Part shown: positions 1-32,492 of the stretch, piece by piece
Layout of the letters: every line of letters begins with the position of its first letter
How positions within the stretch are numbered: position 1 is the first letter of the stretch
Origin: a virus
Reading direction: 5' to 3' (one strand)
DNA: 32,492 bases
IMG/VR virus record: IMGVR_UViG_3300031772_000171
Coordinates: 1 to 32,492 of that record
The notes under the pieces: model-generated
The model's database searches: none
Seen by the model: the letters and a program-made list of their open reading frames with translations, nothing else
Told to the model about the DNA's origin: nothing
Position numbers and translations under genes: made by a program

Positions 1-23
1 CTCAAGCTACGATTTGTAGACTC

Positions 24-743
24 ATGGGACGATTTAGAATTCCCGTTGCTCATAAGAGCAGGTTTTCAATGACTCATGAAGATATTATTCGTCGCGTCAT
101 ACGTATTGGAAACATGTCTGTCGTAGCCAGAGAAATTGGATGTTCAAGAGAATGGGTACGTCAAGTCTGTGTTACTCGAGGACTCACTGCCAAGAAGATA
201 CGTCTAATGAACCGTAAAGAGAAACCACCCAGGATTGATTATCTCGAATTTTACCACAAACCATCGAAGAGTTGGTATGTCAAATATCGAGGTACAGATG
301 GACGAATGAAGAAAATAACACGATCCAGATACTTCATGCAGCAGAAACTAGGGCGTCTTCTGCTTCCTAGCGAGAGGGTCATCCATGGGAATCTTCAAGC
401 TGATGATGATGGCATGGATAATTTAAAACTTGTCCGCAACCGAAGAGAAGCAGGTCTTCATACTCAATCAGTTTTAAAAGAGATCCGAAAGGAGCGTAAA
501 TTTGATAAAGCAAGAGCGCCAGTTCAGTCGGGAAATAGCGACAACAAGAAACAGACTGAAGAAGAAATTGGCAAAGCTGAAAAACCGAGTGGCCAAATTA
601 CAGCAAATGCTGGCATCAGCAGAAGAGAATATTTCAAAAGGCTTGAAATGCTCGGCTTTCATCCAGTTGAAACCAAGGAAAATGGAACTCATCCGGACGC
701 TGAAGAAATTCGACATAACCGCAGTTACGATGCACCCGGGTGA
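24..743 (+). CDS. HTH protein with a degenerate HNH-like domain (possibly 5'-partial)
   Basis: The first 60 residues look like a helix-turn-helix (VVAREIGCSREWVRQVC, about residues 32-48). About residues 75-145 resemble the AP2/HNH layout of phage homing endonucleases: WYVKYRGTDGR, then QQKLGRLLLPSERVIHGN and DNLKLVRNRREAG. In the usual family the core reads V-H-H-x-N-G-D-x-x-D-N. Here it is V-I-H-G-N-L-Q-A-D-D-D, so the paired histidines are not intact and nuclease activity is doubtful. The frame is open upstream to the window edge and no ribosome binding site precedes the ATG, so the true start may lie outside. The last 80 residues overlap the next gene in another frame and look like non-coding shadow, so the stop may be displaced by a frameshift. 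It may be a DNA-binding remnant of an HNH gene. Confidence 0.6.
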   Translation: MGRFRIPVAHKSRFSMTHEDIIRRVIRIGNMSVVAREIGCSREWVRQVCVTRGLTAKKIRLMNRKEKPPRIDYLEFYHKPSKSWYVKYRGTDGRMKKITRSRYFMQQKLGRLLLPSERVIHGNLQADDDGMDNLKLVRNRREAGLHTQSVLKEIRKERKFDKARAPVQSGNSDNKKQTEEEIGKAEKPSGQITANAGISRREYFKRLEMLGFHPVETKENGTHPDAEEIRHNRSYDAPG

Positions 744-957
744 TGCTTATCTTACTTATAAAAATCAGTTTAAAATACGAATGACGTTCCTTCTTGGACC
801 AAATGGCAATTTTGATCATGTAATGAAGTTAAATGTACCAGATTTTATAATCAAGCGCAAACATAAACTTGAGATCTTAAAAAGAGAGGCGATTCGTAAG
901 ATTAAGGAGACGATTAAAACTCATGCTTTACTCTCTGCGCTCCCTGAAACGATTTGA
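502..957 (+). CDS. Coiled-coil phage protein of unknown function
   Basis: Not recognised. The start is a TTG at 502 preceded by AAAGGAG at 487-493 with 8-nt spacing, a strong translation signal. The N-terminal 45 residues are very basic and heptad-like (RLKKKLAKLKNRVAKLQQML), which predicts a coiled coil. The rest is a compact alpha/beta-looking segment ending in a Lys/Arg/Ile-rich helix (residues 110-140). It overlaps the preceding HNH-like frame by 242 nt and the following gene by 35 nt. Because this frame has the better ribosome binding site and more protein-like composition, I take it as the true coding frame between 502 and 743. A basic coiled coil could bind nucleic acid, but that is inference. 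Confidence 0.62.
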   Translation: MIKQERQFSREIATTRNRLKKKLAKLKNRVAKLQQMLASAEENISKGLKCSAFIQLKPRKMELIRTLKKFDITAVTMHPGDAYLTYKNQFKIRMTFLLGPNGNFDHVMKLNVPDFIIKRKHKLEILKREAIRKIKETIKTHALLSALPETI

Positions 958-1852
958 GCAAACTCATGTGATTATGGGTTGTTTTGTGGAGAATAGTCCG
1001 ATTGTAAAGGAAAGATGGCGAGCGATGAATCTCGACGAAACCTTGAAATTCGAAGGTCCAATTAGGGTAACCAAATCATCAGATGAAGATAATGTCAAAG
1101 TAGCACTTTGTTCTGAATTTTGTGATAAATATCCAGTTCCAGAAGGATTTTTTAGAGTAGAAAGTATTTCTGGAGTCACAATCTATAGGTATCCATTTCT
1201 AAGTTATCCATTGCGAATGTACCATCGGGAGAAGGCTATACTGAAGTGCAAAGAATTAGCCAAACAGGGCACACCCGTAATTGTGGCTCATGGCAAACAG
1301 TGCTTTCAATACGATTTCGAGAAAGCTGGTAAAATTGCCGATGGTGATTTCGTTATCGAATATGATGGCGAATTCATGGTGATGCGTTATGATCCTGCCG
1401 GAGCAAAGACGCTCTCTCCACAGAAAAAAGTGCCGCCATTCATTAATTCGGTCCATAAGCATGGATTCATGTATGTACATGAACTCCGCAAGATGTTGAT
1501 GATCATGCAGGGTTGTATTCACAGTCAAGATGACATGCGCAAGCTTGTGTACTATATGAAATGGTCATACGATACATCACCACGACGCGAGTTCTACGCC
1601 GCGCAAATATTGGCAGCCAAAAGAATAATTCTCAAGTTACATGGCCAGGCAGCCTGGAGGAAAGGTTGGAGAAGAACCGCCAATATCTATTCTGAATTCA
1701 TGTCAGAATCAATAGAGGCTTTGCCTGTTATGAAACAAAATAAATGGCCCTGGAATAGTTTGGCTAAGTTTGTTGTGGAAGAAAAACAATGGTTAGAAAC
1801 ACGTCGAAATAAAGGGAAAAAGACGCCACAGGCTAGAGTCAAAACACCTTAA
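923..1852 (+). CDS. Phage protein of unknown function, 309 aa
   Basis: Not recognised. ATG at 923 follows AAGGAGA at 904-910, a somewhat long spacing of 12 nt; an in-frame ATG at 974 is an alternative. The middle (about residues 95-160) reads like a small beta-rich domain (TPVIVAHGKQCFQYDF, GDFVIEYDGEFMVMRYD). The C-terminal third is helical, aromatic and basic (YYMKWSYDTSPRREF, RKGWRRTANIY) and ends in a Lys/Arg-rich tail. No signal peptide, membrane segment or metal-binding cluster is visible. It overlaps the end of the preceding gene by 35 nt, consistent with translational coupling. It is the last gene before the intergenic hairpin at 1879-1941. Confidence 0.7.
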   Translation: MLYSLRSLKRFEQTHVIMGCFVENSPIVKERWRAMNLDETLKFEGPIRVTKSSDEDNVKVALCSEFCDKYPVPEGFFRVESISGVTIYRYPFLSYPLRMYHREKAILKCKELAKQGTPVIVAHGKQCFQYDFEKAGKIADGDFVIEYDGEFMVMRYDPAGAKTLSPQKKVPPFINSVHKHGFMYVHELRKMLMIMQGCIHSQDDMRKLVYYMKWSYDTSPRREFYAAQILAAKRIILKLHGQAAWRKGWRRTANIYSEFMSESIEALPVMKQNKWPWNSLAKFVVEEKQWLETRRNKGKKTPQARVKTP

Positions 1853-1857
1853 AAAAT

Positions 1858-1867
1858 GGCATAAGAT
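1858..1867 (+). promoter_or_regulatory. Candidate phage promoter motif GGCATAAGAT
   Basis: GGCATAAGAT lies in the gap between two plus-strand units. Close matches lie at 24612-24621, 26072-26081 and 29388-29397, always in the gap before a plus-strand gene block. It resembles an extended -10 element (TG-N-TATAAT-like), but no good -35 box is visible at the usual distance. The role is inferred from position and repetition only. Confidence 0.35.
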
Positions 1868-1878
1868 GGTTGTAAAGA

Positions 1879-1941
1879 GTGGTAAACATTGGCTGTTCTC
1901 TTAGTGTTCCCAGGAGGACTCCAACAGTCAATGTTTACCAT
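1879..1941 (+). promoter_or_regulatory. Large intergenic hairpin with a Shine-Dalgarno sequence in its loop
   Basis: Arms 1879-1897 and 1923-1941 pair over 19 positions, with two G-U wobbles and no mismatch. The core arms are GGTAAACATTGGCTGT and ACAGTCAATGTTTACC. The 25-nt loop holds AGGAGG (1912-1917). An in-frame ATG for the next gene lies in the 3' arm at 1931, and a second, better-spaced site (GGAGG 1949-1953, ATG 1961) follows just outside. There is no U-tract, so it is not a simple terminator. It could control translation or be a protein-binding inverted repeat. Confidence 0.7.
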
Positions 1942-1960
1942 GGTTCCTGGAGGATGCGTC

Positions 1961-2287
1961 ATGTCGATGTCAAAACAGGATGCTGCCAAGGGGTTCTTGA
2001 GGGCTCATGACCAATGGGTCAAAACGGCTAAGAAACTACAAAGAGCCCGAAAGATCTTTCTGAAAGTCACCAGAATTGATGAGAAGATCCTCAATGTCTA
2101 TCATGTTGGTCGCCGTTGCCTCGAACCCGATGAAATAGCCCTTAAGCTCTACAAAGTTTGGAATGCTGTCACAGAGAGGGTTGTCAGTATTCCCAAACTT
2201 CGGAGAATGATGAAACTGCATGATCCTGACACCGCCAAAGATTTCGCCAAGATAGTTTGGGTTCACGAAGTGCGCATCATCAAGTAG
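1961..2287 (+). CDS. Small basic helical phage protein, 108 aa
   Basis: Not recognised. I chose ATG 1961 because GGAGG at 1949-1953 gives a 7-nt spacing. An upstream in-frame ATG at 1931, inside the preceding hairpin, would add ten residues. The protein is mostly helical and basic (QWVKTAKKLQRARKIFLKV, LRRMMKLHDPDTAKDFAKI) with no cysteine cluster or membrane segment. A perfect 9-bp hairpin begins at its stop codon. It is the first gene of a plus-strand set with 2340-3017 and 3014-4024, and their joint role is unknown. Confidence 0.68.
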   Translation: MSMSKQDAAKGFLRAHDQWVKTAKKLQRARKIFLKVTRIDEKILNVYHVGRRCLEPDEIALKLYKVWNAVTERVVSIPKLRRMMKLHDPDTAKDFAKIVWVHEVRIIK

Positions 2288-2309
2288 ACTCTGATCCCGC
2301 ATCAGAGTC
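2287..2309 (+). other. Intercistronic hairpin at a stop codon
   Basis: GACTCTGAT (2287-2295) and ATCAGAGTC (2301-2309) form a perfect 9-bp stem with loop CCCGC. The first base of the stem is the last base of the TAG stop of the preceding gene. No U-tract follows, so it is more likely an RNA-processing or stabilising structure, or an operator, than an intrinsic terminator. Confidence 0.75.
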
Positions 2310-2339
2310 AGATTCAGTGGATGGGCGAAGGAGAAAAAG

Positions 2340-3017
2340 ATGGGCCAAGCACCACAGGTAGAAGTCCTCAAGAAGTTTGATGTTTCCTTCAAGGCGCAGG
2401 TAGGCCCTCAGGAGATGGAAAAGGTCCTGAAGGTCAGAAGGGAACAGAGGATCAAGCCCAAATATGATGCCAAGTTGAACGATATCGAGACCAAGAAACA
2501 CGAACTCGAGACGGCACAAGCCCTTCGCAAGGAAACCAGCGGCAAGATTATTGACCAGAAGTTCAAGGAGATGCGGAATGGGTTCTCCGTGCTGACCAGG
2601 TACCTCGGTATCAAAGACAAGGTGCTCGTTGTCAACAAAGCTGTTCAGGATATACCCCGGAAGACCGCAAGAGGTATTCAGCCAGGCCTCAAACTCCAGA
2701 TGGATATCGGTTGGGAAGACCCTCGGGCGAAAGTTGCCAACATGAAGATTTTCTTGCGTGGATCTATTACCACGTGCAAGATCATCTCGGTTCCCAGTAC
2801 CCTGAAAAAGATGGATCTCTTCATCGAACACATCAGGAAAGAGATCGAGAAGCTCGAGGAAGAGGCCGTGGCCATCAAGAAGCAACTCATGGCAGTCCCC
2901 AAGGAAGTGGAGGAGGACATGGCTTCTCTCTACGAGAAGATGATGCTTTCGACTCCGGAAGGGCGGACCATGTTCGGCATGACCGCGCAGAAAGCTCTCC
3001 CTGGTCCCAAGCCGTGA
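2340..3017 (+). CDS. Coiled-coil phage protein of unknown function, 225 aa
   Basis: Not recognised. ATG 2340 is preceded by AAGGAG at about 2327-2332. Two long charged helices are evident. One at about residues 22-80 (EKVLKVRREQRIKPKYDAKL, ETKKHELETAQALRKET) and one at about 150-200 (FIEHIRKEIEKLEEEAVAIK, VPKEVEEDMASLYEKM) predict coiled coil. Between them is a compact segment with LTRYLGIKDKVLVVNKAV. There is no signal peptide or membrane helix. The stop overlaps the GTG start of the next gene (GTGA at 3014-3017), so the two are probably coupled and may work together. A structural or assembly role is possible but unsupported. Confidence 0.75.
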   Translation: MGQAPQVEVLKKFDVSFKAQVGPQEMEKVLKVRREQRIKPKYDAKLNDIETKKHELETAQALRKETSGKIIDQKFKEMRNGFSVLTRYLGIKDKVLVVNKAVQDIPRKTARGIQPGLKLQMDIGWEDPRAKVANMKIFLRGSITTCKIISVPSTLKKMDLFIEHIRKEIEKLEEEAVAIKKQLMAVPKEVEEDMASLYEKMMLSTPEGRTMFGMTAQKALPGPKP

Positions 3018-4024
3018 GTAAAGAAATAGCCCTAGAGGTCCTTGAGGATCAACCTCTTTGCAAGACGTTCAGGATCCTCGAAACCAATTCCGAGATCCTT
3101 GCAGCAGAAAAAGTGGCCTTCATCTCGGTAGACGATCCCCACAGTAATGATCAACTGATTATGCAGGCTGTTCTCCATTTCTTTGGGAAAGAAATCAAAT
3201 ATCATCCCAACTGGTACTCCTATCACAGGGATGGTCATCAAGTTTATATCGTTTTCTCTCAGGAAGTCTTGGATGCTCGTGGCGGGATCGGATGGAAAAT
3301 CGAAGAAAACATAGCTGACGAGGTTCATGCAGGTCATGAATACTTGGCCATTGGTCCGATCTCCACAAGTACTGCCGCTGCTGCAAAGAGAGCAGCCATC
3401 AAGTTCACAGAAACCGACAGTCAGTTCTCTTGGGAACACGCAAATAAGAAGAGCGAAAAAATGCCTCTCTTCAGGGTCGAAGTGGATGAAAAGCGTAGCC
3501 GCATCGACTTAAGGGCAAAGCACATCAAAGCATACCCAAGGAAAACTGGCATGGTTCGCCTATACACGTTGGAGAGTTGGATTGTCAAAGTTCTCGAAAG
3601 ACATTCGGTCCTCCAAGAGCAGATTGCAGATTCGATTCCGCGAAGTAATAGCTGGAGTCGAGACAGAGGAAATTATAGAAATCAAGGATACAGTCTGCAT
3701 CTGCGTGCCGATGTCAATAAACGACTCGCGCTTATTATCATCGTGAGGAGGATGGTAGAAGAACTGGCAAAAGGCATCCAGAAGTACGGCGACGAGAAGT
3801 ACGATCCTTTGGTGTACCGCCTAGTAGAGACAGAAAAGGGATACAACTTCTCGTGTTACCAACAATTCCTGATGGAGGCCGAGGCTGCACTGCCCGAGAT
3901 GGGAACATGGGCTAAAGATGTTTCCGATTTGCCAGAGGGCAATCGGGAGGCAGCCAGGAAAGATCAAGAGTGGTTTCACGAGTTCTGCAAGCAGGAGGTG
4001 GCAGACAGCAAGAAAGGACCATGA
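3014..4024 (+). CDS. Phage protein of unknown function, 336 aa
   Basis: Not recognised. The same open frame extends upstream to 2711, but that part is the shadow of the preceding gene. The natural start is GTG 3014, overlapping the upstream stop in GTGA. No strong ribosome binding site is seen, as expected for coupled translation. The N-terminal 150 residues alternate strands and helices (EKVAFISVDDPH, HQVYIVFSQEVLDARGG, HEYLAIGPISTSTAAAAKRA). The central part is basic (KHIKAYPRKTGMVRLYTLES) and the C-terminus is helical and acidic, ending in KKGP. The TGA stop lies inside the palindrome at 4020-4035. The function is open. Confidence 0.72.
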   Translation: MSKEIALEVLEDQPLCKTFRILETNSEILAAEKVAFISVDDPHSNDQLIMQAVLHFFGKEIKYHPNWYSYHRDGHQVYIVFSQEVLDARGGIGWKIEENIADEVHAGHEYLAIGPISTSTAAAAKRAAIKFTETDSQFSWEHANKKSEKMPLFRVEVDEKRSRIDLRAKHIKAYPRKTGMVRLYTLESWIVKVLERHSVLQEQIADSIPRSNSWSRDRGNYRNQGYSLHLRADVNKRLALIIIVRRMVEELAKGIQKYGDEKYDPLVYRLVETEKGYNFSCYQQFLMEAEAALPEMGTWAKDVSDLPEGNREAARKDQEWFHEFCKQEVADSKKGP

Positions 4025-4035
4025 CAAATGTCATG
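4020..4035 (+). repeat. Palindrome CATGACAAATGTCATG over a stop codon
   Basis: CATGACA-AA-TGTCATG is a 7-bp inverted repeat with a 2-nt centre covering the TGA stop of the preceding gene. The longer string ACCATGACAAATGTCATG (4018-4035) occurs again, in the sense direction of the protease gene, on the minus strand near 16846-16864. It could be an operator or a small RNA hairpin. Confidence 0.6.
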
Positions 4036-4400
4036 CCAGAAAGGTCTCAAAAGGAAGACCATTAAATTGTCTGCCTCGCTTTCCTGCAAAACTGCTTGCC
4101 AAAAGGCGATTGGTTGTGCTCTTCACGTAGGAACGTCGCGTGCAGGAGCAGTGTTGTTACCAGACGTTTCGCTGGAACAGGACAGGCCTGGGTGGTGCAT
4201 GGTATGCACTACCTACAAGAAAGGGAGGAGGTCGAATGGGCCATGTGGTGCGTTGAATGCGCCGGATCAAACCCACGTGTCGTGATCAATCCTGATCTAA
4301 AAGGCCAACGCGCAATAGCGCAGTCCTCAATCCCCCAATCCAGCGAACGCCCTGGGGGGAGTGCTCTTAAACACGCGACATCCTCGTGCTTGTGATTCAA
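4036..4400. other. 365-nt 3' region with no confident gene; 12-bp hairpin inside
   Basis: Between the last left-block gene and the terminator several short frames are open, but none has a good ribosome binding site with a protein-like product. The best is a frame from ATG 4203 to a stop near 4395 (QEREEVEWAMWCVECAG near its start), for which I would give about 0.25. Its ATG lies in a strong hairpin, tgggtggtgcat (4189-4200) with atgcactaccta (4204-4215): 12 pairs including two G-U, and a 3-nt loop. The region may be a long 3' untranslated segment or a non-coding RNA. No tRNA-like T-loop was found. Confidence 0.4.
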
Positions 4401-4401
4401 G

Positions 4402-4438
4402 AAAAAGGGGCTCCTCCGTTTGGGGGAGCCCCATTTTT
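4402..4438. terminator. Bidirectional intrinsic terminator between convergent blocks
   Basis: GGGGCTCCTCC (4407-4417) pairs with GGGGGAGCCCC (4422-4432) over 11 positions (one G-U) with loop GTTT. ATTTTT follows on the plus strand and AAAAA precedes, giving a U-tract in both directions. It ends the left plus-strand block and also the minus-strand structural operon, whose last gene (tail tube) stops at 4449. Confidence 0.93.
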
Positions 4439-4448
4439 AGCTCGTAAT

Positions 4449-5186
4449 CTATTTGACGGTAACGATATTGATCGGGACTAGTCTATCGTATTGTGCGCTC
4501 ACGCCTTCAGCAACGAGAACTGAAGAGGCATTTACGTTAAAGGAGTGCGCCTGGAGATAAGTGTCCTCGAGATAGAAAGCCCCATATGCCTGATCCTGAG
4601 CATCGCGCAGATACACCATGAGTCCCAGAGGATGATCAAATAAATCAGAAGCCAGGTTGATGAAGAAGTCAGTGTTCTGACCTTTGGGATTTTGATTATT
4701 AAGGGCACGTCCATAACCAGCAGTATCCTTAATTGGCGCGATTAGATTAGGCGGAGGTCCTTTGATATCAGCTTTTGATAGTTTGTTTGCACCTGGAGGC
4801 ATTTTGGTTGGAGGATAGTAAGCATACAGAACTCTCAGAAGGGAAGGACCCCAGTAGAGAATTCTGCCGAGGGTAATGGCACCAACTGTGCGACCAGGGA
4901 TGTGGTACGCACGTTTGGAACCGATCTCGAACATTTTCTGAATCATCTTATTCTGATTCAGACCAAAGTTCTCGACGATTCCAATAGGGAAGGCTACATC
5001 AGCACCCGCTCTGTCTACATCTAATTCGGGTCCCGAATTAGCCTGACTTAATCTGGGAGGTCCAGCAGCAATCAAAGTTGTTGCCGCATTGACAAACTGA
5101 CCGCCCTGCAGATCGGCCTGGACATGGTTTTGCCAGAACTCCCAAGTGCTCAGGGAGGTCGTTACTCCGCTGTTGCTTTGAGCCAT
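4449..5186 (-). CDS. Tail tube protein
   Basis: Probably the inner tail tube subunit, polymerising inside the sheath to form the DNA conduit. It is 245 aa, lies directly after the sheath gene, and is the last gene of the structural operon, the usual sheath-tube order. The sequence has the beta-rich, Gly/Ala/Asn-containing composition of tube proteins, with a conserved-looking core (ENFGLNQNKMIQKMFEIGSK, RTVGAITLGRILYWGPSLLR) followed by FFINLASDLFDHPLGLMVYL and a C-terminal beta strand pair. ATG 5186 is preceded by AAGGAGAACTGAA. There is no membrane segment and no E-L-x-K peptide of the head proteins. Identification rests on position, size and these motifs; no alignment was possible. Confidence 0.82.
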   Translation of the reverse strand: MAQSNSGVTTSLSTWEFWQNHVQADLQGGQFVNAATTLIAAGPPRLSQANSGPELDVDRAGADVAFPIGIVENFGLNQNKMIQKMFEIGSKRAYHIPGRTVGAITLGRILYWGPSLLRVLYAYYPPTKMPPGANKLSKADIKGPPPNLIAPIKDTAGYGRALNNQNPKGQNTDFFINLASDLFDHPLGLMVYLRDAQDQAYGAFYLEDTYLQAHSFNVNASSVLVAEGVSAQYDRLVPINIVTVK

Positions 5187-5212
5187 TTCAGTTCTCCTTC
5201 ATTCGCCCGGGC

Positions 5213-7810
5213 CTAGATCTGCAACGTGACGCGGATGTAGTTGGCTGGGTACGGAACCAGAATGTCAATGGTCACCAAGACAGTATCGGGCTGATCGGTT
5301 GATTGTTCGAGTGAGACCAGATTGGCGTTCATCAATTGACCGTTTTCAGTAAATTCCCTGAGCAACCCATGAACGACGGTCGACAACATCTCGAGATAAA
5401 TCGTAGTGATATTGTACTTGCCGATGTACGGACGCAACTGATTACGAATGAATTTCGAAACCCAGTCAACGTCCTTAGTGATCGAGAGTTCTCTCTTCTC
5501 GATCAGAGTCACATCCGTCGACAATTGGTGGCGGCAATAACAAGGAGCAGTAGGCGTATCCTGAACGAAGATGTAAGTGCCGCCGGTTGCGATGATATCG
5601 AGCTGACTCGGATTGAAATACTCATTCGAGTGTTCCAGACCAATGAGTCCAGTGACTGGAACATTAGTAAAGGGTTGCTGCGGAGGATAGAAGGTGATCA
5701 TGCCCGATACAATGCATCCCTGATAATAACCGGGCAGATTACCAGTCTTATTGGCTGAAGTCGTGTCAAACGTATCATCGCCGGTTCTATCATCCTCATA
5801 TTCGATCTGGCCGACATCTGGCCAAACATTGAATACACGACGGTTGGAGAAGGCCTTGGAATAATCTGCAATGTATTGGGCCTGTTCGTACTTATCATAG
5901 TCCTTGGTGTCGATCCTCCAGATCAGATCGTGGGAAGAAGAAGTCGGCAAGCCAGGATTGGTTAGTTCGAGCGTAGTGGCATTGTTAACGCGAACGATTC
6001 TGGCCTCGTGCAGAATCACGCCATCGGGATCCAGAATCTTGACAATCATACCGGGAGCGACTTCCTCATTGATGAAATCGCCATCATCAGCATTGAAGGT
6101 CAGAATGTCCGGCACCCAGCCCTCAGTGCCACTGGCTTTGGTTTCATAGATGAAGAGTAACCGGTTGATCATCACAATGCGCTCGTGTTTGTTCTCCTGG
6201 GCTGACTGTTGAGTAACGTGTGCATTCCAGATCTGGTGGATAGCAGGATCCTGGGTCAGAGGAACGATACAGTAAACCTCACGACTCTCGAGGAACTCAG
6301 TAGCCGCAGTCCAATCCTCGACTGAATCATTCTCGATGGCCGTGGCATAAACGATATTGTCCGTGTTTACCAGGGCCATCCAAACACCAAATGCCAGAGG
6401 GTTCTCGGGAACGATCGGTCCTAGTTTGCTGATGACATCATCAACGTTCTGGACGGCAACCAGATCATCAACATTGTCGGTCCTGCGAGCCGTGTAACTG
6501 ACCAAGATATTGCCAGTTGCAAAGTCAGTAGTATCATCAATATGATAGGACACGTTATTGGCATTGGTGAATTTCCGAACAACGCGATAATCCAGACCGG
6601 TCTCTACTCCAGCAAATGCAGGGCTGACAGTCAAAGTATCAGTGCCAACCACCGTAATGCTGTACCCGCCGTAGACCTCTGGGGGTGCCGCTCCATCTTC
6701 CACGACCAGAATATCGCCGACCTTAACACCGAGATCAGAAAAATCTTTGCCGGTGTCGGTGAAAGTAGATCCACTGGTCGCTCCGGTATGTTCGGTATTA
6801 AGTAGAATCTGATTGAGGTTCAACTCAATATCGCTGATGACTTTTTCAATCCGCCAACTTCCAGCGTTAACTCCGGATTCGATTATCAAAGTCATTCCAG
6901 GAGCAACATTGTCACTCAGGAAATCAGCAGCATCATCAGTGAACGTACTGCCATCTCCTGTCACTCTGAACTTTAGACCAGTAGCATTACTGAAACCAGC
7001 AAAACCTTTCTTGGAAGCGATGACTAAATTTGTTTCGTCAGTGACTGCCGCAACACTATAGATCCCTTCGTCTGCACCTTCGAGAATATAAAGGCTCATT
7101 CCCGATTTGATATTGTCTGTAACAAACAGGGAAGTGGCACTCGCGAATACCATCGAACCAGCAACAGTAACGCCATCAGTAGCATCCTCGCGAACAATAC
7201 GGTACAAAATCCCGGATTCGATTGCATTAAAACTAGGGGTCACGGTCATTGTGTGGGTCGAGACCGTAACGATAGTAAATTGCAGACCACTGTCGGTTCC
7301 AGACATAGGAAAGAGCATGTCCCCAGCCCTGAGATTATAGTCGGTGAAATCAACCGTGATATCTCTGAAGGTGTTCATCACGGATCCAGGACCGGTTTCG
7401 CCATTTACCTCATTCAATAGATAGAAGGGTTTGAGACTGGTTGTGGAAGTGGTGACTCCGGTGCCAGATGTCAAAGTCACATTCCTGGTGACAGTAGCAT
7501 TATCATCCACAGTCACGAAACTATCATCAGCAATGTAATCGCTCTTATCGAGCTGGAATGTGCCCCACTTGTTAGTGAGGTAGACTAACACGCCTGACTT
7601 GTCCACTTGTGCATCCAACGGCAGATCAGGGTACGCATAATCTGTCGCTGCGCTGTCGTACGGACCAGCCATTTTCTTGTAGATCACCTGATTGTTGAGT
7701 CCGACGATGCAAGCAGGAAGAGCAGGCGGAATCAGTGTGGGTGATACCTGCTCAAAGACCTGCTGAACAAATACGTCGGGTTTTGGGATCGTGCCAGTCG
7801 TTACGGCCAT
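5213..7810 (-). CDS. Contractile tail sheath protein with repeat insertion
   Basis: The sheath subunit surrounds the tube and contracts on infection. The N-terminus (PKPDVFVQQVFEQVSPTLIP, then ACIVGLNNQVIYKKMAGPYD) is typical of sheath proteins. So is the C-terminal domain: GCIVSGMITFYPPQQPFTNV, DIIATGGTYIFVQDTP, a lysine-arginine TLIEKRELSITKDVDWV segment, NQLRPYIGKYNITTIYLEML and the closing ILVPYPANYIRVTLQI. At 865 aa it is larger than most sheaths (roughly 400-700). The extra length is explained by four consecutive small beta domains at residues 142-412 and a fifth at 568-634. GGAGGAGGAGAC precedes ATG 7810. It is followed 26 nt later by the tail tube. Confidence 0.92.
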   Translation of the reverse strand: MAVTTGTIPKPDVFVQQVFEQVSPTLIPPALPACIVGLNNQVIYKKMAGPYDSAATDYAYPDLPLDAQVDKSGVLVYLTNKWGTFQLDKSDYIADDSFVTVDDNATVTRNVTLTSGTGVTTSTTSLKPFYLLNEVNGETGPGSVMNTFRDITVDFTDYNLRAGDMLFPMSGTDSGLQFTIVTVSTHTMTVTPSFNAIESGILYRIVREDATDGVTVAGSMVFASATSLFVTDNIKSGMSLYILEGADEGIYSVAAVTDETNLVIASKKGFAGFSNATGLKFRVTGDGSTFTDDAADFLSDNVAPGMTLIIESGVNAGSWRIEKVISDIELNLNQILLNTEHTGATSGSTFTDTGKDFSDLGVKVGDILVVEDGAAPPEVYGGYSITVVGTDTLTVSPAFAGVETGLDYRVVRKFTNANNVSYHIDDTTDFATGNILVSYTARRTDNVDDLVAVQNVDDVISKLGPIVPENPLAFGVWMALVNTDNIVYATAIENDSVEDWTAATEFLESREVYCIVPLTQDPAIHQIWNAHVTQQSAQENKHERIVMINRLLFIYETKASGTEGWVPDILTFNADDGDFINEEVAPGMIVKILDPDGVILHEARIVRVNNATTLELTNPGLPTSSSHDLIWRIDTKDYDKYEQAQYIADYSKAFSNRRVFNVWPDVGQIEYEDDRTGDDTFDTTSANKTGNLPGYYQGCIVSGMITFYPPQQPFTNVPVTGLIGLEHSNEYFNPSQLDIIATGGTYIFVQDTPTAPCYCRHQLSTDVTLIEKRELSITKDVDWVSKFIRNQLRPYIGKYNITTIYLEMLSTVVHGLLREFTENGQLMNANLVSLEQSTDQPDTVLVTIDILVPYPANYIRVTLQI
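5909..6109 (-). repeat. Fifth, separated copy of the sheath beta-domain repeat
   Basis: Residues about 568-634 (DILTFNADDGDFINEEVAPG, then GVILHEARIVRVNNATTLEL and LIWRID) match the same pattern as the four upstream units, with a particularly close V-A-P-G-M segment to the third. It is separated from them by about 155 residues of sheath core, so it occupies a different loop of the fold. Confidence 0.6.
6575..7387 (-). repeat. Four tandem beta-domain repeats in the sheath
   Basis: Residues about 142-208, 218-284, 287-340 and 347-412 share the pattern G-S-x-F-x-D...F...V-x-x-G-M-x-L-x-I-x-x-G...Y-x-I-x-x-V...L-x-L, ending in a G-L-x-[YF]-R-V type strand. GSTFTDDAADFLSDNVAPGM and GSTFTDTGKDFSDLGVKVGD show the relation best. 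The repeats have diverged, so this is protein-level repetition, not recent DNA duplication. They probably decorate the sheath exterior. Confidence 0.75.
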
Positions 7811-7833
7811 GATTGTCTCCTCCTCCTCGCTTC

Positions 7834-8457
7834 CTAAGGCTGGACTACCGGTATTGACGCCTCAGCAGCCTCTAACACACGTTGATCCACGGCATTCTTA
7901 AGGTTGTACTCAATCTTGCGCAACGTCTCCGCCGATGGAGTAATCTTCCAAGTTTGATGGAAGAACAACCTTATGCCTACTGGAACAGCAGTGAGCTCCT
8001 GCTGAGAATCCGACTGGATTAGAGTTTCAGGGCCAATTGCCACACTGTCCACCCAGAAGGCTCCCCTTTGGCGGATCTGCAAGGCGAAGAACCTGATGCC
8101 CTGGAAGACCAGGTCAGCCAGGAATTCGGCCTCAAGACCGTTTCTTGAGAGACACTCTGCAGTCAGATCAGTGTGAATCATGTCCTTGAAAGTCCTGGAC
8201 CCAGTACGGAACGACATTGTTAACCGGTTCTCCAAGGATGTGTTCATCCAACCAGTATTGCCGCGACGCAATACGATGGCTGGCCTTTTTTCCATCTCTT
8301 CGAGATCCTCAGTGTACGCATCGGCAATGAGGATCTTTGACACAGCCATATCCAAAGACCATCGATATTCATTCTTCCCGTCATACAACGCGGCTTCGCT
8401 AAAGAGATCCTGAAGAAATTTCAGGATCAGATCTTTAGCTAAGGAGGTAGGACGCAT
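7834..8457 (-). CDS. Putative tail terminator / neck protein
   Basis: 207 aa, directly upstream of the sheath gene, where contractile phages usually encode the tail terminator or a sheath-capping neck protein. The protein begins with a helix (SLAKDLILKFLQDLFSEAAL), then alternates strands and helices, including EEMEKRPAIVLRRGNTGWMN, a phrase reminiscent of tail-terminator folds that bind the tube end. The C-terminus is helical (ETLRKIEYNLKNAVDQRVLE). ATG 8457 follows GAGGTGATAC. The E-L-x-K head peptide is absent. The assignment is mainly from synteny and overall fold pattern. A different neck or baseplate-proximal role is possible. Confidence 0.55.
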   Translation of the reverse strand: MRPTSLAKDLILKFLQDLFSEAALYDGKNEYRWSLDMAVSKILIADAYTEDLEEMEKRPAIVLRRGNTGWMNTSLENRLTMSFRTGSRTFKDMIHTDLTAECLSRNGLEAEFLADLVFQGIRFFALQIRQRGAFWVDSVAIGPETLIQSDSQQELTAVPVGIRLFFHQTWKITPSAETLRKIEYNLKNAVDQRVLEAAEASIPVVQP

Positions 8458-8460
8458 GTA

Positions 8461-8799
8461 TCACCTCAAAGTGTATTGATGTCTAGGTGGAACAGCTGGT
8501 GGTTCTTCACTTACGATCTGAGCCGTAACAGCTGGAGGACTCTTTTTGCCTAACACAAATCCTGCAGCGCCAAGCATGCCCGCACCAAATAAAGCCCCGG
8601 TAGCGATGGCAATATCACGGTTTCTTGAGATTAGTTTTTCAAGAAGCAAAGGGCCTATTCCCCCCAAGGCAGCACCAATCAGTGCCCCTATGGCTAGGCC
8701 CTCCGCACCAGACGCAAGATCTGCACTACGCTTCTCGAGCTCCTCGTAGAAGCCCTTGAGCATGATCTCGTCGAGCTTACGGACTTGGAGGTGTATCAT
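8461..8799 (-). CDS. Small glycine-zipper membrane-type protein with E-L-E-K motif
   Basis: Function unknown. It carries the recurrent head-operon peptide GFYEELEKRSAD at residues 16-27. Two hydrophobic glycine/alanine-rich helices follow (AIGALIGAALGGIGPLLLEK and ATGALFGAGMLGAAGFVLGK), separated by the basic turn LISRNRDI and followed by a basic, proline-rich tail. This is the layout of a helical hairpin that could insert into a membrane. ATG 8799 has GGTGG about 9 nt upstream and overlaps the preceding 58-aa gene. ATG 8763 is an alternative start that would place the motif at residues 4-15, nearer to where other members carry it. I infer a virion or ejection protein. Confidence 0.72.
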   Translation of the reverse strand: MIHLQVRKLDEIMLKGFYEELEKRSADLASGAEGLAIGALIGAALGGIGPLLLEKLISRNRDIAIATGALFGAGMLGAAGFVLGKKSPPAVTAQIVSEEPPAVPPRHQYTLR

Positions 8800-8953
8800 C
8801 GTAGATCACCACCTGAATCCTTTGATTCTCATCGTACCAGACACTGATGATGTTGTATGGCGAAGGCACTGTATCATTCAACCATGTTTGATAGGCATTA
8901 ATGCCATCTTGATTATGCATGTCGTAGTGTAGTACGGCGACTTTTGTGGCCAT
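8777..8953 (-). CDS. Small phage protein, 58 aa
   Basis: A short gene with a very good start: AGGAG about 7 nt before ATG 8953. The product begins MATKVAVLHYDMHNQDGINA and ends in VWYDENQRIQVVIYDDTPPS-P, a small alpha/beta pattern with strands at both ends and a helix between. Its stop (TAA, 8777-8779) lies inside the next gene, whose ATG at 8799 overlaps it by 23 nt. Not recognised. It sits among neck and tail-completion genes and may be a small accessory virion or assembly protein, which is inference from position only. Confidence 0.72.
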   Translation of the reverse strand: MATKVAVLHYDMHNQDGINAYQTWLNDTVPSPYNIISVWYDENQRIQVVIYDDTPPSP

Positions 8954-8984
8954 GTTTTATCTCCTATTTGCAAAGATCATGAGG

Positions 8985-9188
8985 CTAACCTTTCGACCCT
9001 GTGCAATTCCGATTGGCGACTTTCTCCATAAGACCAGCCAAGACTGTTGTTAGAACTGATGCGGTTTTCTCTTTCATGTTCGGTCTCCCTTCTCCCACAC
9101 TAATTTTCATCTTGGCCATGGCCTTTTCGTGTTGTTCGGTAGCACTATGATGCTTCACCTTGACAGCCAGCTTTTCTAGCAAGTTCAT
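8985..9188 (-). CDS. Small head-operon protein with E-K-T-A motifs, 67 aa
   Basis: Not recognised. I chose ATG 9188 because GGAG lies at proper spacing in GTGGAGACAAGAAC. An upstream ATG at 9221 in the same frame overlaps the preceding gene and has poorly spaced signals. The protein begins MNLLEKLAVKVKHHS and contains KEKTASVL (residues 39-46) and LMEKVANR. All three resemble the E-[x]-K-[ILT]-A peptide seen across the head proteins. The remainder is basic and helical without an obvious membrane segment. It lies between the gp10-like neck gene and the 58-aa gene. Confidence 0.6.
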   Translation of the reverse strand: MNLLEKLAVKVKHHSATEQHEKAMAKMKISVGEGRPNMKEKTASVLTTVLAGLMEKVANRNCTGSKG

Positions 9189-9207
9189 GTTCTTGTCTCC
9201 ACTAGAC

Positions 9208-9681
9208 TCAAGTTGCGACATCCCTCACCTGCGCGTCGAAGTCACCGATCTGTTCTGCAGACTCGGCGATCCCTTGCTCGATGCCCTGGGCGAAGACATG
9301 TTTGCCCTCAGTACCAGGGTGTCTCCAGCCTCCTCTAAGATATGATTTTAACGTGGCGCGGCGAAAAATCAACCTCTGTTGTCCAAAAAAGAAGGTTCTT
9401 ATCGGTATTGTCTTGTTTAACAAATACCACATTACATGGGGTTTAACTCCTTCTTCAACTGCTTTGGCGTATGGAACGTCACTGATTATGTAGATCGTAT
9501 TGCCTACAACATACCCTTTAATTGAGTTTGCCAAATTTCCAGTTGGATGTTTGAATATCCCCGAGTAACAGATTTCTTTTATGCTGGTGACAATCTTTTC
9601 CTTGGCAATGCTGGCATCAGTGTAATCAGCCATGGCGGCTGATCGTGCCGTGGGCCGAAGGTCGATAACCTTCATCAACAT
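9208..9681 (-). CDS. HK97 gp10-like neck / tail-completion protein
   Basis: 157 aa, in the size range of the HK97-gp10-like family that joins head and tail. Characteristic features are GNLANSIKGYVVGNTIYIIS followed by VPYAKAVEEGVKPHVM, and a C-terminal GGWRHPGTEGKHVFAQGIEQ. In the family the R-H-P-G-T...F...A...A pattern is common. Position between the capsid genes and the sheath supports a neck role. ATG 9681 overlaps the upstream gene region (TAATCATG); a second ATG two codons in (9675) is also possible. No metal site or membrane segment is present. Confidence 0.75.
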   Translation of the reverse strand: MLMKVIDLRPTARSAAMADYTDASIAKEKIVTSIKEICYSGIFKHPTGNLANSIKGYVVGNTIYIISDVPYAKAVEEGVKPHVMWYLLNKTIPIRTFFFGQQRLIFRRATLKSYLRGGWRHPGTEGKHVFAQGIEQGIAESAEQIGDFDAQVRDVAT

Positions 9682-9683
9682 GA

Positions 9684-9881
9684 TTAACGCCTACGCTCGG
9701 ATTCGAGAGTTTGGGCAATTTTGATCCCGGCATTTAATCGATCAAATTCAGCCCTTGTAGCACCCTTGCCACTAGTGGCCTTATCCATCATCTTGAGCAC
9801 AGTCTCATTCACGCTCTTCTTGCCGTATTTACTTTCGGCGTGTGCCCGGTATTCACGCAAAGTAATTTTCCGTTCTGACAT
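9684..9881 (-). CDS. Small basic helical protein, 65 aa
   Basis: Not recognised. ATG 9881 follows GAGGAGGAATC, a very strong signal. The product is highly charged (SERKITLREYRAHAESKYGK, then VNETVLKMMDKATSGKGATR) and ends with TLESERRR. It predicts two or three helices and no membrane segment. It lies 2 nt upstream of the gp10-like gene, so it is probably co-translated with it and may be a small neck or assembly accessory. Confidence 0.68.
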   Translation of the reverse strand: MSERKITLREYRAHAESKYGKKSVNETVLKMMDKATSGKGATRAEFDRLNAGIKIAQTLESERRR

Positions 9882-9890
9882 GATTCCTCC

Positions 9891-10619
9891 TCACGCATGT
9901 GGACGATTCTCTGTCGCCACTTGCCGCTCGAAGACCCCAGTAGGATCCCTGAAGGTAACGGTTTGGATGTCTCCTAACACTCTCGCATTATCCGTAATTT
10001 CACGATTACGAAAGCGAATCTGCTTCTTGGCAAATCTGCGTAATTTTTCATGTTTATCTGCACCGGCTTTCATTAGACTTCGTGAAGATACACTTGGCGC
10101 TTCCATTTTCTGTGCCATAGACGGAGTCTTGGCCATGCCATATAATTTGCCGCCTAATTTTCCAGCTTTGGATCCTAGATATTCTCCAGCTGTCCATCCC
10201 AACATGTTCCCTAGAAGGGGCAAACGACTATAGGCAGTCATGCCTGCCCAGCTACCAGCAAGACTGCCCAGTCTTTCGGCACGACCAGGTTGTCCGGGTT
10301 CGTGTGTATTTTTGGCGATCGCCATAACATCCGGTGCCGAGAAAGCAGACATCAAGGCTATTTGTCCTTTAGTGAGTTTAGGGCTCTTCCAACCCGCCTG
10401 CATAGCTCCTACAGGATCAGTCATTAACTTACGACTAGTAGCAAGAAATTTGTTTGGAGCTATACTGCGCCAAAGGGCTCCTGCGGGATCTTTGAGGAAC
10501 CCCTCTGGTTTAGGAAATCCCTTAGCAGCTTCTTCGACAGTTTGGGCAATGACTTTCCCGGTAGAAGGCTTAATCAGCCTTTTGCCGACTTGTTTTAGGA
10601 GTTCCCCCGCAGCAGGCAT
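9891..10619 (-). CDS. Gly/Ala-rich virion protein, 242 aa
   Basis: Function unknown. The N-terminal third is basic and helical (AGELLKQVGKRLIKPSTGKV). The middle has a glycine-rich weakly hydrophobic region (AERLGSLAGSWAGMTAYSRL, then LGNMLGWTAGEYLGSKAGKL). The C-terminal part is basic (EKLRRFAKKQIRFRNREITD) and ends in a beta-looking tail with GVFERQVATENRPHA. The start ATG overlaps the stop of the preceding gene (TAATG at 10619). The glycine-zipper segment groups it with other head-operon proteins that look membrane-active, but it lacks their E-L-x-K peptide. An internal or ejected virion protein is a reasonable inference. Confidence 0.68.
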   Translation of the reverse strand: MPAAGELLKQVGKRLIKPSTGKVIAQTVEEAAKGFPKPEGFLKDPAGALWRSIAPNKFLATSRKLMTDPVGAMQAGWKSPKLTKGQIALMSAFSAPDVMAIAKNTHEPGQPGRAERLGSLAGSWAGMTAYSRLPLLGNMLGWTAGEYLGSKAGKLGGKLYGMAKTPSMAQKMEAPSVSSRSLMKAGADKHEKLRRFAKKQIRFRNREITDNARVLGDIQTVTFRDPTGVFERQVATENRPHA

Positions 10620-11389
10620 TATTCACTCCCTGGAATCTTCAGGGTGTATTCAATGTCCTGCGGGTTTATCTTGGTGAGTTGCAGGACCTGATGCACTAAT
10701 GTTCGACGTTTTTCTGTCTTGCTGATTTGCACGATCCTCCACCTATTTCTGCCGCTCTCAACCAAAATGTCCTTGGGACTTAACGGAGGGAAGTTGGAGC
10801 ACCAAGCAACTGTCTGTTCCGGTTGTATTTCAAACTGAGCATGACGAATCATTTCTGGAGGAGGATTGAAATTAACATTGAGATTGATAGGATCAAAAAA
10901 TCCACCAACCCATCCGGTATTAAAACATACTGCACAATTCGATTGAGTCTTACGTTGTTTGATGGCGTCCCAACATGCCGTGCATCGTTGTCCCCATGTT
11001 CTGCGGACAAAAGCATAGGTGGATTGCCCAACAAAGTTTTTCAATAACAGATTATTGCGCCTAATGATTTCGAGTGCATAAACATCTGGTTTCAGATTCG
11101 AGCTGGTTACTTTCGACCACACCAGTTTGGTGAGATCACTAGCCAAATAAACCTGGACTTTGTAATAGAACTTACGCCACTTGGATTTCAGATCGATATC
11201 GGCATCCTTATAAGCGAATAGGTTTTGAAGCCCATCCACTACTTTGGTGAATCCAGTATCCGGGGTATTGGACCTCCACACCGAGAAACGATAGAGCGAG
11301 ATGTCCTCAATGGTAGGTTTGATCACCCACCCAGCAATGAGAGCGTCTAAGTCGTAACATTCGACGTAGACGGAATCAAACTCCAGCAT
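10619..11389 (-). CDS. Virion protein with FN3-like domain and zinc ribbon
   Basis: 256 aa. Residues 1-100 read like a fibronectin-III-type beta sandwich (LYRFSVWRSNTPDTGFTKVV, KWRKFYYKVQVYLASD). Residues 130-165 carry a four-cysteine cluster, C136-x2-C139 ... C152-x2-C155, in the context QRCTACWDAIKQRKTQSNC and CFNTGWVGGFFDPI, a zinc-ribbon-like knuckle. The C-terminal part is beta rich. Phage virion proteins of the neck/baseplate class with a C-x2-C-W-D...C-x2-C-x-x-T-G-x-x-G-G signature are familiar to me, but I cannot name a family. It overlaps the genes on both sides slightly, as part of the connector cluster downstream of the capsid genes. Confidence 0.72.
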   Translation of the reverse strand: MLEFDSVYVECYDLDALIAGWVIKPTIEDISLYRFSVWRSNTPDTGFTKVVDGLQNLFAYKDADIDLKSKWRKFYYKVQVYLASDLTKLVWSKVTSSNLKPDVYALEIIRRNNLLLKNFVGQSTYAFVRRTWGQRCTACWDAIKQRKTQSNCAVCFNTGWVGGFFDPINLNVNFNPPPEMIRHAQFEIQPEQTVAWCSNFPPLSPKDILVESGRNRWRIVQISKTEKRRTLVHQVLQLTKINPQDIEYTLKIPGSE

Positions 11390-11894
11390 TGCCCTTCGCC
11401 TTAGCTATCTGATCCGCCAGTAACTTCTTTTCCGATGGTGACGTCCAGTATTTCTGACCTCCTGTTTGGGAACTGGCAAGTATTCGTTTCCGGAGTTCCT
11501 CTATAGTTGTAGCTTCAGATCCAGGAGGGGCTGTGGGAGCATACAAATCCGGTTTCTTAATAGAGATCTTCTTAGGACGAACCAGTTTCCTTAAAGATTT
11601 GGAACGGCGCAGCAGGAAATTTTTGAGCATTTTACCTCCACTTATAATAGAAGCTGCCGCTACACTTCCAGCCAATCCACCTATGATGTACCGTTTCCAT
11701 TGTGCTCTTGTCCATTTTGAGGGGTGTTTTTCCCTGAAATCTTCTTCAGCCTTTTTGATACGTTCTTTAGCGAATCTCTTAAGCTTATTCCTTTTGGAGG
11801 CAGGAGACTCGCTGGCGCCAAAGGCAGATGAGATCGTCTGATTATCAGCATCACCTGGATACTGATTGGGGTATTCTTCAGTCAGATCGGGCAT
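11376..11894 (-). CDS. Membrane-segment virion protein, 172 aa
   Basis: Not recognised. Two closely spaced ATGs exist (11900 and 11894). I prefer 11894, which overlaps the upstream stop as TAATG and has GGGGAG 6 nt before it. The N-terminal half is charged and helical (KRNKLKRFAKERIKKAEEDF). One clear hydrophobic segment follows (YIIGGLAGSVAAASIISGGK) with a strongly basic flank (FLLRRSKSLRKLVRPKKISI), and a proline-rich linker leads to a charged C-terminus (LRKRILASSQTGGQKYWTSP). The glycine/alanine helix and basic flank match other small proteins of this operon. It may be a capsid-internal or ejected protein that contacts membrane. Confidence 0.7.
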   Translation of the reverse strand: MPDLTEEYPNQYPGDADNQTISSAFGASESPASKRNKLKRFAKERIKKAEEDFREKHPSKWTRAQWKRYIIGGLAGSVAAASIISGGKMLKNFLLRRSKSLRKLVRPKKISIKKPDLYAPTAPPGSEATTIEELRKRILASSQTGGQKYWTSPSEKKLLADQIAKAKGNAGV

Positions 11895-12349
11895 TACCAT
11901 CTCCCCAGATTGATCTGACTGTACTCACTGTAGACGTTGCCCCAGCAAGCAGCTAGGTTGATAGCCATCTTAAGGGCGAGTTTTTTCTTTTCATAATCAA
12001 CATAGATCATGTTTAGCCAACCAATGTATTCAGCAGCTTGATCACTAACGCGAACAGCGATACCACCATCATTGTAATCCAACTTATTGCGACTGTACAA
12101 GATTCCGGCACTTGTTAGGACTTGAATAACCGCGCCTCTTAATAGAAGATTGGGAGATGGAAAATTGGAATAATCAACAATGTACAATGGCGGAGGAGTA
12201 TTATTCCAATCATCCATCGCCATATCCAATGCTAATTCCAACTGATTATCCGAAGACTCCTTCCGATCGAGAAGCCTGTTGAGTTCATCAATGTCACGTA
12301 GGAACTTACGTAGCATTCCTACGTATTGTTGCTTCGTGTAGGAAGCCAC
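11894..12349 (-). CDS. Putative head-tail connector protein
   Basis: 151 aa, first gene after the capsid and linker genes, a common place for the adaptor that stacks on the portal. It is largely helical: YVGMLRKFLRDIDELNRLLD, then ELALDMAMDDWNNTPPPLYI, then LLLRGAVIQVLTSAGILYSR and a C-terminal helix KKKLALKMAINLAACWGNVY. The N-P-P-P segment and the helical arrangement resemble connector proteins, but no conserved signature is decisive. It starts with GTG 12349, just after the preceding stop, with AAGGGC upstream. Confidence in the gene is high; confidence in the role is low. Confidence 0.6.
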   Translation of the reverse strand: MASYTKQQYVGMLRKFLRDIDELNRLLDRKESSDNQLELALDMAMDDWNNTPPPLYIVDYSNFPSPNLLLRGAVIQVLTSAGILYSRNKLDYNDGGIAVRVSDQAAEYIGWLNMIYVDYEKKKLALKMAINLAACWGNVYSEYSQINLGRW

Positions 12350-12352
12350 ATG

Positions 12353-12904
12353 TTAGCCCTTCAGGGTTTGCGACTCCAGAATCTTATTGACCATCTCATT
12401 CCGGTTGCGCTTATCAACCTGCATGCCTTTGACTAGTCCCTTGAGTTGGGCTTTATTCATGGCTTCTAGTTGTTCACGAGTATAGATTGTTTTAACTTCT
12501 GGTACTGGTGCAGCGCTAACTGGTTCAGGCGCTGGCGCAGGTGCTGGTACAGATACGGGTACAGGTTTTGGTTCATCGAGTTTAATTGGCTTTGCGGGAT
12601 CTGGGGCTTTGACATCAGCCGGTGTAACCATTGTATCGTGTGATGGCACATTAGGAACGCTCTCTTCCTTCTCGGGCACAGGTTTCTCCTTTTTTTCAAA
12701 CACTGCAGGTTTCACCATCGAGGCAACAGGGGCGGGATTGATTTCTTCGATCTTGCTGACTTCAATACCTTTGGCATGCATTAATCGACGATCCGCATCG
12801 GTAATTTGGCCCTCGTTAATAATGCACTGTTGTCCTTTGGACAAGAAACTGAAAGAAAAACCAAGATTAGTATTACTGGTGTTTCGAACTCGCACTTTTG
12901 CCAC
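12353..12904 (-). CDS. Proline-rich linker protein with C-terminal SAP/HeH-like domain
   Basis: 183 aa. The N-terminal 60 residues form a small beta-looking domain (FSFSFLSKGQQCIINEGQIT). A long Pro/Ala/Glu/Val-rich linker follows at about residues 60-140 (KKEKPVPEKEESVPNVPSHD, VSVPAPAPAPEPVSAAPVPE). The last 40 residues, TREQLEAMNKAQLKGLVKGM followed by NRNEMVNKILES, match the two-helix SAP/HeH/Rho-N type fold, which often binds DNA or tethers partners. Such proteins commonly lie just after the capsid gene in phages. The start has AAGGAAG upstream, between two intergenic hairpins and the coding region. A head-surface or neck attachment role is inferred. Confidence 0.72.
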   Translation of the reverse strand: MAKVRVRNTSNTNLGFSFSFLSKGQQCIINEGQITDADRRLMHAKGIEVSKIEEINPAPVASMVKPAVFEKKEKPVPEKEESVPNVPSHDTMVTPADVKAPDPAKPIKLDEPKPVPVSVPAPAPAPEPVSAAPVPEVKTIYTREQLEAMNKAQLKGLVKGMQVDKRNRNEMVNKILESQTLKG

Positions 12905-12918
12905 GAAGCACTTCCTTT

Positions 12919-12982
12919 CTCTAAGTCCCCAATCTTAGAGTAAGGGGAAAGGGTTGGTTTTTTAGGACCAACCCCTTTCCCC
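12919..12982 (-). other. Two consecutive hairpins after the capsid gene
   Basis: GGGGAAAGGGTTGGT (12944-12958) pairs with ACCAACCCCTTTCCCC (12967-12982), leaving a single bulged base. A second stem follows in the transcript: CTCTAAG (12919-12925) with CTTAGAG (12934-12940). Neither is followed by a U-tract on the minus strand. The likely role is partial attenuation or stabilisation of the abundant capsid mRNA relative to downstream genes. Confidence 0.72.
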
Positions 12983-12996
12983 CTTGCTCACTACCT

Positions 12997-13896
12997 TCAG
13001 CTGCCCTTCGACAGAGCGATTTTGCAGCAGCCGTTGACGTTACCGATGCCCATCCCAACGTCTTCCCAAGCCTGCCAGCTGATCATGTTGGCACGCTTGT
13101 CAATCCAGAACTTGGTCTGGTTGAGCAGGAAGAAGTTGCCCAAGAATTGCGGCTCCGCAAAGCCGTAGATGGTCCCTTCGGGCACAACACCATTCTTGAT
13201 CGAGGTCACCAGTTTGTAGCCAAGAATCGACTGGTAGCGGTACCCGTCGACAGTGATCTCAGCAGCAATCTTGCCGCCGACATCCTTGGCCTGGAAGGCG
13301 AGGACGTCAGCGAAGTCGATCTCGTGCATCAAGATCGTCCCCAGTCTGATTTCCTTGCCCGGGAGCAGCTTGGCCAGCTGACTGAGCGCAACGCGAGTGA
13401 CAGTGGTGTCAGTCACAATAGCGCTCAAACCAGAAACGCCAATCGCTGACTCGATGTACTGGAGGAACCTCAGGTCTTCGATCTTCTGGATGTCCTTGAC
13501 ACTGTTCTCTTCGATGACCCTGGTGATAGGCATCTCGTAAGCCAGCAGTTCCTGCTCCGTTTTCTCGAATTTCTCCGAGGAAATGGTGCTGAACGGGATC
13601 GTGTAACGCTTGCCTTCGACGTACCTGCCGTCGGGCTCCGAGCGCCAGTTGATCGCCATTGCCTTGCTGTCAGGCTCGATGTCTATGATCTTGACCAGTC
13701 CATCGTGATCCTCTGAGCGCTGGCAGTCCGCCTTGGTGACGCTCACGGGTGGGAGGATCTTGCGGGCGAAGCTAACTTCACGTAGCTTCTGTCTGATGAA
13801 AGCACCAGCAGCCTCAGCGAGCTTAGGTAGCTCCTGAGGATCGCTCACAGCCTGAGAGAAGAGGCTGTTGATGGTTGCCGCATCGACTTCGTTCAT
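12997..13896 (-). CDS. Major capsid protein (HK97-fold type)
   Basis: 299 aa, the usual size for a compact HK97-fold shell subunit. The sequence has a helical N-terminal arm (LFSQAVSDPQELPKLAEAAG, AFIRQKLREVSFARKILPP), a long E-loop-like stretch and a spine helix (IEENSVKDIQKIEDLRFLQY). A C-terminal P/A-domain half follows (YRYQSILGYKLVTSIKNGVV, FFLLNQTKFWIDKRANMISW, VGMGIGNVNGCCKIALSKGS). The gene sits after scaffold-like and decoration-like genes and is followed by strong hairpins. AAAGGAGATTAGAAA precedes ATG 13896. Residues 22-27 read E-L-P-K-L-A, matching the short peptide found in other head proteins, so the first roughly 27 residues could be a cleaved propeptide; that is inference. Confidence 0.85.
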   Translation of the reverse strand: MNEVDAATINSLFSQAVSDPQELPKLAEAAGAFIRQKLREVSFARKILPPVSVTKADCQRSEDHDGLVKIIDIEPDSKAMAINWRSEPDGRYVEGKRYTIPFSTISSEKFEKTEQELLAYEMPITRVIEENSVKDIQKIEDLRFLQYIESAIGVSGLSAIVTDTTVTRVALSQLAKLLPGKEIRLGTILMHEIDFADVLAFQAKDVGGKIAAEITVDGYRYQSILGYKLVTSIKNGVVPEGTIYGFAEPQFLGNFFLLNQTKFWIDKRANMISWQAWEDVGMGIGNVNGCCKIALSKGS

Positions 13897-13927
13897 TTTC
13901 TAATCTCCTTTCCTTCCTCAGTGCTCG

Positions 13928-14407
13928 CTAAAGCATTCTGGCGTGCAGAGCGTAGCCCGAGACACCGACGAAGTACAAGAGACCGTCGGCAAGAGCTATT
14001 GGCGCCTTCGCGTAGGCGTAAACTGCATCGTGATGCTTAGCAACAGCCAACTTACCACTGTACACGGTCAACTGCGAACCAGCAACGGGAGAACCGTTGT
14101 AGTTGACATCGTACCCGTTGGATGTCACGTTTCCTTCGATGGTGCCAATCAGGCCGGTCATGCCACCGCTCGAGACTGAAGTCCCATCGGGTAGTGTACC
14201 TGTCACGTCTGGGGCGATTGAGTCATTGAACGCCAAGAAACGCGGGATCGAGGTCTTGGTTGTCGCCGAGCCAATGACGGCATTCCCATTGACGTCCAGC
14301 TCGAACCACTGTCCGTTACGAATGGTCTGGGACTGCGCAATCGGTACAGACTTACGGAAGACCATTTCGAGCGGGCTAGTGATGTTGAGGTTTACCTGCT
14401 TAGCCAT
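13928..14407 (-). CDS. Putative capsid decoration (cement) protein
   Basis: 159 aa, immediately upstream of the major capsid gene, the usual site for a decoration protein. It is beta-rich and Gly/Ser/Thr-rich with no long helix: NGQWFELDVNGNAVIGSATT, then TVSSGGMTG-like turns (GTSVSSGGMTGLIGTIEGNV), then SQLTVYSGKLAVAKHHDAVY and LADGLLYFVGVSGYALHARM. This pattern resembles small beta-barrel cement proteins that bind the capsid surface. AGGAGTGAGAGCG precedes ATG 14407. It has no E-L-x-K peptide, fitting an external protein added after prohead cleavage. A head-fibre base is an alternative. Confidence 0.62.
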   Translation of the reverse strand: MAKQVNLNITSPLEMVFRKSVPIAQSQTIRNGQWFELDVNGNAVIGSATTKTSIPRFLAFNDSIAPDVTGTLPDGTSVSSGGMTGLIGTIEGNVTSNGYDVNYNGSPVAGSQLTVYSGKLAVAKHHDAVYAYAKAPIALADGLLYFVGVSGYALHARML

Positions 14408-14423
14408 TCGCTCTCACTCCTGT

Positions 14424-14777
14424 TCATCTTGTGCCGAGCAGATAGGAAACCAAGGGATCCGCTTCCGATGAGAACGAATCACCCTTGATATGCCCTACCT
14501 TCTCGACGTCCTGTTTCCTGAGGAGCTCCTCAACCTGGGTTCCGTCGAGGTTGCATACCTCGCCGAATTTTTCCAGGGCATCCCCAGGATCCGTTTCGCC
14601 ATCGACCACCATCTGCAACACTACTTTTGCAGATTCGAGCTGCTTACTGAGGTTCTGTGCGAAGCTGGCGGTCTTCTCCAGTCCCTCTAATTTAGTGCGC
14701 AGCGTCTTATTGTCCGCCTCTAGCTGCTTGATGGCTTGAGCAGCCTTGGCCATTAAGATTCTGTCCTTGGGGTCCAT
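14424..14777 (-). CDS. Scaffold-like coiled-coil head protein, 117 aa
   Basis: I chose ATG 14777 because GGGAGG lies about 6 nt upstream; a longer frame from 14822 overlaps the preceding gene. The N-terminal half is a heptad-rich helix (KDRILMAKAAQAIKQLEADN, KTLRTKLEGLEKTASFAQNL). It continues with ESAKVVLQMVVDGETDPGDA and a short tail ending SYLLGTR. LEKTAS at residues 33-38 matches the recurrent head-operon peptide. Its position just before decoration and capsid genes and its coiled-coil character suggest a scaffold or core component. It is short for a full scaffolding protein, so the role is uncertain. Confidence 0.65.
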   Translation of the reverse strand: MDPKDRILMAKAAQAIKQLEADNKTLRTKLEGLEKTASFAQNLSKQLESAKVVLQMVVDGETDPGDALEKFGEVCNLDGTQVEELLRKQDVEKVGHIKGDSFSSEADPLVSYLLGTR

Positions 14778-14790
14778 GTTGCCTCCCACA

Positions 14791-15237
14791 TTAATTCGTC
14801 TGGGTTGCAGGCCCAGGGACATTACTACCCTGTGCAGTTCCGTCCTTCAGTCTTTTGAACAAAGTCCGATTCTTATCAGTTTTGAGTTTTTCGATCACCC
14901 GGACCCCAGTACCTTCAGTTATTTCACCGATAGTACCAGGTTCACGCATTTCATTAGCGGCACCACCACTAATCTGCGCCTCCTTGATGATCGAATCGGA
15001 GAGCTTTTCGAGGGAGGATTTAGCCTGAGGATCACCGATGGCATCCAGAATCACAGCCATAGCCAACTTATGAAAACGCTCTGGATTTGATGGTTCAGCA
15101 TTAAGTTTCGCTGAAACTTCGAGCGCTTCGGCAAGTTTGGCATATTGACTTGGTTCATCGGTTTTCACCTCTTTAGGCTCAGTCTTTTTAGACTCATTAA
15201 GTGCAGCCTCAAGAAGCTCATCCACTGTGAAGCTCAT
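14791..15237 (-). CDS. Charged helical head-operon protein, 148 aa
   Basis: Not recognised by name. It starts MSFTVDELLEAALNESKK and is rich in Lys, Glu and Ala. Helices carry YAKLAEALEVSAKLNAEPSN and SSLEKLSDSIIKEAQI, of which LEKLSD fits the shared E-K-[LT]-[AS] theme. The C-terminal third is basic and disordered-looking (VIEKLKTDKNRTLFKRLKDG, ending PGPATQTN). The ATG overlaps the end of the preceding gene by 4 nt (ATGA). Charge pattern and location between the protease and the capsid gene are consistent with a scaffold or core protein; this is inference. Confidence 0.68.
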   Translation of the reverse strand: MSFTVDELLEAALNESKKTEPKEVKTDEPSQYAKLAEALEVSAKLNAEPSNPERFHKLAMAVILDAIGDPQAKSSLEKLSDSIIKEAQISGGAANEMREPGTIGEITEGTGVRVIEKLKTDKNRTLFKRLKDGTAQGSNVPGPATQTN

Positions 15238-15455
15238 GATTTGGTCCCCTTCATTTCCTGCGCTCTCTGGCGAGCCATTTCTACTAATCCAATAACTTTA
15301 TTGGCGTTCTCCTCTTGTTCTTTAACCTGCCGTTCATATTTTCTTTTATCGATCAATTTCTGCAATTTCGAACCAGCTCCGAAACTAAAGGCGCCAACAC
15401 CGACTGGGATACCAGTCCGCATTAATTTCCTGGCTAGTTCGGACTTGGCAGCCAT
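15234..15455 (-). CDS. Small membrane-type protein, 73 aa
   Basis: Not recognised. A basic N-terminus (AAKSELARKLMRTG) is followed by a short hydrophobic glycine-rich stretch (IPVGVGAFSFGAGS). A basic amphipathic helix follows (KLQKLIDKRKYERQVKEQEE, then NKVIGLVEMARQRAQEMKG). GGAGG lies 8 nt before ATG 15455. It is separated from the upstream acidic gene by a perfect 12-bp hairpin. The composition matches other small glycine-zipper proteins of the head operon, though the hydrophobic segment is short for a full membrane span. Confidence 0.68.
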   Translation of the reverse strand: MAAKSELARKLMRTGIPVGVGAFSFGAGSKLQKLIDKRKYERQVKEQEENANKVIGLVEMARQRAQEMKGTKS

Positions 15456-15475
15456 GTCTCGCGCCTCCGAGGGAG

Positions 15476-15507
15476 GTCCCGGGCCCGTCGATTCTCGGGC
15501 CCGGGAC
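15476..15507 (-). other. Perfect 12-bp GC-rich intercistronic hairpin
   Basis: GTCCCGGGCCCG (15476-15487) and CGGGCCCGGGAC (15496-15507) pair without mismatch around an 8-nt loop. No U-tract follows on the transcript. It fills the 63-nt gap between the acidic protein gene and the 73-aa gene. It is probably an RNA-processing, stability or polymerase-pausing element. Confidence 0.85.
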
Positions 15508-15518
15508 GCCTCATTCCT

Positions 15519-15953
15519 CTACTCCTCTTCCTTTACGGCCGCAGCGAGCTTCTCAGAAAGACTCTTGGGAGTCTCTTCCTCCACCACAGTCTCTTCCTCG
15601 CTAGTAGTAGCGATCTTGGCCAGCTCGTCGGCCATAGCACGAGCCATCAGACGACCAGCTGCCTCAATCTCCTCGGCAGCAGTCTTTTCCTGAGCCTCGT
15701 ACTCGGCGTATTCGTCGATGATCTGCGCAGCAGCAGCCAGCTTAAACAGATCATGATCGAATTCCAGGCCCTCGTCCGTGAATGCCGAGACAACCTGTGC
15801 AACCTTCTCGGCATCCTCTTCGCTTAGCGCCTCGATGGCCTTATCGAGGGCGGCGTCAGCGGCTTCCTTGGTCATTCCCTCGCCCTCGGCCTCAACCTCG
15901 GCCTCGGCCTCAGGGGAACCAAACCGCTCGTTGTACAGTTCAGCAAGGCTCAT
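15519..15953 (-). CDS. Acidic head protein, paralogue of the 168-aa neighbour
   Basis: 144 aa and strongly acidic (PEAEAEVEAEGEG near residues 14-26, SEEETVVEEE near 118-127). Residues 100-116 read GRLMARAMADELAKIAT, closely matching GRFMARGFLDELQKLGS of the gene just upstream, so the two are probably diverged duplicates. It also holds EKTA (89-92) and SEKLAAAV, all variants of the short peptide shared by head proteins. AAAGGAGGAAGCGA precedes ATG 15953. There is no membrane segment. Acidic, helical proteins encoded between protease and capsid are often scaffold or prohead-core components; that reading is inferred. Confidence 0.72.
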   Translation of the reverse strand: MSLAELYNERFGSPEAEAEVEAEGEGMTKEAADAALDKAIEALSEEDAEKVAQVVSAFTDEGLEFDHDLFKLAAAAQIIDEYAEYEAQEKTAAEEIEAAGRLMARAMADELAKIATTSEEETVVEEETPKSLSEKLAAAVKEEE

Positions 15954-15977
15954 TCGCTTCCTCCTTTGCTGACGCCG

Positions 15978-16484
15978 TTAGGCGTTTGTCTCGGTCGCGG
16001 GTGCTGGAGTGGGTTTGACCTTACGAGCGGTCGCGATGATTTTCTTCACGACGCTCTGCATTGCCACGTCCTTGGTGGGGGTATCGGGGCGATGTTTGGC
16101 TTCAATCGCCGCCTTAACCTTAGCCAGCACCTTTGAACCTTCCTGAGGTGTAGAAGCATCAGCTTGCTGCTGAACTTTCTTCCCACCGCCCATTTCCCAA
16201 TCAGAGCCCAGTTTCTGGAGCTCGTCGAGGAAGCCACGAGCCATGAAACGACCGAGAACAGTGGCTTCCTCAGCCAGTTTCTCAGCTTCGGCATGCTTCT
16301 CGCTTTCCTCCACCTCCGAGATAACTTTCGCTGCCTCTTCAGGAGTCAAATTCAACTCCTTGGCAACCTGAGCGACAACATCATCATCATCGCCACCATC
16401 AACAGCAGCTGCCGCTTTCTCGGTTTCGGAAGGAGCGCTGGTGTCCTCGAGCATTTGCGCGAGGATTTCACTTACTGTCGGCAT
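15978..16484 (-). CDS. Acidic head protein with D-E-L-Q-K-L-G motif, 168 aa
   Basis: 168 aa. The N-terminal half is acidic and alanine rich (SETEKAAAAVDGGDDDDVVA, then NLTPEEAAKVISEVEESEKH). Residues 78-93, GRFMARGFLDELQKLG, form the clearest internal copy of the shared peptide, and EAEKLAEEA precedes it. The C-terminal third is basic (KVKAAIEAKHRPDTPTKDVA, KKIIATARKVKPTPAPATET). The switch from acidic to basic halves is unusual. It lies directly after the protease gene in transcription order and is paralogous to the next gene. GGGAGACGAAGG precedes ATG 16484. A prohead scaffold or core role is plausible. Confidence 0.72.
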   Translation of the reverse strand: MPTVSEILAQMLEDTSAPSETEKAAAAVDGGDDDDVVAQVAKELNLTPEEAAKVISEVEESEKHAEAEKLAEEATVLGRFMARGFLDELQKLGSDWEMGGGKKVQQQADASTPQEGSKVLAKVKAAIEAKHRPDTPTKDVAMQSVVKKIIATARKVKPTPAPATETNA

Positions 16485-16502
16485 CCTTCGTCTCCCTTCC
16501 TG

Positions 16503-19367
16503 CTAGACAAATTTTCGCGCACCAGCGTACGCCCCAATGGCTCCTGCAGAACCAAGAAGTCCTGGATGCTTTTCAGCGAACGTTTGCGCGACATTTTTGC
16601 TTTTCCCGCTACGCTGCAAGTGAGCAGAATAGAGGTATGGAGCAAAAAGGCCTGCACCCGCCAGGGCCGCTCGATGAATTGCACCTGATTCCTTAGTCAT
16701 GCCGAGCATAGCATTGAACATCTCCTCTGACGAAGCGGTGCGCCCCTCCGGTAGAAGATGTGCATGCTTCACTATGGTACTACGCGAAACTGATTCGTCC
16801 CAACCCATTAGACTTTGACGGTACTGCTGATAGACCATGACATTTGTCATGGTTTTATCGGAAGCCGTCTTCGCTGTTTGACGACTACCTAATTCAGCAG
16901 CCCGTCTAGTTATCCAAGGAGCCAAAGCCGATCTTTCTGTCAAGAATGGTAGCAGTAACTCAATAGCTGCTGTCTTAATGGCCCCTTCGTCCACTATTGG
17001 CCGTATGTTCTGGGCTGGTTCGCCACGCCTGATCTTGATGATGATGATCCTCGTGACTTCATTAGGTTTCGCAACCATGCCTAGACCGGCCATGGATGAC
17101 AAGATCTGATGCAGAGGGAAATCACTAAGCCTCTCAAGAGTCTCGCGAGGCAGATCCTTTTCAGTCGATGAAATGAGGCGTGCTCTGTCGCTGAGACTCT
17201 TGAGTTGTTTAATCTTCGCCCTGTCTGCACCATCACTAAGATCCTGTGAACTCATTATTGCGGGAACCTCTTTTTTAATCTCACCTTCCTTTCTTTCGAA
17301 CGCAAGTTTGGCTTGCGCAACCTTGACTCTCTCGGCGATGACAGCACTAGGAATGCTGCAATGATTCAAGGTGTAAGCTCCACACCCAGTATCATCATCG
17401 CCTAGAAGAGTCTTTGAAGCTGTTGTTGCTGATGCCAATTTCATCAGCGTCATCGCTATTTTATCAGCAGGAATTAGCACTCTGGAAATATCAAAGAATC
17501 TAGGCATCGTATTAACCGCATAGACTTTATGTCCGTTAGACCATGTCTCATTCATGGCCGTCTTAAGATGTTCACAATATTCATCAACTTTTTTGGATCT
17601 GTGATGACAAACACTGCAAGAATCAAACGGAACTTTACAATTATGAACAGCAACATCATTTACTATATAGGAATTATCGCCCTTAACTTCGAAATTGTAG
17701 ACATAACCACTATAGATCTGTCGGGTAATACTCTTAATTTGGCGATAGATTGATCCATTGAAATTTCCAATATGCCTAGTTACTGAATTAGCGCGGACAA
17801 AAGGTCGAACATCAGAATATTCCAAAAGTTGATTAGCGCTCTCAGGATCGATCATCAATGCATACTTTTGTTTGTGCCCTAGACGATATCCGGTCCTCAT
17901 CGAGGGCCAATTGGTGCACAATCTGTTGGCTATTCCACAACTGTTGGCCAGAGCATGCATTTGCTCAGCCAAATCTTTGGAACAAGTATAAACTTGAATC
18001 TGTTCTGCCAGAGAGGCATCCCCATTCAGATAAGCTCCGATCAATTCCATCTTGAGGTGACGTGGCCACTGCATGATGGAGGAATGAATCCTCTTCTGAT
18101 CGGAGTATTCCCCACAATATTTGTAGAAGATCGGGGCAACTTTATGGTTATAGGCCCGCACTTCGGAACAAGTGCCATGTTTCTCACCATAGCTATTGTA
18201 GATCTTGGCGTTCGTGTCAAACTCAGATTTGAAGAGATCTACGCACTCCTGCACATAACTTTCACCGGCTGCAAAGGACAGAACTGTCGCACTGTGCTTT
18301 CCCTTATGTTTTAAGTAGCTGCCTTCAGCCAGGAAATAACCAAAAAGCCAGGCGATCCCAGGAGTAACCCAAGAAGGCGCTTTGCCCTGCGATGCAGGAG
18401 TGAGTAGAAAATCTCCAGGAGCCAATTCTTTAGCATCAGTAAACTTGAATGGCATAGTTGGTATTTTAGGAAGTTGTGAATAATTCTCACGAATACAATT
18501 ATGATTATCTCCACGTAGTTTATTGTGATGTCCAATTTTGAATCTGTTTTTGGTTGGAATTGCGAAACTGTACTTACCAGCAATAGATGTTTCTAACTTC
18601 TCTCCACACCCACATCGACAATAACGATCTAGTTCGCTAGCCCAGAAAGGATGCTCAGGAGTGGCAATGATTTTATTCTCCACTCCAAAGACTTCTATCT
18701 CATAAACTTCGCCATCATACCAACGACGTTGTGTATTGAGTACATTACCAATATTGCCAAGATGAGTTATTACTTCGTTCCCTGGAATTATATTCGAAAT
18801 CTTAATGCGTCGACCATCTGCCATCTGGACTATAGCGTCTTCAGTAAAACAGCCCATAGACCAGATAACGGATCCATTCTTGTCAATGTCATTAACAATA
18901 TCTGGTGCCTTCGCACGATCAGCTGCCAGAATCAAAAGAATGCGATGCATTTCCTTGTCATAAATTGGCAAATCAACCTTACCAAAAGAATTGGCTGGAT
19001 CTTTATTGACGTGATGTTTAAAAATGTGCGCCGATAAGAAGGTCTTATAGCGCGGGAGGGGGACTCCGGTGTAGGGTGACGGGTTCCTACCAGCTTCCAT
19101 TGGGGTCTGGATGCCGAGGAGATCCTTCTCGAAGAAGGCGTCACCGTTTACGTTACTACCCCAGAAATCCGCCGCTCCCAGCGCTACTATGAGTAAGTAA
19201 AGGAACTGTGGATCTGGCTCAAGACGTTCGAGGTAGTCTTTGACTTCGGGAGGTAACGTTCCGGCAGTCTTCTGGAAAACAGCTGCGCTCATCCTGGTTA
19301 GAATGCGAGTGTTCGGCTCGCCGAAGCGGTCGAACGCAGGAATCTCGAGCAGCTTGTCCATTGACAT
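16503..19367 (-). CDS. Prohead maturation protease interrupted by an intein
   Basis: Precursor of 954 aa; after splicing the extein would be about 550 aa. The extein N-part has GSNVNGDAFFEKDLLG (residues 70-85), then AHIFKHHVNKDPANSFGKVD with His118/His119, and ends with GSVIWSMG (165-172). In S78/U35-type prohead proteases a His near N-K-D...G and a Ser in S-[IM]-G form the active site, so Ser170 is the predicted nucleophile. The C-part resumes CKVPFDSCSVCHHR...DEYCEHL (Cys577, 584, 587, 598), a zinc-knuckle-like cluster I associate with large-phage head proteases. A long helical C-terminal region follows, ending in a glycine-rich LGSAGAIGAYAGARKF, possibly scaffold-like. QKTAG at 32-36 may be an autocleavage site (inference). 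Alternative: another head protein with this active-site-like fold. Confidence 0.8.
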   Translation of the reverse strand: MSMDKLLEIPAFDRFGEPNTRILTRMSAAVFQKTAGTLPPEVKDYLERLEPDPQFLYLLIVALGAADFWGSNVNGDAFFEKDLLGIQTPMEAGRNPSPYTGVPLPRYKTFLSAHIFKHHVNKDPANSFGKVDLPIYDKEMHRILLILAADRAKAPDIVNDIDKNGSVIWSMGCFTEDAIVQMADGRRIKISNIIPGNEVITHLGNIGNVLNTQRRWYDGEVYEIEVFGVENKIIATPEHPFWASELDRYCRCGCGEKLETSIAGKYSFAIPTKNRFKIGHHNKLRGDNHNCIRENYSQLPKIPTMPFKFTDAKELAPGDFLLTPASQGKAPSWVTPGIAWLFGYFLAEGSYLKHKGKHSATVLSFAAGESYVQECVDLFKSEFDTNAKIYNSYGEKHGTCSEVRAYNHKVAPIFYKYCGEYSDQKRIHSSIMQWPRHLKMELIGAYLNGDASLAEQIQVYTCSKDLAEQMHALANSCGIANRLCTNWPSMRTGYRLGHKQKYALMIDPESANQLLEYSDVRPFVRANSVTRHIGNFNGSIYRQIKSITRQIYSGYVYNFEVKGDNSYIVNDVAVHNCKVPFDSCSVCHHRSKKVDEYCEHLKTAMNETWSNGHKVYAVNTMPRFFDISRVLIPADKIAMTLMKLASATTASKTLLGDDDTGCGAYTLNHCSIPSAVIAERVKVAQAKLAFERKEGEIKKEVPAIMSSQDLSDGADRAKIKQLKSLSDRARLISSTEKDLPRETLERLSDFPLHQILSSMAGLGMVAKPNEVTRIIIIKIRRGEPAQNIRPIVDEGAIKTAAIELLLPFLTERSALAPWITRRAAELGSRQTAKTASDKTMTNVMVYQQYRQSLMGWDESVSRSTIVKHAHLLPEGRTASSEEMFNAMLGMTKESGAIHRAALAGAGLFAPYLYSAHLQRSGKSKNVAQTFAEKHPGLLGSAGAIGAYAGARKFV
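17640..18851 (-). mobile_element. Large intein with LAGLIDADG homing endonuclease
   Basis: Residues 173-576 of the protease precursor, 404 aa. Splicing block A is CFTEDAIVQMADGRRIKI with Cys173 first. Block B is IIATPEHPFWA. Blocks F and G are GYVYNFEVKGDNSYIVNDV and AVHN, ending His-Asn576. The +1 extein residue is Cys577. Two LAGLIDADG helices are present, WLFGYFLAEGSY (acidic Glu348) and LIGAYLNGDAS (Asp450), both with the metal-binding acid kept, so the endonuclease may be active. A CRCGCG cluster (249-254) with KIGHHN resembles a small zinc element between splicing and nuclease parts. All splicing residues are intact, so efficient protein splicing is expected. Confidence 0.96.
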
Positions 19368-19370
19368 CAG

Positions 19371-19913
19371 TTAGTCTTTCGATGCTCTTCCTGCAGCCAC
19401 GCCACCAGCACCAGCAGCTGCCGTACCGCCCATGCCGATCAGAGCAGCTTTCTCGGCTGCTGACATGGTACCCCAGGCTTTGCCGATGGTGCCTTTGCCT
19501 TTGGTAGCAATGCCTCCCCACATCTTCTTCAGGGAGCTACCAAAGGGCGAGAACATTGACTTTGCAACAGCCGCAGCTTTCTCGGTCTCAGGAGCGCTTT
19601 TCTTACTAGCGCGACCCAGACCGAAACCACCTGCACCAGCTACGCCAGCAGCAGTTGCGCCAGCAGCTACAGGATGCTTCTTCACGAAGGCTTTCCCGGC
19701 CGCCCCCCAGCCTTTAACTTTCCCGCTGACTTTTTTGCCAACATCTTTGGCTTTGGCCACAGCGGCTTTGCCGACTTTCTTGCCCTTGGCCAGAGCACTT
19801 TTGCCAGCCTTTTTCGCGGCGGCAATCATGCCCTTTGCACTGACAGCGTCTTTTTCGAGGTCCTCGTCAGTGCAGGTCTCAATGTACGCCTTTGTAAACT
19901 CCTGCAGGTTCAT
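19371..19913 (-). CDS. Lys/Ala-rich protein with two glycine-zipper helices, 180 aa
   Basis: Function unknown. It begins MNLQEFTKAYIETCTDEDLE, related in layout to the MNLQQF start of the 155-aa protein at 22473-22940. A very basic, alanine-rich stretch follows (AAKKAGKSALAKGKKVGKAA), histone- or DNA-binding-like, with K-x-G-K-K repeats. Two hydrophobic Gly/Ala helices follow: AAGATAAGVAGAGGFGLGRA and LIGMGGTAAAGAGGVAAGRA, each ending in a basic Arg-Ala-Ser-Lys cap. ETEKAA between them fits the shared head peptide. GGAGG precedes ATG 19913. I infer a capsid-internal, possibly DNA-associated and ejected protein. Confidence 0.72.
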   Translation of the reverse strand: MNLQEFTKAYIETCTDEDLEKDAVSAKGMIAAAKKAGKSALAKGKKVGKAAVAKAKDVGKKVSGKVKGWGAAGKAFVKKHPVAAGATAAGVAGAGGFGLGRASKKSAPETEKAAAVAKSMFSPFGSSLKKMWGGIATKGKGTIGKAWGTMSAAEKAALIGMGGTAAAGAGGVAAGRASKD

Positions 19914-19929
19914 CTTCTGCCTCCTTCAA

Positions 19930-19976
19930 CCGGGCCTCTGTGGGCCCTCCATTATGACCGAGGCGCACAGGCCCGG
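19930..19976 (-). other. GC-rich intercistronic hairpin
   Basis: CCGGGCCT (19930-19937) pairs with AGGCCCGG (19969-19976) around a 31-nt loop in the 77-nt gap between two head genes. There is no U-tract. It is similar in kind to the 15476-15507 hairpin and may regulate mRNA stability. Confidence 0.65.
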
Positions 19977-19990
19977 TCGAACCTTCATCT

Positions 19991-20365
19991 TCAGTCGATC
20001 CTCTGTCTGGCTGCATCTATCCTTCTGTTCACCTTAATGGTGTCTGGATCCCAGGGTTGCTTGAGGCCAGGTTTGGGCAAAGCGGCTGCCCTAGCTGCAT
20101 TGGCTTTCGCGTAATTTGTTAGCCAAGCAGGATTGGTTTTAACGGCATTCGTAGCAATTGTTTTTGTTCCTTTACTAAATAGACCAGTTAGTTTGCCACC
20201 AATGTTTTTAGCAAAATCACCAATGCCCGCTTTCTTCAGCAACTCTTCATCATAACCTAACTTAACGAGCTCATCAATAAAGGCATCTGCGAAGATCTGT
20301 TCAGCAGTCTTCTCGAGCTCGACGATCTTGGTGCGTTCAGCTAGCTTTTCGAGCAGTGAGCTCAT
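19991..20365 (-). CDS. Head-operon protein with repeated E-L-x-K motifs, 124 aa
   Basis: Not recognised by family. The N-terminus contains three copies of the shared peptide: LLEKLAERT (4-12), ELEKTAEQ (16-23) and AFIDELVKLGYD (28-39), then ELLKKAGIG. The sequence QIFADAFIDELVKLG resembles the motif region of the acidic paralogues at 15519-16484. The C-terminal 75 residues are basic and Ala/Pro-rich (LFSKGTKTIATNAVKTNPAW, AKANAARAAALPKPGLKQPW). ATG 20365 has AGAGGATAGAC upstream and overlaps the preceding gene by 29 nt. It is a probable capsid-internal protein. Confidence 0.7.
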   Translation of the reverse strand: MSSLLEKLAERTKIVELEKTAEQIFADAFIDELVKLGYDEELLKKAGIGDFAKNIGGKLTGLFSKGTKTIATNAVKTNPAWLTNYAKANAARAAALPKPGLKQPWDPDTIKVNRRIDAARQRID

Positions 20366-20708
20366 GTCTATCCTCTCCCCACAAGAAGTTCGTGGTCACT
20401 ATTTCCTCGTATTTCATCGGATAATCCTGGGATTCAATTAACTCCCCAGGTTTAGCCAGGCGGTATGGATCAGCCAGGTTTTGCTTTAATGTAGCATATA
20501 GATTTTCTTCAGAAGTCTTAGGGGCTACTTTGATGACCTGGTTCTTGGTTCTTATCTTAATCTTGGTTGGGATTGAAAGCAGGCATTTGATCAATTGGAC
20601 GATCACCTTGGTGTCGCCTTGGATGCGTATCTGTCCGCCTTCCAATGTCACATCAGCAGCCTTAACAGGCTTACTGGCAAGACGGTCACGTACCACTACT
20701 AAATTCAT
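20337..20708 (-). CDS. Small alpha/beta phage protein, 123 aa
   Basis: Not recognised. ATG 20708 overlaps the upstream stop (TGATG), indicating coupling. The N-terminal 65 residues look like a compact beta domain (VTLEGGQIRIQGDTKVIVQL, LSIPTKIKIRTKNQVIKVAP). A helical stretch follows (ENLYATLKQNLADPYRLAKP), then a C-terminus with YEEIVTTNFLWGEDRHEL. No membrane segment is present and no clear E-L-x-K peptide, which sets it apart from its neighbours in the head cluster. It may be an assembly accessory or a head protein added by another route. Confidence 0.68.
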   Translation of the reverse strand: MNLVVVRDRLASKPVKAADVTLEGGQIRIQGDTKVIVQLIKCLLSIPTKIKIRTKNQVIKVAPKTSEENLYATLKQNLADPYRLAKPGELIESQDYPMKYEEIVTTNFLWGEDRHELTARKAS

Positions 20709-21541
20709 CAACCTAATCCTGCTATTGTTGCCCAGTCTTGGACCCCAGCTACTTGAGGCTTTAGGCCTCTCGGGAACACGGTTCGATCCTGGACATTCTT
20801 GATATGTCCACCCTCCATAGCAATCATCTGTTGGAGACTTTGCGGATCAACATGGCCCCATTGCTGCATCTTCTTGAGCATTGCTTCTGCAACAGGTTTA
20901 TTAGTTGCTACGGTTTCTGGAGCATAGCGAAGTAGAAGATTGAAGTTTTCAATGGTCTTGGGATCTTTCTTGAGCTCGGGATTTTCCTTCAAGATTTCGG
21001 CAAGGATTGTTTTGGATTGCGTGCCATGTCTAATCCTTGATACTCCTTCCGAGATAGGATGAGTAACCATCTGTAGACCCTGACCAGCACTATGGACTAG
21101 CGATAAACCCAGAGCAGCCAAGACAGCAGCTGCAGCAGCTGGCGGAATGATTTTCTTGAGAGGGCCAGGGATTCTGCTCCAAATTCTATTGAACCCACTT
21201 ATTTCTCTTAGTTTTGATACATCCCCAGGTCTAGGTGTAGGTACTAAAGGTGCCCCAGCTGTCTTTTCAAAGTTGATCCAATCCAAGGCGGTCTGTACGG
21301 TATCTTCGTCGTATTGCTGTATTGCTTTCTCAATGAGTTGGCTCTCTATAATAATGGCCATTTCGGCTAGTTTCTCAATTTCTTGTTCACTACAACTTTC
21401 AAAAGTTTCAGCAACAAAGGCGACTGTACGCTTATGACCACACTCCATAGCATTAAGAAGCCCAGCACGAATTTCAGACAGTTTGGACATCTCCTCGCTG
21501 GAGATCTTCTTGTTCAGGTAAAGATCTTGTATGAGGCTCAT
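20708..21541 (-). CDS. Head-operon protein with a membrane helix, 277 aa
   Basis: Function unknown. The N-terminal 95 residues are helical and acidic and include EQEIEKLAEM (52-61) and WINFEKTAGAP (88-98), both matching the shared head peptide. A hydrophobic alanine-rich helix follows (IIPPAAAAAVLAALGLSLVH). Then come SAGQGLQMVTHPISEGVSRI and a C-terminal helical region (ENPELKKDPKTIENFNLLLR) ending in PQVAGVQDWATIAGLG. GAGGATCAGTAAC precedes ATG 21541. The combination of a possible cleavage peptide, a membrane-type helix and a soluble tail suggests a virion protein active in DNA ejection, by inference. Confidence 0.72.
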   Translation of the reverse strand: MSLIQDLYLNKKISSEEMSKLSEIRAGLLNAMECGHKRTVAFVAETFESCSEQEIEKLAEMAIIIESQLIEKAIQQYDEDTVQTALDWINFEKTAGAPLVPTPRPGDVSKLREISGFNRIWSRIPGPLKKIIPPAAAAAVLAALGLSLVHSAGQGLQMVTHPISEGVSRIRHGTQSKTILAEILKENPELKKDPKTIENFNLLLRYAPETVATNKPVAEAMLKKMQQWGHVDPQSLQQMIAMEGGHIKNVQDRTVFPRGLKPQVAGVQDWATIAGLG

Positions 21542-21567
21542 GTTACTGATCCTCGTTTCTCAACTGA

Positions 21568-21807
21568 TTACTCGTAACCTTCGTCATCATCTGGATCAGC
21601 ACGGAAGGCGGCACCATCTCTGGGCTGTTTCACCTCTTCCGTCTTCTTAGGTGCAGGAGAGGGAGTGCCGCCAGGAGGGACTGGCGAAGCACCAGCAGCC
21701 GTTGCCTTAGGTTTGCCAGCGCCTTCCCCTTTCGCTGAATCGGCAGTGTATCCACTGATCTTTGTCAGTTCTGCCTTGAACCCATCAAACATCGCTGTCA
21801 TCTTCAT
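21568..21807 (-). CDS. Short protein with an N-terminal E-L-T-K-I-S motif, 79 aa
   Basis: Not recognised. The N-terminus MFDGFKAELTKISGYTADSA (from residue 6) is a clear copy of the shared head peptide. The rest is low complexity, Pro/Ala/Gly/Lys-rich (GAGKPKATAAGASPVPPGGT, PSPAPKKTEEVKQPRDGAAF) and ends with an acidic PDDDEGYE. Thus only the motif looks ordered, as if the protein were a tagged disordered cargo or scaffold tail. GAGGAGAGGGCC precedes ATG 21807. The gene is small but has a strong start and fits the tight spacing of the operon. Confidence 0.7.
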   Translation of the reverse strand: MKMTAMFDGFKAELTKISGYTADSAKGEGAGKPKATAAGASPVPPGGTPSPAPKKTEEVKQPRDGAAFRADPDDDEGYE

Positions 21808-21817
21808 GGCCCTCTCC

Positions 21818-22465
21818 TCAGAACTGTGGGTAACCAGTAAACTGTTGTTTCTTCTTGTGTTTCGCGTCTAAGTAAGCAGCGGTTCCTAAAAGACCGGCGC
21901 CACCTAAAGCAGTACCACCAATCATGAGACGTTTATTGCGAATATGTTTGGCTTCCTCATCTATCATGTTTTGACGTTCAGTTGCTTCTTGTCGGGCTTG
22001 TCGCTCAGGATTATAAGCAATCATTTTACGATGTTCAGCTTTACGATGTTCAGCCTTTAATTTTTCCGTCGTTTCTCTCTCTACGCTTTTGGCTTCGCTG
22101 CCCAATCCTATTGCATAACCTTTTCCGAGTCTCTCCTTGGCTCGCAAGATATGACTCTTAATCTTTCTTTCAAATTGTCTTCCCTTGCGATGAAGCGCTC
22201 CTGCTGCATATCCAGTGGCACCAGAGACTCCTGCAGGATGTTCGGTTTTTCTGGCTGGGATGGGGCCGGAACGAATAGGAGTCCATTTGTTAATTCCTAA
22301 TCTTTTTTTAGCCTCTTGTTCTGCAGCTTCATATATTGGATTTGGTTTCTTGGCAAGTTGACTGGGCTTAAGATGTTGAATGCCACGAATAATCCTGCCT
22401 GCTGGACCAGAAATTTTCTCTAACTCTCCAGAAAAAGATGTCCAAAAAATCTCATTATCGTTCAT
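21818..22465 (-). CDS. Basic head protein with E-L-E-K-I-S motif and membrane helix, 215 aa
   Basis: I chose ATG 22465 because GTGAGGACGCA precedes it. A longer frame from 22585 overlaps the neighbouring gene and is not needed. The N-terminus FWTSFSGELEKISGPAGR (7-24) holds the best copy of the shared peptide. The body is very basic (IPARKTEHPAGVSGATGYAA, then KLKAEHRKAEHRKMIAYNPE with a repeated AEHRK). A glycine-zipper helix near the C-terminus, LMIGGTALGGAGLLGTAAYL, precedes DAKHKKKQQ. Motif, basic body and C-terminal membrane-type helix form the archetype seen in several neighbours. The role is unknown; capsid-internal cargo is inferred. Confidence 0.73.
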   Translation of the reverse strand: MNDNEIFWTSFSGELEKISGPAGRIIRGIQHLKPSQLAKKPNPIYEAAEQEAKKRLGINKWTPIRSGPIPARKTEHPAGVSGATGYAAGALHRKGRQFERKIKSHILRAKERLGKGYAIGLGSEAKSVERETTEKLKAEHRKAEHRKMIAYNPERQARQEATERQNMIDEEAKHIRNKRLMIGGTALGGAGLLGTAAYLDAKHKKKQQFTGYPQF

Positions 22466-22472
22466 TGCGTCC

Positions 22473-22940
22473 TCACACAAGCAACCGACTTGGATCTTGG
22501 TAAATCTGCGCCGAACGTTGAGGCGTATTATATATGGGTCCGTGATAGGTTGGTTTCCTATATTGCTCTTGACCCTTACGCACACCAGCTATTACGCCTA
22601 CAGGAGCTGCTGCCATCATTAATGGCTTGGTTGCGCTTAATTCTCGAACATCATGTTTTTTAGCTAAACGATTTAAAAGCTTTGCATCTGGCGGCATTGC
22701 TCCTCTAGACATCCTGGATACAAGAGCCCGATCATATGGATCCATATTTTTAGCCCTACCCAATATTTTCTTTGCAACTTCTTTAGAATTTTTGCTATCC
22801 ACCCGCATAGGTCTGGTTACCGTCCAACGAGCAAGACCTTCACCGCCCTCTACCGCTTTCTTAGCAGAGTGCCATATGCCCTTTATCCAGGGCTCAGCAC
22901 TCAGCTTCACCATCTCACGAGCAAATTGCTGCAAGTTCAT
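22473..22940 (-). CDS. Head protein with F-A-R-E-M-V-K-L-S motif, 155 aa
   Basis: The N-terminus MNLQQFAREMVKLSAEPWIK carries a variant of the shared peptide and resembles the start of the 180-aa protein at 19371-19913. The middle is basic (VDSKNSKEVAKKILGRAKNM, ALVSRMSRGAMPPDAKLLNR). A short hydrophobic segment (PLMMAAAPVGVIAGVRKG) is followed by a Tyr/Pro/Gln-rich tail ending QDPSRLLV. TGAGGGGTAG precedes ATG 22940. No enzymatic signature is present. It belongs by layout to the group of motif plus basic body plus small hydrophobic helix proteins. Confidence 0.72.
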   Translation of the reverse strand: MNLQQFAREMVKLSAEPWIKGIWHSAKKAVEGGEGLARWTVTRPMRVDSKNSKEVAKKILGRAKNMDPYDRALVSRMSRGAMPPDAKLLNRLAKKHDVRELSATKPLMMAAAPVGVIAGVRKGQEQYRKPTYHGPIYNTPQRSAQIYQDPSRLLV

Positions 22941-22958
22941 CTACCCCTCAGTTGTGGC

Positions 22959-23873
22959 TTATCGTCTTTGCTGTTCTGACAGAACGAATTCGTCGACCTT
23001 CTTGGAATTGTTCAGGTCTCCCATGCGATTGCGAACGTAAACGAATTTCTCGTCCAGTGTCTTACCAGCTCTATTATTACTCTCGAATTCAGTCTGATAA
23101 TTAGCCAGCGTATTAAGAGAGACCACAATTGGATGACTGCCATTAACTACCTGCACACCTATCGGCTCACTCATATTCTTGAGCTGAGGAGAAATAAGTT
23201 CAGGATCTACTGCTTCGCCATGCTTCTTCATCAGGTACTGGAGCTTGGCGCCAAAGATGCCCTCCTTGACCATTTGTTCTGCTGTCTTCACGAAAATCTG
23301 GGCAATGCGGTCTTCATCACCCAACTTGCGTGTTGCAGTCCAGATCTCCTCAAGGGGCGTACCGTTCAAGACCATCTGTTTGGCCATCTTATAGAAATGG
23401 TCCTCTTCAACAGAGATTTTGCCACGGAGGACAATTTGTCTGCTATTAAGTTCTTCCTTGGCTGCCGCTAGTTTTTGCAGGGCGATACTAGCCTGCTTCA
23501 GTTTCTCCTCAACTGCAGGTTCGTTGCTTATAGACGAAACCCCAAAGATTTTGTTTACATCAATGCGTTCGTGTTTCTTGGGTCCTACGAAATAATCATG
23601 TGCCACTTTCTCCTGTTCAGCATCGAGAGTAGTAATAATCTTGGATGGATCAGCAACTTCAAACTGGAATGTTTTGTCTGTGGCTGTTTTGAAAAGCTGA
23701 GCGTAAGTCTGATGATTGGCTACCTCACAGATTCGTTGAATTTGAGTGGGTAGGAGGTCATTTGCTTCAGCAGTCTTGAGAATGGTAAGGTTCATAGAAG
23801 TCCCATTCTCAAGGAACTCCTTGCTAGCCACATGTCCCCATTCAACGAATCGTAAAGGCGAGAGATCATTCAT
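22959..23873 (-). CDS. Helical head-operon protein, 304 aa
   Basis: Not recognised. It is mostly helical and charged. Several K-T-A elements occur: LTILKTAEAND (near residue 29), AQLFKTATDK and IFVKTAEQMV, which are looser variants of the shared head peptide. A long helix pair at about residues 115-170 (EEKLKQASIALQKLAAAKEE, then FYKMAKQMVLNGTPLEEIWT) looks coiled-coil. The C-terminal part is more beta-like (PIGVQVVNGSHPIVVSLNTL) and ends charged. GGAGGATTAAAA precedes ATG 23873. It is the first structural-type gene after the HNH gene and may be a scaffold, core or minor head protein. Confidence 0.72.
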   Translation of the reverse strand: MNDLSPLRFVEWGHVASKEFLENGTSMNLTILKTAEANDLLPTQIQRICEVANHQTYAQLFKTATDKTFQFEVADPSKIITTLDAEQEKVAHDYFVGPKKHERIDVNKIFGVSSISNEPAVEEKLKQASIALQKLAAAKEELNSRQIVLRGKISVEEDHFYKMAKQMVLNGTPLEEIWTATRKLGDEDRIAQIFVKTAEQMVKEGIFGAKLQYLMKKHGEAVDPELISPQLKNMSEPIGVQVVNGSHPIVVSLNTLANYQTEFESNNRAGKTLDEKFVYVRNRMGDLNNSKKVDEFVLSEQQRR

Positions 23874-23892
23874 TTTTAATCCTCCAATTCAT

Positions 23893-24465
23893 CTATCCCG
23901 TCGCCCCCAGATAAATGATGTTTGGTCCTTTCTGTTCATTTTGTGTAGGACTAGATTCGTATTTCCTAAGTATCTCCTTAGCCCAAGAAATTAAATCTTC
24001 TACCCTTTGTCCGGAAGGATGAGAAGAACTCCATAGTTCAAGATTTTCAATTCGATTATCACTGCGAATGCCATTTTTATGATGAACTTTTTCTCCAAAT
24101 GAAAGATGTCTACCCAGATGATTTGACATAACCACAATGTGTTCAAGTGTCTGATTGCGAAGTTTTGATCCCGGATAGATAGCATTAGTCAATACAACAT
24201 ATCCATCTTTCTGGACACGTCTTCCGCCTCTCCAATTATGAGCGTCCGTATTAATAAATTTCGTCTTCAGCTCTTCTTTCATCAAACAACCGCAACTACG
24301 ACTATTGCTGCTTTTTTGTCTGCCAATTAGATTTTGCCCCAAAACAATCCGTTCTGTGCCACAATCGCATCGGCACAACCATCTAGCATTATCATTTTTA
24401 TCATTCTCGGCTTGACGGATCACTGTCCATCTTCCGCAATGTAAGTTAGTCATGTCTCTAAGCAT
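23893..24465 (-). CDS. HNH homing-type endonuclease with zinc finger
   Basis: Residues from the chosen start form a zinc-binding domain (LHCGRWTVIRQAENDKNDNA, RWLCRCDCGTERIVLGQNLI, ending SRSCGCL) of the kind preceding many phage HNH nucleases. A complete HNH core follows: NQTLEHIVVMSNHLGRHLSF, KVHHKNGIRSDNRIENLELW. The His-His, Asn and second Asn are intact, so activity is likely. The frame is open to a TTG at 24603. The consensus promoter at 24517-24545 would start transcription near 24510, so starts at 24465 or 24453 (both ATG, weak ribosome sites) are favoured. It lies between promoter and structural genes, a typical free-standing homing endonuclease position. Confidence 0.85.
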   Translation of the reverse strand: MLRDMTNLHCGRWTVIRQAENDKNDNARWLCRCDCGTERIVLGQNLIGRQKSSNSRSCGCLMKEELKTKFINTDAHNWRGGRRVQKDGYVVLTNAIYPGSKLRNQTLEHIVVMSNHLGRHLSFGEKVHHKNGIRSDNRIENLELWSSSHPSGQRVEDLISWAKEILRKYESSPTQNEQKGPNIIYLGATG

Positions 24466-24476
24466 CTCAACAACCC

Positions 24477-24489
24477 CCACAGCTTGTGG
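24477..24489 (-). promoter_or_regulatory. Small dyad CCACAAGCTGTGG between promoter and first gene
   Basis: CCACA-AGC-TGTGG on the minus strand is a 5-bp inverted repeat placed about 25 nt downstream of the expected transcription start. It could be an operator half-site pair or a short leader hairpin. It is short enough to arise by chance. Confidence 0.3.
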
Positions 24490-24516
24490 AATTAGCCTAC
24501 ATCTACACAAGCACTT

Positions 24517-24545
24517 ATTATAATTCGTCATCAAAGTGCTGTCAA
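24517..24545 (-). promoter_or_regulatory. Perfect consensus sigma70-type promoter
   Basis: On the minus strand TTGACA (24545-24540) is followed by exactly 17 nt and TATAAT (24522-24517), matching the bacterial housekeeping consensus at all twelve positions with optimal spacing. It points into the HNH gene and the roughly 20-kb head-tail operon, with transcription expected to begin near 24510. Such a strong host-type promoter before structural genes implies that host RNA polymerase transcribes them, unless a phage factor represses it early. Confidence 0.88.
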
Positions 24546-24606
24546 TAGCCAAATTGCCGAAAGTAGTCATTTTGCCAATATTGTCTATGGCGTAGTTAAA
24601 CAAGGT

Positions 24607-24651
24607 TTTTGGGCATAAGATAGATAGTGGTCGAGGCTAGTTTGCCCAAAA
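24607..24651 (+). promoter_or_regulatory. Intergenic dyad with GGCATAAGAT motif
   Basis: TTTTGGGCA (24607-24615) and TGCCCAAAA (24643-24651) form a 9-bp inverted repeat around a 27-nt loop. GGCATAAGAT (24612-24621) overlaps the left arm and matches the motif at 1858, 26072 and 29388. It is the only non-coding space before the rightward block, so it probably holds that block's promoter and perhaps an operator. No good -35 box is seen. Confidence 0.42.
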
Positions 24652-24672
24652 CGGGTAGAAAGGAGAAATACA

Positions 24673-25284
24673 ATGGCCGAGATCGGAGAGAAAAAGAATG
24701 CAATGGATCTGGTTTTGAAGTACCTGGAGTGCTTCGATCAGATTGCAATCGGAGATAGAAAATTTGTCCAAGCTGCCGCAGAGAATAGTCGGCATGAATT
24801 CCGATTTATAACTCCAGAAGAAGCTGATCACCATGCCTTTTTTGGACATCCCGAAATATTATGGGATGAGATGAAGATGCTGGACAAAAGTGGTTTTGAT
24901 AGATTGAAAAGGCAAAGCGTCGAATCCAACGAATCCGAAATCAACAAAGAGGAGGCAGAATTCAGTCGATTAATAAAAAACGGGAAGAGTATCGCTCATT
25001 GCTCTAGGGCCACAGGCATCTCTGGTTATATGGGACACAAATGGGCAAAGAAACTCGGGCTGAAAAGTCAACATGGTAATGCCGTATTGCATTCAATTCA
25101 ATCAAAACTGGAGTCAATTCAATCAAATGATTCTAAAAGAAAACCTCGCATACCCTGGTCCAAAGAAGAAGACAAGAAACTCCTGGAACTCAGATCTCAA
25201 AAAATGCCCGGGAAAAAGATCGCAGAAATTATGGGTCGGACGGCTGGTGCGATTTTCACCAGAGCTGGTGTTCTGAAGGCGTGA
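24673..25284 (+). CDS. Myb/SANT-like DNA-binding regulator
   Basis: 203 aa. The C-terminal 45 residues, RIPWSKEEDKKLLELRSQKM followed by KKIAEIMGRTAGAIFTRAGV, match the phage Myb/SANT-type helix-turn-helix with its Trp-S-x-E-E-D start. A second helix-turn-helix-like segment lies at about residues 98-130 (FSRLIKNGKSIAHCSRATGI, then KWAKKLGLK). The N-terminal 70 residues are an unknown acidic domain. AAAGGAG lies 9-10 nt before ATG 24673. As the first gene rightward of the divergent promoter region it is well placed to regulate both blocks, although that is inferred. The stop lies in a hairpin (25279-25296). Confidence 0.78.
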   Translation: MAEIGEKKNAMDLVLKYLECFDQIAIGDRKFVQAAAENSRHEFRFITPEEADHHAFFGHPEILWDEMKMLDKSGFDRLKRQSVESNESEINKEEAEFSRLIKNGKSIAHCSRATGISGYMGHKWAKKLGLKSQHGNAVLHSIQSKLESIQSNDSKRKPRIPWSKEEDKKLLELRSQKMPGKKIAEIMGRTAGAIFTRAGVLKA

Positions 25285-25296
25285 CATCCGTCACGC
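25279..25296 (+). other. Hairpin over a stop codon, GCGTGAC/GTCACGC
   Basis: GCGTGAC (25279-25285) pairs with GTCACGC (25290-25296), loop ATCC. The TGA stop of the regulator gene (25282-25284) is inside the left arm. It shares the TGAC-N-GTCA layout with the palindrome at 4020-4035. There is no U-tract. Confidence 0.65.
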
Positions 25297-25321
25297 GAGA
25301 GAAGACAGGAAAGGACGACAG

Positions 25322-25960
25322 ATGGGAACGGTGCTAACAGTAGCAACTTTGGCTCGTTTCAGACCGATGAGCCAGAACAAAGCTGCGCTTGAAGTCAACC
25401 AACGTAATCGTCAAGGAAGTGAAGACAAGATTATCATTGGATGTATTTTATTTGATCAGCAAACAAATACTAAGGGCAAACGCGAATTCGATCAGTTTTT
25501 GGCTCGAGATTGCAACCTGACGCCAGGTAGGGGCAATTACTTCATAATCTGCTACAAGAAGTTTCATCATATTGGTCAAGCAGTTAAAAATGTCGCGCCG
25601 TCGGCCTTGCACTTCCTTTGTTTGCCCAATGTGGGTAAGGATATCACGAACGAGTGCATCGTTCTTGCCAAGAATGGCACAAAAGTTACTGGTGAATTGG
25701 CTCATAAGATCTACGAAAAACATCATCCAGAAGCCGTTGTAAAGGTTCAAGGAAGAAAGGGATCCTGGAAAATGGATGGCATCAAAACCGGTAGCATGTC
25801 TGCTCTTCTGATAACCATAAAAGGCAAGAAAAAAGAAGCGACACTTTCTTGTGGGAAAGACACTGGTAAAGGTAAAACGGAGGTTGTATTCGTGATCGAC
25901 GGTAAACAGATTCTCAATCCCACTCCCAAGCAAGTTGGCAGGTTGCTGATGAAACTATAG
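25322..25960 (+). CDS. Phage protein of unknown function, 212 aa
   Basis: Not recognised. ATG 25322 follows GGAAAGGACGACAG. The first 40 residues look disordered and Asn/Gln/Arg-rich (FRPMSQNKAALEVNQRNRQG). Then a beta-rich core follows (DKIIIGCILFDQQTNTKGKR, NYFIICYKKFHHIGQAVKNV), a helix with GELAHKIYEKHHPEAVVKVQ, and a C-terminal beta/Lys-rich part (SMSALLITIKGKKKEATLSC, TEVVFVIDGKQILNPTPKQV). No catalytic motif or membrane segment is seen. It is the last gene before a structured non-coding segment and an intrinsic terminator. Confidence 0.72.
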   Translation: MGTVLTVATLARFRPMSQNKAALEVNQRNRQGSEDKIIIGCILFDQQTNTKGKREFDQFLARDCNLTPGRGNYFIICYKKFHHIGQAVKNVAPSALHFLCLPNVGKDITNECIVLAKNGTKVTGELAHKIYEKHHPEAVVKVQGRKGSWKMDGIKTGSMSALLITIKGKKKEATLSCGKDTGKGKTEVVFVIDGKQILNPTPKQVGRLLMKL

Positions 25961-25975
25961 CAAACCCGTACGTTT

Positions 25976-26034
25976 TTCGGCTCAATACACGTAGGGAACG
26001 GCCTAGCCACCGGCGCGGCGAAGCCTAGTACCGG
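25976..26034 (+). other. GC-rich non-coding segment with direct repeat
   Basis: Between a stop at 25960 and the terminator at 26037 lies a GC-rich segment unlike its surroundings. It includes the near-direct repeat GCCTAGCCACCGG (26001-26013) and GCCTAGTACCGG (26023-26034). CCGG and GGC...GCC elements could pair in more than one way. No open frame of note. It may be a structured 3' end or a small RNA released at the terminator. Confidence 0.35.
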
Positions 26035-26036
26035 AG

Positions 26037-26067
26037 GGGGGAGCTCGCAACATGCTCCCCTCTTTTT
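26037..26067 (+). terminator. Intrinsic terminator
   Basis: GGGGAGC (26038-26044) pairs with GCTCCCC (26054-26060) around a 9-nt loop, followed by TCTTTTT (26061-26067). It closes the 24673-25960 unit. The next unit begins with a GGCATAAGGA motif 5 nt later. Confidence 0.92.
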
Positions 26068-26071
26068 ATCT

Positions 26072-26081
26072 GGCATAAGGA
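26072..26081 (+). promoter_or_regulatory. Candidate phage promoter motif GGCATAAGGA
   Basis: It follows a terminator directly and precedes an operon, matching the motif at 1858-1867, 24612-24621 and 29388-29397. Its position strongly suggests promotion of the 26101-29362 unit, but the sequence alone does not identify the polymerase. Confidence 0.4.
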
Positions 26082-26100
26082 TCCTGGAAAGGAGATGTTC

Positions 26101-26400
26101 ATGGCACGAAAATCAGTAGCAAAAGAGAAACCGAAACAGGAGAAGTTTGTTACTGGTGTTTTCAGACGAAATGTTGAATTTTCGGTCGGTGACGAAGACA
26201 TCTTTTATCTGGTGGTCAAGTATGCCAGAGCGAAGCCGAAGGTAGTAAAACAGATATTGGAAGCATTGATGTTCGAAGTTCCGAAAGCTGGTCAATTCAT
26301 CAATTGTCCTTTTCCCAGCAGTTGTAATGATTTCCCGTGCAAAGCGCTTCGTTGTAGTGCAGATGAATGTGACAATGGTTGTGCTTTCAGGAGGTCGTGA
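26101..26400 (+). CDS. Small cysteine-rich phage protein, 99 aa
   Basis: Start 26101 is chosen because AAAGGAG (26088-26094) lies 6 nt before it; an ATG at 26095 abuts that site. The N-terminus is Lys-rich. The middle has a helix (DIFYLVVKYARAKPKVVKQI). The C-terminal 35 residues hold six cysteines (NCPFPSSCNDFPCKALRC, then CDNGCAFRR), suggesting a zinc or disulfide-stabilised knuckle. Not recognised. The stop overlaps the next start (TGATG at 26398-26402). Confidence 0.68.
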   Translation: MARKSVAKEKPKQEKFVTGVFRRNVEFSVGDEDIFYLVVKYARAKPKVVKQILEALMFEVPKAGQFINCPFPSSCNDFPCKALRCSADECDNGCAFRRS

Positions 26401-26789
26401 TGACTAGGATGAAAAAATTTAGCCATGTGACGGATACATGGAAGTGCGCAACCTGTGGTCGTGAATTTGGAATAAATCTTAAAAATGAAGCCAAGATGCA
26501 TTCGCAACATATGAAATGGCTCAAACCCGGAATGTTTGTTACCGATGCGAGTACCATACATATTTGTAAAATAATGAATATTAATCGCAAGACTTGTAAA
26601 ATACTTGTCAATGATTTTTCATTGGGATTTAATTATCATAAATATCCAGAAGAAGTCTGGCCAATTCAACATGCAGACTGCGTTATATTGGACAATACCC
26701 TAACTCAAGAAATCAAAGAACACCAAGAGGAATGGCAGAGAAGGAAGACAGCTATCAACCAGGCCAATGTGGATGCTGCTAAAAAATGA
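26400..26789 (+). CDS. Zinc-finger-like phage protein, 129 aa
   Basis: ATG 26400 follows GGAGG with 5-6 nt spacing and overlaps the previous stop. An N-terminal C2H2-like element is seen: WKCATCGREFGINLKNEAKM then HSQHMKW, that is C-x2-C followed by paired histidines. The remainder is a small beta/helix domain (TIHICKIMNINRKTCKILVN) and a charged C-terminal helix (EIKEHQEEWQRRKTAINQAN). It may bind nucleic acid or be a small regulator, which is inference. It overlaps the next gene by 4 nt (ATGA). Confidence 0.7.
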   Translation: MTRMKKFSHVTDTWKCATCGREFGINLKNEAKMHSQHMKWLKPGMFVTDASTIHICKIMNINRKTCKILVNDFSLGFNYHKYPEEVWPIQHADCVILDNTLTQEIKEHQEEWQRRKTAINQANVDAAKK

Positions 26790-27073
26790 ATATTATAATG
26801 ACTTGCTCGAGATGTGGCGGAATTCATGTTATTGGCTTTTCCAATACGGATTTTGGATTCCCTTGTCGTGAATATTCTCGTTCAGTTGAACATCTTCATT
26901 TGGAAGATTGCATCGCCCATCTAAAACATAGATTAATGCACTTGGAAGAACATACCGTCTTAATGAATACAACCATTCAGACTTTAGTCAGTTTTGTCAA
27001 TGATACCAAGCGAACTGTGGAATCTTATAGTACAATACCTGATGTAGCGATTTTTGTTCCAGGACCATTCTAA
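26786..27073 (+). CDS. Small protein with N-terminal zinc-ribbon-like motif, 95 aa
   Basis: Begins MNIIMTCSRCGGIHVIGF, with C-x2-C-G-G typical of a zinc ribbon half, and CREYS further on. A His/Leu-rich helix follows (VEHLHLEDCIAHLKHRLMHL) and then a coiled-coil-like stretch. It may dimerise. Not recognised. ATG 26786 overlaps the previous stop (ATGA), indicating coupled translation. Confidence 0.65.
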   Translation: MNIIMTCSRCGGIHVIGFSNTDFGFPCREYSRSVEHLHLEDCIAHLKHRLMHLEEHTVLMNTTIQTLVSFVNDTKRTVESYSTIPDVAIFVPGPF

Positions 27074-27084
27074 GGATGTCGGTC

Positions 27085-27306
27085 ATGCAAGGACGTCATC
27101 CGATTCCCAGAAACGAAGTGGAAACCCGAATAGTACGTTTAGTAAGTCTAACGCCAGGATGCGTAACATCACAACTCTGCGATATGATCGGCCTATCAGC
27201 TGCAGCCATGAACATTCATTTGCGTGACATGGTTAATAAGGGTTGCTTGACCAGAGTGCAGCAGGGCAATCACTTTGCGTACTACCTCTCAGATAAGGAA
27301 GGGTGA
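27085..27306 (+). CDS. Winged-helix DNA-binding protein, 73 aa
   Basis: I prefer ATG 27085, since TAAGGA lies 8-9 nt before it; ATG 27076 abuts the same site. The sequence VETRIVRLVSLTPGCVTSQL, CDMIGLSAAAMNIHLRDMVN, then KGCLTRVQQGNHFAYYLSD reads as a compact winged helix (MarR/ArsR type): recognition helix and beta wing with a final strand. At 73 aa it is just one DNA-binding domain, so it probably works as a dimer and as a phage transcription regulator. Confidence 0.75.
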   Translation: MQGRHPIPRNEVETRIVRLVSLTPGCVTSQLCDMIGLSAAAMNIHLRDMVNKGCLTRVQQGNHFAYYLSDKEG

Positions 27307-27307
27307 A

Positions 27308-27592
27308 ATGAAACCCGAACAGGTGAAGAGCATGGCGGAACTGGTGACGTACATCCGGGAACATGCGGAACGGATTCTGGTAAAAGTAATGTGTAATGGT
27401 GCAATAGGCACGGTGCCCCTAGCCAGTCTTCCGGACGCAGTTCGCAGCCAGAAGGAATTAGATTTCCTTAGCGAGAAGGTCGTTCCTTACCGAATGTTGA
27501 CTCGCGAAGAAGCTCGCGATCTCACTGTCGCAAATCTCGCTACCGGAACAGAGGTATCCGGTTTGTCGAAGGAGAATAGCAATGGCAAGTAA
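27308..27592 (+). CDS. Small phage protein, 94 aa
   Basis: ATG 27308 with AGGAAGG upstream is the natural start, overlapping no gene by more than a few bases. The product is alpha/beta (MAELVTYIREHAERILVKVM, then NGAIGTVPLASLPDAVRSQK) with a C-terminal segment YRMLTREEARDLTVANLATG. Not recognised and no motif of note. It overlaps the next start by 11 nt. Confidence 0.65.
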   Translation: MKPEQVKSMAELVTYIREHAERILVKVMCNGAIGTVPLASLPDAVRSQKELDFLSEKVVPYRMLTREEARDLTVANLATGTEVSGLSKENSNGK

Positions 27593-27923
27593 AAAACGTT
27601 TTGGCGCTGTCAAGGAAGAACTGGGCGAATATCTTCACACAGCTTTACGCAAGTTGTGTGATTCCACACCAACAAGTCTAATGTGGAATGTCATTAACAT
27701 CGAAGTATTCAATCCAGCTTGGGATCATTATCTAACCGCAGCTTGGGTGGAATTGGGCAAGATCAAAAAGAAATCTGAAATCGGAGGCGCCCTCAAGAAA
27801 GCCGCTGAAACACTAAGGGATTTCGTTGGAGAAGGTCAACTATATATACATCAAGTCATGCACTGCGGCTTCGAATTATTTACTGATGATGATTGGGAAA
27901 GCATGGGAAGCTTCCTCGAGTAA
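27582..27923 (+). CDS. Helical phage protein, 113 aa
   Basis: ATG 27582 follows GGAGAATAGCA. The product is mainly helical (VKEELGEYLHTALRKLCDST, LTAAWVELGKIKKKSEIGGA, LKKAAETLRDFVGEGQLYIH) with an acidic C-terminus (FELFTDDDWESMGSFLE). No catalytic or metal site is seen. Function unknown. Confidence 0.68.
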   Translation: MASKKRFGAVKEELGEYLHTALRKLCDSTPTSLMWNVINIEVFNPAWDHYLTAAWVELGKIKKKSEIGGALKKAAETLRDFVGEGQLYIHQVMHCGFELFTDDDWESMGSFLE

Positions 27924-27935
27924 TGGAGATGTAGC

Positions 27936-28211
27936 ATGGCCAAAAATCATGTCCAGGAAGAAAACAAACTCTTAAGACAGGTGTTGGAGAAAGCAAGACG
28001 CTATAGAGGGGTTGAGGGTTATGCCTGTCCCCTCTGCATCTATAAGAATGGCAAATTCGTACAGCCATGTGCAATGCACATTCAAATCAATGCTTTGCGT
28101 GATATTGTTGGATTGCTACGTGATAAACTTCCAGATGGTTCTCCCCTGCATGAGAAAGTGAAGAAAATCTTCGAAAAGATGGTCGACGATACAAATCGAT
28201 TGTATCCATAA
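27936..28211 (+). CDS. Small protein with zinc-binding-like cysteines, 91 aa
   Basis: Begins MAKNHVQEENKLLRQVLEKA, a coiled-coil-type helix, then YACPLCIYKNGKFVQPCAMH, a C-x2-C ... C-x2-H cluster that could bind zinc. A second helix pair follows (INALRDIVGLLRDKLPDGSP, EKVKKIFEKMVDDTNRLYP). GGAGATGTAGC precedes ATG 27936. Helix-zinc-helix architecture is common in small phage regulators; the role is unknown. Confidence 0.68.
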   Translation: MAKNHVQEENKLLRQVLEKARRYRGVEGYACPLCIYKNGKFVQPCAMHIQINALRDIVGLLRDKLPDGSPLHEKVKKIFEKMVDDTNRLYP

Positions 28212-28235
28212 TCATGTTCTTGGAAAGGAGAACAC

Positions 28236-28460
28236 GTGGAAACGCCCATTGGACACTACGTAGCTACTGGAGGGATGAAGAACAAATTCAGACCAAAGGA
28301 CAGAATTCACATTCACTGTTGCATTTATGATTCAAAGAATGAAACCGGACCTTTTTGGGTAAGCGCTTGTCTTAGAGGGCAATCGCAATCATTTACAATG
28401 AACTTTAGATCCCTTGAAGAGTTTCAGGGACTCCTACAGAAAGAGAAGGTCGCGCCATGA
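28236..28460 (+). CDS. Small beta-rich phage protein, 74 aa
   Basis: GTG 28236 start with AAAGGAG about 6 nt upstream. The product is mainly beta (DRIHIHCCIYDSKNETGPFW, VSACLRGQSQSFTMNFRSLE) and ends in a helix. Not recognised. It overlaps the next gene by 4 nt (ATGA at 28457). Confidence 0.65.
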   Translation: METPIGHYVATGGMKNKFRPKDRIHIHCCIYDSKNETGPFWVSACLRGQSQSFTMNFRSLEEFQGLLQKEKVAP

Positions 28461-29362
28461 GTACGAAGCTCCATAATGGTTACACTGTTCAGGTCAACAA
28501 CCTAGAAGACTTGCACGGGAAACTAATCAAATTGGGCCGTGAGGTGCAAAAGATCCAAACTCAGATCTTGACCAAGATCGTCATCGAAAAGGCTGTAGGC
28601 ATGCTGGATGATCATTCGACTGGTAAAAAGGTCTTCATACCCAAAGAGGTCTGGGCGAACAAACTCGAAGGATCACCGCTGGTCATGGCTCTGATGTTGA
28701 CTCATGAGCGCGAACGCCAGATTCAGATAACCAATCATCGGGATCCAGACGTTGACACGGAATTCACTGTCTGTCTTCTGCCGACAAAACGCCTTAAGAG
28801 GGCCAGCATATCTTCTCGTCTCGGATCCATTTTTGCCATCATCTACACCGAACAACAAACCTTTCGCGATCTCTGGGACAAGCAAAACTGGATCAAGGAA
28901 TATGGTTGGGATAATACCGATCATCCCAAAGAACTCACCGGCAAACAGTGGATGATACGGCGTAACGATTGGCAGACGGCCCTGAGAAACTGGAAGGTCC
29001 CTGCAGAAGTTGGGTTCGTTTTCAGTATCACACAGAGGAGCACTAGTTCTCTCTATAGAAGCTACACTCCTCAAGAGATTTCAGACAACATGCCGACCTT
29101 AACGGTTCGCGCCAAACGGATTGTTCAGAATCATCTCCTGGATGTGCGCAATACCCACCTTCTAAAGAGGGCCATTAGACAGGGTCGAAAAATGGAGATG
29201 AGTCACTGGGTAAAAGAATACAAATGGTTAATGACTCCCGCAGGGAAAGCTGCTATTAGACAGTTGATGCCTCAAGCCAAGAAGAAGTTGATTCCCACGG
29301 TTACCAGAGAGGTTCTTTTGCAGAATATTCCCGTAGAACTTCTAAATAAAAAGGGGTCTTAG
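28457..29362 (+). CDS. Phage protein of unknown function, 301 aa
   Basis: Not recognised. The N-terminal third has two helices (LHGKLIKLGREVQKIQTQIL, ILTKIVIEKAVGML). The middle reads like an alpha/beta domain with SSRLGSIFAIIYTEQQTFRD and GWDNTDHPKELTGKQWMIRR. The C-terminal third is strongly basic (VRAKRIVQNHLLDVRNTHLL, KRAIRQGRKMEMSHWVKEYK, QAKKKLIPTVTRE). It resembles the 309-aa protein at 923-1852 in size and in the basic, aromatic C-terminus, but I see no convincing alignment. Its TAG stop lies within the terminator hairpin. Confidence 0.72.
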   Translation: MSTKLHNGYTVQVNNLEDLHGKLIKLGREVQKIQTQILTKIVIEKAVGMLDDHSTGKKVFIPKEVWANKLEGSPLVMALMLTHERERQIQITNHRDPDVDTEFTVCLLPTKRLKRASISSRLGSIFAIIYTEQQTFRDLWDKQNWIKEYGWDNTDHPKELTGKQWMIRRNDWQTALRNWKVPAEVGFVFSITQRSTSSLYRSYTPQEISDNMPTLTVRAKRIVQNHLLDVRNTHLLKRAIRQGRKMEMSHWVKEYKWLMTPAGKAAIRQLMPQAKKKLIPTVTREVLLQNIPVELLNKKGS

Positions 29363-29376
29363 TACCCCTTTTTTTT
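29348..29376 (+). terminator. Intrinsic terminator overlapping a stop codon
   Basis: AAAAAGGGGT (29348-29357) pairs with ACCCCTTTTT (29364-29373), loop CTTAGT, followed by more T. The TAG stop of the 301-aa gene (29360-29362) is in the loop. It ends the 26101-29362 unit and could work in both directions because of the A-tract. Confidence 0.93.
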
Positions 29377-29387
29377 AACTTAATTCG

Positions 29388-29397
29388 GGTATAAGAA
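29388..29397 (+). promoter_or_regulatory. Candidate phage promoter motif GGTATAAGAA
   Basis: It lies 11 nt after the terminator and ahead of the next operon, matching the motif at 1858, 24612 and 26072. This copy has the best -10-like core (TATAAG). No -35 match is seen at 16-18 nt, where the terminator T-tract lies. Confidence 0.42.
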
Positions 29398-29430
29398 TAG
29401 TGTTAGAGCAGCATTGTAATTGAACACAAG

Positions 29431-29522
29431 TCCTGACAATACTCTGGTAACCCCAGAGCCCAAATCAGGAGACCTTAGAGATTCGTCTCAAGGGAAGCGG
29501 ACCAGGACTGTAGGCCACAGTC
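29431..29522 (+). ncRNA. Structured 5' leader with nested stem-loops
   Basis: About 200 nt between terminator and the next gene has no good frame but several stems. The outer stem is TCCTGA (29431-29436) with TCAGGA (29465-29470). Inside it is CTCTGG (29442-29447) with CCAGAG (29453-29458). Then GAGAC (29469-29473) pairs with GTCTC (29485-29489), and GACTGT (29506-29511) with ACAGTC (29517-29522). The first two nest into one hairpin with internal loops; the third competes with the first over two bases. It may be a regulatory leader or a small RNA. No known riboswitch class is recognised. Confidence 0.4.
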
Positions 29523-29566
29523 TGATCTTCGCCAATGCTGCCGTGTTTTAAGGAGAGGAGAAATAG

Positions 29567-29971
29567 ATGAAACTTCACGAATTCGTAGAGAAGCATGCAG
29601 AACGTGGCGCATGTTGCTGCGGTCAGTGCGTCGATGCTCCCAAAGATCCCAAAAAGCAACAACCTGCTGGTCACACCATCAATTTGACTTTTTTCAAGGT
29701 AGCGAAAAAGGGTAATCCACACAAGAACGAAATGCTTGCTCTGGTAAAGCAGGAGTTCCCTCACTGGCTCGATGGTAAAGAACATTCATATCTGGAAGTT
29801 GGCGCAGATGTCGGCGATCAAGGAATTGCTTTGATGACCATCGGTTTGGGTCATCTGTTGGGCCTTTGGCATTGCCTATGTCCGGAAACCATGACGCCCT
29901 TCCTGCCTGACGAGATGAAACAGATGATGGCTGGGAAAGGCCTTGTCTGTCTACAGGAGAAACAGTCATGA
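29567..29971 (+). CDS. Conserved phage hypothetical with Cys cluster and G-H-T motif
   Basis: 134 aa. It begins with a cysteine-rich element (GACCCGQC with Asp-Ala-Pro following), then QPAGHTINLTFFKVAKKGN, then WLDGKEHSYLEVGADVGDQG and LMTIGLGHLLGLWHCLCPET. I associate this order (C-C-C-G-x-C-x-D-A, G-H-T-x-x-L-x-F-F-K-V, E-H-S-Y-x-E-x-G, G-D-Q, L-G-L-W) with a widespread phage protein of unknown function, but have no name or function for it. GGAGAGGAGAAATAG precedes ATG 29567. It overlaps the next gene by 4 nt. Confidence 0.8.
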   Translation: MKLHEFVEKHAERGACCCGQCVDAPKDPKKQQPAGHTINLTFFKVAKKGNPHKNEMLALVKQEFPHWLDGKEHSYLEVGADVGDQGIALMTIGLGHLLGLWHCLCPETMTPFLPDEMKQMMAGKGLVCLQEKQS

Positions 29972-30282
29972 AACTCATTTTCTGTCCCAAATGTCAAGAT
30001 GTTGTCAATTTATTGACGGTTCTTAGACGATGTCGATGTACTTCTTCGTGGGGCGCTTATCATGATGATGTTCGAGCCTACTACGGTGGCGAAGCTATCC
30101 CTATAGGTTTTGAGAATCCATCCCTCATTCAAGCAATCAGAGACAGACCAAAAACAAATTGGGGCTCCAACTTTGAAGCTTTCGTTGTACCCTTTGATTG
30201 TCCGACTTTTCGTCAGGTCGGTGAGCACGGACAAGATCCCTGGGCATGTCCATGTCCGAAGAAAAAGAAAGAAGGAGATTAG
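29968..30282 (+). CDS. Conserved phage hypothetical, zinc-ribbon type, 104 aa
   Basis: Begins MKLIFCPKCQDVVNLLTVLR, then RRCRCTSSWGAYHDDVRAYY with C-x2-C and C-x-C, a zinc-ribbon layout. It continues GGEAIPIGFENPSLIQAIRD and AFVVPFDCPTFRQV. The pattern (zinc ribbon, W-G-x-Y-x-D-D, Y-x-G-x-A-I-P-x-G-F-x-N) is familiar from many phage genomes, often next to the protein encoded just upstream. The function is not known to me. ATG overlaps the previous stop (ATGA) and GGAG precedes it. Confidence 0.78.
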   Translation: MKLIFCPKCQDVVNLLTVLRRCRCTSSWGAYHDDVRAYYGGEAIPIGFENPSLIQAIRDRPKTNWGSNFEAFVVPFDCPTFRQVGEHGQDPWACPCPKKKKEGD

Positions 30283-30286
30283 CACA

Positions 30287-30580
30287 ATGGCCAAGCTAAG
30301 AACCGAAAGGGAATGGCTTGATCTCGCCAAGTTTCCTCACTGGAGCATGTTCTTTATTGATTCTCGCCTCTTCTGGGTCATCAGAAAAATCTGTCCGGAG
30401 CTGAAAGACTTCAGACTCTGGCATAAGGATGGAAAGTTAATCGATATTGACTTTTACTTCACTGCGGGCGAACCCTCTAGCGTTGAGGAGTTTACCAAAG
30501 ATTCTCCGACCTATAGACAGTTAAGCACTGTAACTGAAGTTTTGGTGACCTGTCTCGATCTCAAATTCGAGGAGGAATGA
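30287..30580 (+). CDS. Small phage protein, 97 aa
   Basis: The frame is open from 30110, but the natural start is ATG 30287 with GGAGATTAGCAC before it. The product (REWLDLAKFPHWSMFFIDSR, LFWVIRKICPELKDFRLWHK, then DIDFYFTAGEPSSVEEFTKD and EVLVTCLDLKFEEE) is a compact alpha/beta domain rich in Trp, Phe and Tyr. Not recognised. Confidence 0.66.
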   Translation: MAKLRTEREWLDLAKFPHWSMFFIDSRLFWVIRKICPELKDFRLWHKDGKLIDIDFYFTAGEPSSVEEFTKDSPTYRQLSTVTEVLVTCLDLKFEEE

Positions 30581-30581
30581 C

Positions 30582-30617
30582 ATGACGATACTCGAACTTC
30601 TCTCGGAGGATGAGTGA
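30582..30617 (+). CDS. Possible 11-residue micro-ORF, translationally coupled
   Basis: ATG 30582 has GAGGAGGA about 5-7 nt upstream and encodes MTILELLSEDE before TGA (30615-30617), which overlaps the ATG of the next gene (TGATG). The start signal is as good as that of any gene here. It might be a leader peptide that couples translation of the 60-aa gene downstream. Too short to judge by composition. Confidence 0.4.
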   Translation: MTILELLSEDE

Positions 30618-30799
30618 TGATGACCAAAAAGGAAGTCAAAGCTTTTATTAAACGCCTTGAAGCCGAAAGGGATAAGCTTCGCAAGTCGAAAGAAGTTCTA
30701 GAGAATCTCAAGAACGAAGCAGAAGACCATCTTGAAGGCGTTCACGAAACCCTTGATTCTCTCCAAAATGCAATTAATTCGCTCAGCGGATTGGTCTGA
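30617..30799 (+). CDS. Small coiled-coil protein, 60 aa
   Basis: GGAGGA (30605-30610) precedes ATG 30617 by 6 nt (a second ATG at 30620 is also possible). The whole product is one charged helix with heptads (KKEVKAFIKRLEAERDKLRK, SKEVLENLKNEAEDHLEGVH, ETLDSLQNAINSLSGLV). It is likely to dimerise. Function unknown. The stop overlaps the deaminase-like start (TGATGA at 30797-30802). Confidence 0.66.
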   Translation: MMTKKEVKAFIKRLEAERDKLRKSKEVLENLKNEAEDHLEGVHETLDSLQNAINSLSGLV

Positions 30800-31119
30800 T
30801 GAAGATTAATCGCGAGATTACTCGCAGGGCGATCAAGAAGGCTAAGAAGTCAACATGTCACACCAAGGTATCCGCTCTCGCGTTCAATGAAAAAGGGGAA
30901 TTGGTCATGAAAGCCGTTAACCGCCCTCGCTTCAGCAAGGAGGGCGGTGGGGTTCATGCCGAGATGAGAATTTTACTGAAACGTCCGAAGATTAAGATAA
31001 TTGTCTTGTGCCGGACCAATAACCAGGGTAAAATAATGCCTCTGGATCCTTGTGCGGCTTGTGCTGCGAAGGCCCGAGAGCTGGGAGTTAAGATCATTCC
31101 GGTAAGGAACTGGGCATGA
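30799..31119 (+). CDS. Minimal cytidine-deaminase-fold protein
   Basis: 106 aa. Residues about 50-60 read GGGVHAEMRILLK, with the zinc-binding His and catalytic Glu of the H-A-E motif. Residues about 82-88 read DPCAACAAKARELGVKIIPV, with the paired zinc cysteines of P-C-x-x-C. This is the CDA/dCMP-deaminase superfamily fold, which removes an amino group from a cytosine or similar base. The length is shorter than most family members (usually 120-180 aa), so this is a near-minimal core. Substrate cannot be read from the sequence. Nucleotide salvage for phage DNA synthesis is usual, but base-editing or toxin-related roles exist in the superfamily. Confidence 0.8.
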   Translation: MKINREITRRAIKKAKKSTCHTKVSALAFNEKGELVMKAVNRPRFSKEGGGVHAEMRILLKRPKIKIIVLCRTNNQGKIMPLDPCAACAAKARELGVKIIPVRNWA

Positions 31120-31391
31120 TAGATAACTTAGCTGACCGGATCTTCTGGAAAGCCTTGAACTATCCTAGGAAGTGCTTCTTGGTGCAGCATCTCCGTATCG
31201 CTCACGATCAAAAGGCGGACAATTTCGAGTCTCAACTCATCAAGTTGCTGCACAAGGCTGATAACCTCAATGGCACAAAACTGAGACTGTCCTATCCCGA
31301 ACTCACCGCCTTGGTCAACGCCTGGCAAACCGAACAAATCAATTTTGTTGGTTCGTGGGTTTTCAGAGGTTGGATTAATCAGGAGGGTTAG
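31116..31391 (+). CDS. Small helical phage protein, 91 aa
   Basis: ATG 31116 overlaps the deaminase stop (ATGA), so it is co-translated. The product is mostly helical (ADRIFWKALNYPRKCFLVQH, NFESQLIKLLHKADNLNGTK, LSYPELTALVNAWQTEQINF) with a Trp-rich C-terminus (GSWVFRGWINQEG). Not recognised. Confidence 0.66.
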   Translation: MIDNLADRIFWKALNYPRKCFLVQHLRIAHDQKADNFESQLIKLLHKADNLNGTKLRLSYPELTALVNAWQTEQINFVGSWVFRGWINQEG

Positions 31392-31393
31392 TG

Positions 31394-31861
31394 ATGATGA
31401 AATGCTGCGTAGTCGCGGCGTTGACTTTCGTGCTGTGCGCCATAAGCTCCGCAGTAAGTCATCAAGAAGCTCAAGCCATGCCAATCCAAGCAGCGACATG
31501 CCAACTAGTGCTGGTATGCATCGGGACATTCCATTCTACGGGTTATTGCAATTGCAAAAAGTGCTGTGGTCGCTGGAACAGGTATAAGAAGACTACAGGC
31601 GGGATAGATGTACATCAATGGAAGCCTGTCATCTCGGTGGATCCTGCTGTAATCCGATTAGGAACTAACGTATATGTAGAGCGCTACGGATGGCGAATCG
31701 CTTCAGATACTGGTGGAGACATTAAAGGAAAGCGAATAGAAGTATTCTACCCGACTCACAAGAAAGCGCTCCATCACGGTCATGGTAAGGGCCATGACTG
31801 GGTGAAGGTTTGGGTACAGAAGAAAGTGGAGGTAGCATGTCGGAAGCAAGACGGGTCGTAG
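31394..31861 (+). CDS. Secreted 3D-domain peptidoglycan hydrolase (lytic-transglycosylase fold)
   Basis: About 155 aa. The N-terminus MKCCVVAALTFVLCAISSAV followed by SHQEAQA is a signal peptide with an A-x-A cleavage site, so the protein acts outside the cytoplasm. The mature part holds the 3D domain: GTFHSTGYCNCKKCCGRW, then ISVDPAVIRLGTNVYVERYG, IASDTGGDIKGKRIEVFY. The family has three conserved aspartates (V-D-P, D-T-G, I-D-x-Y). The third is replaced by Glu here (R-I-E-V-F-Y). The C-x-C-x-x-C-C cluster is typical. It probably cleaves cell-wall glycan during lysis or entry. AGGAGG (31381-31386) precedes ATG 31394. Confidence 0.85.
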   Translation: MMKCCVVAALTFVLCAISSAVSHQEAQAMPIQAATCQLVLVCIGTFHSTGYCNCKKCCGRWNRYKKTTGGIDVHQWKPVISVDPAVIRLGTNVYVERYGWRIASDTGGDIKGKRIEVFYPTHKKALHHGHGKGHDWVKVWVQKKVEVACRKQDGS

Positions 31862-32022
31862 CTGGAATCACAGGCATTATTGAAGGGGCTGCCAAGAAAG
31901 GTGAAAGTCTCGAAAGATCCAGTAGGAGACTTGCCAAGGAAGTAGAAAGAAAAGCGAAACCTTTTTTCACTCTCGTAGAAGTCCGGTGGCTCAAGAACAC
32001 AGCAAAGAAAGGGAAGGGATGA
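31837..32022 (+). CDS. Small basic helical protein, 61 aa
   Basis: ATG 31837 follows GGAGGTAGC and lies within the last 25 nt of the 3D-domain gene. The product is a basic amphipathic helix protein (ARRVVAGITGIIEGAAKKGE, SLERSSRRLAKEVERKAKPF), perhaps membrane-associated. In a lysis-type neighbourhood it could help the hydrolase, but that is guesswork. It overlaps the next gene as ATGA. Confidence 0.6.
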   Translation: MSEARRVVAGITGIIEGAAKKGESLERSSRRLAKEVERKAKPFFTLVEVRWLKNTAKKGKG

Positions 32023-32255
32023 ATTCCACAGTCATCAGTTCAAAACAACTAGACAATAAATGCTGGTCAGCAAAAAGATTCTTGGATCAATGCGAAAAGT
32101 GCAATCTGGTTCAATCGTGTGATCTTCCAAGTGCCAGTCAGGGCAGGATAAAGATCCTTCAGAATCGAGTCGTTAAAGCCAAAACAGAAATCGCCGAACG
32201 AGAACAGAAGATCGAGCAGCTCCTGGAGAAAATAGGACAAGGGCTTGCTGGATAA
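32019..32255 (+). CDS. Small Cys-pair and coiled-coil protein, 78 aa
   Basis: ATG 32019 overlaps the previous stop (ATGA), with GGGAAGGG-type purines before it. The protein has WSAKRFLDQCEKCNLVQSC, a C-x2-C...C cluster, then a long charged helix (ILQNRVVKAKTEIAEREQKI, EQLLEKIGQGLAG). It may bind a metal and dimerise. Not recognised. Confidence 0.63.
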   Translation: MNSTVISSKQLDNKCWSAKRFLDQCEKCNLVQSCDLPSASQGRIKILQNRVVKAKTEIAEREQKIEQLLEKIGQGLAG

Positions 32256-32258
32256 AAA

Positions 32259-32480
32259 ATGGAGGGAAATCAAGAAGTGAAGATGAAGATTCGAGAGAAC
32301 CGGCTGAGGATCCTTCGACAGATGGAGGCTGGGAAGTGGTATGTGCCCAGCGATCTCGAGGGCGCTGAGTTGTTCCTGCTCGAACGCATGAAGGAAGCGG
32401 GATTGCTGGAGTGCAAGTACGATCAGTCGGCCGGAACTCTTGGACTACGGTATAAGAAGCTTGAAGGAGTGGCTGTCTAG
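32259..32480 (+). CDS. Winged-helix-like small protein, 73 aa
   Basis: The sequence IRENRLRILRQMEAGKWYVP, SDLEGAELFLLERMKEAGLL, then ECKYDQSAGTLGLRYKKLEG reads as helix-helix-recognition helix-beta wing. ATG 32259 has no clear ribosome site. GTG 32277, 10 nt after GGAGGG, and ATG 32283 are possible alternative starts. It is a probable DNA-binding regulator. The stop codon lies in a hairpin close to the window end. Confidence 0.65.
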   Translation: MEGNQEVKMKIRENRLRILRQMEAGKWYVPSDLEGAELFLLERMKEAGLLECKYDQSAGTLGLRYKKLEGVAV

Positions 32481-32485
32481 CCACT
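32468..32485 (+). other. Hairpin over the last stop codon
   Basis: AGTGGCT (32468-32474) pairs with AGCCACT (32479-32485), 4-nt loop. The TAG stop of the winged-helix gene spans loop and right arm. The window ends too soon to see whether a U-tract follows; none is visible in the next 7 bases. Confidence 0.6.
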
Positions 32486-32492
32486 TGTCAGG

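Follow-up and report, generated by a model that had tools for sequence, protein, structure and literature searches.

The window analysed here is a whole viral record of 32.5 kb. Its minus-strand head/tail operon covers about 4.4-24.6 kb and has plus-strand genes on either side. The protein set comprised 29 minus-strand and 27 plus-strand proteins. Two genes of the operon were assigned by similarity:

12997..13896, minus strand: major capsid protein (PHROG major head protein, E=5e-15; PDB 6wkk, phage G gp27, E=4e-9)
16503..19367, minus strand: prohead (head maturation) protease, 954 aa including an intein (PHROG head maturation protease, E=3e-4)

The protease is homologous to gp222 of Salmonella phage Arash, to a protein of Vibrio phage D69 and to gp19 of Bacillus phage G, and the capsid proteins of these three cultured phages are also related to that of the window. 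In the window and its relatives the gene order places the protease gene just upstream of the scaffold and capsid genes.

The 404-aa intein contains a LAGLIDADG domain (17640-18851, minus strand). It interrupts the protease motif SMG|C beside the serine predicted to be catalytic. Inserts that end in VHN occupy this position in the proteases of at least five relatives (for example L045, L071, L077, L008 and L052), and further long proteases are apparently interrupted at other points. At its upstream end the head operon has an ORF resembling an HNH endonuclease (23893-24603, minus strand).

An extended tag and a shorter core

The earlier note had reported that a short peptide recurs in proteins of the minus operon. 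The recurrence is real and far above chance, and the peptide is in fact two nested motifs, an extended tag and a shorter core. The extended tag reads M-N-x-I-M-L-A-[AS]-F-x-D-E-L-x-K-[IL]-[AGS] and usually starts near residue 9. Its pattern EL.K[IL][AGS] occurs 6 times in the 29 minus-strand proteins, compared with 0.1 in shuffles, and 0 times in the 27 plus-strand proteins. A weight matrix built from relatives only detected the extended tag in 7 of the 29 minus-strand proteins (each p≤0.006) and in 0 of the 27 plus-strand proteins. The plus-strand proteins thus lack the tag, as the earlier note had stated, and so do sheath and tube. Five of the seven tagged proteins have it near the N-terminus; two scaffold-like proteins have it internally. 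The tags are as follows (p values from the weight matrix).

22896..22925, minus strand: N-terminal tag FAREMVKLSA, p155 residues 6-15 (p=0.002)
22406..22435, minus strand: N-terminal tag FSGELEKISG, p255, at residue 11 if translation begins at the ATG for a 215-aa product (p=0.002)
21751..21780, minus strand: N-terminal tag FKAELTKISG, p79 residues 10-19 (p=0.002)
20255..20281, minus strand: tag FIDELVKLG, p124 residues 29-37 (p=0.002)
16206..16232, minus strand: internal tag FLDELQKLG, p168 (p=0.002); ortholog RGFHDELGKIAG in L003/G001
15609..15635, minus strand: internal tag MADELAKIA, p144 (p=0.006); relative L225 AGRIMARAFADELEKIAVG
8722..8751, minus strand: N-terminal tag FYEELEKRSA, p112, at residue 5 if translation begins at the ATG of codon 13 (p=0.002)

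In p124, the core-like LEKLA at residue 5 and LEKTA at residue 17 both precede the tag. The gene for p168, a scaffold-like acidic protein, lies between the protease and capsid genes, and p144 is a second scaffold-like acidic protein. To judge from their sequences, the internal tags of these two proteins point to the scaffold/protease core as the place where the tag would act.

The shorter core is [FLMI]-x-K-x-A, and the last five residues of the tag match it. The examples first listed as one motif divide between the two: those in the seven proteins above are extended tags, while FEKTAGA, LEKTASF, FQKTAGT, ELPKLAE, LEKLAVK and EIEKLAE match the core only. The protein described earlier as 67 aa has 78 aa in the present reading.

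The extended tag in related phages

A search for relatives of the capsid protein gave 121 IMG/VR stretches, from which 80 loci were kept. Genes of these metagenomic loci came from a simple caller, so that some start sites may be off. F..EL.K[IL][AGS] was found in 45 of 875 capsid-strand proteins, compared with 0.05 by shuffling, and 39 of these matches fall within the first 30 residues. The same pattern was found 0 times on the strand opposite the capsid gene; 2 of about 40 strict tags were on that strand. Conservation in related phages and enrichment over shuffles on the strand of the capsid gene, two of the checks that the earlier note had proposed, both came out in its favour.

When all of IMG/VR was searched, FxDELEKIA had exact matches in 111 stretches and the scrambled FxEDLKEIA in 7. 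Among 86 ORF matches, 70 lie within 30 residues of the start, most commonly at residue 9, whereas matches to the scrambled control are internal. A relative of the window capsid protein was present on 33 of 41 tag-bearing contigs and on 0 of 7 control contigs. Neither a capsid nor a protease gene was detected on the other 8 tag-bearing contigs; each of these is a fragment, and some at least share gene families with the main group. The sole contig from a cellular genome with a relative of the capsid protein (L256, 6.5 kb) is binned in a Methanoregulaceae archaeon MAG. An archaeal host and misbinning are both possible, and this contig is too weak a basis for assigning a host.

The consensus of 129 tag instances is M-N-x-I-M-L-A-A-F-[FV]-D-E-L-E-K-I-A. 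Directly after the last A, conservation drops from 2.63 to 0.37 bits, which is the background level. The 165 distinct tagged proteins fall into about 70 families with a median length of 133 aa, and each genome has about seven to nine tagged genes. When 76 tagged proteins were aligned, they shared the consensus MxxxxxxAFxDELEKIA and otherwise nothing notable. Many are enzymes or small glycine-zipper/membrane-like proteins, not structural ones. Pfam matches include SNF2 helicase (5 members), zinc peptidase/metallopeptidase (2), inorganic pyrophosphatase (1e-45), Nudix, C92 peptidase, GNAT and glyoxalase, with weak matches to kinase and PARP/ART. Two near-copies of the tag stand near the N-terminus of some proteins (FEDELQKIS and FEDELEKIA in L207; FTDELEKIA followed by FDDEMEKGA in L159).

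The DNA downstream of the tags is unrelated within a genome, which rules out recent duplication of one gene. Codon agreement was near the codon-usage expectation in 3 of 5 genomes and above it in 2.

The core motif and the prohead protease

On the window minus strand, [FLMI].K.A occurs 26 times, compared with 10.3 expected from shuffles. On the capsid strand of six genomes it occurs 395 times, compared with 171 expected (2.3-fold). The control patterns L.R.A, F.E.A and L.E.A were not enriched, nor was the core on the opposite strand. In an unbiased list of three-residue patterns with homologs removed, EL.K and L.K.A were near the top on the capsid strand only. A significant excess of the core was found in 32 capsid-strand proteins and 0 opposite-strand proteins. 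T4-type LxE and phiKZ-type AxE were ruled out as the dominant signal by the enrichment counts.

The core clusters in head genes and is near background in tail genes. Copies are found repeatedly in the putative scaffold proteins; others stand at the N-terminus of the capsid protein and flank the catalytic domain of the protease. Its sites in the window include the following.

21257..21271, minus strand: core site FEKTA in p277 (sequence)
19263..19277, minus strand: core site FQKTA upstream of the protease catalytic domain, predicted auto-processing site 1 (alignment column filled in 40/40 proteases)
17433..17447, minus strand: core site LMKLA just past the catalytic domain, predicted auto-processing site 2 (39/40 proteases; position in the window protease assigned by similarity to TAKVMxKLAS)
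14667..14681, minus strand: core site LEKTA in p132 (sequence)
13816..13830, minus strand: core site LPKLA, major capsid protein residues 23-27 (conserved in the capsid alignment)

In an alignment of 41 proteases, one column just before the catalytic domain holds the core in 40/40 and another just after it in 39/40, and further core positions lie in the C-terminal tail. The alignment itself could have drawn K-x-A motifs into one column; an alignment-independent test found the N-terminal site in 38 of 40 proteases, compared with 4.3 for shuffled N-termini. In an AlphaFold2 model of the L070 protease, the catalytic domain spans about residues 39-245 and 7/7 core sites lie in low-confidence segments. 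This placement was equalled by 4 of 568 circular shifts. Foldseek ranked T4 gp21 first for the protease model (probability 0.84, a weak match with E=0.47) and the HSV-1 protease, also weak, fourth. The predicted catalytic residues H103, H104 and S160 (in SMG) are invariant in 19 proteases, which fits the conserved His and Ser of assemblin-fold prohead proteases.

In 23 capsid proteins, K25 of the core site is invariant and A27 is at least 90% conserved. In the capsid model, which is of poor quality (pLDDT 55), the site falls in a predicted helix.

The core is also enriched in the cultured relatives: 41 sites compared with 12.8 in Arash, 47 with 10.6 in D69 and 25 with 10.1 in phage G. T4-type and phiKZ-type sites were not enriched in any of the three. 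In Arash, head-core genes contain 36 core sites compared with 3.5 expected, and tail and baseplate genes 14 compared with 11.1. The Arash genes richest in the core flank the protease (gp220 with 9 sites, gp223 with 8, gp225 with 6), and the Arash protease has core sites in matching places, at residues 28-32 and 216-220. Where the window capsid protein has LPKLA, Arash has LVKEA (residue 25) and D69 has LTKEA; the phage G capsid protein has no core site. Arash gp242 (L260:5467-6336; 289 aa), which is encoded far from the protease, has 8 core sites and in this resembles the putative scaffold/core proteins. By its sequence it may be a further core protein.

The extended tag was absent from the scanned regions of Arash and D69, so that these two phages support the core only. 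Since the core is enriched in the cultured relatives and the tag was not found in the Arash and D69 regions, the core is older and broader. From these sequences the tag appears to have arisen as an elaboration in the phage group of the window.

Interpretation and comparison with known systems

From the enrichment, position, strand, gene context and conservation of the two motifs we infer roles in docking, cleavage, packaging and ejection. We consider it likely that the window belongs to a large phage in whose head assembly they form a two-layer peptide code, in which the core is the cut site of the prohead protease and the extended tag is an address label ending there.

In the first layer, the core would be recognized and cleaved by the phage's own prohead protease, with the cut probably after the alanine, since conservation stops there. 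The protease would trim itself on either side of its catalytic domain, cut scaffold/core proteins at several places and probably trim the capsid protein near residue 27. This last step is doubtful, because the poor model puts the site in a predicted helix and the capsid protein of phage G has no such site. In the second layer, the N-terminal A-F-x-D-E-L-x-K-[IL]-[AGS] would be a capsid-targeting signal. Its F, L and I would share one face of a short helix, and within the prohead it would dock cargo proteins of unrelated kinds to the scaffold/protease core. As the tag ends in a cleavage site, it would then be removed; the cargo, retained in the mature head, would leave it together with the DNA at ejection.

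The earlier note had taken the peptide for an equivalent of the T4 capsid-targeting sequence, a targeting signal and/or a protease site. At the sequence level this reading is supported. The tag is N-terminal on many unrelated capsid-strand proteins and co-occurs with the capsid lineage, its last residues repeat the motif that brackets the catalytic domain, and that motif clusters in head and not tail genes. All tested sequence-level predictions of this reading held, save for the capsid structure model, which is too poor to judge.

Encapsulin cargo peptides dock cargo and stay on the protein. By analogy, the tag could be an uncut loading peptide that docks to the scaffold or shell and is kept on the mature protein, the core repeats of the scaffold being docking repeats. 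That F, D, E and L are conserved in addition to the core suggests binding, and p144 and p168 are themselves tagged. We regard this reading as unlikely, however, because it leaves unexplained why the core flanks the protease catalytic domain, why core sites are confined to low-confidence linkers in the protease model and why conservation stops so abruptly after the last A. If the core is a real cleavage site, the N-terminal tag might instead direct its carriers to a membrane, to a partner in the host or to some other compartment of the phage, and the many tagged enzymes and small membrane-like proteins would suit such a destination. This seems quite improbable, given that scaffold-like proteins are tagged as well, that the tag is almost confined to the capsid-gene strand and that it ends in a core site. 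We give almost no credence to a compositional or helix artefact or to one duplicated gene family: the motif does resemble an ordinary amphipathic helix, but within-protein shuffles, scrambled or substituted motifs, strand controls, about 70 unrelated families and the unrelated downstream DNA speak against these readings.

With somewhat less assurance than for the two-layer code itself, we favour a broader view: a portable nine-residue label would load swappable effector enzymes into the heads of widespread, large uncultivated phages for delivery to the host. It would be read by a new class of prohead protease (hydrophobic-x-K-x-A) that reaches Arash, D69 and Bacillus phage G. If true, the sequence by itself would suffice to list the proteins that these phages inject, a task that is otherwise difficult unless virions are analysed by proteomics, and many short hypothetical genes would gain functions. 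It would also mean a new prohead-protease specificity shared with cultured phages, and the tag would be a candidate means of bringing proteins into the heads of large phages.

In the open-access literature searched, we found no description of DELEKIA, DELQKIA, DELTKIA, DELEKIS or the motif.

Polyvalent proteins with P1 DarB-like SNF2, zincin, InPase and ART domains are inferred to be packaged and injected with DNA (PMC5512222), and the tagged enzymes described here fall in domain classes that overlap with those given there. In contrast, the tagged proteins are mostly short (median 133 aa), and they share a common targeting peptide, of which we found no mention in the passages searched.

In T4, the capsid-targeting sequence (CTS) is an N-terminal propeptide of 10-20 residues on unrelated internal proteins (IPs, Alt). 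It targets them to the prohead, and the prohead protease gp21 cleaves it off; the same enzyme also cuts scaffold and core proteins many times (PMC5694885). Here too a short N-terminal sequence is common to unrelated proteins, presumably internal to the head. Its end matches a core that in alignments brackets the protease catalytic domain. However, [LI]-x-E is enriched here only 1.13-fold over shuffles (z 6.2 in six genomes; z 1.4, not significant, in the window), compared with 2.3-fold for [FLMI].K.A. The code here is F-x-D-E-L-x-K-I-A with a K-x-A core, and the tag is not a member of the T4 CTS sequence family.

In SPN3US and phiKZ, ejection proteins have N-terminal propeptides that the protease removes, with several cut sites per protein (PMC5694885, PMC10052503). 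The SPN3US protease gp245, whose phiKZ counterpart is gp175, auto-cleaves (PMC5694885). The propeptide-like N-terminal tag, the multiple sites per protein and the predicted auto-cleavage of the protease resemble this system. Compared with the tag, the SPN3US/phiKZ propeptides are mostly longer than 100 residues and are cut at A/S-x-E; here A.E and S.E are not enriched, and [AS].E is below expectation. Judged by these motif counts, the tag sequence and its predicted specificity are neither T4-like nor phiKZ-like.

Follow-up and report, generated by a model that had tools for sequence, protein, structure and literature searches.

Does an intein that sits beside the presumed catalytic serine of a phage head maturation protease serve to time capsid maturation, or has a mobile element settled there because the site is a lasting target? 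The question is raised by one open reading frame of a virus contig of 32,492 bases (the window). An earlier note on this DNA had proposed that the intein blocks capsid maturation until protein splicing has taken place, which could time proteolysis or make it condition-dependent.

The precursor gene and its intein

The features of the window that bear on this question are listed below; L050 is the nearest relative found, and carriers are sequences with an intein at the same site.

16503..19367 (-): precursor gene, predicted head maturation protease split by an intein, 954 aa; open frame, coordinates exact
18852..19367 (-): N-extein, residues 1-172, ending in Ser170-Met171-Gly172; placed by alignment with intein-free L050
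19011..19013 (-): candidate catalytic His119; invariant in alignment A3, paired with the HK97 gp4 His in a profile alignment
18858..18860 (-): candidate catalytic Ser170; invariant in A3, aligned to HK97 gp4 Ser-Val-Gly
17640..18851 (-): intein, residues 173-576, predicted splicing domain plus LAGLIDADG endonuclease; from motifs, Pfam/NCBIfam, model and carrier comparison
18849..18851 (-): Cys173, intein residue 1; 9/9 carriers
18651..18662 (-): block B, Thr236-Pro-Glu-His239; Thr and His in 9/9 carriers
18324..18326 (-): Glu348, first LAGLIDADG acid; 9/9 carriers
18018..18020 (-): Asp450, second LAGLIDADG acid; 9/9 carriers
17640..17645 (-): His575-Asn576, intein C-terminus; Asn in 9/9 carriers, His replaced by Arg/Lys in 4/9
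16506..17639 (-): C-extein, residues 577-954; from motifs and L050 alignment
17637..17639 (-): Cys577, C-extein +1 nucleophile; Cys at +1 in 9/9 carriers
17568..17618 (-): C584-x-x-C587 ... Y-C598-x-H600, metal-site-like insertion; not in HK97 gp4
17466..17498 (-): F-F-D-I-S-x-V-x-x-P-A strand; aligned to HK97 R-E-I-S-V-C-T-F-P-A
12997..13896 (-): major head protein; phrog_2522, 4.8e-15; downstream of the protease gene, same transcription direction
5213..7810 (-): tail sheath; phrog_279, 5.1e-7

Motifs and a predicted structure confirm, far beyond chance, that the frame at 16503-19367 on the minus strand contains what reads as a complete intein, from Cys173 to Asn576. It is 404 aa long, and the joined extein would have 550 aa. 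The splicing blocks described in the earlier note (Cys173, T-P-E-H, V-H-N and Cys577, within a 404-aa insert) were all recovered as claimed. Cys1, the Thr and His of block B, the His-Asn end and the Cys at +1 correspond to what we take to be the class 1 intein splicing scheme. Script-based motif placement puts LAGLIDADG-like stretches at residues 341-349 and 442-450, and the two acids that the note had announced are Glu348 and Asp450, both invariant in the nine same-site inteins. The intein ends with V-A-V-H-N at residue 576 and is followed by Cys577. At its other end it starts three residues from Ser170, with Met171 and Gly172 between, and thus lies beside the predicted catalytic serine, as proposed. 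The three parts of the gene differ in GC3, which is 0.38 in the intein, 0.43 in the C-extein and 0.55 in the N-extein.

Profile searches with the precursor detected Pfam Intein_splicing (5.9e-9, slightly above the cut-off) and LAGLIDADG_3 (1.4e-4, at the cut-off), together with NCBIfam intein_Cterm (0.0062, above the cut-off) and intein_Nterm (0.0082, below the cut-off). Against the sequences of the PDB, the full-length precursor retrieved only PI-PkoII at 0.0082 and one unrelated chain. An AlphaFold model of the precursor, built from alignment A3 (14 rows), has a mean pLDDT of 57.6, with ten-residue blocks of the intein ranging from 33 to 88 and lowest at 251-300. Its best match among solved inteins is TliVMA (7qsu, Z 26.9 over residues 171-576); over the intein it also matches PI-PkoII (2cw7, Z 25.9) and PI-SceI (1vde, Z 21.3), while residues 334-519 match I-DmoI with Z 16.6. 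The matches to 7qsu and I-DmoI give the modelled precursor a Hint fold with an inserted endonuclease. All three solved inteins likewise combine a splicing domain with an inserted two-motif endonuclease; however, they share only 16-21% identity with the intein of the window, whose host is a predicted phage head protease.

The empty site and the relatives of the intein

The nearest relative, L050, has no intein, and its DNA is continuous through Ser-Met-Gly-Cys-Lys-Val. It is 54% identical to the whole window extein and 65% identical over residues 1-240. The tblastn pieces 3-173 and 577-951 join at one common Cys codon, and because the two pieces of this empty site meet on a single codon, both boundaries of the intein are fixed. 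An intein-less homologue has therefore defined the insertion point, as the earlier note had envisaged. The surroundings are also conserved: 15 of the 29 window genes tested have collinear matches within the 16.7 kb of the L050 locus, among them the major head protein, which is 71% identical to that of the window. Since the site is empty in a common gene context, the intein is dispensable in that genetic setting. In another contig, L002, 19 window genes were matched at 100% protein identity, except one at 98%; this sequence starts within the C-extein (residue 839), so that the intein site falls outside it. A scan of genome contigs with the window extein gave 36 stretches that fit the pattern, none of which was confirmed as a relative.

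Nine carriers were identified, namely the window, L003, L004, L005, L081, L118, L138, L146 and Eggerthella phage LE2-3. The LE2-3 gene, LE23_71, is annotated as a tRNA synthetase; it belongs to the same protease family and likewise has an intein at the serine loop, but the insertion lies two residues later than that of the window (gapless alignment), Ser-Met-Gly-Leu-Asn preceding the intein Cys. No intein was found at the site in 76/76 other IMG/VR contigs (106 loci), nor in the 13 named phages examined (Arash, D69, D181, G, E3, Pupper, Y3, Phrappuccino, Colt, JA13, BcepSaruman, GR11A and Tunturi_5), although these counts come from pattern searches seeded with few sequences, are biased by the search and are not frequencies. 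Homologues in which the extein runs uninterrupted include L050, L051, Arash and D69, and the Mycobacterium family rows among the matches listed (of 196 records) form one unbroken piece across the site. A row first labelled truncated, L056, was rejected as a false match of a loose pattern to another protein. The +1 residue of the 76 intein-free contigs is Ala in 43 and Cys in 33; as Ala at this position would not be expected to support splicing, the alleles with Ala are presumably inaccessible to this intein.

The nine inteins all retain Cys1, the Thr and His of block B, both endonuclease acids and the final Asn, while the penultimate His is changed to Arg or Lys in L003, L004, L138 and L146. 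A sign of movement is the pair L118 and L138, whose protease domains are 83% alike and whose inteins are only 34% alike. This mismatch suggests intein replacement or separate arrival, and hence mobility. On the other hand, intein and extein identities are correlated over the nine carriers (Mantel r 0.77, p 0.0016), a pattern compatible with both long co-residence and mobility.

Trees were then compared. In a 22-row extein tree, with the five carriers known at that stage, the presence of the intein required four changes, at least three of them forced by starred branches, and the intein label was no more clustered than in shuffles (163/500 as low). In an intein tree with five protease-site and seven other inteins, the protease-site ones were not grouped (3 changes); with 10 rows, a single protease-site clade was not rejected (p-AU 0.43). 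When the nine carriers were placed with five inteins of other phage genes, the protease-site inteins fell on one side of a branch, with a support of 86/92 that is not strong. A site-specific intein lineage at the protease serine is thus possible, even tentatively favoured. The 10-row and the nine-plus-five intein trees exclude the partial intein of PTm1 and the mini-intein of the L004 portal; all trees exclude the terminase inteins of cr131 and cr7, whose frames break in table 11. Alignments A2 (18 rows) and A3 (14 rows) hold a subset of the known loci, to which near-copies were not added; they omit L033 and L036, which have stops at the match coordinates, as well as L030 and L032.

These data bear on the view that the intein is past homing, vertically inherited, and kept since precise loss is rare. 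The correlated identities of inteins and exteins would be expected from such a history; however, both endonuclease acids are intact in 9/9 carriers, the L118/L138 contrast points to movement and the distribution is patchy, so that we regard this view as unlikely.

Proposed homing and possible regulation of the protease

Considering the sequence comparisons and the models, it is very probable that a homing LAGLIDADG intein has invaded the strand that carries the active site in a head maturation protease, and that splicing must precede protease activity. Its endonuclease would cut the empty site in other phages infecting the same cell, and the intein would be copied in. In intein chemistry, an acyl shift at Cys1 is followed by transfer to the +1 Cys (here Cys577) and by cyclisation of the Asn, leaving in this case a Gly172-Cys577 peptide bond. 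Self-excision would join Ser-Met-Gly to Cys-Lys-Val, and the host protein would survive. Because the strand bearing Ser170 is interrupted, the unspliced precursor, judging from the position of the insertion, would be an inactive protease, and splicing would arm each active molecule. The choice of the site needs no regulatory benefit, since the conserved strand of an active site remains available as a target over time. The intein here resembles a parasite in a favourable location more than a demonstrated timer of capsid maturation.

Alternatively, the intein could be a useful switch, with slow or condition-dependent splicing keeping the protease off until proheads have been assembled. Its place next to the presumed catalytic serine, the retention of the core splicing residues and of both endonuclease acids in nine divergent carriers, the correlated divergence of intein and extein, and the position of protease-site inteins on one side of a branch (86/92), which makes a site-specific lineage possible, can all be read in this sense. 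Intact acids and the choice of a conserved site are, however, predicted by homing alone; L050 is empty in a common gene context, and 76/76 other IMG/VR contigs also lack the intein; and no sequence feature was seen that would favour regulation, the -3 residue being Ser170 and not a redox-lock Cys. A switch of this kind seems to us quite improbable. We give little credence, likewise, to the bolder proposal that a site-specific lineage at the procapsid protease serine across very divergent phages acts as a safety catch, the dead precursor being armed by splicing whose rate is matched to the assembly of proheads. The earlier proposal on maturation timing finds backing in intein chemistry only to the extent that splicing must come first, whereas its timed or condition-dependent part loses ground with the intein-free L050 and the lack of a visible regulatory feature.

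The interrupted protein and known systems

Among phage profiles, the window extein hits phrog_18299 (head maturation protease, 3e-10), as do all seven members of family alignment A1, and NCBIfam NF045541, a model of prohead protease/major capsid protein fusions, matches 6/14 rows of A3 (best 1.4e-4). Pfam S78 (PF04586), in contrast to its match with the HK97 gp4 control (4.9e-30), found none of the seven A1 members and none of the seven of a second family set, the two sets overlapping in Arash. Pfam searches with the spliced exteins, and a PDB sequence profile search, gave just weak matches to unrelated families.

When 22 family members (21 retained by the program) were aligned as a profile with eight HK97-type proteases, the score was 43.0 (probability 78.7), as compared to 17.6 for the best of 30 column shuffles. 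The alignment pairs Ser-Met-Gly with the HK97 gp4 Ser-Val-Gly, whose serine we take to be catalytic, and His with His, while F-F-D-I-S-x-V-x-x-P-A falls on the HK97 E-I-S strand. The S78 order of His, Ser-x-Gly and then E-x-S-x-V-x-x-P-A, seen in HK97 gp4, is therefore kept in the extein family. The motif at the serine is not invariant family-wide, being Ser-Lys-Gly in Y3 and JA13. In the segment that separates the serine strand from the E-I-S strand, the family has a C-x-x-C...Y-C-x-H, which we infer to be a metal site; HK97 gp4 has neither this element nor an intein.

The model of intein-free L050 is poor (pLDDT 46.2). Its top PDB chain is T4 gp21 (5jbl; 11% identity, Z 6.3, 3.7 A, 136 residues), a Z within the range reached by models without clear relatives; the next PDB match has Z 4.1 and herpesvirus proteases lie at Z 2.4-3.1. 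In a BFVD search, the first match was an uncharacterised phage protein (7.6e-13); phage G gp19, itself a member of the extein family, followed at 1.4e-3, and several prohead proteases came lower down with weak scores. Annotations of family members read prohead or capsid maturation protease for Rhodococcus phage E3 and Gordonia phage Pupper, head maturation protease for Erwinia phage Y3, and hypothetical for the mycobacteriophage members among the matches listed. Finally, the protease gene lies upstream of the major head protein gene, an order also found in L050.

The extein would accordingly be a distant head maturation protease of the HK97/T4 type. The earlier assignment to the S78-type proteases holds at the profile level only: the profile alignment speaks for it, and the scanned members had no PF04586 match. 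That the extein is instead a non-protease phage structural protein with a chance Ser-Met-Gly is very doubtful, since the missing Pfam S78 match in the scanned members, the low-confidence model and the extra C-x-x-C...Y-C-x-H are outweighed by the two family matches, the HK97 profile alignment, the top fold match, the gene position and the protease annotations of the E3 and Pupper relatives. Phage prohead proteases and the herpesvirus protease are described as having a common serine/histidine mechanism in passages of PMC7411985.

It is already known that inteins occur in active sites and that those of phages can lie in functional motifs (from portions of PMC5050341, where mycobacteriophage terminase and portal inteins are likewise placed in such motifs, in genes for DNA packaging and in others). 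Among the intein hosts in the excerpts of Table 1 of that paper, none is a protease; the paper also counts 11 inteins located in a C1 'hypothetical protein'. A phage intein in dCTP deaminase, which its authors aligned with the LAGLIDADG intein 2CW8, self-excises in E. coli, according to sections of PMC6293099. Intein hosts in the parts of this literature that were available include terminase, RNR, helicase, DNA polymerase, PhoH, dCTP deaminase, portal and minor head protein. We came across no earlier description of a prohead protease bearing an intein in the open-access literature searched, including excerpts of PMC3185647, PMC6132909, PMC3868849, PMC12363816, PMC5050341, PMC7411985, PMC3322345, PMC6892783, PMC6293099, PMC7468147 and PMC3556154; in the pertinent extract of PMC12363816, the prohead protease genes of Jug phages are described as fragmented and/or divergent, and no intein is named.

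On the homing reading, a protease of virion maturation would join the phage enzymes that have an active-site intein, at a spot that appears to have been used repeatedly. Attention is also drawn to a group of phage head proteases that has been little described and has a metal-site-like insertion; many of its members among the matches listed are annotated just as hypothetical. The natural pairs formed by the window and L050 and by L118 and L138 would be suited to testing whether splicing delays capsid maturation.

Protease domains in long proteins and recurrent head-region motifs

In three relatives (L003, L004 and L026), the protease domain forms the N-terminus of very long proteins, which are perhaps protease-scaffold fusions:

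L003:9827-16717, long protease-bearing protein, 2296 aa, intein included
L004:9842-16912, long protease-bearing protein, 2356 aa, intein included
L026:5983-10122, long protease-bearing protein, 1379 aa, without intein

Within the window, the pattern F-x(0-3)-[DE]-[LMI]-x-K, the best among many and uncorrected, is found in 7 of the 28 proteins, often close to the N-terminus. The corresponding genes, all on the minus strand, are:

8461-8799
15519-15953
15978-16484
19991-20365
21568-21807
21818-22585
22473-22940

Over the same 28 proteins, E-K-x-A (18 observed vs 3.7 expected), K-L-A (14 vs 3.65) and K-T-A (12 vs 3.15) also recur, again as the best of many patterns, uncorrected. The region of recurrence comprises several head-region genes (window 8461-22940, minus strand). 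These four motifs might serve as head-targeting or protease recognition sequences.

Doubtful annotations and other mobile elements

The gene of Eggerthella phage LE2-3 (L008:7800-10913) is labelled as a tRNA synthetase and actually encodes an intein-bearing protease. Two PHROG families may be misnamed or contain intein sequence, because the middle part of phrog_27806 ("DNA methyltransferase") matches this protease domain and phrog_36001 matches residues 170-245 of the window precursor, spanning the intein start.

Two further ORFs of the window phage are additional mobile elements:

23893-24603, minus strand, free-standing HNH endonuclease (HNH_3, 4.1e-10), upstream, within the head gene block
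24-743, plus strand, HNH-like ORF with a weaker match (phrog_20891, 1.1e-4), at the window's start

An Rfam scan of the window gave nothing at the gathering score, and a tRNA search of it found none.

A second intein, an apparent replacement and empty sites

Upstream of its intein-bearing protease, L004 carries a gene (6506-9301, plus strand) with a 149-residue mini-intein lacking an endonuclease (CFTPESLV...VVHN, then Ser). As its product appears portal-like from sequence and gene place, two head genes of one phage would be interrupted. The protease domains of carriers L118 and L138 are 83% identical, whereas their inteins share only 34% identity; it looks as if one intein had been replaced by another at a single site. 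Finally, at the first C-extein residue (+1), where the intein would need Cys, Ser or Thr, Ala is present in 43 of 76 intein-free IMG/VR contigs, possibly representing an intein-resistant allele.
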